A stretch of DNA of 64,000 bases, from the NCBI GenBank assembly GCA_950295325.1, contig OX485805.1, forward strand, positions 26,029,501 to 26,093,500. The letters are read 5' to 3'. The first letter of the stretch is position 1; the number at the start of each line of letters is the position of its first letter. Shown piece after piece: positions 1 through 64,000 of this stretch. The translations under genes were made by a program, and so were the position numbers. The notes beneath the pieces were generated by a model. It did not search any database. It was not told the origin of the DNA and saw nothing but the letters and a program-made list of their open reading frames with translations. This DNA comes from Polytrichum commune (Eukaryota > Streptophyta > Polytrichopsida > Polytrichales > Polytrichaceae).

Positions 1-812
1 AATTTAGAAACAAATATTGTAAAGGGGAGAGTTGCCACCCGGGACTTGAAGAAGTCCTACTTGTGATCCACCCCTCTACCATTCCCCTATTGTTTCTGAT
101 TCAGTGCTCATTTAACCTTCCTCCCTCTCAGAAGTAGCATTAAGAATGAGTATTTTCCTGTGTCATAATTTGACATATTGAGCTTGGCAACTACGATCCT
201 TTTTATGAGAGTGGACGTGTGTTCTCCGCCACAGAGGTAAAACATCAGTGCATTGCCATCTTCCACATGTGCACTTCTAATCAAACTCACCTTTTCCCTT
301 GATTCCATGGAAGTGGATCCATTGATTGTTGATAGCAGTGATGATGAGTCTAAAGTAGTGAAGCTAAGCGATGCACAAAAATATGCTAAAGATGTTTTGA
401 ATTTTATGGCTAGCCAAGGTTCTCAGATTTTCAGCACTCATGAGTTGTTAGAAATGGAAAAAATCCATGACAAACTCATTAGAATTGGTGTTGCACATTT
501 AACATCAACAAAACAATGTGACATGCATTAGAAGCTTCTTTGTCTCTAGTGAGAGGTCTTTACCTGATCTCAATGACACATTATGATGTGCTCTTGTTGT
601 TATTCACAATTTTGAATTAGATTTTACATTCAAAAACATTGAAGTCTCGTATTTGTTATTTAAAAAAAAATTGTAATTATATTTTGATTTTCTACATATA
701 TTTTGATAATATCACATTATGCACAAAATGTGACATTATCAAGTATGTCACACCTTGTTTATATCACACTTTTTGGTGAAACGGAGGGTGTGACATTATC
801 AAGGTTAGGGTG
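1..812 (+). mobile_element. 3' part of a pogo/Tigger-like DNA transposon
   Basis: The right part of a pogo-like element whose left end lies outside the window. It ends in an inverted-repeat-type sequence (GTGACATTATCAAGGTTAGG) followed by TA at 813-814, the usual TA target site of Tc1/mariner-pogo elements. A related terminus closes the fragment ending at 19095, and the left end at 37531 (CAGTCTAACC) is the matching inverse. The second copy of the flanking host block (from 56119) lacks this sequence and resumes at the same TA, which supports the boundary. It carries the C-terminal transposase remnant at 313-531. Confidence 0.6.
253..531 (+). pseudogene. C-terminal remnant of pogo/Tigger-type transposase
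   Basis: A 92-codon open frame whose useful part (from about residue 22) reads DPLIVDSSDDE...VVKLSDAQKYAKDVLNFMASQ. The same acidic stretch followed by VKLSDA-x-x-x-A recurs in the frame at 40394-40657, where it is the tail of a recognisable Tigger-like DDE transposase, and in a damaged copy at 18571-18790. No DDE domain precedes it here, so it is a fragment. The first 20 residues are probably not part of the original protein. Confidence 0.5.
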
Positions 813-950
813 TAGACCTGTGCAAGTGCTAGCCAACCCTAATTGTAAGTACCACGTAGGTGCCAACATAATATTATTCAGCCATGTGCGTCGGTTTCAT
901 GATCTTGGAATAAGTCAATTATGGTTTTAATACACTAGAGCACTATTTTG

Positions 951-1146
951 GTTCACTTTACCATGCTTGCACCCAATTGCGAGTCCCAAACATCAACATG
1001 CGACTACCTCTCTCCAATGCAACCTCCCTCAGAGGGCTTCGTTGCAGCCTCGGTCATACATTTGGGCTAGTACCTTGACACTTGACAGCAACACGTTAGC
1101 CCAAAATTATTTCTTGGCATGTGGGCCAAAGCATGGTAAAGTGAAC
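951..1146. mobile_element. Small MITE-like element with 16-bp perfect inverted ends
   Basis: GTTCACTTTACCATGC at 951-966 is repeated as its exact reverse complement at 1131-1146, giving a 196-bp unit. Copy 2 of the surrounding block has a different sequence here and only the last part (GTAAAGTGAAC) is shared, so the interval differs between copies. No clean target-site duplication is visible, so assignment as a MITE is tentative. Confidence 0.35.
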
Positions 1147-3105
1147 AACAAAAGTGGTGTGCCCTTCCATTGTGATACAATTTTCTTATATAATAAAAAA
1201 AGTATGTCATTTCAAGATCGTGAAACCTTCCAATAGGTTTGAACCAAACAAAGTGACACTAATTGATGAGTGTGCTCACATGAGCATGCTCATGTGAGCA
1301 AACACGCCAAGTCCATACTTGTGGATTTACAAGTGTGTACATAGGCCTTCCCTCATTTTAGGGGCAGCCCAAAAAATACTTTAAGATTGCCTAAGAAAAT
1401 ATTCTATTTAGGGTGTTGCCCTCAATAGATTTTACTTTTGGGGTTGCCTGCAACTTCTTTAGGATGGCTCCAATATTTATCTAATCCTCTTTTATTATTA
1501 TAATTTAAAAAATTCATTTGAACTTGCTCAAGAATGTTGTGTCAGTTCCATGAATCAACTAGCCTTAAAGTTAGCAAAATATACCTGCCAATAGAGAGGC
1601 AAATCCCTTATGTTCACAAAGTAGGCATTCGCTATCGTAGAACATATAGAAGAACTTGTGAACTTGGTGCATGTGCATGTTTTGAATCACACTTGAATTG
1701 TTTAGGTATATTATTAAATGAATAAATTAACTTCAATTGATTGATGAATATGATAACCACTAAGAGAGTGCATGATGATGTACATTTGTAATACTAAGTG
1801 GAGATGTATATCTTAAGCTCTGAAGAGTGGAATAATGAGAATTTGTGTCTCTCTTGGACCACAATCAAACTAGAAAATAACTATTGCTAGAATATTATTG
1901 AAAATTTCTCAAATTATTAAAAAATTGCATGCGAAAATGGTGAGCATTATTGGAGTTTACACTGATTGAGTCTATAATTTCATATTGCATGTCCATAGGT
2001 TCACAAAAATCAACAATTTGTTCATAAACAAATTAGACCTTAAATAATTATTGTGGCCCATAAAGGTAGTGAATGTGGTTGCAATGATGTTAGATGAATA
2101 TTTGTTGGGTCAAAACTATAGCCATTTGTTCATGCTTGATTTGTATTAGTATTTGTAGCTCTAATAGGGGGTGGTAGAATATTAATGAAGGAATTTAACA
2201 AGATTAAACCTCGAGCTTAAACCCAATATTTGAGATTTAAATTAATTAAAAAAACATTTAGTGTTTTCACTCCTTTTCGGGGGACTTGGAATGCCATATA
2301 GGGCCCCAAAGTATATTTTCCGGTAACAACACTCCCATTTTGGCCTCCCTTTCATGCTCCCCATCCCACCTTCCTACTCCTCTAAATAATTGTACCATTT
2401 TCTTGCCTTTCCGCGGCCTCGGAGTGTTGATTTGGGCCCCACAATTGGACAATTGGGTATGACATCCCATTTTGGCCTCCCTTTGATGCTCCCCATCCCA
2501 CCTTCCCATGCCCGTGGCCTCCCTCTCTCCCCTTGCAAATCAAGCTTTGCGTGTCACACCAGTAGTAACCATGTAAACAATTCTACAACTTTAAATATAT
2601 AAATATATATATTTGATATGCACATTTCAAAGTGCTCATCATTACAATCACCTAGAATTTTTTTTAAATAAATAGCATTTTGTGGCCTTCGAGTGTCGTG
2701 GCGGGCCCCAAAATGGGATTGTTGGGGGTGGTGGTCCCAAGTGGGCCTCCTCTTCATGCTCCCTAACCCACAACCTGCACCCTTGGCCTCCCCTTTCCCC
2801 TCACAAATCAGACTTTCAACCCCATGTGAGTAGTGACTATGTAAACAATTCTAAGAGATAGTACACTAAATATATCAATTATTAAGTGTGGGAAATTAGT
2901 GAAGGTGATACTAAATTCCATTGTGCTATGATATTAGTGCCACCAAAAGATAAAGGAAGCATTGTTCATCCCAACACTTGGCATTGTTCATTGAAAGTGC
3001 CAGCATTGGCACGAAAGTACCAGAACTTGGCATTATTCACGGACAAGCATGTGGCACGCACTAGTCACAAGCATGCACTAATTTTCTTTGAAATGTATGA
3101 TAAAT

Positions 3106-3764
3106 CACATGGAACTTTCACTTGTGTCCCAATGGGAAAATTTCTCAAAATTCCCTTTCATGTCCCGTGGTTCATAAGGCTTGGAAGGGAATGTGGAAAG
3201 AGTGGGAATTTTGCTCATGTCCCTTGATTGATAATGGAAATGTCTAGTTGAACATGGGAAATTGTGTAGATGGGACATTTTATATGGATGATGGGAATAT
3301 GCTACTTGGAAGTTTGTTCAAAGAGAATTTAAAATAAATGAATAATCATCTACATTCCATGAACTTGGTCTAACCTATAGGTAGGCTCTTCCCACTTATA
3401 GATGAGATCTAGGGGTGTTGGTGAATGGATTTGAATCTTGGACTCACAACCCTACTCCAACACCTTGGCCACTGACTCATTGCACATTACATGTAAATAT
3501 GGAGGGCTTTTAAGCAATTTATATGAAAAGCCAACATTTACCTTGTAATGTAAGAATGTAGAAATTAAAACACCTCTCCTACATCCAACATAAAAACTTG
3601 TGCCTTATAGATTTTTGGCGGATTCATCTCAAATAATTTGGACTAGACTAATTTGGAGTCTTTGAACCTAAATCCGGTGTCTACATGACTAAAAATAATA
3701 AACTGAGTATTGTTTACTATTTAAAGGCTTCTTGTTGGATGAACGAAAAACACTTGTAGGCGGT

Positions 3765-3826
<62 letters not shown>

Positions 3827-4302
3827 TGATTACTTACAAAGATTAAATCTACAAGATCTCTAAAATGAAACAAATATAGAATATTCTTTTATGGACATTC
3901 AATAATAAACATGCGATTGGTAAGAGATGATTAGCAAATCCAAATTGAAGTTGTAGTCACTTTTTTGATTATTTTTGAAGCTCATAATGATAAGTTATTC
4001 ATTGTCAAAGTAAAAACCCTAAACCGGCGGAGATAGAGTCAAGTGTGGAGGGACCATCATGTTCTGAAATAAAAATATTGTATTCCCATTGTTGAAAAGT
4101 TGAAAATATCCCTTTGATTAAGAGGGACAATTGTGAGATGAAACAAATTCTCATATTTGATGCATCGCACTTTGGTTTGTCCCATGATGATTCCCCTCTA
4201 TCATGAGACATGCAAACTTCCCATCTATAACATCATGACCCATGGGATTTAAGGGGTATGTCCCATGTTCTTCCCATGAGACACGAGTGGAAGTTGCTTA
4301 TG
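3106..4302. mobile_element. About 1.2-kb insertion present only in copy 1
   Basis: Copy 2 reads straight through (ATGATAAATGAGCC near 58510), whereas copy 1 has about 1.2 kb between the matching ATGATAAAT and AATGAGC. The ends carry an imperfect inverted repeat (AACTTTCACTTGTGTCCCAA near 3113 against the complement of a similar sequence near 4270-4295), with several TTCCCATG/CATGGGAA motifs inside. It looks like a non-coding terminal-inverted-repeat element. It contains a CT microsatellite. No transposase frame was found. Confidence 0.45.
3768..3821. repeat. (CT)n microsatellite
   Basis: About 27 uninterrupted CT dinucleotides. Confidence 0.95.
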
Positions 4303-4682
4303 AATGAGCATGTATTCATGAATTTAGTGCCACTTAGTAAAAAGAATCAACCCCCGGTAACTTTGAGATTTAGCTAGATTGTGCATGTGACCTGAATTAG
4401 TACCACTCTCGACACTTGCGAATTTGAGTTAGTGAACAAGAAAACGGTAGAACCGTGAGGCTCTGTCCTTTACTATGAAAGACTACAATTGTAGATGTCC
4501 ACTTTGCTCATGCCAATCCATGGCTATTCACTATACAAAACCTTCCTTGGATTTTGTGCACCTTCTTCTCAAATGCGGGTCAAGGATTGAAGCTACTCAT
4601 TTATCACCCGAAATTTTTAAAATGAATAATCAAGAATTGCCGAAATAACTATAGTTAACTAGATTTCTTCCAATGCATTCAA

Positions 4683-4719
4683 CTCTCTCTCTCTCTAGAG
4701 ATAGAGAGAGAGAGAGAGA
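4683..4719. repeat. Inverted CT/GA simple repeat
   Basis: A short (CT)n run is followed directly by a (GA)n run, making a foldback simple repeat. Confidence 0.8.
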
Positions 4720-5329
4720 ATCCACATTAAATAAAGTGGACCAAAAATAACAAGAACAAGTAACGTTCAAGTGTGAACGCAAAGTGGTTAGGAAGTTTGC
4801 TCTTGAAACGAAGAAGTTGATGCATAGTCTCTGTCCTACAGACAGAGCCAACAAAAGGAACGACAAACTGATCATGCAACACTGGCTTCATCAAATTAGA
4901 AAAGTAACCTAAACTGAGAAACCAATAAACAATACCAAGCTGTTGGGAGGCTACCATGAACAATAACATATCTGGACTGGATCCCTAGTGAGAACAACCA
5001 CTCAGAAACCCATAGTCCATACACCACAGATCTAAAGTATTCGTTCATAGAGATTCGAACTCCACTGCAGTTTAGACTGATTTTGAGAACCAATTTTTTA
5101 TGAGTACAGACACGGGAGATGACATAGAGTCTGCGGGAATGCTGGGCCTCCTCCCCCCACACTATGTCAGCCTCAAATATGATATCTATTCACATATGTA
5201 GGAAAGTACTCCACATGTGCCTTATTGACAATGAGGGATTATTTAGAGCGTTCCCACCAAACTCGGCACATGCCAAGTAGAGTATATAAATTTATACCTT
5301 TGGGGAGTCCTCCATCTTGGGTGGATCAG

Positions 5330-5337
5330 CTCATCAT
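5330..5337. other. 8-bp target-site duplication, left copy (CTCATCAT)
   Basis: CTCATCAT immediately precedes the left inverted repeat of the giant element and recurs immediately after the right one (32833-32840). The unoccupied paralogous site at 60638-60645 has a single copy. Eight-base duplications are the rule for hAT transposition. Confidence 0.85.
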
Positions 5338-5355
5338 CAGTGTTCAAGATTGAAG
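5338..5355 (+). repeat. Left terminal inverted repeat of the giant hAT element
   Basis: CAGTGTTCAAGATTGAAG, identical over 18 bases to the inverted sequence at 32815-32832. The CA...TG ends are typical of hAT elements. It is followed by three CCCTTCAA motifs (about 5365, 5384 and 5413), likely subterminal transposase-binding repeats by analogy. Confidence 0.85.
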
Positions 5356-5596
5356 TCTTCAATGCCCTTCAAACGCGATTTGGCCCTTCAAAATATACCT
5401 CTCTCAAAACAACCCTTCAAAATGCAACCCCAAACTCAAAATGAAAACTTCACTTGACGTCTTCAAAATTTTTACACCCGTCAACACTGTAGCGCTATAG
5501 TGACGAGGAGGTCGTTGTACATGGTAACTTTGGGAGGTTGAAGAACCCACATGGTACAAGGATCTAACTTCTCTTCAGTTCCAATTTTTCATTCAC

Positions 5597-6472
5597 ATGC
5601 TAGCTGATATATTATCAGAGTTGAATAAGGTCAATCACAAGTTTCAGTTTGATCTTGTAGATATCACTAGCATAGCTTCTACGATTGATGTAACAATCAG
5701 CTTGTTTCGTAGACACTATCTGGGTGTAAGTTTTGGCCTGACAACCAAACACCTAGGAAAGTTTCTCCGCGAGGTGGTACCCAATGGGCAGATATTGTAT
5801 GTTGATAGTTTTGGGTGTGAAAAAATGCATATCTTGCATTATGATTCCATGCCCGAGTGTGACGTAGGAGGCTCATTGGAGGCATGCATCATGTTGGGGA
5901 GGCAGTATGTGCAGAAGATCATCGATTCACTCAATGATCGATTTCCTGACTTGTCCATTTTCAATGCGGCCCGGCTTTTTAGCCCGAAGCACTATCCCGT
6001 AGATGAATTGGACAGAGGGACATTAACGGAACAATGGTTGAACCGGTTGGTGACACATTTCCGTTGGAGCGATGACCTTGTTAATCAATGCAATGCGGAA
6101 TTGCTAGAATTCGTGGAGATGTTATGTTCCGTTTGTGAACGCCGAAGTATGCAAGAAGCTTGGGTTTTTTGTGGCAATGACCGGGAGTTCATGATTAATT
6201 GGCCAACTATGATGTCGCTATGGCAAGCCATACTTGTGATCCCAACTAGCACTGCTGTTTGTGAGCATGGTTTTTCAAAGCAAAATTGGGTTAAGAGTGA
6301 AAGGAGAACTAGACTCAACCTTGACACACTAGATGCTTTAATGAGGGTTAGTCTAAATGGGTTAGGAGTTGAATTCATGGATTGGGATAGTATTTTTGAA
6401 TCTTGGAAAATTGGCACAAGAACCAACAAGCGTAGGGCATTATCACTAGAAGAGGTGGAGTTAGATGGTTGA
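5597..6472 (+). CDS. hAT transposase, C-terminal fragment
   Basis: A 291-residue frame starting at an ATG. The C-terminal part (about residues 205-255: W-Q-A-I-L-V-I-P-T-S-T-A-V-C-E-H-G-F-S then a charged stretch) matches the hAT dimerisation region, whose usual signature is LW...P.S....ER.FS. Here the usual ER is EH. The N-terminal half resembles the region before it in ZNF862-like hAT proteins. A complete hAT transposase is usually 600 residues or more, with a BED zinc finger and the first catalytic aspartates upstream. Only 260 bp separate this ATG from the element terminus, so those parts are missing. It is probably inactive alone. A related frame lies at 44103-44903. Confidence 0.8.
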   Translation: MLADILSELNKVNHKFQFDLVDITSIASTIDVTISLFRRHYLGVSFGLTTKHLGKFLREVVPNGQILYVDSFGCEKMHILHYDSMPECDVGGSLEACIMLGRQYVQKIIDSLNDRFPDLSIFNAARLFSPKHYPVDELDRGTLTEQWLNRLVTHFRWSDDLVNQCNAELLEFVEMLCSVCERRSMQEAWVFCGNDREFMINWPTMMSLWQAILVIPTSTAVCEHGFSKQNWVKSERRTRLNLDTLDALMRVSLNGLGVEFMDWDSIFESWKIGTRTNKRRALSLEEVELDG

Positions 6473-6588
6473 TTCTTAATTCTTCACATTGTATTGGAAG
6501 CATGCACCATATAAATCATGCATAAGTTTAATATGAGTTTTTAATATTTTATTTCTATATTACTGAATTGACGTCTTGAATTTGAACT

Positions 6589-6920
6589 AAACACTATATT
6601 AAACATTTCGGGACTTTCGGGAGTCCCAAAGTGAAGATTTTTTTACATTTTGGGGACATGGGAACATATTTATTGCTCCCAGGAACATGCAACTAGCTTG
6701 TGGGAACGTGGGAACAATGAATTTAGACCATGTGAATGCCAGATGCGCACGTGGGAACCTATGTATGGGAACGTTAAAGCGAACGCATAAACGCTCTATG
6801 GGAACGTGGGAACGATATATGGGAACGTTGGGAACGTTCTATGGGAATGCGGGAACGCTCTATGGGAACGTATGTGCGCACTGTGGAACGGGGGAACAAG
6901 AAGACATTTTGTGGCTACAT
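6589..6920 (+). repeat. Left subterminal region: end-like motif and GGGAACG repeats
   Basis: AACACTATATTAAACATTTC followed by GGGACTTT at about 6589-6617 also occurs, inverted, at about 32726-32755 next to the right terminus. From 6660 to 6900 the motif TGGGAACG and variants recur more than ten times. Two similar motifs (GCATTGGGAAC, inverted) lie near 32665-32685. Open frames across this interval are by-products of the repeats. Confidence 0.6.
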
Positions 6921-7389
6921 GGGAACGGTGTGTGGTCGCGCCAGGGTAGTGTGGTTTGCAAACGTGATAGAAGGGGTGTTTGTGGTGTGCACAGTGATAG
7001 ACCGAGGGCTCATTAATACAAGTAAACCCAAACCCACATCCAAATACAAAGGATAGACCTTGCATTACATACTTCAAAGTTCAAATTACAACACTTCACA
7101 TTAGATAAATGAACCCACCCTCTATAATGCTGGTGGTTTCCATTAAGAGTTGCACGGGTACACCGTGCCCACAATGGGGTTCCATTTAGCTGGTCATAGT
7201 GTTGAAATCAACAAAAATTGCACCCACATGTCCGAGAGGAGCCATGATGGTCTCCCATCGAGGAACCACCCCAAAAAAATTAGTACCAATCATTGGAGTA
7301 TTTGATGTGGTGTCTCACATTGTCAAGGAAATCACATCTAATCATGAATCATTGTGTGACGACTACGATGTGGGTTTTCCAGTCTCGCA

Positions 7390-10300
7390 TTACGAGGAAG
7401 GGTTGCCCCGAGCTCCCCGTCTACCAGTTGCACGGCCACGACCTCGAGTTCCACGTCCACCCCCTACATTTCCACGTCCACGACCTACTCGTCGCGCACT
7501 CGGCACATCAACGTCCTCCTCAACCGCCATCCCTCCGCGCTCTTGCGCAGAACAACGGCGAAGGCTGTCTTTGGCAAATTCAATCTGCTCTGGTGGAATA
7601 GTAATCTTAAGGGGCTCAACATCTTCATGTGCAGGTAGAGGCCATGCTGCCAAGATGCAGTCAATTGGTTGCCAGTCGGGGATGGAATATTTCGAATCGG
7701 CTTTCCACTTGAAGTTCGTGTTGGAGTCCCAACCATGGTATTTCTTTGTTATGTCTCTAGCAGTTGAAGTGGGAGTGAACCATTGTACCAGAATCTGATG
7801 GGGATGGTCCCCAGTGACGTTCAAGTTTGGTGGACACAAAGCTCGGCACACCCAAATGGGTCTATCAATATCTTGATCTTGGGGTCGAAGAATGAGGAAA
7901 TGCCCCTCATGCACGTTGTCGGCAATGCGGAAAGCCGGTGCAGGTCGAAGGTTAGAGGGGCCCACATAATGGTCATCTGGTTGGTGTTCCTCACGAAGTT
8001 CACCAGTACTCATGAAAGGATGTGCGTCCCTTTCGATTCGGGAGGATGGCCAGAATCCCTCCTGGAGTGCCAATCCCGCAGTGTACACATTTGTGAGGGG
8101 TGCCCGTAATGCCTCCAGTACCCCAATCCAGTATTGTAAAAGATGTGTTTGTGAGCCCCTATATGCTCCGGTCATGTCATGGTCACATATAGATTGCCAG
8201 TAGTCAACAAACCCTTGCAACCCAACAAGAACATCGTCCAGTTTTGCCATTTCTTGAGGTTTAGCAGGGTAAGGTTCCCCAGGTGGGAAAACTGGCTCCC
8301 CCTTTATGTTGGATTTCCACATCAATATGCCATCCTTGGGCAACCATTCATCATGCGTACTAAGCACCTTGTAATGCATGATGGGCCAACCATCATCCCG
8401 TACAACAAATTTGAATTGTTGGGCTTTCGTATGGCCAATGAGTTTGTCTTGGCCATCAGGAATGTACTCACTAACAAAAGCCCTCCAATCTGGAAGCTCC
8501 TCTATCATATGTGGGATGATAGGGACCTTCTCCATGTCCATGTATGATTTCATGAGCAAGGGGATAGTGGGGTAATCATGTTCACGCAAGTCCATACTCC
8601 ATCTACCAAATGAAGCATCAATGTCGTCATGTGTATGACCAACTAAAAGGTAAGACACGTGGACCTCCGTGAATATACCTTTGGCCGTGAGCATGGACCA
8701 AAATGCCTTCACATATCTACACTTGTTGTCCTTCCAACAATTATCGAGTTGAACATGCAAAACGGGTGGAAGCAAGACAGCTGGAATAGGCTCACTGGGT
8801 GGAGGTCGTAATCCTGACAAACATACATCACTCCCATGAAGAACAACACGATAAAGCGGTGACCGACCCGCACCATGGAATAGCATGCGAGATGATGAAG
8901 CCGGGGGCTGTTCCAAATCGCGAAGAAGCCTCGCAAATGAGCCCACAGTATGGTTGCAATCACCAGGATACAAATCCAATGCATAATGAGCATATCTCTC
9001 ATCTCCATGGCCATGAGCCATCATGCCTGTCACGGAAAGTGGTAGTTTCGTGAACATATCAGTGTCTTTGTTCTTGTTAGCAAAGCATGGAGATGCAGTT
9101 TTGCCATGGTCCATTTTGTCGTGAATGATGGTCAAAACCTTGCGCGGATGCTCAATGGACAACGCTCTCATACAACGGTAAGCATTACGAGCGGATTCTT
9201 GCTGTGCCTGGTGTTTCTCCAACTGCTTGGAAAACCCGGTGTGTGCGGCAGAACCTTTAACATGTTGAAGAATAATAGCCATAAGTGAATCGCATTTCCC
9301 ACAGCGAGCAAAATTGTCCCCTGCTCTTTTTGTCACGTAGTGCTTAAAATAATTCTGTCTTATTTGGCTCAGAGTCGAAAGAGAGATTGGTTGCAACCCA
9401 CATTTGTCATTCACCTGAATATCATACCACATACAACATTTAGACAGCCACAGAAATGAGAACACCTGGATTGAGGCAATCACTAATAACACATTGAAAA
9501 TGGACTAAGTGGAACATCGGGAGCCTACTAACCTGGTTGATTGTAACTAAAAATTTCTTCCATTTTGTGCCGCGAGGCAAGACCATCTCCACTACTCGAG
9601 TACCATTAGGCAAAGTGCGGGATTTATGAGGCATCATGTCCGCTTTGTCCTCTAAGAGGTTGGAAAGAGTGGCAGTGGCTTGCTGAGTGGACACACGATA
9701 CCGTTTGGTGTTCAAGTTCCCATGGTCTCGTGGTCGCACCCCACAATTGAACTCTTGTCGATTTCTGTAGAACGCGGTTTTTGAAATCACAAATATGTGC
9801 CTCCATGCGATTAGGCAAATATCACGTCCACTAAGTGTTACCACATTCGTATGCCCCCCCGGAAGTGGATGTACTTGTCCGTGGACCTCAAGACGTTTTG
9901 CATGCCTCATCCTTGTGGAGCAATCATAAAATTCAGTTCGAAGAGCGAGAGCCTCATCTCTAGGAAAGAATCTAAGGCACTCGCGATCACAACACAAAAC
10001 TGCAGATAGTTGTTGTATGCTTGCATTGGTTAGTATTTGGGATTTTTTCGTTGGCTTACGACGCTCTGGTATCCTGGATGTTTCATATGCTCTCTTCCCG
10101 TCCTTCCTTCGCTTCTCCAACAACTTGGTTTGTGCCCGTAATCTGTGGCCACTAACAAGGAGATGATGTGCCAGAGTGCAACCACCGTGGAAAACACGAG
10201 AGATTGGCCACGCCCTCAAAGCAAACATGGCCCCCATGTCCATCATGCCATGAATAGGCTCCATTATTAGTACACCAACGTGATCAGGTCCCAAACATTT

Positions 10301-10583
10301 GTCTTTCACGCAGTCAATTGGGTTTACATTACGGCAAATTCCTTTTGCCATATTGTGTCCATGTTCATTCACAAGCATAATAGGCTTGTTCACCCAATCA
10401 TCCCTACGAAGTCCACTGCAATTCGGGTCAATATCTTCAACCGGAACAGTTTCATCTTCCGAGAATATTGCGTCGGAAAGGGATGACCCCTGCACAAACA
10501 CTTCATTAGTAAAACATATTCCAACAAACAATGTGAAACATCTTAGTTTAGAAAACCACCTCTGTGGTAGATTCCGCATCCAT
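7390..10583 (-). CDS. DUF7869-like protein of a mobile element (spliced)
   Basis: Proposed exons: 10583-10560, 10489-9533 and 9414-7390, all joined in phase 0 by GT-AG introns of 70 and 118 bp, giving about 1001 residues. An alternative acceptor would start exon 3 at 9465. Start: ATG at 10583 (MDAESTTE); an upstream acceptor at 10598-10597 suggests a 5' UTR intron. The middle contains CC-D-x-E-C and repeated basic/Cys motifs. Near residue 550 is LDNCWKDNK and near 583 VGHTHDDIDASFGRWS, the hallmark of uncharacterised eukaryotic proteins carrying DUF7869, often found in repetitive DNA. The acidic pattern D-N...D-D-x-D is compatible with an RNase-H-like nuclease, but that is inference. The tail (about 970-1000) is RG-rich. 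The palindrome cluster at 10808-11228 lies upstream. Reading frames are intact, which suggests recent function. Confidence 0.7.
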
Positions 10584-10807
10584 GTGCTCGGCCAATCTGC
10601 ACAAGAACACTTGCGCGGTCAGTGTTACAACTTAGGCCTGATATAGCTTCACGTACCATTCGCTATTGAATCATATTAGTGCTTGTACTCGCAATCACCA
10701 AACGTTTAAACTAAAAACACAATACTGTAGATATCCTAAAGAACGAAAACTTCATCCTGTATTATCTGCCTTGTGACCTCACTAGATATCACCTATATCA
10801 CCTGTTA

Positions 10808-10901
10808 CAATATGTCGTGTATGTGGCGCGGGCATGCATCCCACTTTCACTCGATCGAGTGAAAGTGGGATGCATGCCCGCGCCACATACACGACATATT
10901 G
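10808..10901. repeat. 94-bp perfect palindrome containing P copy 1
   Basis: Every base from 10808 to 10854 pairs with 10855 to 10901, with no spacer. The centre is the shared 26-bp palindrome P (10842-10867; half-site CACTTTCACTCGA plus its complement). The outer 34-bp arms (ATGTGGCGCGGGCATGCATC and beyond) are found only here. It lies about 225 bp upstream of the DUF7869-like start codon. Confidence 0.95.
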
Positions 10902-11097
10902 GGCCCTTCATGCCTTTTCTTTTCTCAGAAAATCCGGTCATAAATAGATGTTACCCAATCTATCCCACCCGATTAACACCTACCTCCCTCTATACATATT
11001 ATTTGTGTCGATAATAAAAACGTCGATCACCAAACAATCACATCCTCTCCCCAGAAACTAATCACATGCTCATCCCCATGCAATCGACTCGCCAGCC

Positions 11098-11228
11098 CAC
11101 TTTCACTCGATCGAGTGAAAGTGGTGGGCCTGCCAGCGCCCGCGCCACAAAACTTTCACTCGATCGAGTGAAAGTGGGCTGGCGAGTCGATTGCAGGCCC
11201 ACCACTTTCACTCGATCGAGTGAAAGTG
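11098..11228. repeat. Cluster of three P palindromes in nested inverted arrangement
   Basis: P copies at 11098-11123, 11152-11175 (24 bp) and 11203-11228. The sequence left of the first (GCAATCGACTCGCCAGCC, from about 11080) reappears inverted to the right of the second. The sequence right of the first (GTGGGCCTGC) reappears inverted to the left of the third. Between the second and third copies the two flanks are joined directly. The cluster sits upstream of the DUF7869-like gene, possibly in its 5' intron or promoter. Confidence 0.9.
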
Positions 11229-11229
11229 T

Positions 11230-12280
11230 TGGGCCTCCCAACGCCGGTTGTTCGGGCCGTACTGTACGGACTGCAGGGATGGGTACAGGGCCCTGCAAAT
11301 ATGGTGCCGCTGCAATGCTCCATGCATATGGAACGGCACATTGAACAGCGCCTCTTCGATCAGGTGTTTCTTGGTGTTGTGTAGGACCGAACCTTGTGTG
11401 AAATTGATCCCTGGAAGGGATAGAAAGAAGAATGTTGTGGTGTTGTGCTCCCTGGCACAAAGGGCGACAAAAGAGGGTTCGAGTGTGCTCCTTCCAGGCT
11501 TATATAGTCGGGTGTAGCAGAATTGGTGGGAGAATAGTGCCCTAATCCAATTTTGAAGGTTCCCTCCCTTTCGTTTTAGGCCGTCACAGATCCGTATGCG
11601 GACGGCTTTTGATGCCTTTGGGTGGGTTTTTACATGCACCTTGATACAATTGTGTTAGTGGGATTGTTTTACATTATTTTCGGCATGATGTGTTTAAGCC
11701 AATCCGGTCCACCCCCAATCCTGTAATGATAGTTAGCACATCGCCCACTCTTGGGCATCACTACTATGAGCGCGTACTACCCGCTGGTACGCCTTTGGAT
11801 CCAAGTTTGATTGATGAGATGAAAACACGCCAGAATGTGGTCCTATCAACAGGTACCCTCGGCCCACCACTTCCATCGCACTTGTGGCATCACACCCTGC
11901 TATTGAGGCGCGTACAACGTTGAGGTACTCACAAGCGCTCATTGCAACCTACATTTGTGCACCGGCTTCAAGGTTGAAGATATTTGCACCCCTAGACCTT
12001 GAATCTCTTGAAAAGAAATGGATGTCCCCAACATGTCATAACAATTACAATTAAATCATCGGCCCTCATCCCAACGTATCTATGTATGCTTGTAGTATTG
12101 CAGATAAATTGCCATGCTCCCAATGCTATCGGAGTGGTTTATGGCACCCCGATGAGTTCTCCTTCCGAAATTCATATTAACTATTTCAATATTAATCCAA
12201 AATTAATTATTATGTGGGTGGGTCCAATTTCCAATTACAATGTGCTTTGCACATCTCTCAACATTGACATAATGTCTTAA
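11230..12280. other. No supported gene
   Basis: This stretch is moderately GC-rich up to about 11640, as expected for the promoter or first exon of the DUF7869-like gene on the minus strand. Open frames on both strands run through the palindromes and match nothing I recognise. From 11690 it is anonymous. Confidence 0.4.
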
Positions 12281-12520
12281 TAACTTCCCAATAGAGGTTA
12301 GTAACTTCCCAACTTCCCAATAGAGGTTACTAGTAACTTCCCAATAGAGATTAATAACTTCCCAATAGAGGTTAGTAACTTCCCAATAGAGATTAGTAAC
12401 TTCCCAATAGAGGTTACTAGTAACTTCCCAATAGAGATTAGTAACTTCCCAATAGAGGTTAGTAACTTCCCAATAGAGATTAGTAACTTCCCAACAGAGG
12501 TTAGTAACTTCCCAATAGAA
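12281..12520. repeat. Minisatellite, about 12 copies of a roughly 20-bp unit
   Basis: Tandem copies of TAACTTCCCAATAGAGGTTAG with small variants (GAGATTAG; an extra ACTAG in two units). The apparent minus-strand protein made of NLYWEVT units is translation of the repeat. Confidence 0.95.
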
Positions 12521-12777
12521 GCAAATTAGGAAGGGGCTTATTAACCCCATTATAGTAACCCCATTGGGCTTATGGGGTTCAACAATTCATAAATTAAATT
12601 GGAAGAATCTGAAATTTGCGCCTCCAACTTCATCTGAGGATGCCGTCTCGAATTGACCCTAGACCCTTCTACCCTATTTAACAATTAGTCCAATACCCTA
12701 AATGAAAGGTGAAAAGTGCATGTGTGGGTTAATATTAGTGAAGATTGAGTAGCCTCTGGAGGCCCATCAGCCTACTT

Positions 12778-12806
12778 AAACCCTAAACCCTAAACCCTAA
12801 ACCCTA
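12778..12806. repeat. Interstitial telomere-like repeat (CCCTAAA)4
   Basis: Four exact units of the plant telomere repeat, C-rich strand on top. A G-rich-strand tract lies 2.6 kb to the right. Confidence 0.95.
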
Positions 12807-14200
12807 TACTCGAAGTACCACTTTGGTTTGCATTTGAAGCAAATAATGAATGGGCTACCATGATACAAAACCAATCCCAAATATATTTGATATTCATATT
12901 AAGTGCTATGTCTGAATCGGTTGCTTCCACCATTGGTCACACTTTTTACATTATTTTGTTAGGTCCAATAGCTAAGTCATAGTCTAAGAACTCTAAAATG
13001 ATTTGAATCAGCTGATCAAACTAGTCAATTTAAAGCGTTGTCTACATTTGAGCACGTCGTAAGTTAATCTCATCCTAACACGTGTTCATTTAGTGTTCCC
13101 TCATAACTGCACGTATTACAAGCATACAACTCTTGGACAATTGATCTGCGTTAGTGACAAATATAGGTGTTTAATTAAGAAGCGCGAACATAAGGCCCTC
13201 AAACCTTAATCACCATGTGTCCAAGTGTCTTCGTGGCAATAATGCATCCAAATAAATGCATGGCTTGGACCCTGTAGGAAGCAGTTACAGCACTGGCCAT
13301 TCCCGCAAATTCCTGTGAGCATGCCACGTGTCACATATCTTCACATCATGTCTTCAAAAGTTCACGCCCAAGCAGCTGCTCTTGCAATGGTCGGAGTCAA
13401 TTGTTGAAAGTGCCTATATTGTTCATAATTGGGAGTTCACCCATTGGATCTCCCCTTTATGACCTCTCCACTTTCCTTCCATCCACACTCATAACCTTAG
13501 TACGTGTAATTAGGTTGCCTTCGCAAATGGGTAAAGTTGTGTTGCCTCTTACATCGCCTCTTTACGCAAGCAACTTTCCATAGGTCAAACTCGGATCAAA
13601 AACCTTATATTAAGTTTTTTGGTTCATTCCTATCACAATTAAAGTCCATACAAAATTTGTGTATTTTGTTGTACTGGTAATAAATAATCAAGTAATGTGA
13701 CATGCCAATAGATTAGTGCAAGACTACCTAATTGCCAATATTGGTGTAGGTAGATTCATTGGCATTTATTTGAGCTACTAGTCTAAGAGACAAATTGAAT
13801 CCAAACTTAAGTTAGAGTTAGAGCAAACCAAGAGCTACCTCAATTGACATGATGGAAACGGGGATTTGAGTATATTTGGATTATGCATTAATTTTGGACA
13901 ACACAACTGCCTAGTAGTATATGGCGTGCACTAGATTGGAAAACTACATGAAATTAATATAATGGTGGTTGGTAAATATGGCATACATTGTCAAACATTT
14001 GAAGTTGTCACTGATTGTTGTGTTGTTGCTTTAAATTTGATATGTTTGATATTTTTGTCCTGGGCCCACAAGTGCACATCCCTTATTATTTTAGGGTTTA
14101 CGGTTTGGCCAAATATACTCAAGTGTCAATTTGTTATCCTTGGTGTCAACTATTCAATATGCACACATGTAAATGTCAAGTGCAAAGCTTGTAGATAGCA
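12807..14200. other. No supported gene
   Basis: AT-rich DNA without a recognisable coding segment or repeat family. Confidence 0.4.
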
Positions 14201-14234
14201 ATTATTGTTCCCCATGAGCTTCAAAATTTTGCAC

Positions 14235-14480
14235 ACGGCTTTGATCTCAATGTTGATTTGCATTCAAGATATGTGGATCATGATCATAATGTAGCGAGGA
14301 CCACCTACGGCGAAGCTCACTAGTGATGCTAAACGTCATTCATCATTGTTGTCTAGTAACTTTTAATTGGACAACTCTTTACATTTTGGTGTTAATGAAA
14401 GTCTTTAAGTTAGTTTTCAAAAGTCTTTAAGGAATTTAATATATAAGAAGACAATTGATAACTTGGGTGGGCAACACCAA
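14235..14480 (+). pseudogene. Degraded pogo/Tigger transposase tail
   Basis: Nucleotide similarity to 40405-40660: GCTTTGATCTCAATGTTGATTTGCATTC..., GTGATGCTAAACGTCATTCATCATTGTTGTCTAG, GACAACTCTTTACATTTTGGTGTT and GGGCAACACCAAAGATCTTTGAA follow in the same order. Stops and frameshifts interrupt it. It shows that the giant element acquired secondary insertions or carries old ones. Confidence 0.6.
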
Positions 14481-15430
14481 AGATCTTTGAACTCTTCTTT
14501 CAAATAGTTCTTGAGAATATATGTATTTGTTTTGGAGTTATCAATTATTGGATTGGACAATCTATATTATTAAATATAGACGGTGTCAATATACTAAAGA
14601 CGGGAGAACAGTAGAAACATTTCCGCACTATCCCTAGTCCCTTCGGCAACTTGCCTATAATGTCTACCGTTGACTTGGCAACAGGCCTGGACTATGCAGT
14701 GAATCCCTCAATTGGCCGTAGTCCCCTCAAATTCACCCTAAGCTTGAACCGGTAGGTTTCCGACCTCAACAGTTTCACATGTTACGGTATGATACCCCAA
14801 CCCGAATCATTGTGAACTCAATTGGAAATATCCACATTACTGCCAGCAGGCTCGTATCTAAACCTCGGTACTAGCTGTACATTGCCGCATAACCCTGTCA
14901 TAATGGCTCTTCATGTGTGCATGCAATTCATGCTATGCCTCCACATATTGTCTTGATTTGATTGAAAATTTAACATATGTTGGTTGTCCCTTGTACAGTT
15001 AAACAGGGCCATAGTAGGCCACCCAGATTATAGGTAAACCCACAATAAGTCACAAATGAATTAAGGAATTCGCCTAGGGAAAGTTTCCTAGCAATTAAAC
15101 TCAACACAAAATGCCATGCATGCAAAACCAAGGATTTCGTAATACATTCAAAGACATAGTCATCGTATTGTTTATGTTGTCATTCATAGGTCCTATTATA
15201 CTTCCATTTGCAAATTGTAAGGTGAATACAGCTGTATGAATTGTGCATATTTACTTCTATTCATGTTTGTGTAATTTGGCTGCGCAAAAAGTGGTCCTAC
15301 TGGATCCTACTGTTTATGGGATATACATACACTTAGCGAATAGGTTTAGTTATTGCAAACAATACCTGTTGAGTTTTGGGTACTAGGGGATTGTTGTCAC
15401 TCCCACTCCAGTGCGCAATAATTGTGAACT

Positions 15431-15490
15431 TTTTAGGGTTTAGGGTTTGTGTTTTAGGGTTTAGGGTTTGGGGTTTGGGGTTTATGGGTT
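15431..15490. repeat. Telomere-like tract (TTTAGGG and variants)
   Basis: Two exact TTTAGGG pairs interrupted by GTGT, followed by TTTGGGG variants. The orientation is opposite to the tract at 12778. Confidence 0.9.
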
Positions 15491-17680
15491 AAGTTATTTA
15501 GTGGGCTCCAATCTGCCTTTGAAATCCAATGAGCTCAGTTATGTGCAAAATGCAAGGGTGGCCATTACGAATGGAACGGTCATTTGAAGCTCCAATGTGG
15601 TGTTTTGAAAAATGGGGTAACGTTATGGTCACTAACCTTTCACCATTTAAACTAGTGATCAATCTTGGGTCAAGTAACATAGTGACATTTCAAACATATT
15701 GGCATAAATATGCTTACAATTCAACCTACAAGCCTCAACCCTCCATCCTAAACATGCACTCTAAAAACTAAAACTCTATGCCTGAACCCCAAGTTCGAAA
15801 CGTTACCCCTAGACAATGAGTTTAATATCTAGCCGACGTTGAATGAATCATATCATCGTGACGAAGGCCACAAACCTATGCATTGGGGAGTCAAGTGTTC
15901 CACATGTTGATGGATGAGAGTAAACTTGTCAAAGCATAATTATTATACCCATAAGAAGTTTACACATTTGGTATGACACTAGTCGTATAACTAGTGTTAG
16001 ACATAAATGCGCCACCACCCTCCCTACGACCATGCACCTTCTCTTATCTTTGTTAAGAAATTTTCACATCCTTACTAACACTAAATTTGGGCATGTGACT
16101 TACCATAGTCCAAGTTTAGTGTTTGAGTTCACAATGAATGTTACTTACTTTCATCTAGGGTTACTAATATTTAGTGTATGCGTTCGTATTTTGTGTATCT
16201 AACACTAAATATCACTAGAGTGGGTTGGGACATATATGCACCACTATAGTTAACTAACCATTAATAGGTCAATGATCATGCACAAATAATATCATCGTCA
16301 ACTAAACCTTAAAGGTCAGCAATCATGCACCACTATAGTTAACTAATCATTAATAGGTTAGTGATCAAGCACCACTATAGTTAACTAGGTTCTGAGAGGA
16401 TTGTTTATTGCGCACCACTATTCACCACTTAGTGTAGTTAGTGGCGTTGTAGTTGCCACTATTATTTAGTGGTAGAAGGTCTCGAATACTTGCCAGCAGA
16501 TTGCCTACTAGTAGGCTTATGAAAGTGCACAATATTAATATCGGATGGAGGGCTAACCCTTGCGACACCCACTTTCACCATATGTTATAATCAACACAAC
16601 AATAACATAACATCTGTTATGTTATTATAACCAACAGACAACCTTAAAGTTTACCACCTTGCAATAAAGAAGTTCAACCCAAGTTAACTTATGCGTAGTA
16701 CAATGAACACACGACATCCTTACACCGTCGCGTAGGCCTAAGGTATAGACACCCATAACCGATAACGCACCCATCACCGACAAGTAGACCTATGCATGAA
16801 CGCGCATGGCTTAAATTAGCAGAAGTCGATGTTTTTATATTATAAATGTGAGGACCATATGACTTTGTGGAGGGGAAGTTGTCGAAATAGTTGTTGTCGG
16901 TCATGGGTGAAGCTATATGTTGGTTATGGACTCTAACCAACTTTCATGTTTGCAAAATTTGTAGTAATTCTAACTTTACTTAATCAATTTTGAAAAAAAG
17001 CTCGACATTCATCATGGACATTATTTTCCTACGCAGAAAAATTAACTCCTTCTTGATAACCGAAGATATGCTATGCTGAAATTCTTAAGTTATCGGTTAT
17101 AGGTATAATATGTACCTTAACTTAAATTTAGGGGAAATCTAGATATATTTAAAGATCCTACTACAGGCCACCGGTCCCTCTATAAATGTCCGTGAAGGAT
17201 AGAAGATTTCAAGAGTGATTTAGATTGTGAATTTCTTACATCTTTCTACTACTGCTTTCTTGTTGTCCTCGAGATTATCATTGATACATTCTATTAACCT
17301 TGATAATGTCACCCTTGGTAATAGAACACCTTAAAGTTTGAAACCGATTTTCTTAGTGTAAAACTCCCTTGTTATTATCCCTATCATCCTAGATAATGCC
17401 ACTATCCAAAATCCAAAATACATCCAAAATACTCCAAAATACTCCAAAATCCGTAGTGTGAACGTTATAATATCAATTATGGATGGATTGTATGTGATGG
17501 TTGGATGGACAGATTGTAATAGCCAAAAGGGTCATGAGCCGCCCCCTGTGATAATGCAATGCTATTCACATGGTCATGAGCCGCCCATGTGCACCAACTT
17601 TGAACGGTGTTGTCTATACACGGCACTCAAAGGTGTTGTATGGGACGGCACTGTCAAGACTTCAGACCTTAAACAACTGC
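15491..17680. other. No supported gene; short repeats
   Basis: Around 16235-16390 a segment of about 60 bp (CACCACTATAGTTAACTAA then CATTAATAGGT and GATCATGCAC) is repeated three times with variation. Near 17408-17450 there is a run of CCAAAATAC-type units. No coding frame is convincing. Confidence 0.5.
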
Positions 17681-18290
17681 CAAAATAACTAGAGTTAACT
17701 AGAGTTTTTTCAAGACATTAGAAAACAACTATAGTTAACTAGGAAATTTTCAAACCAATTTGAAGAACAACTATAGTTAACTAGAAATATTTAAGACCAT
17801 ATTAAAAAACAACTATAGTTAACTAGAAAAAAATTCAACCAACTACAACTTGAGAGTTCCAAAAAATGTAAGGAGTCAACCAACAAGTTATTTCATTTTT
17901 GAATTAACGTATATTACATAACTTCTATAATAGACCTTATGTTTGTCACCCATGAAGGCCCATCCCAAGAAGGACTATAACCCATTATACTCTAAGTAAC
18001 TTAGACATAATGAAGTCATCATCATGATGCTCATTGGGTGTTGATTGAGTGCGGATCACAACTGGAATCAAGTCCCAAATTTAAATTTTGAATAAAAGAG
18101 AAGGAAAATATATAGATGCTATGATCTGTCATGGTACTACACTACAGGTTGTGCCCAACTTTAGTTAACTAGATATAACTATAGTTAACTAGATTTTTTG
18201 GCATACCAAAATCAAAACAACTATAGTTAACTACATTTTTTGGCAGGTCAAATCACAAACAACTATAGTTACGAAAGGCAACTAGTTAAC
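17681..18290. repeat. Dispersed AACTATAGTTAACTAG motif cluster
   Basis: About eight copies of AACTATAGTTAACTAG or one-base variants occur at roughly 40-bp spacing (for example 17727, 17768, 17811, 18178, 18219), in two groups separated by unrelated DNA. The core AACTATAGTT is itself a palindrome. Related copies occur at 16240-16385, and one at about 4647 outside the giant element. Confidence 0.8.
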
Positions 18291-18539
18291 TGATAGTTGA
18301 ATTAGTTGGTTAGTTGTCCAAGGTCTGCAAGACTTCTCGGCCTCTAATATGCATCCCACCTTCCGTCACATGTGTTCACCTAATATGTGTCTATGAGGGT
18401 TTCGGCTTGTGTGAAGTAATTTGGGATGTTAGTTAAGTTCTACGGTTAGGTGAGCTGGTCTAGGTACAGAGTAAGTGTCGACTTAAGCTAAATTAGTTCA
18501 ATTGGTTTGCAGTGCAGGTGTTATTCGTTGTGTTGTTGT

Positions 18540-19095
18540 TTTTGTTGCTACATTGGAAGCTAGTGATTCCATGGAAGAAGACCCATTGATTGTTGATAGC
18601 AGTCACTGTGATGACGAGTCTAAAGTAGTATAGCTAAGCGATCATGCACAAAAATATGCTAAAGATGTTTTGAATTTTATGGTTAGCCAAGGTTTTCAGA
18701 TTTTCAACACCCAGGAGTTGTTAGGAATGGAAAAAATCCATAACAAGCTCATTAGAATTGGTGTTGGACAATAAACATCACTAAAACAATGTGACATTAG
18801 AAGCTCCTTTGTCTCTAGTGAGAGGTCTTTACCTGGTCTCAATGACAAATTATGATGTGCTCTTGCTGTTATTCACAATTTTGAATTAGAGTTTACATGT
18901 AAAAACATTGAAGTCTTGTATTTGTTATTTTCTTTTTTTACATTGAAATTTTATTTGATTGTCTACCTTTTTTTTTTGATAATATCACATTATGCACAAA
19001 TCTTCAGAATGTGACATTATCAAATATGACACCTTCAATGCTTATATCACACTTTATGGTGAAACGGATGCTGTGATATTATCAAGGTTAGACTG
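18540..19095 (+). mobile_element. Pogo-like fragment with defined right end
   Basis: Closely similar to 280-812: the transposase tail (CCATTGATTGTTGATAGCAG..., GATGTTTTGAATTTTATGGTTAGCCAAGGTTTTCAGATTTT), then the 3' non-coding part and the terminus ATTATCAAGGTTAGACTG followed by TA. The frame has a stop (GTATAG) early in the tail, so it is dead. Its left limit is uncertain. Confidence 0.65.
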
Positions 19096-22000
19096 TACCA
19101 ATATGTTGAAATGTCAGTACCGTTTCAATATACTCAAACATCAATGTTTCATTATTGAAATTATTATGGTTCTATCTTTTCACCATGTGTGTTCTTTAAG
19201 TTTGGTCTCACTTATATTATAATAGTATTGAACATCGCTTAAATGATAAACATGATAATGTGCACTTTGAACAAAAAATTCAATATATACATGAAGGGCA
19301 ATTTTTGAGCTAACCCTTCATTTTGAAAGGGAAAATTTTAAGTTACCCTTCCTTATGAAATACAAGCAACCCTTCAAATTTATTCCCTGACACTAAACAC
19401 CATAAACAATGTAACAATACTTATTGAATGCAGGGCCTAGTAAACAAATTAAACTTTTTAGGTTTGATCACCCCATGTGGTACTTTTGGGCCACCCCCTT
19501 TCGAGGGAGCCTAAAAGTATCACACAAGCCCTTCGGTGAAGGTGGCCTGCATTTGCAGGCGCCCAAGCCGAACCCGGATGATAGGTGTATAACGTGAGTA
19601 GTTAGATTTTTAAGGGAGATTAAATATGCGTCGTAGTACCTCCGGAGGTTAGGCCTTAGTTTTTTACTAGTGTGGCTTTAAACTCCACTAACCAATTTCA
19701 TATCTTGTTCTAACCTTAACCTACAATCTATTCTACGCGCAGACGCACCAGCCTTGAAACCAAGGCAATCCTAATTTGTGAATTGGGATGGTTCTGATAC
19801 ACCCAACCGGGTGTGACTCATACCACCCTAACTCAACGAACGGAATAACGACAATTTGATGGACCATTCAATTCTTCCTATTTCTTTATTTAGTTCTATT
19901 TAGTTTTCTAAGCGGGGGAACTTGGCCTAAGTCCCACCCTTCACACAAATTCCTTCTTAATTACTTACTTTTGTTTGCACGTCCTAACTTACTACATTAA
20001 CATATTAGGCATCACCCCTTACCTCGGGTCTCTTGCCAACAAGGGTTTACGATTTATTTTGTATGTTTTGATTGTTAAATGTGTTTACACTGGATAGACC
20101 ACGAAATGCAACTCAATGGGACCAGGGTGACGGGCGACCTGTAGGTTCAACCTGTTGCGCAATCTTCATAAATTGGGGCCATTACTCCCAATCTATGGGG
20201 CCAACAACATAATAGTGGATTCGCGGGTCATTAACCCCACCTTTCCACCAACAACATTCAGAGTGGTCGTGTCGGTGATTAATCCGACTTACCACACACG
20301 AAACTTGCTAATAAATGAAGCTACTACCACAAAACATACCAAGGGCCCCGAAAACAATGGAATTGGGTACTCCCTTGGCGGTCAAGTGGTCAAGCCACTT
20401 GACCTTACGAGATAGGTGAGTGGGTTTAGAGATGCGTACCTTAGCCGTGCTCCCTTCAATCCTAAATGGAAGGCTTAAGGTTAGTTAATTTACCTCAATT
20501 TTCCTCGGTTGATTTGGGCTTGATGTAGGCCGAGCCGCTACCTCCTTCCTTGCTCCACTTTCCGAGCGTCGACCTTGCCTCCTTCTTTGTAACTAGTTTG
20601 GTAGTAAGCGTACCTTAGTTAACAACTAAAATATAAAGTGTTATTCTGCCCTGTAATTTAATCCTAAGCATAATATTTATACTTAGTGCACCAAATTATT
20701 TTTCCAATGATCTAAAAATCACTCTAATCGGATAAGAAATGCAAAAGTTATGAGGGTTGGAAGTGTGAGGTCGATTCAACCGACCCTTCCAACCCACCTA
20801 TCTACCTTCTAACTTCAAAAATTCATAGCACATTCCTTACTACTTGGATCTAGGCTTTCCTTATACCATTGGAAAGCTATGAACAAGCTCTAACTAGAAA
20901 AATTATGACATCAGCAGGTTAAGCTAATAGAAATTCAGCGGACTCCTTGTAACACAGCAGTCAATCAAGAAGGCTTAAACTATGTATCTCGCCTTCAACA
21001 ATTCATATCTAATTCAAATCTTAGTCAAATCAAACGTTCTATATGACCCTGGAGAGATATTAAAAAGATGTATTTGATAAAAATATGTGATTAGAAAGGT
21101 AAGCCGAAGTGAACCCAGCAGGTCCTCTGTAATGCAGCAGTCAACCAAAAGTTCTCAAACTATGTGTCCCATCTTGCACAATTCATATCTAATTCAAATC
21201 ATGCTCAAATCAAATGTTCTAAGCCATTTTGGAAAGCTACACAAAAGTTCTACTTGGGAAAAATATAATTTCTTGGAATTAAAATTCCTATTGGGCTCGC
21301 AGGTCTGATCCAGCAGCCGCTACCCACAAGACCACCCAGTTTTTCTACTCCATCTTTGAAAATCCATAACTAATTATCATCTCAACCAAATCACAAATGG
21401 GAAACGGCTATGGATAGCTATATGAAATCTCTCTAAGAGAAAAATGATAAGTATCTTGTTCTAGCTTTTGAACTAAGCCTTCAGGGCATTGGCAGATGAG
21501 GTCTATAATGCCTCTACTCAAAACTCTACCATCCAACCTACCTCTACAAAAGAAGGAATAATTTTGTTGGTGTGTTAATAAACACACAACCTAACTAGGA
21601 GAGAGAGAGTAGAGGAGGTTCTCAAGCCTTTCTTTTAGACCATTGAGAATACATGCTGAAGGATTTTTTCCTAACTACATTGAAGCAGGGCTTCGCCCAA
21701 AAACTAGAGAAAGAGAGAGAGCTACAAGGTGGAAGGAGGGGTTTTTAAACCCTCTCACAAAAGGGTTGGACCCCTCCTCCACCGGATCCATTTTTCAAAC
21801 CCTTTCCCGAAATTTTGGCTCGGGGGTTTTCCCGGTTGAGGTTGCCACCCTCTCGCCGAGGTGGCTCCGACAAAAAATCTTTAGAAATCTTTCTAATTTT
21901 TCCGCCATCGAGTTGGCAAGGGGGCAAGTGGGCAAGTATCCCCCTTGCTCTCTTTCTTTTTTGTCTTCAAAATTCTTCACGCCGATTTTATCTTCTTACG

Positions 22001-23060
22001 TAAAACACCTCCAATAGTCTTGTGTGCCTCACACTAACTAATAAACTAACACTTGCTTAGCTAGCATCTACTAACATTTGCTTAATAACTAGCATCTACT
22101 AATATTTGCTTAGCTAGTTGTTTTTACTAGCTAGCACATTTTTTCTACTTTGCTATCTTCTAGCACTACTTAGTTTCATTTTGACCTTCCTTCTTCTAGG
22201 CTAAATGCTAAATGAACTAATTTTTCCTAAATTCCCTATCAATTCTAACTTTTAATGCTAACATTCTAACTAAAAGTGATCCCGCAGAGTGGTGGACCAC
22301 TCAAAGGGTTCACACCCCACCTTATTTTTCACTCGGAAATTAAACTCAAGGTTTTGATGATGATTTCAAGACAAAATTGCTCAGAAAAGAAATATTTGGA
22401 CTACAAGGGAACGCTAAATTGTCGTCCAAAGTATTCCAATGTGCTACTCTCACTGTCATAATGTAGATTTTTTAATTAATATTTTTGCTTAAACATGTTA
22501 CTTATGTTGATGAATTGTATCATATGGGCAATTAGTAGGCTAGCCTTGACACTTTGAGACCCCGCCGGCATCTAGTTTAGGCCCTTCGCAAATTGTGCAC
22601 TTGACACTAAACATCATAAACGGTGTAGTACCTTCTTACATGTGGTGAAATATATATGTATATGAATATGTATGTGTATATGTATAATTTTTGAGCTGCA
22701 TATATATAGGTCCATTCAACTGAATCGTTTTTGAGAGTAGAGATTATCAACGTTTCAATACATAGTACACTCTTTTAAACGTGTCTTCTTGATGTTTGCT
22801 CTTTGATCCTCACTGAACCCCATACCATTCAAATATAGGGGTTTCGGTTTATGTACCAGCCAAGCGGTGGCGGTGGCCGTATCATATCTAAATTGAACCA
22901 TTGTGATGGAATCAAGCCATTTGGACGAAAGCTCATTTGGTAAGTTAAGTGAATGATAAGTGAAAGCACCAACTAACATCATACAATTTGCAATCAACAC
23001 CCTCTACAGTTAGTAGGAAGTACCCTTCCTACTAACCCACACCCTCCTTAATGAGAACGG
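19096..23060. other. No supported gene; anonymous repetitive DNA
   Basis: Three ACCCTTC motifs at 19315-19375 recall the giant element's subterminal repeats. ACACTAAACACCATAAAC near 19390 recurs as ACACTAAACATCATAAAC near 22605, so the 3.2 kb between may be a later insertion. Open frames at 21643-22017 have low complexity and match nothing I know. Confidence 0.35.
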
Positions 23061-23099
23061 GTGAAACTACACCCTAGCCTACTCGTCTGCCCATCATGG

Positions 23100-24610
23100 T
23101 CCGGCGTCTAGGATCTGGGCCGTCCATTATTGACGGCACAATCCTGACCATCGGCACTTGGGCGAAGGGACGTGGCCGTTCCCAATCTTGGGTCCAGAAT
23201 GACCTCCCCCGCTCAACACTTTCATTGTGTTTTCTCCTCTTCGATCCTAGTGTTTTCTCCTCTTGGTTCTTCCGTTGCAACATTGTGCACCCTCTCCCTC
23301 TCCGCACCCGGCTCCAAGTGTATTATGCATTTGCCTTCGTCTATGCTCCTTGCTTCATTGAAATTGCTGATCTAGTATGCACCTTGCACCTTGCTTCACT
23401 GCCATCCAGTTGATCTCTTCTAGTATGCACCTTGTTTCATTGAAATCTGGTTGATATCTTGTAGTATGCACCTGGTTCACTCCAATGTGGTTGAGCTCTG
23501 CCTCTAGTATGCACATTGCTCAACAATCTGCATCTTCCTTTTTCAATTCACAATCTGCATCATATCTCCCTTTTCGCACATTCCTCCACCCTCCTGAAGT
23601 GCCATCCACACCTGGGATCCACTCAGTATATCACAAAGAGCATCCTGGTTATGTTTATTTCATTGAATGCATTTTGCTTGACGTTTTTCTATACATTAGG
23701 CACCCTGAATTCTTATTAAGAAATCTTCTTTTGTTTGTTCCATCTCCATGGATTCGGGATGTTCACCCTGATACTCTTGATTTCTAAAGAGTATGCACCT
23801 GGAGCCTCCAAGTGTATTAAGTCAATTTTCATGTTCCACATTGTTTGTTTGCTATGCTTCATTGAAATCTTCACCCCCAACATCCTAAATTTGTTCAGTG
23901 CAATCGGCATCTTGAATTTTCCTTCGATATGCTCACTTTTTGAGGTATTTACAATTGGAACCTAATCACATTCCGGTTTTTCTTTTTCAATCCAGGCCCC
24001 TAAATCCTTGCAGCATAAGCATTCAGATTAGCCATATTCCTGTACACAATATTAAATAACCTCCATCTTGATCCATGTAGCAAGACATGGTATTGGTTTC
24101 TACAGTAATCAGAACTTATGTAAAATCCCCACTCCTGCTCTTATTGTTGATTCCAAGTGAAGGTCGTGCAAGCAGAGACTGAGTAGCAAATATACATCCA
24201 TATTCTTCACACAAATCAGGTACACTTCCCGGCTTGCATTGAATGTCAAAGACATAGAAATAAGAAGTTTACATGCAATTCCTTCAGTCGAAGTATATTT
24301 CAAGATATAGTGGTGGGAAATATCCCCGTTCACACCTGACTGTACGGACACTCTTCAGGGTTGGAGGCGCTGGGCCACTTTCACTCGATCGAGTGAAAGT
24401 GGCCCAGCGCTGGCGTGCTGGCTGCCTGAGAGCCATGGCTGGCCACTGGCCACTTTCACTCGATCGAGTGAAAGTGGACCAGCGCTCGCGTGCTGACTGC
24501 CTGCTTGTGCCATGGACAACCATGGCTCACTTTCACTCGATCGAGTGAAAACATTAATGTTGAGTTGAGTGATGCATTAATGTGGTTTGAAGATTGACTT
24601 ATTTCACATA
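23100..24610 (+). promoter_or_regulatory. Upstream/leader region of the ParB-like gene, with diverged repeats
   Basis: This region precedes the acceptor at 24618-24619. At 23360-23530 and again near 23790, units beginning AGTATGCACCTTG and continuing with TTCATTGAAATC... recur at about 60-70-bp spacing. No upstream coding exon is convincing, so it probably holds promoter, 5' UTR and a 5' intron. The last 240 bp contain three P palindromes. Confidence 0.4.
24367..24550. repeat. Three P palindromes in tandem units
   Basis: P copies at 24376-24401, 24451-24476 and 24531-24550 (20 bp). The first is extended to a perfect 44-bp palindrome (24367-24410) by the arms GGCGCTGGGC. The first two copies begin a tandem unit of about 75-80 bp: after each comes GG-C/A-CCAGCGCT-x-GCGTGCTG-x-CTGCCTG and, further on, GCCATGG. 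The cluster lies just upstream of the ParB-like gene's first coding exon, before its splice acceptor. Confidence 0.9.
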
Positions 24611-24619
24611 CCATTGCAG

Positions 24620-27600
24620 GAGGCATGGACAAAGTTGTTTTCTGGACAGATATAGTTGGAGTCAAACAAACAGGACCAACTGGTCCTCAATGGGTAATTA
24701 GAGACTCTCATTTGCAGAAGTGGTCGCTGGCCATTAACAAGAGAAACAAATCTTCAGGGTACGAGCTTATATTTACGTACAAGGTAAACAATAGTTGGAT
24801 TCCGAACCCTGGAAATCCAATTACCATCGCTCATGTGGGAGCGAGGGACAGGCTAGAGGTTTCGGTTATGGAGGGGGTGGAAGAGAGAATTTTATCAATT
24901 GATTGCAAGAAGCATACATTTCTCTTGGTGCCATTTTATGAGTCCATGGCCTCATTCCCTTCGAAGGAGAAGGAAGAGATAGAGAAGGTGATATCATCTG
25001 GAATATCCAAAAGAGCCATAAACTTTGTGTTGGAGACACTGGAAGACATCAACAGTAGAGAGGCAGCTACACGGGAAGAATCAAGGCAGCAAAAGAAGAA
25101 GCAAGCCGAGGTTATACTGAAATCCAAGGCCGATAAAGGTGGCAGCTCTATTGGACAACAGCCGAAGGCAAAGAAGGGGAAAAAACCTGAAGAGCTAACC
25201 GTATCACTGGAGACGGAGAGAAGGAAGCCTCACGAGGTGGTGCCCCACATTTCTACAGATTCTCAGAATACGGAGAGGGATGCTGGGGATGCCGGGAGTG
25301 GAAGGAAAAAGAAAGCAAAGAGGGCTTTGCCACCCGAGAAGAAATCAAAGCAAAAGAAAATGAAGCCCGACGTTGTTATGCATGAGGAAACCCCACTGGT
25401 CTTGACTCAAGCGGAGAAGGGTCGAGTTATATCGCAAGGTCAACAACCCAGCCTTGAGGAAGCTGCTCTGGATAGGAAGAAGTTTTTGCAACTTTTTGGG
25501 CACATTTATCCATTCGGCGCAGAATCGATATTCCGTGTACCCATCAAACAAATGAAGGGCGCAAAAGCTTATCAGATTACGCGGCCTTTGGATCCAAGTG
25601 GGGTGAACCTCATGAAGAACTACCTTATCCAAACCCTGCCTACTTGGCCTCAGCACAATCTGTGTTTGATGCCGAAGTTCAAGAAAGGTGAGACATGGCA
25701 AGAAGGCATGACATGGGATGACATCAAGAACATGCAATTCGCCATAATCAATGGGCAACATACTGTAGCCGCATCTACGGAAATAATTGCTCATCGAGAT
25801 ACCGATCCGAAGCTCAAGGAGAAGTTAAAGGTGTGGCCCTGCACAATTGTGTGGACAGAGGATCCGAGCATGACCGTCAGGCTTTCATATACATTGAACA
25901 ATTCAAACTCGTTCAACAAGTTCACACCGATATGGACTACACAAATTCTGTATTGTCGCAGGGTTTGGGTGAAGTTGAACAAGCCTGAAAAGCAACGTGC
26001 GAACGCCTCTGAGGCTACACAGGACCCTGAGAAAGCATTGGCTTGGAAGGTATGTTACTCTGCTCCCTTAATTCATCAGACCTCTCTCAAGTGTTGACAT
26101 GGCCTCACACCACTTTCACTCGATCGAGTGAAAGTGGTGAGGCGTACCTAAAGTGTTGACATAGCCTCACACCACTTTCACTCGATCGAGTGAAAGTGGT
26201 GAGGCGCACCTAAAGTGTTGATCATGCAGGCATTGTAAACCATTGTATCCTAAACCAATGTATCCTATATCCATGATGTGTAGAACTTTACTACCAGCAT
26301 GGAGGCACCATTCACCGCAATCGCAAGAGGGATCACGCATAACGATCTTAAAGCGGAACTCACGTTAATTATGGCCCCTGAGGAAACATCAAGATTGTGG
26401 AAGAAAGTGTTCGTGTCGCACGAGAAGGGCTTATTTATCAACCCGGACAAGCCAGGACGCACATACCTGGAGGATCATGTGGAGGCTCAACAAAAATTGC
26501 GAGCTCGCCACGAGAAGTCCAAGGCAGGAACACCCTTCGTGGAGAAACCTTTCGTGACTAAACTCCTTACAAGGGAGACATTCAAGAGTATGTCAGGACT
26601 CACAAAGCCAGACTTTCACCTGGCAGCGAGACGACTTTTAGAAGGAAGGGGAGAGGACGGCGTTCCTAGTGTCACTCTCAGGCCTTGCAAGAACAGCAAT
26701 GTCGTGACACTGAAGTCATGGTGCAATTTCCGCAAGTGGAAGAATATCTTGCTGCAGGAGTTGGATAAGCGGGATCCCAATAAAGTTGGCTTGTGGAAGA
26801 AGGATGATGAGGGGAATGGGTTCCTGGATCGCGACGTATGGACAAAATTCAAACGGGAGCATGGAGTTACAAAGCCGAAATGGATAAAGCTCTACCAGGT
26901 TGCGACTTCAGAGTGGTTGAACAGGAAGAGGGCGACTAACAACAAGTCCTTACCGGTACAGCCGGCTTTAGACCGATTGCTTCGCGACTGGCTGCAAACA
27001 GATTTCAACGAATGCACAGGGCAAGTGATCACGCGGTGGGTGTCACATAATGCCATTAAGAAACGATTGGTGATTCCCAAGCAAGATTCCAGTGATGTTG
27101 AGTGGATTGAGGGAAACACCATTGCCGCGGGGTTTCTGGACTTCAGGTTCATCCCTGGATGTGTAGATGAACCAATCCCTCCTGAAGTTGTGGAGTCCTT
27201 GGTTAAATATTTGTGCTCTCCGGAATGGACATCAGGGGTGAAATCTGTTCCAGCTTGGATGATTGTCTCCGACTTGCGTAGCCATGATGCCTCGCTCGTA
27301 TTCATGTCGTCGTTTATGCGCAGACATCCCAACACGTTTGTGATCGTCCCGTCGTTCTATTTCCCTTGTCCTGCAGAGGAAATAGCCGACCCCAAAGAAA
27401 TAGTTGGAAAGAGGCAAACCCCTGCGCTCTACATCGACCACCTCATTGTCCCAGATAAATTTCCCAGGTGGAAGGTAATTGCATGTCCAATGCTAGCCCC
27501 GGATTCACGCCGATACAAAGTAAAACCCAAGGATTGGTCTGAGTTGACATATGAAGTGAATCGAGGGGAGCTCAGAATGGAGGTCTATATTAAGTTCTTG

Positions 27601-30600
27601 GAATACATGGGTTCCGCCGGAGGCATGGTTCTCAATCTATTTGGGGGCTTGAAACCAGTTGCTGCAGCGTTGGTGAGTTCCACCTATCTGAACTATCTCA
27701 ATTCGTTCCCTTTCACCTTTTCCCTCTTCCATTTTTCTAACCTCATTGATTTTCCAGATGCACGATTACAACGTTTTTTCCTACATGGATTCGGCATTCT
27801 TGCATATTCTGGACGCGTTGATTCAACGTGTTCGCGTACTTAAGCTGAAGGATTTCGCTGAACAAGCCGAAGATGAAGATGAGTACCAAGCCCACGATGG
27901 CCACATTCACCCTGACCTCAACCCAGATCCACCCTTGCTTTTGGTAAGTATTGCTAATGAATTACTTTCTTGTGTTTATGAAAATCATCGTTTTCTCACT
28001 TCCCCTTTATATGAGATGATAGTTGACATTGTATGGTTGCTACACAGGAGGATGTCGAAGATCGCGAACCGATCGAGGCCATGGACATTGACCGAAACCC
28101 CTCCGATGTGGAAGATCTTCCTGACGATGAAGATGACGAGTCTGTGGAGCCTCCAAGTGAACGGGATACCGACGTCAAGAGCCATGGCGAATCCCCCCAC
28201 ACGTCCCATCACTCGGACGATGATGCCCCTGGCGGTTTGACTCCGTTGGAAGAGCATATGTCGACTGCCTGCGATCTCGGTGCTTCGCCGCTACGAGCGA
28301 AGCAACTTGACTTCGATGACGAAGACCGCGATGACCAAGACCCAGCTGACGATGAAGACCAGGAGGATGAGGACCAGGAGGATGAAGAACACCAAGATGA
28401 GGACCAGGATGTCGAAGAAGAGGATCAGGATGCCCTTGAGGAGGATCAGGATATCCAAGAGGCCCAGGATGTCGAAGAGGAGGTCGAAGATGTCGATGTG
28501 GTTTTGGAGTCCCCTCGTTCTATTCCCGACACCTACCAACCTCCACAGCCTGCTGCACGTAGTCCACAGAGACCCAATACCGCCGAAGTTGGTGCTAGTG
28601 GGTCCATGGACATTCCACAGAGTCCCCTCAGACCCAGTACTGCCGATGTTGGTCCTAGTGGTGCCATGGACATTCCACATAGGAAGTCCTCTCGCTCACG
28701 AAGTCGGTCCTCAACTAAGGATAGGCATAAACGCCGCCATGGTAAGCCCGTGGAGCCCCCACTTACGACGGTTGTTTTGGAACCTCTCATGATGGGCATT
28801 TTGAATAAAAATTTACCAGGCTTACTAACGAGCCTGTTCAAGGATGCCATGGCCCAGGCCATGCCACCCTCTCAAGCCGTGCCCACGCCAATTCCTACTC
28901 CGGCCCCTATACCAGCAAATGCGGAGGTTGTTTTTGTCCCCATTGGTACTGACCCTTCCCAAGATGTCCTTCCTCAAGTAAAGCCAGCTCATGTGGATCA
29001 ACCGGAGGTTGCTGAGAAATCGGCCGAGAAGAACGAAGTGGAAAGTTCACCTGCAGATGCCGGATGCCTGGAGGGGCCTTCACATGATTCCCAGCTTGTT
29101 GAAGATGAGGTAAATATCCTTGACCTATTCTCGCTTTTCCAATTGTTTTTAAACATGCTAGTCACTGAATCTCCGCCGGGATGTTTGATCCAGGTTGGAG
29201 GCCGCGCATCATAATCAAACCACTTGGAGAATAGGAAGCCGTTTGTAGATCGCAATCCAAGGCTGACTAGAGCATTGGACTTAAAAACCTTTAGGACATT
29301 TTAGTTGTAGCCAAACTCACCATGTACTGGGTACTTGGAAGATGTACATTTTACATTCAATGAAATGTGTTTCGTCTATACATTGTCTGCAATGGCTGTC
29401 ATTAACAATGCATGTTCAATTCACAGGCTGGTTTGCAAATCGTTGATTTCACACGGCCAGAATCACCATGTGCAGCAGTCCCGCAAACGGGTGCAGCCGA
29501 AGAGGACACCTCACTTATAGTTGGCCCCATGCAAGCCCCCATTGCCACTACATGTCGAAGTCCAACGCTTGTCGTCACCCCTTTGGACAAAGGGGATCGT
29601 TCACCCCTCTTGCCCATAGGTAGTGACGATGATGTGGTCAAGTCGCCTTCACCCACAGCGGTCCACATTGCTGCCATCAAACCTCTTGCTCTGAAGCAGG
29701 TTGTCATCGAACATTCAGAGCCCGGGCCATCATCTGCAGGCCTGCAACAACCAATATCACCACCTTGTTACTGTACTGCTACCGTGGAGCCAACGGAGCC
29801 TTCCTCTTCTGCAGGCCCTTGCCAACCCGAGGCTCCACATTGTGAGGAGCCTGCTGTCGTTGATGCAACGGAGCCCGCTGTCGTCGATCCAACGGAGCCT
29901 TCATCTTCTGCCGGCCCACATCATGTCAAGAAAGTCGTGGAATGTTGGCCACGCGACGACAGGTTCCCCGACTTTCCCCCTGACAATACAAAAATAGCCG
30001 AACGTCCATTTGAGGCTTGGCGGGCTATGCACGCCAGCCGTTCCGAGGTCACTTGCCCAGAGCTGCGTGTGCGGCCAGCTCTCCCAGTTTGTGTAAGCAT
30101 CGTTTCCCCTTCTCATGGCACTTAGTTTGTGTAAGCTTCGTTTCCCCTTCTCAATAAAATTTCACTTGGTCCACTGGATTTTCTTTTCAATATACCCGGT
30201 TTATTTGTGTCCCAAACATTCATCTCCGCGTAGTTTTGGGTTCAGGGTGGACAAAGTGCGCAAACGACTGTGGATGCGCCCTTCAACCCACACGTTGTTT
30301 ATGATAAACTTTTTGTTTACGCTGACAACTACCCAGCGTACGATAGGAACATCTCTCAAGTTTTCACGAGGGAGATGGGAATAGCGTGTGCTAAAAGACT
30401 TATTTCTAGGGACCCTCAAGACCCTTCAGTAGGACCATCGGATCGCTGGGAATTCAATCCCATAACTTTCGAGGTATTGGTTTCCCAGTTCATAATAACT
30501 TTTAATATTTAGTTCATTATAAACCCCCATATCAATATATGCACCTATTGCATATATGAATGTAAGTTAATGAATATATGAATGTAAGTTATTGAATATA

Positions 30601-31444
30601 TGAAGTTCCACAATTTTCATTAGTTGCAACATTATATGTAATTCGAGTAAAGCAGGAGAAGTTGACAGTGGATTCCTGTCGCCAGGCGCTAGCTGCTGTA
30701 CCCGACCGAAGGTTCATTCTGGTGTTCGATTTGAATGGCATATTTTGTCATTGTATTCCTCGCGGCCGTTCCGCTTTACCCACATGGATGGTGCAAGATC
30801 GTGCGCCAGACAAGGGTCCGGCAATTGTCGGTCCCAAAGCTGTCCTACCTAGACTGGGTTACAAGCAGTTTTGGGAGAGAATGACCCAAATGTTCTATGT
30901 TTGCATATGGTCATCTATGAAAAAGTCCACTGTGGACCTCGTGGTGGAGTTTTTATTCAATGGGATGTCAAGACCTGCAATAGTTCTTGGCCAAGAGGAT
31001 TGCATCACATTCAAAGACATCTGGGACAATGAGATCAGGAACCCCCTAAAGCCAGAATCAATATTGTTCTTCAAGAGTTTAAACAAAACATTTTGGTGGC
31101 CGCCTGTATCTCTTGATTCCGGACGTGTTACTGCCACTATTGAGAACACTGTTCTTGTGGATGACAGCCCCTACAAAGGTGCTTGTAATCCTCCCGGGAA
31201 TGTATTGTTTCCCGATTCCTTCACCACCAACAAACAGGCAACTGCGGATATGAGAGCAGTTCTTCTCCCCTACTTCCAACGTATGTTCAATTCGACAATG
31301 AGCGACGTACGCGATTTTGTGATCACACATAGATTTGGGCAACAGCCGGTCCCGCATAACGATCCAGTCAGGGAGTCACTTATGATGGCCAACAAGCACT
31401 CCAATCGACCCGACTTGCACCCTATAACTGCTGTCCCAAGATAG
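24620..31444 (+). CDS. ParB-like / methyltransferase-like / FCP1-like HAD multidomain protein (spliced)
   Basis: Exons 24620-26049 (ATG 24625), 26305-27672, 27758-27943, 28048-29109, 29427-30092, 30246-30473 and 30656-31444: about 1907 residues, GT-AG introns, all phase 0. The exon 2 start is the least certain; 26299 ATG could start a separate gene. Residues 160-265 are Lys-rich (nuclear signals). Residues 290-440 look like a ParB/sulfiredoxin fold: VPIKQMK, L.KNYLIQ, then INGQHTVAAS (375-384) and WPCTIVW. Residues 820-930 resemble a degenerate beta-class DNA N4/N6 methyltransferase: IVPSFYFPC in place of the catalytic DPPY-type motif, then VLNLFGGLKPVAAAL like the SAM-binding FxGxG motif. 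Residues 994-1130 are strongly acidic, with SR/KR runs near 1210. Residues 1665-1840 form an FCP1-like HAD domain: FDLNGIFCH (D1670, second Asp replaced by Asn) and VDDSPYK (1814). Function is unknown; a chromatin or DNA-binding role is inference. Confidence 0.65.
26108..26198. repeat. Two P palindromes in a 62-bp tandem repeat inside intron 1
   Basis: P at 26111-26136 (perfect to 32 bp, 26108-26139) and at 26173-26198. The whole unit, AAGTGTTGACAT-x-GCCTCACAC plus P plus GTGAGGCG-x-ACCTA, is duplicated. Both lie between the donor at 26050 and the proposed acceptor before 26305. Confidence 0.92.
30086..30150. repeat. Short direct duplication at a splice donor
   Basis: AGTTTGTGTAAGC-x-TCGTTTCCCC followed by TTCTCA occurs twice, 36 bp apart. 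The first copy contains the proposed donor (TGT|GTAAGC at 30093) and the second a possible duplicate donor. Confidence 0.7.
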
Positions 31445-31527
31445 TTAGCATGTAGGGTTTAGGTTAGGGCATGTAAGGTTCATGAATTGTATGGCATGTA
31501 ACATTGTGTATTATATGCTTTGTTCAG

Positions 31528-32327
31528 TTTCCTCCTGCTGGATACACACCATCCACTTCCAAGCGATCGGCATTCGTGTGTCTCACCCCGCGGCATGAAC
31601 ACAACGTAGTACTGGCGTGCCATCCCTTCTCACTCGCCCACGTGGGCGTAGAAGCTATCCGGGTCGCTAACTCTCAAAGTGTGTCACCCCTCGCTGAAGC
31701 AACCCCTGAAGGACAGAGTCTGGTAAATATAGCTCATTTTGTTCACCTGGGAATGTTCTTACCCAAATAAATATTTTGCAAATCTCCTTTTCAATCTCTA
31801 TCTAATCTCCAACATTTGGCGTGGAATGTATGTGCATGTATATGAATGTTGGTGGTATTTGTGGGGCAATAAGTTGGAGAATGTTTTTTGCCTATGTCGG
31901 CCTGCAGGATGTTGACCTAAATATGCTCCCCCCAATGGATGACGGACCACAACCCGCCCATACATTATCCATTATGCGCCCCACCCCTACCCGCGAGTAC
32001 CAAATTGCGCTAATCGAATCGCAAGGCCCTGACTCAAGAGGTGTTCGTCTTCTACGTGCTGGATTGGCATCACTTGGGAAGACTTATGCCCCTCAACCCG
32101 CCATGACGAAGCTCCCTTCCACCATTAACCATGTGGAGGGCGTTGACACCAGTATGTGCACCCTCGCAGATGCTTCAACACCTCCATGCGGAACTTTGGC
32201 CATCGTGCACCCCGCTGCTACACGGGACTACCAAATTTCACTCATCGAATCTCAAGGCCCTAATTCAAGGGCAGTTCGACTTTTGCGGGCTGGATTGGGT
32301 GACCGTGGAAATAATCGTATCGCTTGA
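31528..32327 (+). CDS. Downstream exons with internal repeat (possible C-terminus of the ParB-like gene)
   Basis: Two segments with good exon borders: 31528-31722 (65 codons, after TTGTTCAG, ending at GTAAAT) and 31908-32327 (139 codons plus stop, after CCTGCAG). Both are in phase 0, like every intron of the preceding gene. The second contains a duplicated module of about 36 residues: P-T-x-T-R-E-Y-Q-I-A-L-I-E-S-Q-G-P-D-S-R...RLLRAGL and P-A-A-T-R-D-Y-Q-I-S-L-I-E-S-Q-G-P-N-S-R...RLLRAGL. The preceding HAD exon ends in TAG at 31442 without an obvious good donor. Either these exons belong to an alternative transcript, or the TAG is a disabling mutation, or this is a separate gene whose start I cannot see. 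Confidence 0.45.
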
Positions 32328-32487
32328 CGAGGCAGGACTACAATTGAGCGACCTGTAGAAGCCACAACATGTATTAAATACTATAGTTGATAATGCGTCC
32401 CCTTTAGCCACATATCGGTGGGGACATATATATAGCCAAACATGTATGTAGACGCCTAAGAATGAGGCATTCGACATATGCTTCAGG

Positions 32488-32493
32488 AATAAA
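32488..32493 (+). terminator. Possible polyadenylation signal AATAAA
   Basis: AATAAA about 160 bp after the stop at 32327, in the orientation of the cargo gene. The assignment rests on position alone. Confidence 0.35.
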
Positions 32494-32725
32494 GATCTCA
32501 ATTCAAACAGTAATTGTTCTACAAACTTGGTGTATGGGTTACCAATTCTTTTCTTTCGAGTACAAGGCTGTAGCCTCCACTCACCCACTCATTTGAACCG
32601 GTCAAAGTAGTGTTGCAATCAACTGGGAGTCCATTAGGGGTCACTGCTACACAACATAGGATTTGTTCCCAATGCGTTCCCAATGCGATCTCAATGGACA
32701 CTCCAGAAGTCCCATATTGACGCCA

Positions 32726-32832
32726 AAGTCCCGAAATGTTTAATATAGTGTTACTAGCCCTTCAACCGAAGGGCTCAAATTTTAGAGCCCTTCAAAATGA
32801 AACTCATATGAGGGCTTCAATCTTGAACACTG
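32726..32832 (-). repeat. Right end of the giant hAT element, an inverted, deleted version of the left end
   Basis: Read inward from the right, the sequence is the 18-bp inverted repeat, then GAAGGGC motifs, then AACACTATATTAAACATTTC followed by GGGACTTTG. The left end has the same two blocks, but with the transposase frame between them (5338-5355 and 6589-6617). AGCCCTTCAACCGAAGGGCT (about 32757-32776) is a near-palindrome made of two subterminal motifs. Confidence 0.75.
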
Positions 32833-32840
32833 CTCATCAT
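32833..32840. other. 8-bp target-site duplication, right copy (CTCATCAT)
   Basis: Direct repeat of 5330-5337. The following GAATCAAAGCC...CTAGGCATACCCTTG (32841-32875) continues the duplicated block seen intact at 60646-60679. Confidence 0.85.
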
Positions 32841-32970
32841 GAATCAAAGCCCACCAAAGTCTAGGCATACCCTTGCCAAAGTTAGGAAGAAACCAATAAG
32901 ACAATGACACTTATTATCTAGCACGGGATAAAATAGGATATCTGAGTATATGATATTAAAGTAATATACA

Positions 32971-35900
32971 TTTTTTTCTTTCCTCCTTTTTGGAGATGGA
33001 AGGCCAACACAACCAACGTCAAATGCATTAAGAACCAAGAAGATGCGCCTACATCGAGGGGAGGTGGGCCCCTCGGACGCAAAACACCATCAAGAAAAAA
33101 AATAACAACAACGGACCCCCAACAAGGACAACCCACCGGACCCACCAAGCCAAGGACAACACCCAAACCAATAAAAAAAACCACCAATAGAGAGTTGGAC
33201 TACCCAACTACCTATGTTGCCATTCCCAATTCCATTCGATATGTAAATTGTTCCTCCTACAGAGGACATTTCTAGCGACCCGCATTTGGTCAAAACCTTG
33301 GAGTAGGCCGCAACGAAGAAGTTGTTGATCTTAATTTGTTTGATCACCCATCTCCACACCGCCTTGGCATAAATGATGAGTTCATCCCAAATATGGTGCT
33401 TGACCTTAGACTCATGCCATTGTTTCTGGTTGAACACTTTGTCATTGTGCTCAATCCAAATGGTCCACAACGTAATATTCCTAAGGAGGTGCCAAATTTT
33501 GATTTTTTTTTTACCATGATAGTTCTTAGGGATCCTTTCCCCAAACATGGCTTGGTTCTAGTTAAAACTATCATAATTGTCATTTCTAACCCCACATAAT
33601 TCATGCATGATGTATGTGGCCCATCTCCACGCCCTGCTAGCTTGAACACAGTCCCAAAATTTATGTTTAACTAATTCGCTTGTGTTTGGGAGGCAAAAGA
33701 CACATTGCTTGGAGATAGATGTCGGCCCAATGCGAACCCTCCATTCATTAACTACCATTGCTTTGTGCCAGATGGACCACTTGAATGCAACTCTTTTACC
33801 CGACCGGAGCAGATCCCACACCTGAGACCAATAGAATTTGTAGTTACCTGGGAGATAGCCCTGCCATATACTCACCGCGTGTGTGGTCCCTGGGATCCTA
33901 TTAATGACAGAGTGTCTACCAAGCTTAGTAACTACAAACAAAATAGGACCAAAGGTGAATAGTTTATAGTATGTTCCCCATTCATATGTTTGCTTGATTT
34001 TCTCAACCATTTCTAATCACATATGTTGTCATTTGTTTGCAAGTATTAATTATTGTTTGATTTACTTCAGGTGCATCTATCCAAGCAGTGATGTCTTCTA
34101 ATTGCCACATTTTGGCGTTGGAAAGTGACACTGAGCTATCTGAGGAGGTTTTGAAACCCATAAAAGCTCTTCCTTCAACCCCGTTTGCTAATGTGTGGTG
34201 GGGCTTTTGACGCACTTGACCTTGACAATGAATCGCCAATACTTGATGCCCCTCTTAAAGACATGTGTGAGGAAGTTGTAACCTCGCATTCCTCAACCAG
34301 TCTCTTACTGTAAATTTGTTTTTCATATAGATTACTCATTGTGAACACATTGGGAACACATTGGGAATACGAGGAACATCAAGACAACAATAGACAATGC
34401 AAGGGAGCTTGGGTATGTCCCCTTCCCAATCCTTGGTAGTGGGCGTTTCCATTTACACTTGTGAATGTCTACCCCTTTCTAGGTATAGTAAACATCATCG
34501 TCTCCACAACATTGACAACACTTGATCCAGACTTTGTTGAAATAAACGCTAATGGCATCACATGCCAAATGGTGGACCGACTTACTTGGGAGGCTAACAC
34601 GGATGATGATCATTAACTTCTTCTCAAACTTTACTCTCTTTATTGACATGTTTCACCGTAATTGTAAATAAACCTCATATGAAACATTCTTCTAATGATC
34701 ATCACCCCCTGGTCTGATTTGTATGTTTTTTACTTGTTCTTTACTTTTGAGCCTAAATCTATGTTATTTCTCAAAGTACCCAAATTATCGTTTTTCATAT
34801 TTACTTCAATTTTTTATAGTGTGATTGCAGCCCTAATTCGTATGACGTCATCTCATATTTGTTAAATTTATTTCTTTTCAATTTATATTACCACGGATAT
34901 AGGCCCTTGCCCCATAGTTATAGGAATTATGAAGAATAAAGTTTCACCTTTGATGACTAAAAATTAAATTCACTGCTCATTAAAGTTTGCTCACTGCTCC
35001 TATCATAGCAATCCTGGCATAGTAAAGTGTTGTAATTGTATGCAAGGGGGTGCAAAGTCGGCAATATATTGAACAACAAAGGCCGAAATTTCCCCCCTAT
35101 CCACATATAATCCAATCCATTGTCTTGGGTGGGTGGTGTCCGAATCAATGTCCACAAGTTATGCCATTAGCCATAAGTTTTCCTTGTGAGCTCGTCTCAG
35201 TCACCTCCGTCGGCGTGAGGTTACTGCAATGGACTAATTTGGAAATGTATTGTTGAGGATGGAAATAAATTGCAGGGATGAATGTCCAAGACTAAGAAGC
35301 GTGGATGGATGGGAAGTCGAGGGACGAGCAGTTGGATGGCTCTTATCTATGTAAAGCAAAGTGAAAGTGACATACGCATATAGATAAGGAGACTTCAATC
35401 TATGTATAGAAAGACTTAAGTCTTCTAAAAGTATCTTATGGATACTAATATGTATAGGTAGGGCTCGGGGGAAGGAGAACACATGTTATGTTTTGTGTGT
35501 GTCTCCAGGTTGGGAGGTGAGCCTTTTGTTAATAAATGTTTGTTTATTATTTATGAACAGTTTAACGAGGTACGTTACAGTTACATTCTTCTTGCACTCT
35601 TTCCCAAGTCATGACATTTTGTTGTTCACTATCCCAGATGTTGTATACGCATTGAATGCCTTTGCGGTACATGTTAAGGCCTTTCATGTAGGTGAAACCT
35701 TTATTAAAAGGTTCCACCCCATCTGACCACTAGATGTTTGAATGCAACAATCCCATTTGAATGCGGGGTAGAAGTTAATAGGTGCCTTTAATCATAACCT
35801 TCCATGCTTTACTAATATGGTCTCATACCCTAGATCTTGGGACTCCTTAGTGTTGTTTGCTGGTGAACCAATCTAGGCTAACTCCCCAACTACGTCCTCT

Positions 35901-36520
35901 TTGTGGATTGAACCTAGCCAGTCTATATCTAAGCATGAGTTGGAGGTTAGATTCTCCCGGCTCTATTGCCTTAACTATCCATTTACATAGGAGATTGGTT
36001 TTGGTAGCCTTTGGGTCCACTAGCCCTAGCTCGCCATATTTATTCTTCAAGCAACATTAATTCTAGCTAACTCTTGTCCGGGTAAGTTGCTCTTTTCCAG
36101 ACCATAAGTAATTGCGGATTGCACCTCTAATTTTTCTTAAAATTTTGTTGGATCCTCCCTATACCATGATAAAGAAATAAAGTGTGAATAACAACACTTG
36201 GTTACAAATGACCACTCTCCCTATCAATAAGAGTTTCATAGTACTCCAGTATTTTAGCTTCTTAAAGATATTTTTGTAAAAGAATTGGTCAATGTCTTGC
36301 GTGTTGAGATTGAGACCAAAAGGGGTACCAAATAATTTGGAAAGGTCTCCTTTCTTTGCCCATTGCCAGTTGTAACCTATAAGTCATTCTAGTTTATATG
36401 TATACTCATCGAACCAATATGCGCATGATTTCTCCCAGTTAATCTCTTTTCCAGATGCTTTAGCAAAGACCCCTTTCCATTGCAATGTTTTCCGGGTCAT
36501 TAAACCCAAAATATTATGAG
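32971..36520 (-). mobile_element. LINE (non-LTR retrotransposon), interrupted and decayed
   Basis: The T-rich start at about 32968-32990 is the 3' tail of a minus-strand LINE. At 33558-34010 (minus) is a zinc-binding reverse-transcriptase tail: FKWSIWHKAMVVNEWRVRIG, then CVFC and H-x3-F-x-x-C, followed by W-rich residues in the frame at 33090-33548. Minus-strand reading from 36520 to 35850 gives reverse-transcriptase thumb/C-terminal residues: SGKEINWEKSCAYWF, GTPFGLNLNTQ, IRNYLWSGKEQLTRTRV and GELGLVDPKATKTNLLCKW. More LINE sequence follows at 35740-35580. Frameshifts and stops are frequent. About 1.5 kb (roughly 34020-35560) between the halves is not LINE-like and is probably an insertion. 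A homologous tail lies at 58585-60091. Confidence 0.75.
34020..35560. other. Unassigned DNA splitting the LINE
   Basis: Lies between the two LINE halves. Around 34560-34615 is a short plausible coding stretch (LDPDFVEINANGITCQMVDRLTWEANTDDDH, then stop) that I do not recognise. No terminal repeats were identified. Confidence 0.35.
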
Positions 36521-36529
36521 TAATTTTGT

Positions 36530-37530
36530 TACATTTCGTGACTAGGATTACATGATTGTTTTCATTGCCCCCTCAAAGCGGATATGTTCCTAAGTTCCTA
36601 GATCCTAGCTTGCCTTGGGGTCAAGACATATTTCCCTAAGGCCATGAGGCTATTTGCACTATTGCATATAGGTGTGTTGTCTAATTAATTGTTTTTCTTG
36701 GCTTTGATTATAATCCATCCCTTTCCACGTTTTCTTGTATATGTTGGGGCTATCTATGCCTATGCTAGCCAAAATGTCATTGTAGATATCCGTATTGGTT
36801 GGGTTGAGTTGGGTTTCATAAATCATTTCCAGCGGCAAAACCCGTGCATGGTGCGGTGGTTCTAGTCTTGGTTCCGGTCCCTCTACATTTATCATTTTGA
36901 GGTCGAGTGAGGAGGCTCTTTGCTTACTTTGCCGTGGGGCCTTAGTTCAGGGCATCGCGTAGTGTGGCTGGGTTTTAGGTTCAAACCAATGTTAGTTTGG
37001 TATATAGGTGAATGCATGGTGTCAATGATCAACATCAACAATGGAATCCCAGAACCTACCCTTGGGTATCAAAATTGTATAACCAATCAAATATTGATAT
37101 TTGGTGCATATGTGAAGGTGAGAGAATCTTTGTATACCCGAGTTATTATTTGGATCAATACCATTCTAAATCATATTGATACTAGGGGGATATTGCCTAT
37201 GTATCATGATGGTTTTTGCATGGCATATAAACCCGAATAATATTGAAACCAAAAATACCATCAAATACCCATATGCTACCGGTATCAAAAAAAAGACAAC
37301 ACCAGATCAAAACTGGTTCAAACAATTAGTACTTTGCTCACAGGAAGCATTCCTTGCATGTGCTTATAAAGGTTGCCATTGTTTAGGCATCATAGAGTTG
37401 TTTGCATTACTTGTAGACTTTAAGAGCTCATGGAGATACAAAGTCCATACATCCCTGAAACCAAGCTCCAAGCTGAAAGATAATTTTCTAACGCCAAGTG
37501 ATCGAGAATAAGGAGGCAGCTCAGCCCATA
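36530..37530. other. No supported gene
   Basis: Anonymous sequence; short frames only. Confidence 0.4.
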
Positions 37531-37860
37531 CAGTCTAACCTCGTTAGTATGACACTTGTTTATATGACACCCTGGAAATTTAGACACATTTTTGCGCTAC
37601 CAAACTTTTTAGTTCAAAACCCCCTCTTTTATACGACTACGACACTCGATAATACGGCATTTAGAATCTCCATTTTGTCATATTAAAGAGGTAATTAATG
37701 TTAAAATTCTTTTCATCTATGTTATGTATATATAAAATATATCCATTTTCACTTGGAAATTACTTGGGAACTTCACTTGTTATGAAGAACTTAATGATAA
37801 TTAAGGTTACTAGTGTAGAATGGACATGGTAAGGGTTAGAGTGACCTCCTTCTTATTCTT

Positions 37861-40657
37861 TTGTCAGATTATAAGCCTGAAGATATTTACAACATGGATG
37901 AGACTAGATTGTATTTTAGAGCACATTCTAATAAAACACTAGTACAAGGGAAGGTGAAGGGTCGGAAGTTACAAAAAGAGCATGTAACACTTGCTCGTGT
38001 TGTTAATTCAACTGGGATTGATGAGTTGAAGTTGCTTGTGATTTATACGTCCAAGCAACCATGATGTTTTGGAAGGTGGTAGGTTTATGAGTATGTTCGG
38101 TAGCACTCAAATGAAACAGCTTGGATGAAGGGGGGTATATTTGAAGCTTGGATTTTGTAGCTCAATAATCAATTCAAAGGTCAAAATCGAAAGGTGACTA
38201 TGATTTTGGATAATGCATCTTCATATGTTGTTAGCTTAACCAAAGTCTCGTGGTTTGTCGACCTTGGAATAGCAACATAAGTTTGGTATTCCTTCCTCCC
38301 AATGTTACAAGCATAGTTCAACCTCTAGATCAAGGTATAATAATAGCATTTTTCAAAATTTAGTACAAGAAGAAACTTTTGCATTGGGTTTCATCACAAT
38401 ATGATGATGCTACATTGAAGGACTTAAGAAATGTGGTGCGCAACATCAGACATGCTATGATGTGGAGTTATGAAGTATGGAGCGAGTTGGATGCACAAAT
38501 AGTCATGATTTGTAAGAAGATGGCGCGTATATTACATGCAACATGGAATGTTGATTTTGCCCTAGTTGATGAAAGGGAGGACAATAGAATGCAAGAAGAA
38601 TTAAATGAACTTGGTGCTCTGATTTCAAAGTTGCGATTGGGTGATGATGAGATGTCAATCGAGACTTACATTCAAAGGGAAGGGGAAGAGATTATTGAGC
38701 TAGAATTGAATACTGATGAGTTGGTGGATGTTGCTTTGGGAATAAATTATGCACAAGTGTCAGCCCTAAACCCCCACCCTTGTGCGTCGTAGTCCGGGTG
38801 GAAATCTAGAGCTCACATGTGATCTTTTGTATAAGCTTAGTTCTGTGTTCCGGAGCGGAAGTGTCACTTCAACCTCACTTTATTAAATGCCAATAATGTG
38901 AGAGTGTTTAGAAACACTAACACCCTTAACCTCATACAATGCTCAATCATGTCCCTCATAACCTTGGAAAATTGTCACATTAAACCCATCAAGTGAATGC
39001 AAGTTTAATGCTCACATCCTTCCCTTTGATTATCCTATCTTAACATTCCCTTATTGCTAATCCCCTCTCTCTCCCACAACTAACCTATCAAATGCATTAC
39101 ACTTCTCCCTAACATAACAAGTGCCAATCTCCCCATTGCCTAGCTTGGTACCACTAATCGGCCAGTAGCTGCCCTCTCGGCCGGTCCCCTGCCTCTGTCA
39201 TTCCCAACCTTCCAACCAGCTGGTCTCTCCTGATGGCCTTAGTGTACACCCCCAGGGGCCCTCCCAGGTTCGGCAGGCTAATCAGTCATCTTCCTAAGGA
39301 GCCTTACCAAAGTGGGCTCGGCTGCCGCCCTTGCACCCATCTATAAGCCCCTGGCCATGCTTCCGCGGCAGCTCTGCCACCTCACATCCACCTCCAGAGG
39401 CAACCGAATTCACTTTTCTCCGAGCTCAGGAGCAGCATTGCTTACTCCCTGGTCTGATTTGTATCTGGGTCGCAGTTGTCCTGGTTGATTAGCTTCGAGT
39501 TTTGACTAGTGCTAACTTCCCCTCCTGCATCTTCCTCAATCTGAGCTTGGGCTTCCACCTTGTCAATCCAGCAGCGATGGCCCTGCCTCTACTCGGGCAG
39601 CATCCAAACAACCACCTTAGCCTTTAGAATCGCATGCCCAACACAGGACTGCAGTCTACCTCCCAGCACTACCAATTCCGGCCTTTAGAATTCAATTCCA
39701 TTCTCCTCCGCCCGAATTCGGCCAAAGGTCAGCTGACCACCCCAATGCCGATTAATTTCTCCCCCTCCGCAAAGCATCCATTCTCCTGTTCTTCCCGCCT
39801 GGCTGCCTTCCAGCCTTCTTGTCCTCTGGTAAGCTCGCAGCATCCCCACATTCCCACATTCACAGCCTCGCCTCATCTTGTCCTAGCCCCCGTATCCGAG
39901 GGGCAACACCTAACCCCTCACAACCAATCTCGCTGTCTCCCGTAGCCCCCTGTGCAGCCGCCGCATTCTACATACAGAGGAAAGAGAGAGAGGAAAAACA
40001 ACAGTTCCTGCACCGAACAGGGGACCCCCTTCCCTGATCCGGGAAGCCAGCAGCAGCCAATCCGATGGTAACGGCTTCCTTTAAATTGAACCCCCCGCAA
40101 GCCCAAAACGAACACCCCCCTTGCGCAAGCAAGTCGATTAAATCCCAGCCATTGAGGCATACGGCCCTTACATCTTTAATCCTACTTCTAACCATTCACA
40201 CACCACACTTCTAGCCTTCTTTACTAAACCCCCCATTACTCTCTTCAACACTAAATGCCATAACTTACTGGTATGCTTACTCCTACTTTAAACTGGGACT
40301 TACACTCTTTTTATATTTTTGTTAAATCAGATACAATTCAAGTCTTAAGTATTAAGGACCTCTAAATCTTAACACACGTGTGGGCATACTAATTTGGGCT
40401 CACAACAAGGCTTTGAGGTTAATGTTGATCTACATTTAATATATGTGGACGATGTTGCTCCACCTACGGTAAAGCTTAGTGATGCTAAATGTCATGCATC
40501 ATTGTTGTCTAATTTCTTATTAGACAACTCTTTACATTTTGGTGTTTATGAAATTATTAGTTCTCAAAAGCTAATAGGGAATTTAGATAATATGACAATT
40601 GCTAACTTGGATAGGCAACACCAAAGATCTTTGAAGTCCTATATCAAGAGTTCTTGA
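37861..40657 (+). pseudogene. Pogo/Tigger DDE transposase, frameshifted and interrupted
   Basis: Order of motifs: IYNMDETRLYF with KGRK (37880-37980) is the first catalytic-Asp region of the CENP-B/DDE_1 family. VTMILDNASSY at about 38190-38225 is the second Asp region. LPPNVTSIVQPLDQGII at about 38295-38350 is the third Asp region. The C-terminal segment continues to GINYAQ (38752). The solo LTR interrupts here. Coding resumes at 40405 as GFEVNVDLHLIYVDD..VKLSDAKCHASLLSNF and ends at 40657. Stops at 38064 and 38278, among others, plus frame changes show it is inactive, even ignoring the LTR. The N-terminal HTH region was not found. Confidence 0.8.
38758..40404. mobile_element. Solo LTR (about 1.65 kb) with 5-bp TSD
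   Basis: Begins TGTCAGCCC and ends GGGCTCACA, flanked by ACAAG on both sides (38753-38757 and 40405-40409). Removing it with one ACAAG restores the Tigger transposase reading frame (Y-A-Q-G-F-E-V), which fixes both boundaries. Its GC-rich composition between 39130 and 40160 differs from the surroundings. A TATAAG-like box lies at about 39340. No gag or pol frame is present, so it is a solo LTR or a non-coding LTR element. Open frames inside it are not supported as genes. Confidence 0.8.
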
Positions 40658-40880
40658 GAATATTTGTATTTGTTTGGAGTTATGAGTTATTATTTCATAC
40701 AATCTATATTGCTAAAACTTGTTGTACATATTTTTAAGCTCATATTGCTTATGTTTTTGTATTCCCTCGATAATACGACAATTTTACGCCATTTGTCATA
40801 TTAATGAGAAGATGACACCTCGATAATACGACATTTTTTGTGTTTCCCAAACGTGTCATACTAAAGGGGGGGGGGAATAG

Positions 40881-43490
40881 TAGTGAAATCAAAATCACCT
40901 TCCCCATAAATGTCGAAGATCCTTAGAATCAGTGCTGTCCAAGAGCAACCCACCTTGATAATCATCTGTGCAAAATGCATTTCTGGAACTGCGATGCTCA
41001 GGATTTTCTATTTGTTTACACATAAACTACTCTCAATAATCGTCCCTCCTAAAACTCCAATCTGTGGAGTGGAGACAAACAATTTATAAATTCTTGTGGA
41101 AAGTTTGTCTAAGAGTAATTGTCTCCTACAAATCCTCTCCCATGCTTTTGGCCTTGAAGTTTGCTCTCCCGTTGACACGAAGTAACTACAAACAAAATAG
41201 GACCAAAGAAAGTTAACTACAATCATCAGAAGTACTCCCCAACTACACCTTATATTGTAGCTGGGCGAGGTTAAGTAGTTGTGGTTATGGTCGTCATCAA
41301 TTCATTTTAGTACTCCTTAATTTCCCTCAAAAATTAGAGCCAAAGAAAATAAGCTACAACCACCAACCATGGAAACGGCTCTTGTGTGTAAACTCACCTT
41401 GATTCACCTACTCTAGCTTGATGATCTAAGGTAGAAGTACCATAACCTGTTAACCACCCTCTAGCCGTGCACTAGACCGCTGTCATAATGGTGATGTGCC
41501 ATTTCTAAAACGGATCATGGCTCGACGGCAACTTCAATGCGTGTACACTTAGTGTAGCCAATGGGAATCAAGTGTTAATGTATTCATGAGGTAACCGATT
41601 TAGGCGATGTTCTGTATGGAAAGGCGGATTACTGTGTTCCGTGTAGGGAGAATCTAGTGAACGGGTAGGGGGTTGGACAACTTTCCACTTTGAAAAATCG
41701 TAGCATTTTTTGTATAGGGCAGAAAAATATGAAACAACTTGCATTCTTCATGAATCCTTCTCGTCTATCTTGGAGAATTATCTCATGATTGTCAGACCAG
41801 ATCTTCAATGCGAATCACCTTATTTTCACGGGTTATGGTATTTCTACCTTAATTCTGTTGTATGGGTTACAATTTCAACAACCCACTTTGAGCAATGGAA
41901 TCTATTCTGGTCCTTGGAACATGTTTGAAAACTTACATATTGCACAATCCCAAACTTGATGGTGTCGTAGAATGAGCGGCCGAGTGTCCATGGTTCCACA
42001 AACTATCTCAAAGGAAGTGGATGCACCACTTGAGGGGCATCAGTTCCTTTATCGAGAAATGGTGTTTGCGCTCCCATAGAGCCTTGCTTTGCCAGCTGTT
42101 GTTCTGCCAATTCCTCTCCTCCTGTACAATTCAATGAAAAGTATATTTCGCTTCAACCTTGCCACTCTCATTTACAGAACATCCAATTGAAGTATTTCAT
42201 ATTATTCACTCTTTGGAGGCAGAATCTTGACCATCACAGACATGACTCTGTTTTCAAATCATGCAGGAAGCTTCAATGAATAAAAGCATTGTATCAAACA
42301 TTACTCTTGCCAAACCCATCCACAGAACATCCAATCAAGGTATAAAAAACAATTCATTCTTTGGAGGCGGAAATTTGATCATCAGATACATGACTCTGTT
42401 TTCGAAGCATGCAAGAAGCAACAAGTTTCCATACCCCAAGTTTTCACTGCCACAACAGATCTTGTAAAGGAGCCTTGGAAAACCTGAAAGTCTGAAATTT
42501 AGGTAGACCAAGATAAATGTTCAGAATGTTACATACCTAAACACGCAATGAGATATCGGCCAAAGGAGTATAACGCAAACGCTTCGTAGCAGTTCCCTGT
42601 TATGTTGAAGTAGATCGCAAACGTTGGCTTCCATAAAGACATAAACTGAGGGCTATTCAAAAGAACTCCAAATCAGAACCATTCCAAACCCTGTTTGATG
42701 AGGGGTTCTCCCATAACCCTAGCTGGTTCACCCCTATATCGAAAAACATACATGTAAAACAAACAATCTCACTCATAATAATGACGGCTGGGACAATTAC
42801 CGATGTGATAGTATACACGGGAACCATGACAATGATGCCTATCAGTCACTTTGCTCCTGCAAGACCACAGGCTCAGGCATCAGCAGCTTTGCTCCAAAAC
42901 CCTACTCACAGGTTTTGAAGAGAATTACACAATCAGAGACTAAAACCTAAATGTTGCAATGTCACTCAGCACCTGTACACACCGCGCCACGAATCTTACA
43001 TTTAATATTTGAAAAGAAGATTTTCTTCAGCTGTCCTTGCAACATATCATGAATAAAATGAACATGGTATTGACACACATGGAACTTAACAGTCAGTTTA
43101 ATTGAGAGAAAATCAATTCCTACCTCAGGGCCCTGAGAGGTGGTCAAACAGTAGATAAAATGAAAGTGAGAGCCCAAACAGCACAAATGCGGCCAAGATT
43201 ATGAGTGCCCATGTAAGCAAAGTGAAGGTCCCCATCTTTAAGATAAAAGTCTCCAAGGCTTCCAGATCGGCCGCCTTTTGCCATGCTCCCCTTCCCATGA
43301 TCACATAGGGTATCCCAATGTCTGCCATGCTGTGAATTTTCAAATGAAATATTTCTGCCCCACCGCTTCACGAACGAAATTTTCGTTGCAATTTTTGTGG
43401 TTGCGACTGCCTGTTAGCTCCTGCAAAAGTTATTAGAGTTCAAAGTGAGGATTATCTTTCCCTTTCAATTATCATATAGAATTTTTCCAA
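40881..43490. other. No gene firmly supported; possible small exon
   Basis: A minus-strand segment at about 43428-43128 is bounded by TTTTGCAG and GTAGGA, like an exon. It contains a 60-70-residue frame (MADIGIPYVIMGRGAWQKA..., with a hydrophobic stretch TLLTWALIILAAFVLFGLSL) that could be a membrane segment. Competing frames exist and I recognise no family, so I do not call a gene. Confidence 0.3.
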
Positions 43491-43501
43491 TATGTCATAA
43501 C

Positions 43502-45131
43502 CAAGGCATAAAATTGACACCGTGGGGGGTGTATTTTGCTTCCTAGAGTGTCCTAGGACACCCAAATCTCAAACAGGGTGTCCCCGAGGACACCCAAAAA
43601 TCCTACAAGGGTGTCCTTTTTACACCCAAAAAAAATTCAGGGTGTCCCCTGTACTTGTAGGGCCTATGAGCGTATATGTTTGACAAAGTTTTTGCAAGTT
43701 TTTCTTTTTTGACACGCAAAAACTTGCACAAAAAAAATTGCACGTCAATTGACACGCACATTCTAGAAATTGACACGTACTGTGACTTGTGAAGAAAAAA
43801 ATCACACGTCAATTAACACACTAGAAATTGAAATGACATGTATTACTTGAGTACTATAAAGTGCAGCTCAAGTATCCGGAAAACATATTAACCCATAACA
43901 GTAGGAGAACTTCCTACACTCACTCACATACTTAAGTTCAACTTTGCTCTTGCAATTTCCTTTGTAACCGGGAGCTAGGACGGTGAATGGAGAGCGAGAC
44001 TAACTAGGAACATGGCGAGGCAAATGTTTCTATCACCGTGGCGCCTCCACATCCTCCACTCAATATGAGTTTTTTCTTGCTTCCAACCAATGTGAGGAAA
44101 ACTTGGATCTAACTGAGATTGGAGATGCCATAGAGATTACGACACGGTCTTTGTCAAGAAAATTCCTAGTGTATGAATATGAGGAGTTTGGTGCGGATAC
44201 CAAATTTGTGGCACAATTTTTGGACATTTCTAGAGGTGGTGAGATCCATTTTCAAGACTCTACAAGAGTGGTGCATTCACATATATTGCATTATGCACCA
44301 TTGCCTCATGCAATTGAATTTGGTGGTGATGGTACCCTCCATGGGTGCAAGGTGATTGCACAGGCCTATGTGGTTAAGGTGATAGAATCATTGCAGCAAC
44401 GATTTCCCGATTTGAAGCTCTTCAATGCAGCTAAGCTATTTAGCCCTGTCTGTTTTTCAACAGACTTGACACTTCTTCATCGAAATGCTCGTTTATGGCT
44501 TCAGAGTTTCATTGACCACTTTTGCACTAATGGAGGGAATCTTTTTGATGAGCGTGGTTTTAAATCAGAGCTTCGAGGTTTTTTGGATACACTTCATATT
44601 TCATGTGGTGGTCTTAAAATGCACCAAGCTTGGATGGTTTATTCTTCCAATTTGGACTATGTTGGAAGATATCCTCATATGACAAAGTTGTGGCAAGCTG
44701 TTCTTGTAATTCCTGCTAGTACAGCTTCTTGTGAGAGAGGATTTTCTACTCAAAATCATATTAAATCTACTTTACGGTGTAGTTTGGTATTTGAGATTTT
44801 GGAAGCACAAATGAGAGTTGCAATGGCAAAAATCCCCATAGAGGCCATTGACTTTGAACAAGTATGGGTAAAGTGGTGTGCTATGAAAGGCCGCCGCTTG
44901 TAGGTTTGATTTGCATTGCAAGTTATGATATGTAGTGATTTTTTTTATTTTTAATTGAAAATTTGAAATGATATTATATATTTTTCAAAATTGTACCTAT
45001 TTTGACAAAAAAAAATTTAAGAGAAATTTATGAGGACACCCAAAAATTGGAGCAGGGTGTCCTTGGGACACCCAAAATTTGGGACAGGGTGTCCCCTGGA
45101 AATTTGGCTAGGGTGTCAAATTTATGGCCTG
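43502..45131. mobile_element. 1.63-kb hAT element with TIRs and 8-bp TSD
   Basis: Left end CAAGGCATAAAATTGACACC, right end the complement of CAGGCCATAAATTTGACACC (17 of 20 match). The flanking 8-bp duplication GTCATAAC lies at 43494-43501 and 45132-45139. Subterminal GGGTGTCC/GGACACCC motifs recur about eight times within 140 bp of each end, often in inverted pairs. It encodes only a C-terminal transposase part. Confidence 0.9.
44103..44903 (+). CDS. hAT transposase, C-terminal fragment
   Basis: A 266-codon open frame without an ATG at its beginning. Motifs: FPDLKLFNAAKLFSP (about 93-107), then LWQAVLVIPASTASCERGFSTQN (about 198-220), the canonical hAT dimerisation signature with ER intact. 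It is about 45% of a full transposase. The BED finger and the N-terminal catalytic part are missing from the 1.63-kb element, so it cannot be autonomous. It is related to, but diverged from, the frame at 5597-6472, where the same FPDL..FNAA.LFSP and LWQA.LVIP.STA.CE.GFS order is seen. Confidence 0.85.
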   Translation: MDLTEIGDAIEITTRSLSRKFLVYEYEEFGADTKFVAQFLDISRGGEIHFQDSTRVVHSHILHYAPLPHAIEFGGDGTLHGCKVIAQAYVVKVIESLQQRFPDLKLFNAAKLFSPVCFSTDLTLLHRNARLWLQSFIDHFCTNGGNLFDERGFKSELRGFLDTLHISCGGLKMHQAWMVYSSNLDYVGRYPHMTKLWQAVLVIPASTASCERGFSTQNHIKSTLRCSLVFEILEAQMRVAMAKIPIEAIDFEQVWVKWCAMKGRRL

Positions 45132-45139
45132 GTCATAAC

Positions 45140-47505
45140 ATTCTTTAACTAGGGGGTTGCGTTTGGTGGGGCCGGCACCCAATCCTCAAGATTCCAACAT
45201 CAAGCAATATATGATGATATTTTGAGATAGGAATGGTCAAAATTTCATTTATTTAGTACATAGTGGATACGTTTGTCTCACTCCCACTATAGCTAGGCCC
45301 CCCCAAATAAGCAAGTGAAGTTACATTGTCTTGTTAGGTACCAAAGAATGTAATGTAATTGCTGAATCTAGAGTCATGACTATATTTGAGCGCAAACCTA
45401 GTCCAATCACATCATAACACATGTCTTAACGGTATCCATTCTTAAGTAGTACAATCCTTGCCATATACTAATAAAATAGTGGGTGTCTAATCAAGAAGAG
45501 TGACCACTTAATGCCTACGTAACTCAAAGGCTACGTAGGTAAGTAGAGCTTCAACAAGCCTATTGGATCAAAAGTTGTTGGTCCTACGATTGCTTGAAGG
45601 GGTGTGATGGATATGAAGCAAAACCACCATTATTATTATTGTTTTGGTATGTAACTAGTATAGGCCCATGTTGTCCCGGCCCATCGTCCCCAATCTTTCC
45701 GATGATAACAATGGGGATAGGTGGGGTGATGGCCTTGACATCCATGCATGCCCTTCATTGTATATTGGATATACATGTAGGTGTTGAGCTTAAAACGAAT
45801 TTAATAAAAAAAATCACATGTAAATTCATATTGGTTAAAAGGAAAAATTGACCCAATATCTAATGTGAAAGTTTTGAGATTATACTTAGACAAACAACAC
45901 TTTAAGACTAGTATGAAGAACCCTAAAGTTTTAAGGATAAGCGGGCCTTTCATGGTTAATAGAGTTCTAAATCTAATAGCTACGTTTGAGTGGTTTGTGG
46001 TTAGGCGTGGAAGTAAGAATGCACACCAAAAAGAATGCACATCCCACGCACATGCACGGTTAGCTCCCCATACCGTGGACCTCCAAGCTCATGGCTTGGT
46101 CACCAAACCCTCCTACACATACATTTGGGACTCTCGCCTTATTTAGAAGCCAATTGTTAGATGTGAACTTCCCATCCATGGAAGTCCACTCTTGAGTTGA
46201 TCATCGTGTTGCCAAAGCAACACTACAACAACCCAAAGCATAGTTGCCAAGTATGCTCCGAGTGGGGTGGATCGACTAAGCCACCTTCACCCCACCGTCA
46301 AGAAACCTCTTGTCTCTCTTCTAAAAGTTGGGGCCAAGTAGACATTTTCCCTTAGTTGCTGGGGCTAGAAGTCCCCAACAGCTTCAAACCACCATAACTT
46401 CTTTCCCATGATCTTTGATTCTATCAAGCAACAACTTTATCGGAATCTACTCTTTGTGTACATGCCGATGGAAGCCTCATTTGCTTCATTGAACAAGTAT
46501 TGATGAAGTTATGCATGTTCAAACCTAGGCGCCACTCCCAGGTCACTATTGTCCTAGGGCACTATCACGGGACATCGCCCCACTCAAATTGCCATATCTC
46601 GTAGCTCACGAATTCGATTGAGGTGTTATTTAGCATTCTAGAATTTGGATGCCATAAGCTACTCATAGCTCATGGCCCTATCCTCGTGACTCCTAGTCTC
46701 TATGGTGGGAGGCATTCTCAACGCCCGGGGCCCTCACCCACACTAGAATCACTTGGACCCTCTCACCAATCGTGCCACAAGTCATGGGTGTCACTCCGGG
46801 GTCCCCCTTGTGCCCATGGTGTTGCGGGCACTCCTCATGAAGAGGTGCGCGACAATAAAAGTGCCTAATTTGGTTATTTATCTTAATTGGACACCTATAT
46901 TTATTTGAGTGGCATGTGGTTTGGTGCAGCTCCAAGAATGGATACCACAAAGACATGTGCTTAAAAGATATTGGACTACGTACTCAGAATACGATAACCA
47001 TTTTAGGCTCAATAATAAACATAATTGAGAACCTATATGATCATGTAATTAACATGGGAGTTTTCACTCTAATAATGAAAAAGGCACTCAAATGGTGCTC
47101 ACAAAATGATCATGACAGTGGCTATGACCTCGGTTTAATTTTGCTAACCATGTTGCACTAAATGGCGTTTTTCATGTCCTAGGAGAAGTGGGCTAGTTGG
47201 AAAAAGTAACATTTTAAGACCCATGTATTTTAGTGGGATTGATAGGATGAGTCCAAAGACACTCACAATGAGAACAATATTTACAAGGCGTCCGCCAATT
47301 TCATAACATAAGTTAGATTGGTCAAGCTGGCAAACAGTAGCTATTCTTAAGATGGAATTAGGGTTTCCTCAAGTGAAAAATTACTTAGAGTTTGTAAACT
47401 TTTGGATGTGAACTGAATCTTCAAGCTTCTTAGTGGTACTTCCCAAATTCCCATAGTGGCATAAAACGTCAAATGTTCCAACTAATATTTATTTTTAAGA
47501 TTCCT
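45140..47505. other. No supported gene
   Basis: Anonymous AT-rich to mixed DNA with short frames only. Confidence 0.4.
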
Positions 47506-47865
47506 CTAGCCCTCGGGGGGGGGGCAGTGTGTTAAAAAGTTAAGGATATAGGTGCGAACAACCACTATTTTATAGGGGGGTATTACTTTCAATTCTCTTC
47601 TTTTTTTCACATGCTATCATTATGTAAATTTCTACTTTGGGTTAATAGAAAAATGGCTTGCATTACTTATAATTCCAAATTACCTATTATTCCATACCCT
47701 ATAGTACTTTAAAGATGTCCAATGCCATTTTTGATACCCTATATTACTCTTAAGTCCATTTATAATTTTTAGCCCTCATGTTTTTAAAATACCCTATCAT
47801 TTGTTCGCACGTATATTGCTACTCCAACCAATGACTACCCCCCCCCCCCGAGCTCTAGCCTCTAG
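47506..47865. mobile_element. MITE-like element with G-rich inverted ends
   Basis: The left end CTCTAGCCCTCGGGGGGGGG and the right end CCCCCCCCCGAGCTCTAGCC are imperfect inverted repeats. The match resumes inside (TATAGGTGCGAACAA... against the complement of TTGTTCGCACGTATA). About 350 bp, non-coding. Confidence 0.55.
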
Positions 47866-48539
47866 TATGTTTCAATGGCAAAGATTTGAAATTTACTTTA
47901 AAAACAAAACCATGTCCATAACATTACTCAGTTGATGAGCTATGTTCAACTGCCATGCCTTCAGATTCAGTATGAAGCACTAGGATTCCAACATCTAGAG
48001 GTTTTAATCTCGAATCTATAACGGGGCCCATGAACACAACTCATCAACTAAATAATTTCATGTTTCCTAATTAAGGTTGCAATTAAATAGAAACCTTAAA
48101 CATACCACTTATCTTCCTTCATTCACATATTATTACCAATTTTTGGGAATATTTTTTTACCAGCTCACTGAATCTCCTAGGATATCAAACACAAGATTAA
48201 TGCGAGATGTCTAGCAAATCCATTGAAATCGTAGCCGTAGCCGAATTCCTCATATTTTTTGAGATCACATGAACATCTTTATCAATAACAAAGAAAATAT
48301 TCTTGAGCTCATTAAATGGTCATACAGGTGCCCCCAATTATGTTGACGATTCAAACTAGAATGGTTAGCATATCTTGAGCATGCAATCCAATCTCTTTTC
48401 AACAAATGTGTTCTTGGTATCCATTCTTGGAGCCACACCTAACCACACACCACTCAAATATAAGTGTCCGATCAAATAAAGAACCGAATTAGACACATCT
48501 ATCTTATGGGGTCACTCTTGTACCTAGTACATGGACTAA

Positions 48540-49047
48540 GGGCCACTTCACACACAAGACTGAGAGCCCATGGCCATTCCACCTCAAGCACTTACATTGG
48601 TGGAAAAGACGGAGCCGGTCCAAGCTTGCTTCACACTACGCTTGAGGGACCAACGGAGAATGTGAATGCAAGATGGATGTAAAGTCTACATGGATTCCTA
48701 CATGGCCTCAAATGGATCATGCTTCATAGTCACTTGGACTATTTTCAAAAATCACCTCTTGGAGGTAGGCCTAGCACAAAACTGGAAGACCATGACACTC
48801 TAAATGCTAACAACCGTTGGTTTATTCTATTTTATCATGTCTGAGGATCCGCGTGAATAGAAATTCATTGAAATAGTATTTGAATGAGGAACCAGTCATA
48901 TGACTTCCGAGTACACTTTGAGGATCCGTGACCACAATACATGATTTTGGAAATGTGTTGGAGGTGTGTTGGAAGGCGTCTAGAAACGTTCTTTTGGCCT
49001 CTCACAATTTATTGGTCACGGTACTTGGCTCTTGTGTGAAGTGGCCG
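48540..49047. mobile_element. MITE, about 508 bp, TAA target duplication
   Basis: Begins GGGCCACTTCACACAC and ends GTGTGAAGTGGCCG, flanked by TAA (48537-48539 and 49048-49050). Three-base T-A-A duplications point to a PIF/Harbinger-type element. It is similar, in inverted orientation, to 55217-55703 over its full length. Confidence 0.65.
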
Positions 49048-49084
49048 TAATCCAAGTTCCTTCTAGAACACCCAATTCTATCTG

Positions 49085-49640
49085 CCCGATGTACCTGTTG
49101 CAATTATGAAGCTGGTTTCAGAGGATCCCGTTGTCGTTGTCTCAGCCTCATCTCGCAATCCTTGTCTACGGGAACAATTGGAACAGTGATCATCCAATGT
49201 AGATTCACTGCTTATCGAAACTCACAAGCTTGTCGAAACCATACATCAAGCTCGGTTTGCATGCTGGCAAAAACGGCATGAATGCTTTGCCCACCAGGAA
49301 CTGGCGAGCGCCACACATCTTGGGTCTAATTTAAATTGTTTTCCTTGTGTACGCCCAGTGCAATCTGCCGAGAAACCTGTTGCAAACATGAAGCTGGCTT
49401 CAGAGAATCCCGTTGTGGCTGATTCAACCTGACCTCGTAATCCTTGTTCTGTGGGAAGAATTAGAGCGGTGATCATTCAATCTAGATTCCCTGCCTATCG
49501 AAATTCACAGGCTTCTCGAAACCATACGTCAAGCTTGGTTTGCTTGCTGGCAAGACGGCGTCAATGCTTCACCCACCAGGACCTAGTGAGAAACACACGT
49601 CTTGGGTCTAATTTAAGTTCCTTGTGGACACCCAATTCAA
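49085..49640 (-). repeat. Two tandem partial copies of the receptor-kinase 3' end
   Basis: The last roughly 280 bp of the lectin receptor kinase gene (from 49641) are repeated twice downstream with periods of 282 and 277 bp. CACCTGTTGCAA-type landmarks lie at about 49093, 49375 and 49652. The translated remnant (RGQVESATTGFSEASFMFATGFSA) mirrors the gene's C-terminus ([24 protein letters not shown]). These copies are non-functional by themselves. Confidence 0.85.
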
Positions 49641-51877
49641 CCTGCCGATGAACCTGTTGCAAATATGAAGCTGGCTTCAGAGGATCCTGTTGTGGTTGTG
49701 CCGGCCTGACCTCGCGATCCTTGCCTGTGGGAAGAATTCGAGCCGTGATCATCCAATGTAGATCCACTGGTATCGAATCTCACAGGCTTGTCGAAACCAA
49801 ACATCAAACTCGGTTTGCATGCTGGCAAAGACGGTATCAATGCCTCGCCCACCAGGACCTGGTGAGCGACACGCATCTTGGGTCTTGCAACGGGATCAGG
49901 GTGGCAGCACAACAACCCAAGCTGCAACAAACACGTCATTTGCTCCACGTCAAACATCGATTCTAACCTAGGGTCTGCAACACGGAGGAGATGACCATCC
50001 TCATGGGCACACCACACATAGTCGACCAGCGTCGTAAATTTTTCCTCCTCCTCTTCCTGCTCTTCAGACAGGGTGAACTCGATCAGCGCAGGTCTTCCGC
50101 ATGCCACTACCAGTGCGAGAACTCCAAAGCTGAAGACATCGGATTTTTCCGTTGCTCTCCCTGTGTGCGCCATCTCGGGTGCAATGTAGCCGAATGTGCC
50201 TGCCAGGCGGGTTTGTTTGGAGGTAACGCTGTGGCTCATGAACCGTGCCAACCCAAAATCACCGAGATGCGCATTGAATTCCTCGTCCAGCAAGACGTTA
50301 CTATCTTTTAGGTCTCTGTGCAGGACACGCTTCTTCCATCCATCGTGTAGGTAAGTGACCGCGGCGGCCACTCCCATCATGATGTGGTGGCGCTTCTCCC
50401 ACGTGAGCACTGGCTTTGACTCATGAGACGGAAAAATCCATTTGTCAAGGCTGTTGTTGGGCATGTACTCGTACACAAGCAATAGGTGTTCATTTTGCCA
50501 ACACCAGCCGTGGAGCTGAACTAGGTTTCGGTGACGAATCTGGCTGATGACGGAAACCTCCGCAAGGAAATTGCCTGCAACACGAGCTTCAGCGGATGTC
50601 TGCAGCATACGTTTCACAGCTACATCGATAGTATTCATGGATCTCGTGTCCCTCACAGCGCCCTTGAATACCTGACCAAACCCCCCTTTGCCCAACACAT
50701 GGTCTTCGCTGAAGCCATTGGTGGCGCTGCTAAGCTCCTCGTATGTGAACTGCCGTAACCACATGTGCTGCTGCTCAAACTGCATTTTAATATTCAAGGC
50801 ATCCCTGTCCGCTCCTTCATTAAGTTGCCCCTGCGCTTGTTTCGCACGCACAATAGCACGACGACGCATGACTAGAAAACATGCTGCAAGGCCAATAAGA
50901 AGAATCAAGGCCACCCCTGTGGCAAGTCCGGCTATCAGGCCAACCTGAGAATCACTTTTTCCCGCGGGTTGCACTATCAAATTACTGGAGCTTTGGAAGC
51001 TCCACGACTTGATTTGGTGAACCTCCGGAGCATTGCCAACAGAGCCACTGAATCCGACGTGCATGTAGTCGTCAACCACATCGCTTAGGTCAAGGTTCTT
51101 CACGGTCATGATCGGGGTTGCAGGCCTCGTCACACCTTGAAGGGTTGATCCGTTTGTGAAACGAACTTGTAGGGTTTGGTTTCCCCCATCATAGTCAATC
51201 CAGGAAGTGAAGTCGTCACCATTAATGAGGTGCACGCAAGAGTTTATTGAACTACATAGATCGAAGACGGCTGTTGAGTTCATGCTGTTGACATTGACAC
51301 CGATGTGATTGGCACTAGGATCATTGAACTCGGGGTTTTGCCAAGTATCGAATTCCACTGCAAAGACGTGGTTGTTTGCGTCCCCGTTGTGTGTCTTATT
51401 CAAAAGGCACATACAAGCACCGGCGCCTGCGAGTGTAGAATTGTGCTGGTTATAAGTAGCAAGCATGAAGGCAAACCCGGCGGAACCATTCCCCATAATT
51501 GAGAAAGTGAAGGAAGTATTGAACGAGGCTACCCTTTTTGGCGCAGTTGTATTAGAAGACGTCCGCATTTGGACAAGCTGTGAATACAGCACCTGTCCAC
51601 AAGTATAGTTACGAAAGGGGCTGGCGCTGGAAGCGCCCGCATTGAGCAAGACGGACGAACCGTTTACTCGTGAATCGTTCACAAATGTGAGCAATGAAAT
51701 GTCACTGGAGCTGGAATTGAAGGTATTGAAGGCAAAAGTGGTGGTGTTCAGGCTAAGACCTTGACATGTGGACAGAGTTGTAATTGTCAGGTAGGCTAGA
51801 AGAAGCACTCGGCAGACTAAGAGGCGCCAACTTGAGGCTGCAAGTGAGCTGCCCAAAATCGTTGCAAGCAGCAGCAT
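49637..51877 (-). CDS. L-type lectin receptor-like kinase
   Basis: A 746-residue intron-free protein, the usual length for plant L-type lectin receptor kinases, at the plasma membrane. Signal peptide about 1-40. Legume-lectin domain about 41-295, with [45 protein letters not shown] (the Glu-Phe-Asp-Thr and Asn metal-site region) and VGFSGSVG near its end. Transmembrane helix about 310-331 ([20 protein letters not shown]), followed by RRR. The kinase domain follows: glycine loop GKGGFGQV about 393-400, lysine in VAVKR about 420, [12 protein letters not shown] about 516-527, DFG about 538, GTFGYIAPE about 558. All catalytic residues are present, so it is likely active. It is predicted to perceive an extracellular ligand and signal by Ser/Thr phosphorylation. 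The tail is Ser/Thr/Gly-rich and overlaps a tandemly duplicated segment. The ATG at 51877 gives a good signal peptide. Confidence 0.93.
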
Positions 51878-51879
51878 TT

Positions 51880-52736
51880 TGTCACCTCACTTAATAAACT
51901 CGGGCTAGCCCTACCCCATCCTCCCTGAAAATTTGCAGGTATAGCTGTTCAACCCCCATCTATGGATCTAAAGGAGGTCTCACTTCTCTTGAACATCTTC
52001 GATAAACGAAATCCAAGTTTCGTTGACAAGATGCACCCTGCGAAACAAATCACTGGTGTACTTACAACGCAAAATCTTAGAATTATGTCACCCCCGGCGC
52101 GCGCACTCGCTTCAAAACTGCGCCGCAGTACGCATCGAGTGGACGACAATTTTTCCTGCTGAGTCCTCCGTAGCCAATCCAAAACAACTTCAGCGTGAAG
52201 CCATTGTAATTGCGTAAGGCCTTCGACATTGGTGAATAAATACGTAAACTATCTAACATTGACTTCCATATCACAGTTCAAGAGCAAGCGATCCTCAGTT
52301 TCTTTTCCTCTTTGATGCAGCAGATATCTGCACAAACTGTCGGTAAGAATCCAGCATGGTGAGTCTTGCAGATGAGAAACCATCATCAGCCATGCAATAG
52401 CCAATTGAGCTGCATTTAATCTATACAGATGAGGCGAAGCTACTGCAACAGGGAGGGTGTCTGTTGTCAGCCTGCAGCGCAGAGGGGGAAGACGTCCAAA
52501 CTCACACGATTCCATAGTCTTCGAGATTATTGCCATGGTCGATCACTTCCAGAGATGTTCACAACTTGTTAGACCATGTCGGCAAGAAATATTACCATGT
52601 ATAGAAGCGTCCTTGAAATAACTAACAATTTGTACTCACTGTCTTCCGAGTCCACGAATGTCAACGATTTTTGTGTGCAGGAGTCTTCTGAAAACCAAAG
52701 ATTGTGCCAAATACCTGCAGAGCAAGGAGCCATTTG
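51880..52736. other. Upstream region of the receptor kinase; no other gene
   Basis: Contains the presumed promoter and 5' UTR on the minus strand. Open frames in either direction are short and unrecognised. Confidence 0.4.
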
Positions 52737-53534
52737 GAGGACGTTAAGTTCCCCCCATGAACTTTTTAGGGACACTGCCCGTCCAGAAAATTAAGATTTT
52801 CAGGACCCGACCAAAAATTGTTGTCTGCTCGCACGACTTTGAAAAAATCATTGTCCTTGCATTTTTGAAGGCTACTTATTCACAAATGTACTTACTGGAA
52901 TTAATTATGATTTACTGGAATTAACTCCAATAAATATATTTTATATTTAATTAGGATTAATTAATTTGTTAAGCATGCTTTCTGATTCAATTGGGCTTAA
53001 TTATAATTAATTAGCATTAATCAGAATTTATTAGACTTAGTTACATTCAATCATGCTTAATTATTTTAAATGCATATGAAAACTTTGTGATAGTAGAAGG
53101 TATCAACTAAAATATTAAATATTAAAAATAAATCACTAATTTTAGTTCCATTTTAGAATGGCAAAGACCCTTTCAATGGTAAATCAAAAAAATTATAACC
53201 TTGGTGCTAATGAGGATTTTGTAATATTTTTGACTTCCAAGTTAATTACATGCTTTATTAGCGGTTTCACTTTGAAAATGAAATCCCAGTCAATAGCTTA
53301 CTTAATCAATGGAAGTGAGCATATATATTGGATTTGGGACCTTGAAGATGAAGTGCACTCAATATGGGATTTGAGGATAAGTGGCCTTCAAGAATGCAAG
53401 GGCAATGGTTTTTTTGAAGTCAAGTGGGCGGGCATCAGTTTTCGGTCGGGTCCAAAAAATCTTGATATTATGGACAGGCCCCTGCCCGAATATTACTCCC
53501 CCAAAAAGTTTGTGGGGGGGAACTTAACGTCCTC
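52737..53534. mobile_element. MITE-like element, about 0.8 kb
   Basis: Begins GAGGACGTTAAGTTCCCCCC and ends with the complement (GGGGGGAACTTAACGTCCTC). The inverted match continues with gaps (AACTTTTTAGGG against AACTTTTTGGGG; CTGCCCGTCC against GGCCTGTCC). The 131-codon frame inside (53158-53553) runs over the right end and is not supported as a gene. No clear target duplication. Confidence 0.6.
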
Positions 53535-55216
53535 TAAAACATTTAGTGTGTAGCCAAATATAGATACGGCGTCCCGAATGCATATCTATATTAAGGTATG
53601 CAGGCCTAATTTTGGTTGCTTCCTTAATTTGATTGAATACCTATATTTAATTTGAGTGGAATGTACACTAAATATACCAATTAGTGAGGGTGGTACTAAC
53701 TCAAGTCTCACACACAATTTAGCCAAATCTCAAAATCACCAAGGGCTAAAGTTTTTTACAGAGTGACACTAAATTAACCAATTTATGTTCATTTCCCATA
53801 GATTTCAAGAAAATTAATGCATGCCACATGCTTGTCAATGAATAATGCCAAGTGCCAATGCTTTCGTGCCAAGTGTCAAGATGAACAATGCTTCCTGAAT
53901 CTTTTGGTGGCACTAATTACATAGCATGAAGGAATTTAGTATGACCTTCACTAATTTCCCACCCTTACTAACATTCCACACTCACTAATTCATACTACAC
54001 GAAATATTACGTGTTGCTCTCAATACATTCCCATATTCCTGCATATGTTTACAAGAGATTGGACTATATGATTACTACATGCTTCAAATTTGTTAACTAT
54101 TCTAGGCTCAATAGTTCAAGATAATGGAGGGATGTTGGGCCTATATGATCATTCAACTTTGATAATGAATAAGGAAATCATTACAAGCTCCAAAAAAATA
54201 ATGAGGAAATTGGCTACGGCCTATTTGGATGCAATACAATTAATCACATGTTTAGTATTCTAGAAGAAGCGGGCTCAATCCGTTTTAGGCCCACTTACAT
54301 CAACTAGGACCTGTGGATGGGAAGGCATACAAATTATGATGGGTGCAAACTTCAAAGTCGGTACTACAAAGGCCATTTCCATAGGGAGGTCAATGTTGAA
54401 ATTTTATGAAATCACTTCAAAAAAATATGGGGTATTTTAAATTTAATAGAGCAATTATTTACAAAAAAATTGGATTTTTTATAGCTTGGATTAAAAGACC
54501 CATACAATATTATATGTAAAGTAGGGTAGGTGAAAAGCATAGTTACTATTTAAACTATATTAATAAAGTAAGGTTTGTGATATTTGGAGGAACAAAGAAT
54601 TTTTGTGAGGTTCAATGAATGTCTTTGGATTGGATGAGAAATTTCCTAATTAACTAAAACTCATCGATTTTAGATGTTGGCAAAGCTTGGGGTGGTCATT
54701 TAGAATTTCAAGATAGTGTTGGATTGCTTCAAGTTAATGTTGCAACTAGATACCAGTCAATTTTATTTGCATAAATGCATTGTTGTCATTTTGATATGGA
54801 TTGACCTCAATTTATGTTCAAATTTGGAGGTTTTGATAAATGGTATAGTTTACAAGAAAAATATAGTTTATAAAATAAGTACATGATGAATTTTAATTTA
54901 CCTCTAGGATCTTGAAAAATACCTTAGAGTATGATTTTATGTACTTATAGGTTGCCAATTATTTAATAAATTTAGATAAATAGCCCATCTTTAATTAACC
55001 CCTAATCACACGTGGTTGACAAGAGTATATAGCTTGTGATCTAAGTTGGGTCACTTCATAACATTGTTCAACCTTGCAATTGAGTTCCTTTGTCCAGAAA
55101 TAATTTCTATTTGTTGCTCACATAATTCCTTAGGATGCTCCTCTTTACCAAATTCAGGCTAAAATAATGACCAGTGATAGTCAAACGAGGGGCACTTGTC
55201 CACCTTCAACACATAG
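53535..55216. other. No supported gene
   Basis: Very AT-rich. Around 53800-53990 it resembles, inverted, the repeat family at 2885-3060 (CACTAGTCACAAGCATG and GGAAGCATTGTTCAT-type blocks). No coding frame. Confidence 0.4.
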
Positions 55217-55703
55217 GGCCTCTTCACACACGAACCAAAAGCCATCACCATGAATTTGTGTGAACCCAAAAGAAAGTGTCCAAAGGTTGTCCCAAGACAC
55301 CTCCAAAATTATGTAGTGTGGTCGTGGACCCTCAAGTGTAGTGTGAAGTCACATGTGACCAGTCCCTCAACCAAATACAAATTCAATGAATTTCCATTCA
55401 TACGAGTCCCCATTATGGAATAAATCAATGGTTGTGAGCGTTTGGAGTGCCATGGTTTCCCGGTTTTGTGTTAGGTCTACCTTCAAGACGTGATTTTTGA
55501 AATAGTCCAAGTGACCATGAAACATGATCCATTCAATGTCATGTAGGAATCCATGTAGACTTTACATCCATCTTGTATTCACAAACTCCGTTGGTCCCTC
55601 AAGTTTAGTGGGAAGCGAACTTGGACTAGCTCTGCCTTTTCCACCAATGAGAGTGCTTGAAGTGTAATTAACACGGGCTCTCAGTCTCATGTGTGGGGTG
55701 GCC
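55217..55703. mobile_element. MITE, second copy, inverted
   Basis: GGCCTCTTCACACACGAA at the left and ATGTGTGGGGTGGCC at the right, flanked by CATAG on both sides (55212-55216 and 55704-55708). It matches the complement of 48540-49047 throughout (for example GGAATCCATGTAGACTTTAC and CTCCGTTGGTCCCTCAAG). Confidence 0.6.
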
Positions 55704-58569
55704 CATAGCCCATCAGCATGTGCATGTTGTAAGGAACTCGGTGCATTTAATAGCCGATGTGCACAGTATCCAGACTTCTAGAGCAATGGCCCTTGAGTTT
55801 ATATCCCATCAAGTCAGGCTCAAATACAACACACCAAATAAAGTTCATGGATAAAATGAAGGGATCAGGAAGACTAGAAAGAGCATGTGCACTTCAAATA
55901 AGGATGCCAATAAGTATAACCACAAAGTTTCACTCAATCTAAACTGAAAGAAATGAAGCTTAACAACCATGAAAGAATCTCGCATCCCATTAAAGTCATG
56001 AACTGGCCCACATTTTGGTGCAAGAAATTTGCAAAAATGATAGCCATTGTGGAAGACTCACTCAACAATTCACTAATTGTTGCACAACTAAACCACGTCC
56101 TAGGAAATGTCTTGTATGTAGACCTGTGCAAGTGCTAGCCAACCCTAATTGTAAGTACCACGTAGGTGCCAACATAACATTATTCAGCCATGTGCATCGG
56201 TTTCATGATCTTGGAATAAGTCAATTATGTTTTATGGGCCCCTTGAACAAACTGGGAATAATCGTTTACTATTCACACATGTAAGCTCAACTTGGAAATT
56301 TGGGTGGATTTCTGGCACATTGTGAAAGAATTATTATTCATCCCAAGAATATTCGTAGGTAAAATTGTTCATCCCAATATTGTTCCTTCTCATTATCATT
56401 AATAACAACACTATCATTGAAAATACCGACACTATTCACAATATTCTCACTATTCAAACCGGCATTATTCATCATTCGTACCAAAGTACATGTAAAGTGA
56501 ACAACAAAAGTGGTATGCCCTTCCATTGTGCTACAATTTTGTTATATAGTAAGGGGAGTAGGCTCAATTCTATACAAAATCATTTCGAGATCGTGAAGCC
56601 TTCCAATAGGTTTGAACCAAGCATGGTGACATCAATTCATAAGCCTCCTCATGTGGGCAGACCCTCCAAGTCTAGTTCTGTGAATTTACAAGTCTATACA
56701 TAGGCCTACCCCCATTTTGGGGGCAACCCAAAAAATACCTCAATATTGCTCGAGAAAATGTTTTATTTTGGGGGTTGCCCTGAAAAGATTTTACTTTTGG
56801 GGCCGCTTGCGAATGCTTTAGGGTGGCTCCAATATTTATCTGATATTCCTTTATAGTTATAATTAAAAAGCTTCATTTGAACTTGCTCAAGACTGTCGTG
56901 TCAGTTTTATAAATCAGCTAGCCTTAAAGTTAGCAAAATATGCTTGTCAATAAAGAGGCAAATCCCTTATGTTCGCAAAGTAGGCATTGACTATCATAGA
57001 ACATAAAGACAAACACGTGGACTTGGTGCATGTGCATGTGCGTGTTTTGAATCAAATTTAAATTGTTTAGGTCTATTATTGAATGAATGAATAAATGTTA
57101 GTTGATTGTTGAATATGGCAACCACTAACAGAGTGCATGAAGACGTACGTTTGTAACACTAAGTGGACATGTAAAATCTTAAGCTCTATAGAATTGAGAG
57201 TGGAGTAATGAGACTTTGTGTATAACATTAACGACAATTAAACTAGAAAATCTCTATTGCTAGAATATTATTGAAAACTTCTCAAATGATTCGAAATTGC
57301 ATGCAAAAATGGTGAGCATTATTGAAATTTACATTGATTAAATCTATAATTTCATATTGCATGTTCATAGGTTCACAAAAATCAACAATTTTTTTATAGA
57401 CAAATTAGACCTTAAATGATTATTGTGGCCCATAGAGGTAGTGAATGTGGTTGCAATCTTGTCCTAAGAATATTTTTGGGGTCAAAACTATAGCCATCTC
57501 TTCATGCTTGGTTTGTATTAGAATTTGTAGCTCTAAAAGGCGGTGGTAGAATATTAATGAAGGAATTTTAAAATATTAAACCTCAAACTTAAACCTAAAT
57601 TTTCAAATTAAAATTGATTTAAAAAAACATTTAGCGTTTTCACGCCTTTCCAGGGGACTTGGAATGCCGTATTGGGTAATCTAGTAATAATAGTCCCAAA
57701 ATAGTTAATCTGGTAACAATAGTCCCATTTTGGCCTCTTTTTCATGCTCCCCATCCCAACTTCATGCTCCCATAAATAATTGTAGGTTTTCTCGACTTTT
57801 TGGGGCCTTGGAGTGTCGATTTGGGCCCCACAATGGGCCAAGTGAGTACATGAAGATTTCCCATTATGGTCCCCCTTTGATGCTCCCCATCCCACCTTCC
57901 CATGCCAATGGCCTCCCTCTCTCCCCTCACAAATCAGGCTTTGCATGTCACATGAGTATTAACCATGTAAACAATTCTCTCGCTTCAAAATAAATAAATA
58001 ATTATTTGATATGCACATTTTGAAGTGCTCATCATTACAATCACCTAGAGAAAAAAACAAATTCAAAATTTTCAAAAAATAAAAGTTTTGTAGTATTTTG
58101 TGGCCTTCGAGTGTCAACTCAGGCCCCAAAATGGGACTATTGGGGTGGCGATCCCATTTTGGCCTCCCTTTCATGCTCCCTATCCCACCTTCATGCTCCC
58201 TTGGCTTCCCCTCTCCCCTCGCAAATCGGGCTTTCAACGCCATGTGAACAGTGACTATGTTAACAATTCGAAGAGATAGTACATTAAATATATAAATTAT
58301 TGAGTGTGAGAAAAATCAGGGAAGGTGATACGAAATTCTTTTGTGCCATGAAAATAGTGCCACCAAAAAGATAAAGGAAGCATTGTTCATCTTGGAATTA
58401 TTCATTGAAAGTGCCGGCACTTGGCACGAAAGTAACAACACTTGGCCCTATTCACTAACAAGCATGTGGCATGCACTAATCACAAACACGCAGTAATTTT
58501 CTTGAAATCTATGATAAATGAGCCTTGTATTCATGAATTTAGTGTCACTTAGTAAAAAAATCAACCCTG

Positions 58570-58584
58570 GTAACTTTGAGATTT
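58570..58584. other. LINE target-site duplication, left
   Basis: GTAACTTTGAGATTT, repeated with one change (GTAACTTTGATATTT) at 60092-60106. Copy 1 has it once, at 4357-4371, followed directly by the downstream flank (AGCTAGATTGTGC). Confidence 0.8.
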
Positions 58585-60091
58585 TTTATAATTTTTTTTT
58601 TGTTGGAAACAAAAGGCCAACATAGCCAACGCCAAAATGAATTAAGAACCAAGAAAGCATGCCCACATCAAAGGGATGTGGGGCCCCTCGGACACAAAAC
58701 ACATTGCCACATAAAAAGTAACACCCACCCACCCCACCACGGACAACCCCCCAGTCCCCCAAGCCAAGGACCACCTCCACCCCAGTTGCCAAGGACAACC
58801 ACCAGACCACCAAAGTAACCACCCAAGAACCAAAGCTACCTAGCTACGTCACCACTTCCAATTCCAAACAATATGTAAGGGCCACTTCATACTATGGTTG
58901 TCCAAGTTGAGAGGCTATGGGATTGAGTGGCCAAACTTTGTTGAGAGTTCAAAGAAATGGGCTCAAAATAGTTGATAAAATATAGTAAGTGGAGCCTTTG
59001 GCCGGGCATAGTGTGAAGCCTCCAAAGGCCAAGCCCAAAGTCCAAACCTTTGGCCATTAACTCTCACGGCCTTTTGACTTGGATGGCCATAGTGTGAAGT
59101 TTCCAAATGCCAAGCCCAAAGTCCAAACCCAAAGGAGCATCCCACTTTATTCCTTGCTCAAAATAACCCCTCCGATCTAATGGCCAAGATCTTGTTAATG
59201 ATTGATTTTTTAATGAAAAAAAATTGACGGCCTCTCAACCATAGTTTGGGTTTCCATTCCTGTCCGACCCAAACTTCCTTTGAGAGTCCGTCGCCTTCTT
59301 CAAAAAGTAATCATTTTAAATTGCGACGGCCTCTGGACTTTGGCCATAGTGTGAAGGGTTGAGAGGCCGAACTCTTGGTTTCTTGCAATTTGATTGCTGG
59401 AAATCGACGGCCTCTTGACCTTCAGCCATAGTGTGAAGCGCCCCTAAGTTGTTCCGTGGTTGTTCCTCCTACAAAGGACATTCCTAGCACCCCACATTTG
59501 GTCAAAACCTTGGACCATGGCCATAGTGGAGAAGTTGTTGATCTTAATTTGCTTGATCACCCGTTCCCACGCCGTCTTGGCCTAGAAGATCAATTCATCC
59601 CAGATCTAACGTTTGACCTTGAACCTATGCCACTATTCATGGTTGAACACTTAGTTGTTGCGTTCAATCCAAATGGTCCAAAGCATGATGCCACGTAAGA
59701 GGTGCCGAATTTCTTAGGAATCCTTTCCCCAAACAAGGCTTGCTTCCAATTAAAACTATCATAATTGCCAATTCTAACCCCACAAAATTCATGCATACTA
59801 AACGTTGCCCATCTCCACGCTTGGATGCAGTCCCAAAATTTGTGTTTAACTTATTCACTTGTGTTTGGGAGGCCAAAATGGACATTGCCTGGAAATCGAA
59901 GCCGGTGCAATGTGAGCCCTGCACTCACTGACTGCCACTACTTTGTGCCAAATGGACCACATAAACACGGCTTCTTTACCCGACCACATCGGATCCCACA
60001 CCTAAGACTAGTAGAACTTATAGTTTCCCGGGAGATAACCCTCCCACCCTTTTGCCAAACGAGTGGTTCCCGGGTTCCTGTTAATAATCGA
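58585..60091 (-). mobile_element. 5'-truncated LINE with TSD
   Basis: T-rich left end, then a sequence homologous to 32971-33930 (AAGGCCAACATAGCCAACG, GTTGTTGATCTTAATTTG, CAAACACAAGTGAAT on the complement). The zinc-binding reverse-transcriptase tail is recognisable on the minus strand but broken. About 0.94 kb of LINE remains after subtracting the nested MITE. The 14-of-15-bp target duplication is typical of target-primed reverse transcription. Confidence 0.8.
58879..59444. mobile_element. PIF/Harbinger-like MITE nested in the LINE
   Basis: Left end GGGCCACTTCATACTATGGT, right end the complement of GGGGCGCTTCACACTATGGC, flanked by TAA (58876-58878 and 59445-59447). The related LINE copy at 33241 has a single uninterrupted TAA there. 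CCATAGTGTGAAG motifs recur inside. Ends are similar to those of the MITEs at 48540 and 55217. Confidence 0.8.
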
Positions 60092-60637
60092 GTAACTTTG
60101 ATATTTGGCTAGATTGTGCGTGTTACCTGAAATAATGCCAACCCTCAGGAATTGGTTTATCTCGTGTAGACGACACTTGCGACTTTGAGTCAGTGAACAA
60201 AAGGAACGACAACTGATCATGCCCCACTTGCGTTATCAATTTATAAAAGTAACCTAACCTGAGAAAACCAATAAACAACACGAAGCTCTCAGGAATCTTA
60301 GCTACCATGTAAGATATCATATGTGGACTGGATCCCTAGTGATTAGTATTACTTCATAGAGATACCAACCCCACTGCAGTGTAGACTGATTTTGAGATAC
60401 AATTGTTTTATGAGTACAGACAGGGGAGATGGCATAGAGTCCACGGGAATGCTGGGCCTCCCTCAACACCATGTGCAGCCTAAAAATAGAACATGTATTC
60501 AGATATGTAGGAAATAACTCCACGTGTGCCTGTTGACAATGAGGGGCTATTTAGAGCGTCTCCACTAGATCGGGCACACACCAAATAGAGTATATAAGTT
60601 TATACCTTTGGGGAGCCTTCCATCTTGGGTAAGGCAA

Positions 60638-60645
60638 CTCATCAT
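60638..60645. other. Empty target site of the giant hAT element
   Basis: A single CTCATCAT with flanks matching 5284-5329 on its left and 32841-32875 on its right. Confidence 0.8.
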
Positions 60646-60680
60646 GAGTCAAAGCCACGAAAGCCTAGGCATACCCTTGT

Positions 60681-63600
60681 TTCAGCGAGGCGTTGTAAAC
60701 GTCTCCCATCAACTCGCGCGCTAGGAAGATATTAGTTGTCGATTGCGATCTGAGAGATCTAAAGGCTCCTATGCTACCCCAGCTTCTGGCTTCTCTTCCC
60801 CTCGGGTAGAGCTTGAAAAACTTCATGTTGGATGAAATCTCCACCTCCATCCACTTACGAATTTAGGATGAAAAGGTTTTCAAGCTCAATCCTTCATTAA
60901 AAGGTTTTGTGGAAGAGAAGATGCCAACGGGGAGAATCTAACCCCTACTTCTTCTTTCCCAAAGGTAGAGCCAAGGGTACTAGCCATCAACTCCAAGCCC
61001 CTTTTGATGACCAACCATGAAATGAAGCGAAATTTAATAGGTCGTACCAGAGCATTTGTGTAGGATTTTGAAGGTTCCCATATGGGTCCCAAAGGGTTCC
61101 CAAAGTTCCCAATGGAATTCCCCGGAGGAACATGATGTATATATTCAAGATGTCCAACACGGGTCCTAGATCCGGCATGAACATGGTGAAGCGCATGCAA
61201 CCAAGTGAGACCCTTGGCAGGGGCTTGGATGTCTTTTTACCATGCCAAGGAGTCAAAGATTGGATGACAATGGCATATCATGAATTTACAACAATTCTTC
61301 CTCAATGGGTGTTGGGGTAATGTTAAAGTACAATGTTGGGGAGCTTAGCTTTGGAGCTTAGTGTTGGAGATGTTGAATGTAGGGCAATTTTGTTGTATGT
61401 GTAATTTAATGTCGCCTACGAACAATGTATACACAACAACTTCCCACACTTTGAACATTATTTTGATTAATATGTAAAGTATGTTGTGTGTTGTTGCACA
61501 TGTGGTGTACGATGGAATCTCTCACGAATATAACTCATACATCAACAAGACCCTAATCATGTAACTTAAGTGGTGTGAAATGTTGTCCATTGTCCTTAGG
61601 ATTTTGGGTCCAAGTCCATTCTCTTTTAGACACATGTCAAAAAACCAAAAGTGTAGGCACCATATCGTGCAACCTGGCCTAGAGACATGTATTGTAACTG
61701 AGACTATTTCAAGTAATAGCATGGGGCATTCACGGTTGGGGTACTACTTTTGGGTGTCTAACGGAAAAATGACTTTTTTGGATAACTTCACATGCTTGGT
61801 ATGCTTGGATTTGTATTGTGAAGCATATTTTGGATCATACCTACCATTCATACTCCATATTGAGTACACCGACAAAGTTAATTTAGAAGGAATAGGGTCA
61901 TCTAAGATATCATTTTGATTCCTTAAAGGACATTTAGGAGTGTTGTCTTAATTGTTCACCTTAGGATCAAGGAATGAAAAGGACAACAAGAATTAGTCGA
62001 AACGATCCCAAATTTTTTCCTCACAATCATCGTTCAAGTGTGTACCAATAGAACCAAAAATGTATTCAATACCAATTGCCCAACTTTACATGTGGCACCA
62101 AACATGGCCAAAAATACATATGTACACGGCCACACGTAAAAGGAACATCTAGTATAAGAATTGGACAAAAAATAAAAATGAATGAACACATGACACTTAT
62201 GCCAAGGTACCAAGATGCAAAACAAGAAATAATTAACCACCAATGCACACCTAAATAACAAAAAATGCCATTGATGTCGCCAAATTGTCAATTTTTATTT
62301 TGGATTCATGCTGCTCTGGAAATCCCGTCACCTTCCTGCTGACGTTTATTCGAGAAGATCCCGGCCGTTGGTTCTCCCCGATTTTTTGGTAATTAATAAA
62401 AATACCCTAAACGTACCCAATATTGTGAAGTCCTTTGTCCCAAAAGTAGTGCCTCAATCGTGAATGGACCCAACATAGCTAGTCTTTTGGTGTCTGCAAA
62501 TGAAAATTGCAAAACCTCCCTATCACAATGTACTCAGCCGTGGGTTTTTTTTAAGCACCCCTCCGACCTTTTTTCCAAATAGCCCATAAAGTTAAAGTGT
62601 CTTTTTGGCAACCTGGAAAATATGAAATCCTTGTATCACCTTAATTTTATCGTAAACATGTCTATATGTAATCCCTTTATCCCACGGAAACATGTCTTGA
62701 CTTATGCTCATGCTCATGGCCTAGGTTTGCTCCTTTTTGGACCATGGTGTTACATGTTGTTCTCACCTTGTAAGTAATGATCATTAGGCAAGAGCACTCA
62801 ACTCACCCCATAGGCATGGAGGGAGAGCATGTTAACTATATGCTTGAGGACTAGTTGAGGGGAGCTTCAACTATAGTTCCTTTAAGTATATAAGGCTCAA
62901 GGTTGGGTGGATCAAGCCTCTTATTTCCTCTCTATTTTTGATAGACTTTATAGTAAACTCATCCATTAAAAAAGTGAAAATGCAATGTGCCATAGCTTGA
63001 AAATAACATTAGACCTAACTCTAAACCTAAAACCTTAAAGATTAAACCCCAAATTATTCTAGTTTGACACAATTAGAATCAACTCTGAACCCATAAGAAT
63101 GTGTTTATTTAAATCCTTTTTCCCATAGTGAATAATGTTACGTATCTGACACCACAAAGCCCAAGCCTCCATATATTGCAGTCTTTGTGCTCAAATAAAC
63201 TAGATGCCTCTTAAATTGTTACTTTCTCCGAGTAGCCCACTTCTTTTAAGATATGAAACATGCAATCGATACAAGATTGTTAGCAAATCCAAGTAGGGGT
63301 TGGAGCCACTTTACTCATATTCATAAATGGAGCTCATATGGATATCTTATTTATAATGGGAGCGAAGATTCTCATGCTTGTTAAGTTGGTAAGGTATTTT
63401 GAAATAATACATTTTCTTGGTATAAAGTAGTGTTTACCAAGATATCTTTTAAGTTGACTTTTTTCATGAAACCACTTGTTATTATTAAAAGTATTTAAAT
63501 CTATAATATCAATGTGATATCTTCAAAATACTTCATTGAAATCATGGCCACAAATAAATGATTATAATTGTTTCTAAAAGCAAGTCATATAACTTTAAAG

Positions 63601-64000
63601 TCTAGAAATTAAACCATTTTTCTAATATACCTTGAGTTCATGATGAACATTAGAGCTCCATCACACAAAAAAACAAATCAAGAAAATACCACTTGTATTT
63701 ATTTTAAGCTTATTTCGTACAAACTTTCTTGACATCATGCAAGTTCTTTTTCAATATGAGCTACTTTTGTCATCTTCAAAGGAATATTCTTTTAAAACAT
63801 GTTTGATTCTTTGAAACAACATATTTTCTAATGCCTTTTGGAAGACAAAAGGTTCACAACATTCAAATTTAATAAGCGTATTTGAATCTTCTATTGTAGA
63901 GTACATTTTGTGGTTGTAGTTCGAACTTTTTGGCCATAGGCCATACACTCTAGCTATAGAAAGTAGATTGTTGAATTTTGACGCATAAAGTAAGGTTAGA
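60681..64000. other. No supported gene
   Basis: Mixed then AT-rich DNA. Frames are short, overlap on both strands and match nothing I recognise. The sequence just after 60680 is relatively GC-rich (to about 61250) and could be the edge of a gene-like unit, but no splice-consistent coding chain was found. Confidence 0.35.

Follow-up and report, generated by a model that had tools for sequence, protein, structure and literature searches.

A giant DUF7869-type DNA transposon nested within a small hAT element in Polytrichum commune

We analysed a 64,000-nucleotide stretch of Polytrichum commune DNA (contig OX485805.1, positions 26,029,501 to 26,093,500; hereafter the window), in which an earlier note had read positions 5338 to 32832 as one 27.5-kb hAT transposon carrying large cargo genes. 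We found that this stretch is best explained by two successive transpositions, a reading to which we give a probability of about 0.85. A 1,328-bp non-autonomous hAT inserted at CTCATCAT, and a giant DUF7869-type DNA transposon of ~22 kb, with an accessory module made up of gene B and a phosphatase, then entered the hAT at ACTA and duplicated these 4 bp. The interior has 28-bp ends and a 4-bp duplication of its own and the hAT alone measures 1,328 bp, so the reading as a 27.5-kb hAT with cargo does not hold.

The outermost features are as first described. Each strand of the window has a single copy of CAGTGTTCAAGATTGAAG, at 5338 (+) and as the reverse complement at 32815-32832. The two form identical 18-bp inverted ends at 5338 and 32832, and the 8-bp direct duplication lies beside both of them (5330-5337 and 32833-32840). 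A scan of the whole window placed the same 8 bp once at a paralogous site without the hAT (60638-60645) and at 2 further places on the + strand. Short inverted ends of the CA.TG type are a hallmark of the hAT superfamily, and both termini of the outer element fit this type. On the + strand, its left 1,252 bp run from 5338 to 6589, with the 18-bp end at 5338-5355 and an open frame (5528-6472) that holds only the C-terminal dimerisation domain (PF05699, E 9.4e-06); its right 76 bp run from 32757 to 32832. Excising the giant element and one ACTA leaves a residual hAT of 1,328 bp, and this is identical to a hAT that stands alone on a different chromosome (L001) at 1318 of 1328 positions, with 0 gaps. 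The flanks of L001 show a 9-base match, ACTAGGTAT, in place of the 8-bp duplication, and two other hAT copies carry 8-bp duplications, GGTCCAAC at L002 and CTCCCAAC at L003. By its 8-bp duplication, its ends and its dimerisation domain, the outer 1,328-bp element is a non-autonomous member of the hAT superfamily.

The flanks of the empty paralog had been said to match on both sides. This was confirmed on the left, where 5036-5341 matches 60345-60649 at 83%. On the right, the match is restricted to 32833-32875 against 60638-60679, with a score of 48 and 31 identical bases beyond the 8-bp site. At 2000 random window positions, the two highest control scores were 46 and 48, which may include the paralogous site itself, and the next was 24. 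Further out, 33000-33866 matches 58613-60046 and not the sequence beyond 60645, which indicates that, compared to the paralog, the right flank has been rearranged.

The giant element occupies 26,163 bp within the hAT (6590-32752, +). Its left 28-bp inverted end, AACACTATATTAAACATTTCGGGACTTT, lies at 6590-6617 (+) and its right one at 32725-32752 (−), and copies of ACTA adjoin them at 6586-6589 and 32753-32756. A 3-bp duplication, ACT, which could be read from the window alone, was rejected in favour of 4 bp, ACTA, on comparison with 17 other end pairs. Inside the left end is a subterminal array of 11 TGGGAAC motifs (6659-6926, +), and 2 such motifs in reverse orientation are found near the other end (32665-32682). 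Comparison with one other copy (C6:2450809-2473281) defined two further insertions in the window copy: one of 1.4 kb at 14027-15391, which is missing from that copy, and an LTR-like one of 2.8 kb at 19476-22312, with TG...CA termini and a 5-bp CCCCA repeat recognised by eye.

A search with the 28-bp end, allowing at most 3 mismatches, gave 132 genome matches (70 forward and 62 reverse), compared to 0 for the reversed-pattern control. From 100 of these matches, 21 facing neighbours within 60 kb were obtained; 16 of them, together with two C2 pairs for which the ends lying furthest out in a palindromic cluster were taken, made up 18 chosen pairs. Left out were, on C1, a pair of 2.5 kb (perfect duplication CTAA), on C2, a pair of 26.6 kb (no duplication) and two inner pairs of 3.6 kb, and, on C6, a pair of 56.3 kb. 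The chosen pairs span 15.7-31.5 kb (median 22.6 kb), and perfect 4-bp duplications flank 15 of the 18, the window included; the remaining 3 have inverted flanks and no duplication. In all 15 duplication-bearing pairs, the AA of the AACACTATATT ends falls inside the element. Gene B is present in 17 of the 18 pairs and the NIF-phosphatase gene in every one. Among the matches listed, the 17 gene-B loci of at least 93% identity (83 of 1001 candidates scored) and the 21 NIF loci of at least 97% identity (145 of 1068 scored) all lie within chosen pairs. For DUF7869, 150 places were scored of 1491 candidates, most of them not shown to accompany gene B. It is thus well supported that the giant element forms a true mobile family with many recent copies. 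The proposal of a giant mobile unit with large genes therefore stands on 18 paired-end copies, but as a DUF7869 element with AACACTATATT ends and not as a hAT.

An assembly artefact that joined unrelated pieces near 5338, 6590, 32752 or 32832 is highly improbable: nothing was found in its favour, the window contains no N, and many other copies of both the hAT and the giant element keep these boundaries and have target duplications. We give equally little credence to the view that all 27.5 kb form one hAT with host genes captured inside it: perfect hAT ends and an 8-bp duplication do enclose the whole stretch, but the interior bears its own ends and duplication and recurs elsewhere without the hAT, and L001 is a hAT of just this residual length that lacks the insert, which already refutes this reading. 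Among 40 scored matches to 32432-32832 (of 874 candidates), 20 cover the inner part only and 19 the outer hAT only, and the window alone spans the inner 321 and outer 80 bases.

We assign the nested element a presumed transposase gene and an accessory module. Gene A (7390-10618, −) lies near one end and consists of two open frames, 7390-9504 (704 aa), which matches DUF7869 (PF25273, E 1.5e-39), and 9440-10618 (392 aa). DUF7869 is a Pfam domain without an assigned function. The protein was found in all four copies that were read over their full length, and its motifs HDKMDxGKTA, QxDNCxKDNK and GHTHxDxDAxFG are conserved; on these grounds, it is most likely the transposase of the element, and would be a cut-and-paste enzyme of the DDE/RNase-H type. 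Comparison of DUF7869 with solved structures gave no significant match (best E 0.93), and single-sequence structure predictions reached a pLDDT of 34 for DUF7869, a worthless model, and 33 in a second case.

Gene B and the phosphatase gene are oriented divergently to the DUF7869 gene, on the + strand. Gene B comprises open frame 1 (24598-26097), with the conserved motif F.II[ND]GQH..AS, open frame 2 (26284-27714) and an acidic low-complexity frame (28027-29214). A 282-aa frame at 30596-31444 follows, which encodes a NIF/FCP1-type HAD phosphatase domain (PF03031, E 6.2e-10). The canonical HAD motif is DxDxT; in the phosphatase of the element, which reads DLNGIF, the second catalytic Asp is Asn. 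The last open frame (31806-32327) contains a repeat of ~40 aa, seen twice by eye.

No Pfam, PHROG or PDB family match to gene B reaches significance, including any to a ParB-like domain or, for frame 2, to an N4/N6 DNA methyltransferase. By eye, the gene B motif resembles ParB, and PMC12477816 later suggested a ParB/methyltransferase reading as well, but no profile search backs it. In hhalign comparisons with three ParB domains from bacterial-looking contigs, the II[ND]GQH..AS motif aligned without significance (E 0.36), and frame 2 against two methyltransferases was likewise not significant. A genome search for ParB_N gave only 4 places, on the small bacterial-looking contigs C10, C12 and C23, and one for N6_N4_Mtase hit a repeat family that is unrelated. 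Pattern scans found no relatives of gene B frames 1 and 2 or gene A in viral contigs, and none of gene B frame 2 in prokaryotic genome contigs.

Next, we consider how long these genes have been kept. In older gene-B copies, the main exon blocks of gene B and the phosphatase occur in order at 7 of the 8 loci fetched, and the last open frame is also matched in 7 of the 8. The far ends of these eight copies were not found at first look; with a wider flank taken for four, both ends were located in 3, all of which are flanked by perfect duplications of 4 bp (GGTT, TTTG and CTTA). Stop codons interrupt the gene B or NIF frames of some older copies, which indicates that these copies are decaying. A second family, of 16.1 kb, carries the whole gene set with the DUF7869 protein included and the order kept. 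Its gene B frames match those of the giant element at E 3e-24 and 2e-18, and identity is 34-35% for NIF, 50-52% for DUF7869 and 24-35% overall for gene B and NIF. One of its two copies has a duplication, TAAA, and the other has none. For gene B frame 1, comparison with the window gave a pS of 0.79-0.80, with silent sites near saturation, and a pN of 0.23-0.27, while two older copies compared to each other gave a dN of 0.048 and a dS of 0.39. With 4 sequences per gene, these estimates show that the genes of the giant element are under purifying selection.

This selection bears on whether gene B and the phosphatase are host passengers, captured once and carried neutrally. NIF/FCP1-type HAD proteins are ordinary host proteins, and the loss of the catalytic Asp in DLNGIF and the stops in some older copies would suit such an origin. 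Against it stand the purifying selection itself and a gene order shared by families that are so diverged in these proteins, and we regard neutral carriage as unlikely. Diverged families still carry the genes as one ordered set on which purifying selection acts; most likely, these genes therefore serve accessory transposon functions and are not accidental cargo. Our favoured guess, made from sequence, is that gene B would bind the TGGGAAC subterminal repeats and, together with the phosphatase-like protein, would promote transcription of the element itself or its escape from silencing.

A rival with considerable weight, to which we allow somewhat under an even chance, is that the giant element belongs in the ordinary way to a named superfamily, EnSpm/CACTA or Sola1, and that DUF7869 is merely the Pfam name for that transposase. 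CACTA elements start exactly with CACTA/G, make 3-bp target duplications and have a transposase of the Transposase_21 type; Sola elements make 4-bp target duplications. The giant element has CACTA inside its ends, and its 4-bp duplication agrees with Sola1. Its size and the accessory gene on the opposite strand also resemble Sola1-1_Ec32 (PMC12477816). EnSpm/CACTA is opposed by ends that begin AACACTA and by a duplication of 4 bp and not 3 (in 15 of 18 pairs and in all 3 older copies whose two ends were located). In the 10 frames scanned, Pfam gave DUF7869 only and no Transposase_21 match.

Brown and red algae already provide examples of giant DNA transposons that carry accessory genes, and the Polytrichum element looks like a new variant. 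PMC12477816 describes giant Ectocarpus elements (KDZ, EnSpm and Sola-1) of >10 kb to >30 kb with nested unrelated insertions and extra genes, among them the 21.5-kb Sola1-1_Ec32 family, whose accessory gene lies opposite to the transposase strand. The Ectocarpus accessory protein combines a ParB-like domain with a DNA methyltransferase domain, and for similar algal proteins the paper cites Iyer 2011 and a Bostrychia paper. The Polytrichum element shares the size range, nested insertions, extra genes and, with Sola1-1_Ec32, the opposite-strand accessory gene; unlike these elements, it has a NIF-type phosphatase, and ParB-like and methyltransferase domains were not detected. Its transposase is matched by DUF7869, and the main text of PMC12477816 contains no word that starts with DUF. 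The red alga Chondrus crispus has En/Spm (CACTA) families of 16-20 kb with 4-5 ORFs (cited in PMC6431247). These are similar in size, in having several ORFs and in the CACTA within the ends, and our element differs from them in its AACACTA ends, 4-bp duplication and lack of a Transposase_21 match in the frames scanned. Compared to ToxhAT, a hAT of 14 kb (PMC12506042), the hAT in the window carries no cargo of its own, and the large genes belong to the nested element. The limited literature collection that we searched yielded no mention of DUF7869, no transposon combining an NLI interacting factor, a transposase and ParB, and no description of the giant element. We tentatively propose, as a possibility that we hold to be rather doubtful, an undescribed superfamily with a DUF7869 transposase, AACACTATATT ends and 4-bp duplications, abundant in Polytrichum commune, whose large members would use an ancient module of a DNA-binding-like protein and an FCP1/NIF phosphatase to manipulate host transcription or silencing.

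In conclusion, a false giant hAT is replaced by a family of giant transposons in a plant genome, with defined ends and a clean unoccupied site, and the DUF7869 domain gains a likely function, as judged from sequence. If gene B and the phosphatase really serve the transposon, selection would be able to keep the accessory genes of such giant elements far beyond one family. The Polytrichum element also offers a concrete system for testing such genes in subterminal repeat binding, counter-silencing and action on RNA polymerase II.

The earlier note had read 5338-32832 as a single 27.5-kb hAT transposon with large genes as its cargo. We used the right 401 bases of this unit as a query against the window's own genome (407.8 Mb) and observed that, among the best 40 of 874 candidates scored, only one match, the window itself, covers the whole length, 20 cover only 32432 to ~32752 and 19 only the terminal 80 bases. 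The break coincides with the edge of a perfect 28-bp inverted repeat, AACACTATATTAAACATTTCGGGACTTT, found at 6590-6617 and 32725-32752; the 26,163 bp delimited by it (6590-32752, the giant element) are bordered by ACTA on both sides. Taking out 6590-32752 and one ACTA leaves 1,328 bp, which align without gaps to a solitary hAT at C1:65690119-65691446 (1318/1328 identities) and are identical to it across the insertion point. The arrangement in the window is one insertion nested in another, with the cargo a property of the inner transposon; since the interior has its own ends and ACTA, and among the 40 scored matches that of the window alone joins both parts, the large genes do not belong to the hAT.

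For the outer element, we recovered all the features first described: inverted ends of 18 bp (5338 and 32832), an 8-bp duplication (CTCATCAT) at its borders and an unoccupied paralogous site (60638-60645). The flanks of this empty site had been said to match on both sides: the left does so over ~300 bases at 83%, the right over 43 columns only, including the duplication, beyond which similarity shifts to 58613-60046. Because ends, duplication, empty site and flank matches are present, hAT insertion at CTCATCAT is well supported, with outer flanks that are rearranged. The empty site comes from the second copy (56117-60649) of a diverged segmental duplication, ~81-97% identical in blocks to 811-5341, and 33000-33866, part of the hAT right flank, maps within that same copy. 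A left query of 263 bases is matched in full at 98-100% by 16 left ends, that of the window among them, and at 83% by a 17th (best 40 of 876 candidates scored). A 9-base target repeat of its own borders the solitary hAT, and perfect 8-bp duplications were seen at two other small hATs. The only hAT domain found in the small element is the C-terminal dimerisation domain, and it is non-autonomous. Elsewhere in the window lie a distinct hAT transposase C-terminal fragment (44103-44903, plus strand; PF05699, E 5.9e-08) and an apparently intact 746-aa L-type lectin receptor kinase gene (49637-51877, minus strand; Lectin_legB E 2.9e-54, kinase E 3.1e-44), adjoined by a 282-bp tandem triplication at 49054-49885.

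Allowing for as many as 3 mismatches, we counted 70 forward and 62 reverse matches to the 28-bp end genome-wide, and 0 to the reversed control pattern. From 100 end places listed, we chose 18 facing pairs, window included, with lengths of 15.7-31.5 kb (median 22.6 kb). A perfect 4-bp duplication borders 15 of the 18; gene B, which lies on the plus strand of the window, is in 17, and a NIF/FCP1-type HAD phosphatase gene (NIF) in all 18. Five further facing neighbours within 60 kb fall outside this sample; of the two whose flanks were compared, a 2.5-kb pair has the duplication CTAA and a 26.6-kb pair has none. All listed gene-B matches of at least 93% (best 83 of 1001 candidates scored) and all listed NIF matches of at least 97% (best 145 of 1068) lie inside the 18 pairs. 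The copy at C6:2450809-2473281 is 97.9-99.7% identical to that of the window in most long blocks and 94.5% in a single repeat-rich one, the main differences being two insertions in the window copy, 14027-15391 and 19476-22312.

The remaining three pairs (C2:23193592-23215580, C2:23261352-23283298 and C6:4957769-4973465) have inverted, palindromic flanks and hold two NIF copies each. Each has two outward-facing right ends and inverted 20-bp flanks, one flank being common to two of the three; the two C2 copies nearly mirror each other and contain inner pairs of 3.6 kb. These could be aberrant transposition products or assembly palindromes.

Near the left end of the giant element, gene A (minus strand) encodes a DUF7869 domain (Pfam E 1.5e-39). 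At least 150 DUF7869 places, many with long open frames, were found in this genome (best 150 of 1491 candidates scored), and a match in 0 of 14 control genomes. All four copies that we read over their full length (those of the window and C6:2450809, and two of a second family) contain the domain. In a comparison of four DUF7869 frames, the QxDNC and GHTHxDxD motifs are present in 4/4 and HDKMD in the two that extend to it. Because of this presence and the conserved acidic motifs, we take DUF7869 as the putative transposase of the giant element. AATATAGTGTT also terminates a third DUF7869 family (502-aa frames), and the ends of a family with 692-aa frames differ from it; visual inspection of the 10-kb stretches fetched revealed gene B in neither. 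Adjoining a 502-aa element, an open frame (L051, 9133-9906, minus strand) resembles an Ulp1-type protease by eye, and Pfam returned no hit for it at E ≤ 0.01.

Gene B comprises two predicted plus-strand frames (24598-26097 and 26284-27714) plus an acidic one that ends at 29214, followed on the same strand by the NIF frame (30596-31444; Pfam E 6.2e-10) and a last open frame holding a two-copy repeat (31806-32327); gene B and NIF may be parts of a single gene or two separate genes. Gene B has no significant match in Pfam, PHROGs or solved structures (best E 0.083). A ParB-like motif was seen by eye only; none of the profile tests gave a significant match, and we therefore do not class gene B as ParB. 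Tandem arrays of the palindrome ACTTTCACTCGATCGAGTGAAAGT at 11099-11245 (near gene A), 24373-24550 (before gene B) and 26089-26221 (between the main gene-B frames) are possibly a protein-binding site of the giant element. Values of pN/pS from four sequences per gene (0.15-0.33 for gene B, 0.28-0.46 for NIF) show a signature of purifying selection that is stronger for gene B than for NIF.

The product of a separate repeat family (L065, C1:9656500-9666499, at 4727-6457; L066 on C4) is 577 aa long, contains an N6/N4 DNA methyltransferase domain (PF01555, E 1.1e-07) and shows no relation to gene B by hhalign. The methyltransferase profile gave 83 genomic matches at E up to 1; five pass the cut-off, three of them on small contigs. 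ParB proteins and ParB-methyltransferase fusions are encoded on the small contigs C10, C12 and C23 (20-61 kb; L067-L069), which resemble contaminating bacterial or phage DNA in the assembly. By eye, L068 seems to contain an intein-like insertion.

In seven of the eight older gene-B loci retrieved (~50-67% identical in matched blocks), the order of the two main gene-B frames, the NIF frame and the last frame is conserved; the acidic frame is unmatched in L045, the 3' part of L046 is absent within the stretch fetched, and some gene-B or NIF frames carry one or two stop codons. Both ends were found in three of the four loci examined for them, at lengths of ~23.5, 24.2 and 23.7 kb and with perfect duplications GGTT, TTTG and CTTA; the fourth, L048, yielded no end on the gene-B side. 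The NIF search also revealed a second, high-copy family (~65 of 145 rows at 33-36% identity, mostly 261-aa frames; best 145 of 1068 candidates). In both copies fetched, AACACTATATTCGTTAATCGG ends lie ~16 kb apart and DUF7869 is followed by gene B and NIF divergent from it; TAAA is duplicated at the borders of one copy, and no duplication was seen at those of the second. Their gene-B frames match those of the window at E 3e-24 and 2e-18.

The literature searched, which leaves out most subscription journals and Repbase, contained no paper naming DUF7869 and no description of the DUF7869, gene B and NIF gene set. Because of that scope we restrain our claim to a variant of known giant transposons; a new superfamily is possible but unproven. 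DNA transposons of giant size that carry accessory genes are already a known kind; PMC6431247 cites large red-algal En/Spm elements with 4-5 ORFs. In conclusion, gene B and NIF together behave as a transposon-encoded module.

Follow-up and report, generated by a model that had tools for sequence, protein, structure and literature searches.

The window, a stretch of 64,000 nucleotides from Polytrichum commune, contains a 26.2-kb inverted-repeat DNA transposon that carries a large gene on the plus strand and a second, divergent gene on the minus strand. The element is bounded by 28-bp terminal inverted repeats (AACACTATATTAAACATTTCGGGACTTT), the left one at 6590–6617 on the plus strand and the right one, identical to it, at 32725–32752 on the minus strand, and these are flanked by matching, unstranded ACTA target-site duplications at 6586–6589 and 32753–32756. 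In all 11 elements compared, the left and right repeats were equal to each other and a 4-bp target duplication was present. Searching the genome with the 28-bp end at up to 3 mismatches gave 132 matches (70 forward and 62 reverse), while the reversed-pattern control gave 0. By its inverted repeats and target duplication, the element fits a cut-and-paste TIR DNA transposon. At least 10 near-identical copies lie elsewhere in the same genome and differ by 0.05–1.23%, implying that the element has spread recently; both genes were present in 10/10 fetched copies. The KDZ superfamily, with a target duplication of 8 bp, and the VANDALs, which are Mutator-like with one of 9 bp, were considered and rejected as homes for this element with its 4 bp. 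The transposon ends, the second gene and the palindrome arrays described below were absent from the preliminary description of this locus.

The large gene was modelled as seven exons, all on the plus strand, separated by six phase-0 introns with GT donors and AG acceptors throughout, and encodes 1,914 residues with zero internal stops. Exon 1 (24625–26049) encodes an N-terminal folded domain (residues 1–175), a Lys-rich linker and a DGQHR/ParB-like region (about residues 285–470) that contains the motif INGQHT (25747–25764). Exon 2 (26284–27672) encodes, from about 27022, an amino-methyltransferase-like fold recognized by the predicted model of the relative P0034, structural comparison and conservation, with DFRF at the motif IV position (27139–27150), PSFYFP (27349–27366) and the motif I-like LFGGLK (27637–27654). 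The remainder of this Rossmann-like part (NVFSYMD) lies in exon 3 (27758–27943) and is uninterrupted in 8 relatives. Acidic Asp/Glu repeats (28329–28501) and a proline-rich region are found in exon 4 (28048–29109), and a low-complexity linker, with 98.6–99.2% identity in 10 copies, in exon 5 (29427–30092); exon 6 (30246–30473) is followed by exon 7 (30656–31444), which encodes an FCP1/NIF-type HAD domain (PF03031, 5e-10) with motif I DLNG (30728–30739) and DDSPY (31160–31174). The landmark motifs named in the preliminary description occupy their expected positions in this model (first residues: INGQHT 375, PSFYFP 831, LFGGLK 927 and DLNG 1677), and the order it had proposed, an acidic stretch and then a HAD domain after the methyltransferase-like fold, was borne out, the HAD domain by PF03031. 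Its view of a single gene inside a mobile element was likewise supported.

In 10/10 copies, intron 1 ends with a CAG acceptor at an identical position (the window has TAG), and nine of the ten retain the donor GGTATGT. In the relative P0083, the ParB-like and methyltransferase-like parts are fused in one unbroken 863-aa ORF, and the position of intron 2 is read through in frame in eight relatives (P0034, P0037, P0042, P0047, P0048, P0050, P0061 and P0062). Together, the conserved intron-1 borders, the fused ORF and the in-frame relatives across intron 2 argue for the proposed splicing. Exons 1 and 2 each had 31 protein relatives (E <1e-80 for 30 of the 31), and exon 1 had at least 91 matches in the same genome, which places the observed gene far beyond chance.

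Residues 290–440 had been read as a ParB/sulfiredoxin fold, a reading that received weaker support than the rest. Neither the ParB-like nor the methyltransferase-like part was matched convincingly in Pfam, NCBIfam or PADLOC; the best PADLOC match was PglX, a methyltransferase (E 0.0014, 1/24 members), and in none of 32 exon-1 family members did the Pfam matches, listed up to E 10, include PF02195. Four canonical ParB proteins ranked 12, 33, 37 and 77 of 229 ORFs in a profile comparison without standing out, which gives a canonical ParB no clear support. PHROG 1033 ('ParB-like partition protein') was matched by 7/24 members with a best E of 0.0088, set against chance families at 1/24 (0.0077) in the same search and 5/26 (0.027) in another. 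An alignment of 11 DGQHR proteins, taken from 14 fetched loci of which 3 without a motif-bearing ORF were dropped, was collinear with the region over the core R...DGQH...A (hhalign probability 70%, score 41.8); 0/40 shuffled or reversed profiles reached this score, the best of them coming close at 38.4. The TIGR03187 profile had 0 matches in the own genome, and 2/14 control genomes gave matches. The predicted structure model had a pLDDT mostly below 50 over residues 285–474, and no DNA-binding domain of known type was identified in the large protein. The region resembles DndB and the DGQHR family (TIGR03187) in an INGQH or IIDGQHS core with a tentative collinear profile match, but the final R is T or S here, the family profile is unmatched in the own genome, and the region is fused to methyltransferase-like and HAD parts within a transposon.

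Structural comparison of the predicted P0034 model points to a Rossmann fold with the amino-methyltransferase motif order IV...I. Judged by strand order in this model, the catalytic position would be held by DFRF, in the place of the missing [DNS]PP[YFW] motif; at least 90% of 31 relatives retain each of the DFRF residues, and P0083 has DFRT. PSFYFP, which had been regarded as a methyltransferase relic, lies off the catalytic position by the same strand order and was rejected as the catalytic motif, while the Rossmann methyltransferase-like fold itself was retained in the predicted model. Pfam and PHROG yielded no convincing family match for this part. In MT-A70 and beta-class amino-methyltransferases (MTA1, METTL3-METTL14, M.BceJIV and CcrM) the corresponding position is DPPY or DPPW, as opposed to DFRF or DFRT here; METTL14 is a non-catalytic partner. 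The ParB-methyltransferase order had been attributed to phage and bacterial proteins, and since our sequence searches recovered no protein of this kind, a phage or bacterial origin is unsupported.

The HAD region scored 39.7 bits against PF03031 (cut-off 21.8) and shares with the FCP1/SCP (NIF) phosphatases the motifs WSSM, Lys and DD(S/C)P; DLNG, WSSM, Lys and (V/I)DD(S/C)P were kept in 9/9 aligned sequences. It differs from these enzymes at motif I, where the DxDx(T/V) nucleophile motif is missing and DLNG stands in all nine. Catalytic motifs are altered in all three enzyme-like parts and stops occur in many relatives, as would fit a dead passenger whose domains have decayed without function. 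We regard this as very improbable, because the altered motifs DFR, FGG and DLNG are themselves conserved across families, because 6/10 near copies carry neither a stop nor a frame break in the aligned exon stretches (the other 4/10 are interrupted by a stop or a frame-breaking gap, or are not fully covered in exon 1), and because dN/dS in the informative comparisons was 0.13–0.27 (exon 1: 0.13 for L032-L033 and 0.25 for L042-L043; HAD exon: 0.23–0.27). These values point to purifying selection on the large gene wherever the sequences have diverged enough for testing, some close pairs showing weak or no constraint (0.73, 0.53 and 1.38).

The leftward gene comprises, on the minus strand, a last exon at 7390–9414 in the splice model, with the DUF7869 domain at about 8356–8775 (PF25273, 1.5e-39, 136 bits, cut-off 26), and an upstream exon at 9533–10489, an open frame across AG/GT sites that was joined to 9414. 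The last exon was stop-free in 9/10 copies. The DUF7869 protein is a candidate transposase, which is among the least certain of our assignments; no paper on DUF7869 was found in the literature searched, and the element supplies this family with a genomic setting.

Arrays of palindromes lie at three places that are common to the ten fetched copies: upstream of the large gene, within its first intron, and upstream of the divergent DUF7869 gene. The palindromes, the places where they lie and the symmetric change between subfamilies described below can be read directly from the sequence, as can the element with its ends and target duplications. The unstranded sites before the leftward gene are a 94-bp perfect palindrome on the 20-bp core (10808–10901) and core sites at 11097–11124, 11152–11175 and 11203–11228; those in the promoter of the large gene are a 44-bp palindrome (24367–24410) and palindromes at 24450–24477 and 24531–24550; and those in intron 1 (26050–26283) lie at 26108–26139 and 26170–26201. 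The core TTTCACTCGATCGAGTGAAA occurred 9 times in the window and 0 times in 100 shuffles, and the 26-bp core had 183 genomic occurrences, against 0 for the control. Among the fetched copies, the leftward-gene array had 4–5 sites (10/10), the intron-1 array 1–5 sites with a 62-bp unit (10/10), and the promoter array 3–15 sites with a unit of mostly 73–77 bp (9/10, the sequence of E8 having ended before it). Several perfect palindromes of 68–108 bp (108, 94, 70 and 68 bp) are centred on the core, and the system itself may have grown them. All array sites are internal, kilobases from both element ends, and the core is absent from the 28-bp repeats.

We examined 16 diverged relatives out of at least 91 exon-1 genome matches, and inverted-repeat sites were found at the same gene in 16/16, upstream in 10/16 and in intron 1 in 15/16. 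At the six loci L036-L041, the 1.2 kb upstream lacked a palindrome, and at L035 the 400 bp that follow exon 1 did. The cores were subfamily-specific and changed symmetrically (TTTCACTCGATCGAGTGAAA, TTCCACTCGATCGAGTGGAA, TTCCTCTCGGCCGAGAGGAA and TTCCTCGCGGCCGCGAGGAA): in a scan keyed on the central bases, with one exon match at 4/10 dropped, 47 of 57 sites in 12 loci were symmetric at 10/10 positions and the other 10 at 9/10. At 26–28% protein identity, the site was TTACGAACGNNCGTTCGTAA, a 20-bp inverted repeat that is unrelated to these cores and whose spacer varies; it was found 43 times in 4 related loci, 31 times with perfect arms (control 0 in 124 kb), and with seven spacer pairs that differed between positions. 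This distant family has the same order of parts, since downstream of the ParB-like matches at C5:7002897 and C2:70221250 a HAD match follows after 5.6 and 3.7 kb, respectively, as well as an exon-2 homologue and a related transposon end (22/28 bases). Conserved arms around a free spacer are of the type bound by a dimeric protein, and subfamily-specific cores together with the replaced site at 26–28% identity likewise argue for a dimeric DNA-binding protein. The palindromes might instead work at the nucleic-acid level, forming hairpins, either transcribed or extruded, that yield small RNAs, stall polymerase or seed recombination; the perfect palindromes of up to 108 bp would suit this, and the intronic ones would give RNA hairpins. 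This seems improbable to us, since the central two bases in the distant family are often not self-complementary (CT, CA, TG, AA, TT) while the arms are retained, which a dimer site fits better.

Overall, we put at about even odds (roughly 0.5) that the large-gene product is a dimeric, sequence-specific regulator that binds the palindromes and keeps the genes of the element expressed. Acting as a dimer, the protein would bind the palindromes before both genes and in its own intron 1, and its DGQHR/ParB-like region would recognise the sites, in analogy to DndB. The predicted methyltransferase-like domain, lacking DPPY, would likely be a nucleotide- or nucleic-acid-binding scaffold, the predicted HAD domain would either act on the transcription machinery, as a member of the FCP1 family, or be a pseudophosphatase, and the DUF7869 protein would be the transposase. 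The net effect, with the transposase role the least certain part of this reading, would be anti-silencing or activation, as for VANC of the Arabidopsis VANDAL transposons.

The direction of the effect, activation as opposed to repression, is drawn from analogy, and we infer that the regulator may work like VANC (anti-silencing) or like DndB (autoregulation). The DGQHR protein DndB is reported to bind palindromes in the promoter of its own gene (PMC4507180). It regulates that gene and the dnd operon, and the same geometry, with sites in the protein's own promoter as well as upstream of the partner gene, would suit an autorepressor or copy-number governor that shuts both genes once its protein is sufficient. 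We consider this rather unlikely, as a simple operator would need neither sites in intron 1 nor as many as 15 in tandem, and the acidic stretch appears activator-like. The DUF7869 protein accompanies the same palindromes and could equally be the binder, as a regulator or in assembling a transposition complex; the leftward gene, too, is preceded by palindromes, and the two genes occur together in every fetched copy. The internal position of the sites and the ends without a core speak against it, as do the intron-1 sites of the large gene in 15 of the 16 diverged loci (where the leftward gene was not fetched), and we find it unlikely.

The regulator proposed here resembles VANC in being a non-transposase protein of a DNA transposon with family-specific tandem targets, introns included. 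VANC targets are tandem repeats that vary between related transposons and in repeat number, and they occupy introns and noncoding regions of the element (PMC5735166). Unlike in VANDALs, the sites here are palindromes of 20–26 bp, the element ends in inverted repeats of 28 bp flanked by duplications of 4 bp, and the protein combines parts of DGQHR/ParB-like, methyltransferase-like and HAD type, anti-silencing being suggested by analogy. Tentatively, and with less confidence than for the regulator, the element may represent an undescribed superfamily of giant plant transposons (22–26 kb, 4-bp duplications, DUF7869 transposase) whose protein of ParB/DndB type, with a dead amino-methyltransferase and a HAD domain, co-evolves with the palindromes as a private self-recognition code, each family opening or regulating only its own copies. 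If so, plants would have, beside VANC, a transposon-encoded sequence-specific self-recognition built from unrelated parts, and each element family would have a control code that differs as its protein differs; with long, symmetric, countable sites and several subfamilies per genome, protein-site co-evolution and specificity switching would be directly testable. Fungal DNA transposons with TET/JBP dioxygenases also bear a DNA-modification type protein, thought to counter silencing, but the protein and transposon families differ (PMC12730594). ParB-parS systems share with this element clustered palindromic sites and a putative ParB-like core, whereas the canonical ParB profile is unmatched here, no ParA came to notice and the sites lie at genes. 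The half-site TTTCAC/GTGAAA resembles parS.

The preliminary description had placed the large gene in a plant transposon, and 28-bp inverted ends at 6590-6617 and 32725-32752, with ACTA flanking each side, do enclose it. In the genome to which the window belongs (408 Mb in 64 contigs), the 28-bp end with up to three mismatches gave 70 forward and 62 reverse matches, and the reversed-pattern control gave none. Both ends were retrieved for ten pairs whose exact ends lie 22.2-24.4 kb from each other, other pairs (e.g. 15.7 and 31.5 kb) being left out, and identical 4-bp duplications were present at the two sides of all ten copies (TATG, TATA, TTAT, TTTA, TCAT, TAAT, ATAG, CAAC, GTAT and TAAT) as well as of the window copy (ACTA). 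The copies differ by just 0.05-1.23% over the right-hand part compared (about 8 kb in the window), which points to a recent spread of the family. Three of the ten (E2, E6 and E11) have a stop or frame-breaking gap in an exon; the remaining aligned exon sequence is open, with exon 1 aligned only partly in E8 and the exon-4 alignment stopping at base 635 in E1, E3, E4, E8 and E9. The leftward gene (exons 9533-10489 and 7390-9414) carries DUF7869, a family that no paper found in the literature searched mentions, and, as the sole other sizeable gene recognised in the element, it encodes a candidate transposase. The element is a DNA transposon that would carry a regulator of its own, and no such element was among the literature matches listed.

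Splicing of the large gene was judged from element copies and relatives in place of RNA. Its seven joined exons (24620-31444) yield a stop-free product of 1,914 residues containing all sequence motifs previously described, and its six introns are all phase 0 with GT/AG borders. The intron-1 acceptor is TAG in the window copy (26281-26283) and CAG ahead of the same codon in all ten other copies. P0083, a relative, is a single 863-residue ORF in which the DGQH-bearing region leads directly to the methyltransferase-like part, and eight exon-2 relatives cross the intron 2 position in frame. Because of these three observations, the ParB-like and methyltransferase-like parts are, on sequence evidence, a single predicted polypeptide in this family, as the preliminary description had proposed; neither part has convincing family cover in Pfam, NCBIfam, PHROGs or PADLOC. 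The predicted membership of exons 4-7 in the same gene rests on the reading frame, the splice signals and the ORF of another relative, P0062, in which the methyltransferase-like part continues to the acidic region through an apparent intron 3 read in frame. On the whole, the large gene appears to be maintained by selection. With whole ORFs as input, some containing codons outside the exon, pairs with measurable, not tiny synonymous divergence gave dN/dS values of 0.13 (L032-L033) and 0.25 (L042-L043) for exon 1, and the HAD exon gave 0.23-0.27 (window versus L050, L051 and L053). Very close pairs gave 0.29, 0.53, 0.73 and 1.38, and synonymous sites were saturated between the window and the tested 57-63% loci (exon 1) and L048 (HAD).

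The window has nine instances of the palindromic core TTTCACTCGATCGAGTGAAA, all within the element: four before the leftward gene, three before the rightward gene and two in intron 1 of the latter. The exact 26-bp core was found 183 times in the genome (control, 0). Among the copies, the arrays vary in number and are constant in position, with 3-15 promoter sites (nine copies; spacing mostly 73-77 bp) and 1-5 intron-1 sites (ten copies; spacing 62 bp). Perfect palindromes centred on the core reach 94 bp in the window (10808-10901) and, in oriented coordinates of diverged loci, 108 bp (L033, 806-913), 70 bp (L040, 2725-2794) and 68 bp (L037, 2684-2751); such lengths, much beyond the need of a binding site, suggest that some process extends them symmetrically.

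Exon 1 had at least 91 tblastn matches in the genome: 14 nearly full-length at 97-100% identity, the next at 85-89%, most at 47-71% and seven at 26-28%. Sixteen diverged loci were fetched (ten at 57-63%, two at 88-89% and four at 26-28%), and all 16 had inverted-repeat sites at the gene; upstream sites were absent from six within the 1.2 kb fetched, and an intron site from one. The core reads TTTCAC-TCGATCGA-GTGAAA in the 88-89% loci, TTCCAC-TCGATCGA-GTGGAA upstream in L032-L035, where intron 1 of three carries TTCCTC-type, mixed or near-identical versions, and TTCCTC-TCGGCCGA-GAGGAA in intron 1 of L036-L041. One site in L039 is symmetrically altered to TTCCTCGCGGCCGCGAGGAA, and two in L041 are off symmetry by one base. 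In the four distant loci (26-28%), the site is TTACGAACGNNCGTTCGTAA, with 43 occurrences that are not independent, these loci being related to each other; 31 have perfect arms, there are seven spacer pairs, and spacers vary between positions inside a single locus. No TTACGAACGNNCGTTCGTAA-type site was found in 124 kb of DNA from the window and its family. Three features read from the DNA mark a putative protein-dimer site that evolves with its protein: the two halves change symmetrically, the arms are conserved around a variable spacer, and the site keeps its position at the gene. The distant family appears to be the same kind of element, since an exon-2 homologue follows the exon-1 match, a 35% HAD match lies 5.6 kb (contig C5) and 3.7 kb (contig C2) downstream, and its right end, the only end located, where two 99.7% identical copies part, corresponds to AACACTATATTCGGTATTTGGAGACTTT, which shares 22 of 28 bases with the window's end.

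By analogy, the large protein would most likely recognise its own family's palindromes at both genes. Published precedents exist for this logic: the DGQHR protein DndB binds palindromic sites in its own operon's promoter (PMC4507180), and the VANC proteins encoded by Arabidopsis transposons bind short motifs, with accompanying loss of DNA methylation; these motifs build up in tandem within introns and noncoding regions and vary between related families (PMC5735166). Because the arrays expand, both genes have sites and the protein has an acidic stretch, we would prefer activation or anti-silencing over repression as the net effect.

Several further observations concern the element. Against the majority of the ten copies, the window copy differs at 54 codons of 24625-31444 (33 nonsynonymous, 21 synonymous) but at just 2 of 1,308 bases in the 3' region (31445-32752), a contrast for which recombination between subfamilies or diversifying change is possible. 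The interval separating the HAD exon from the right end contains an internally duplicated ORF (ALIESQGPDSRGVRLLRAGL / SLIESQGPNSRAVRLLRAGL) at 31821-32327, of which 31909-32327 is 99.8-100% identical across ten copies; it may represent additional exons or a third, small gene. The window element is some 2-4 kb longer than the fetched copies, and its 10-kb gene-poor middle (12400-23000) includes stretches resembling TTTAGGG repeats around 12778 and 15433. Elsewhere, clustered element ends and mirrored core sites at G000:C2:23193592-23289424 resemble a large inverted duplication of elements, and two ends just 2.5 kb apart at G000:C1:53390548-53393042 may mark a short non-autonomous derivative. 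The window also contains TTTAGGG-type repeats and an intronless ORF at 49637-51886 that we take to resemble an L-type lectin receptor kinase, both of which make a land plant the likely host. Further features are a perfect 28-bp palindrome TGCTCACATGAGCATGCTCATGTGAGCA outside the element and unrelated to the core (1273-1300), and pieces at 5528-6472 and 44004-44903 presumably resembling hAT transposases (C-terminal motif).
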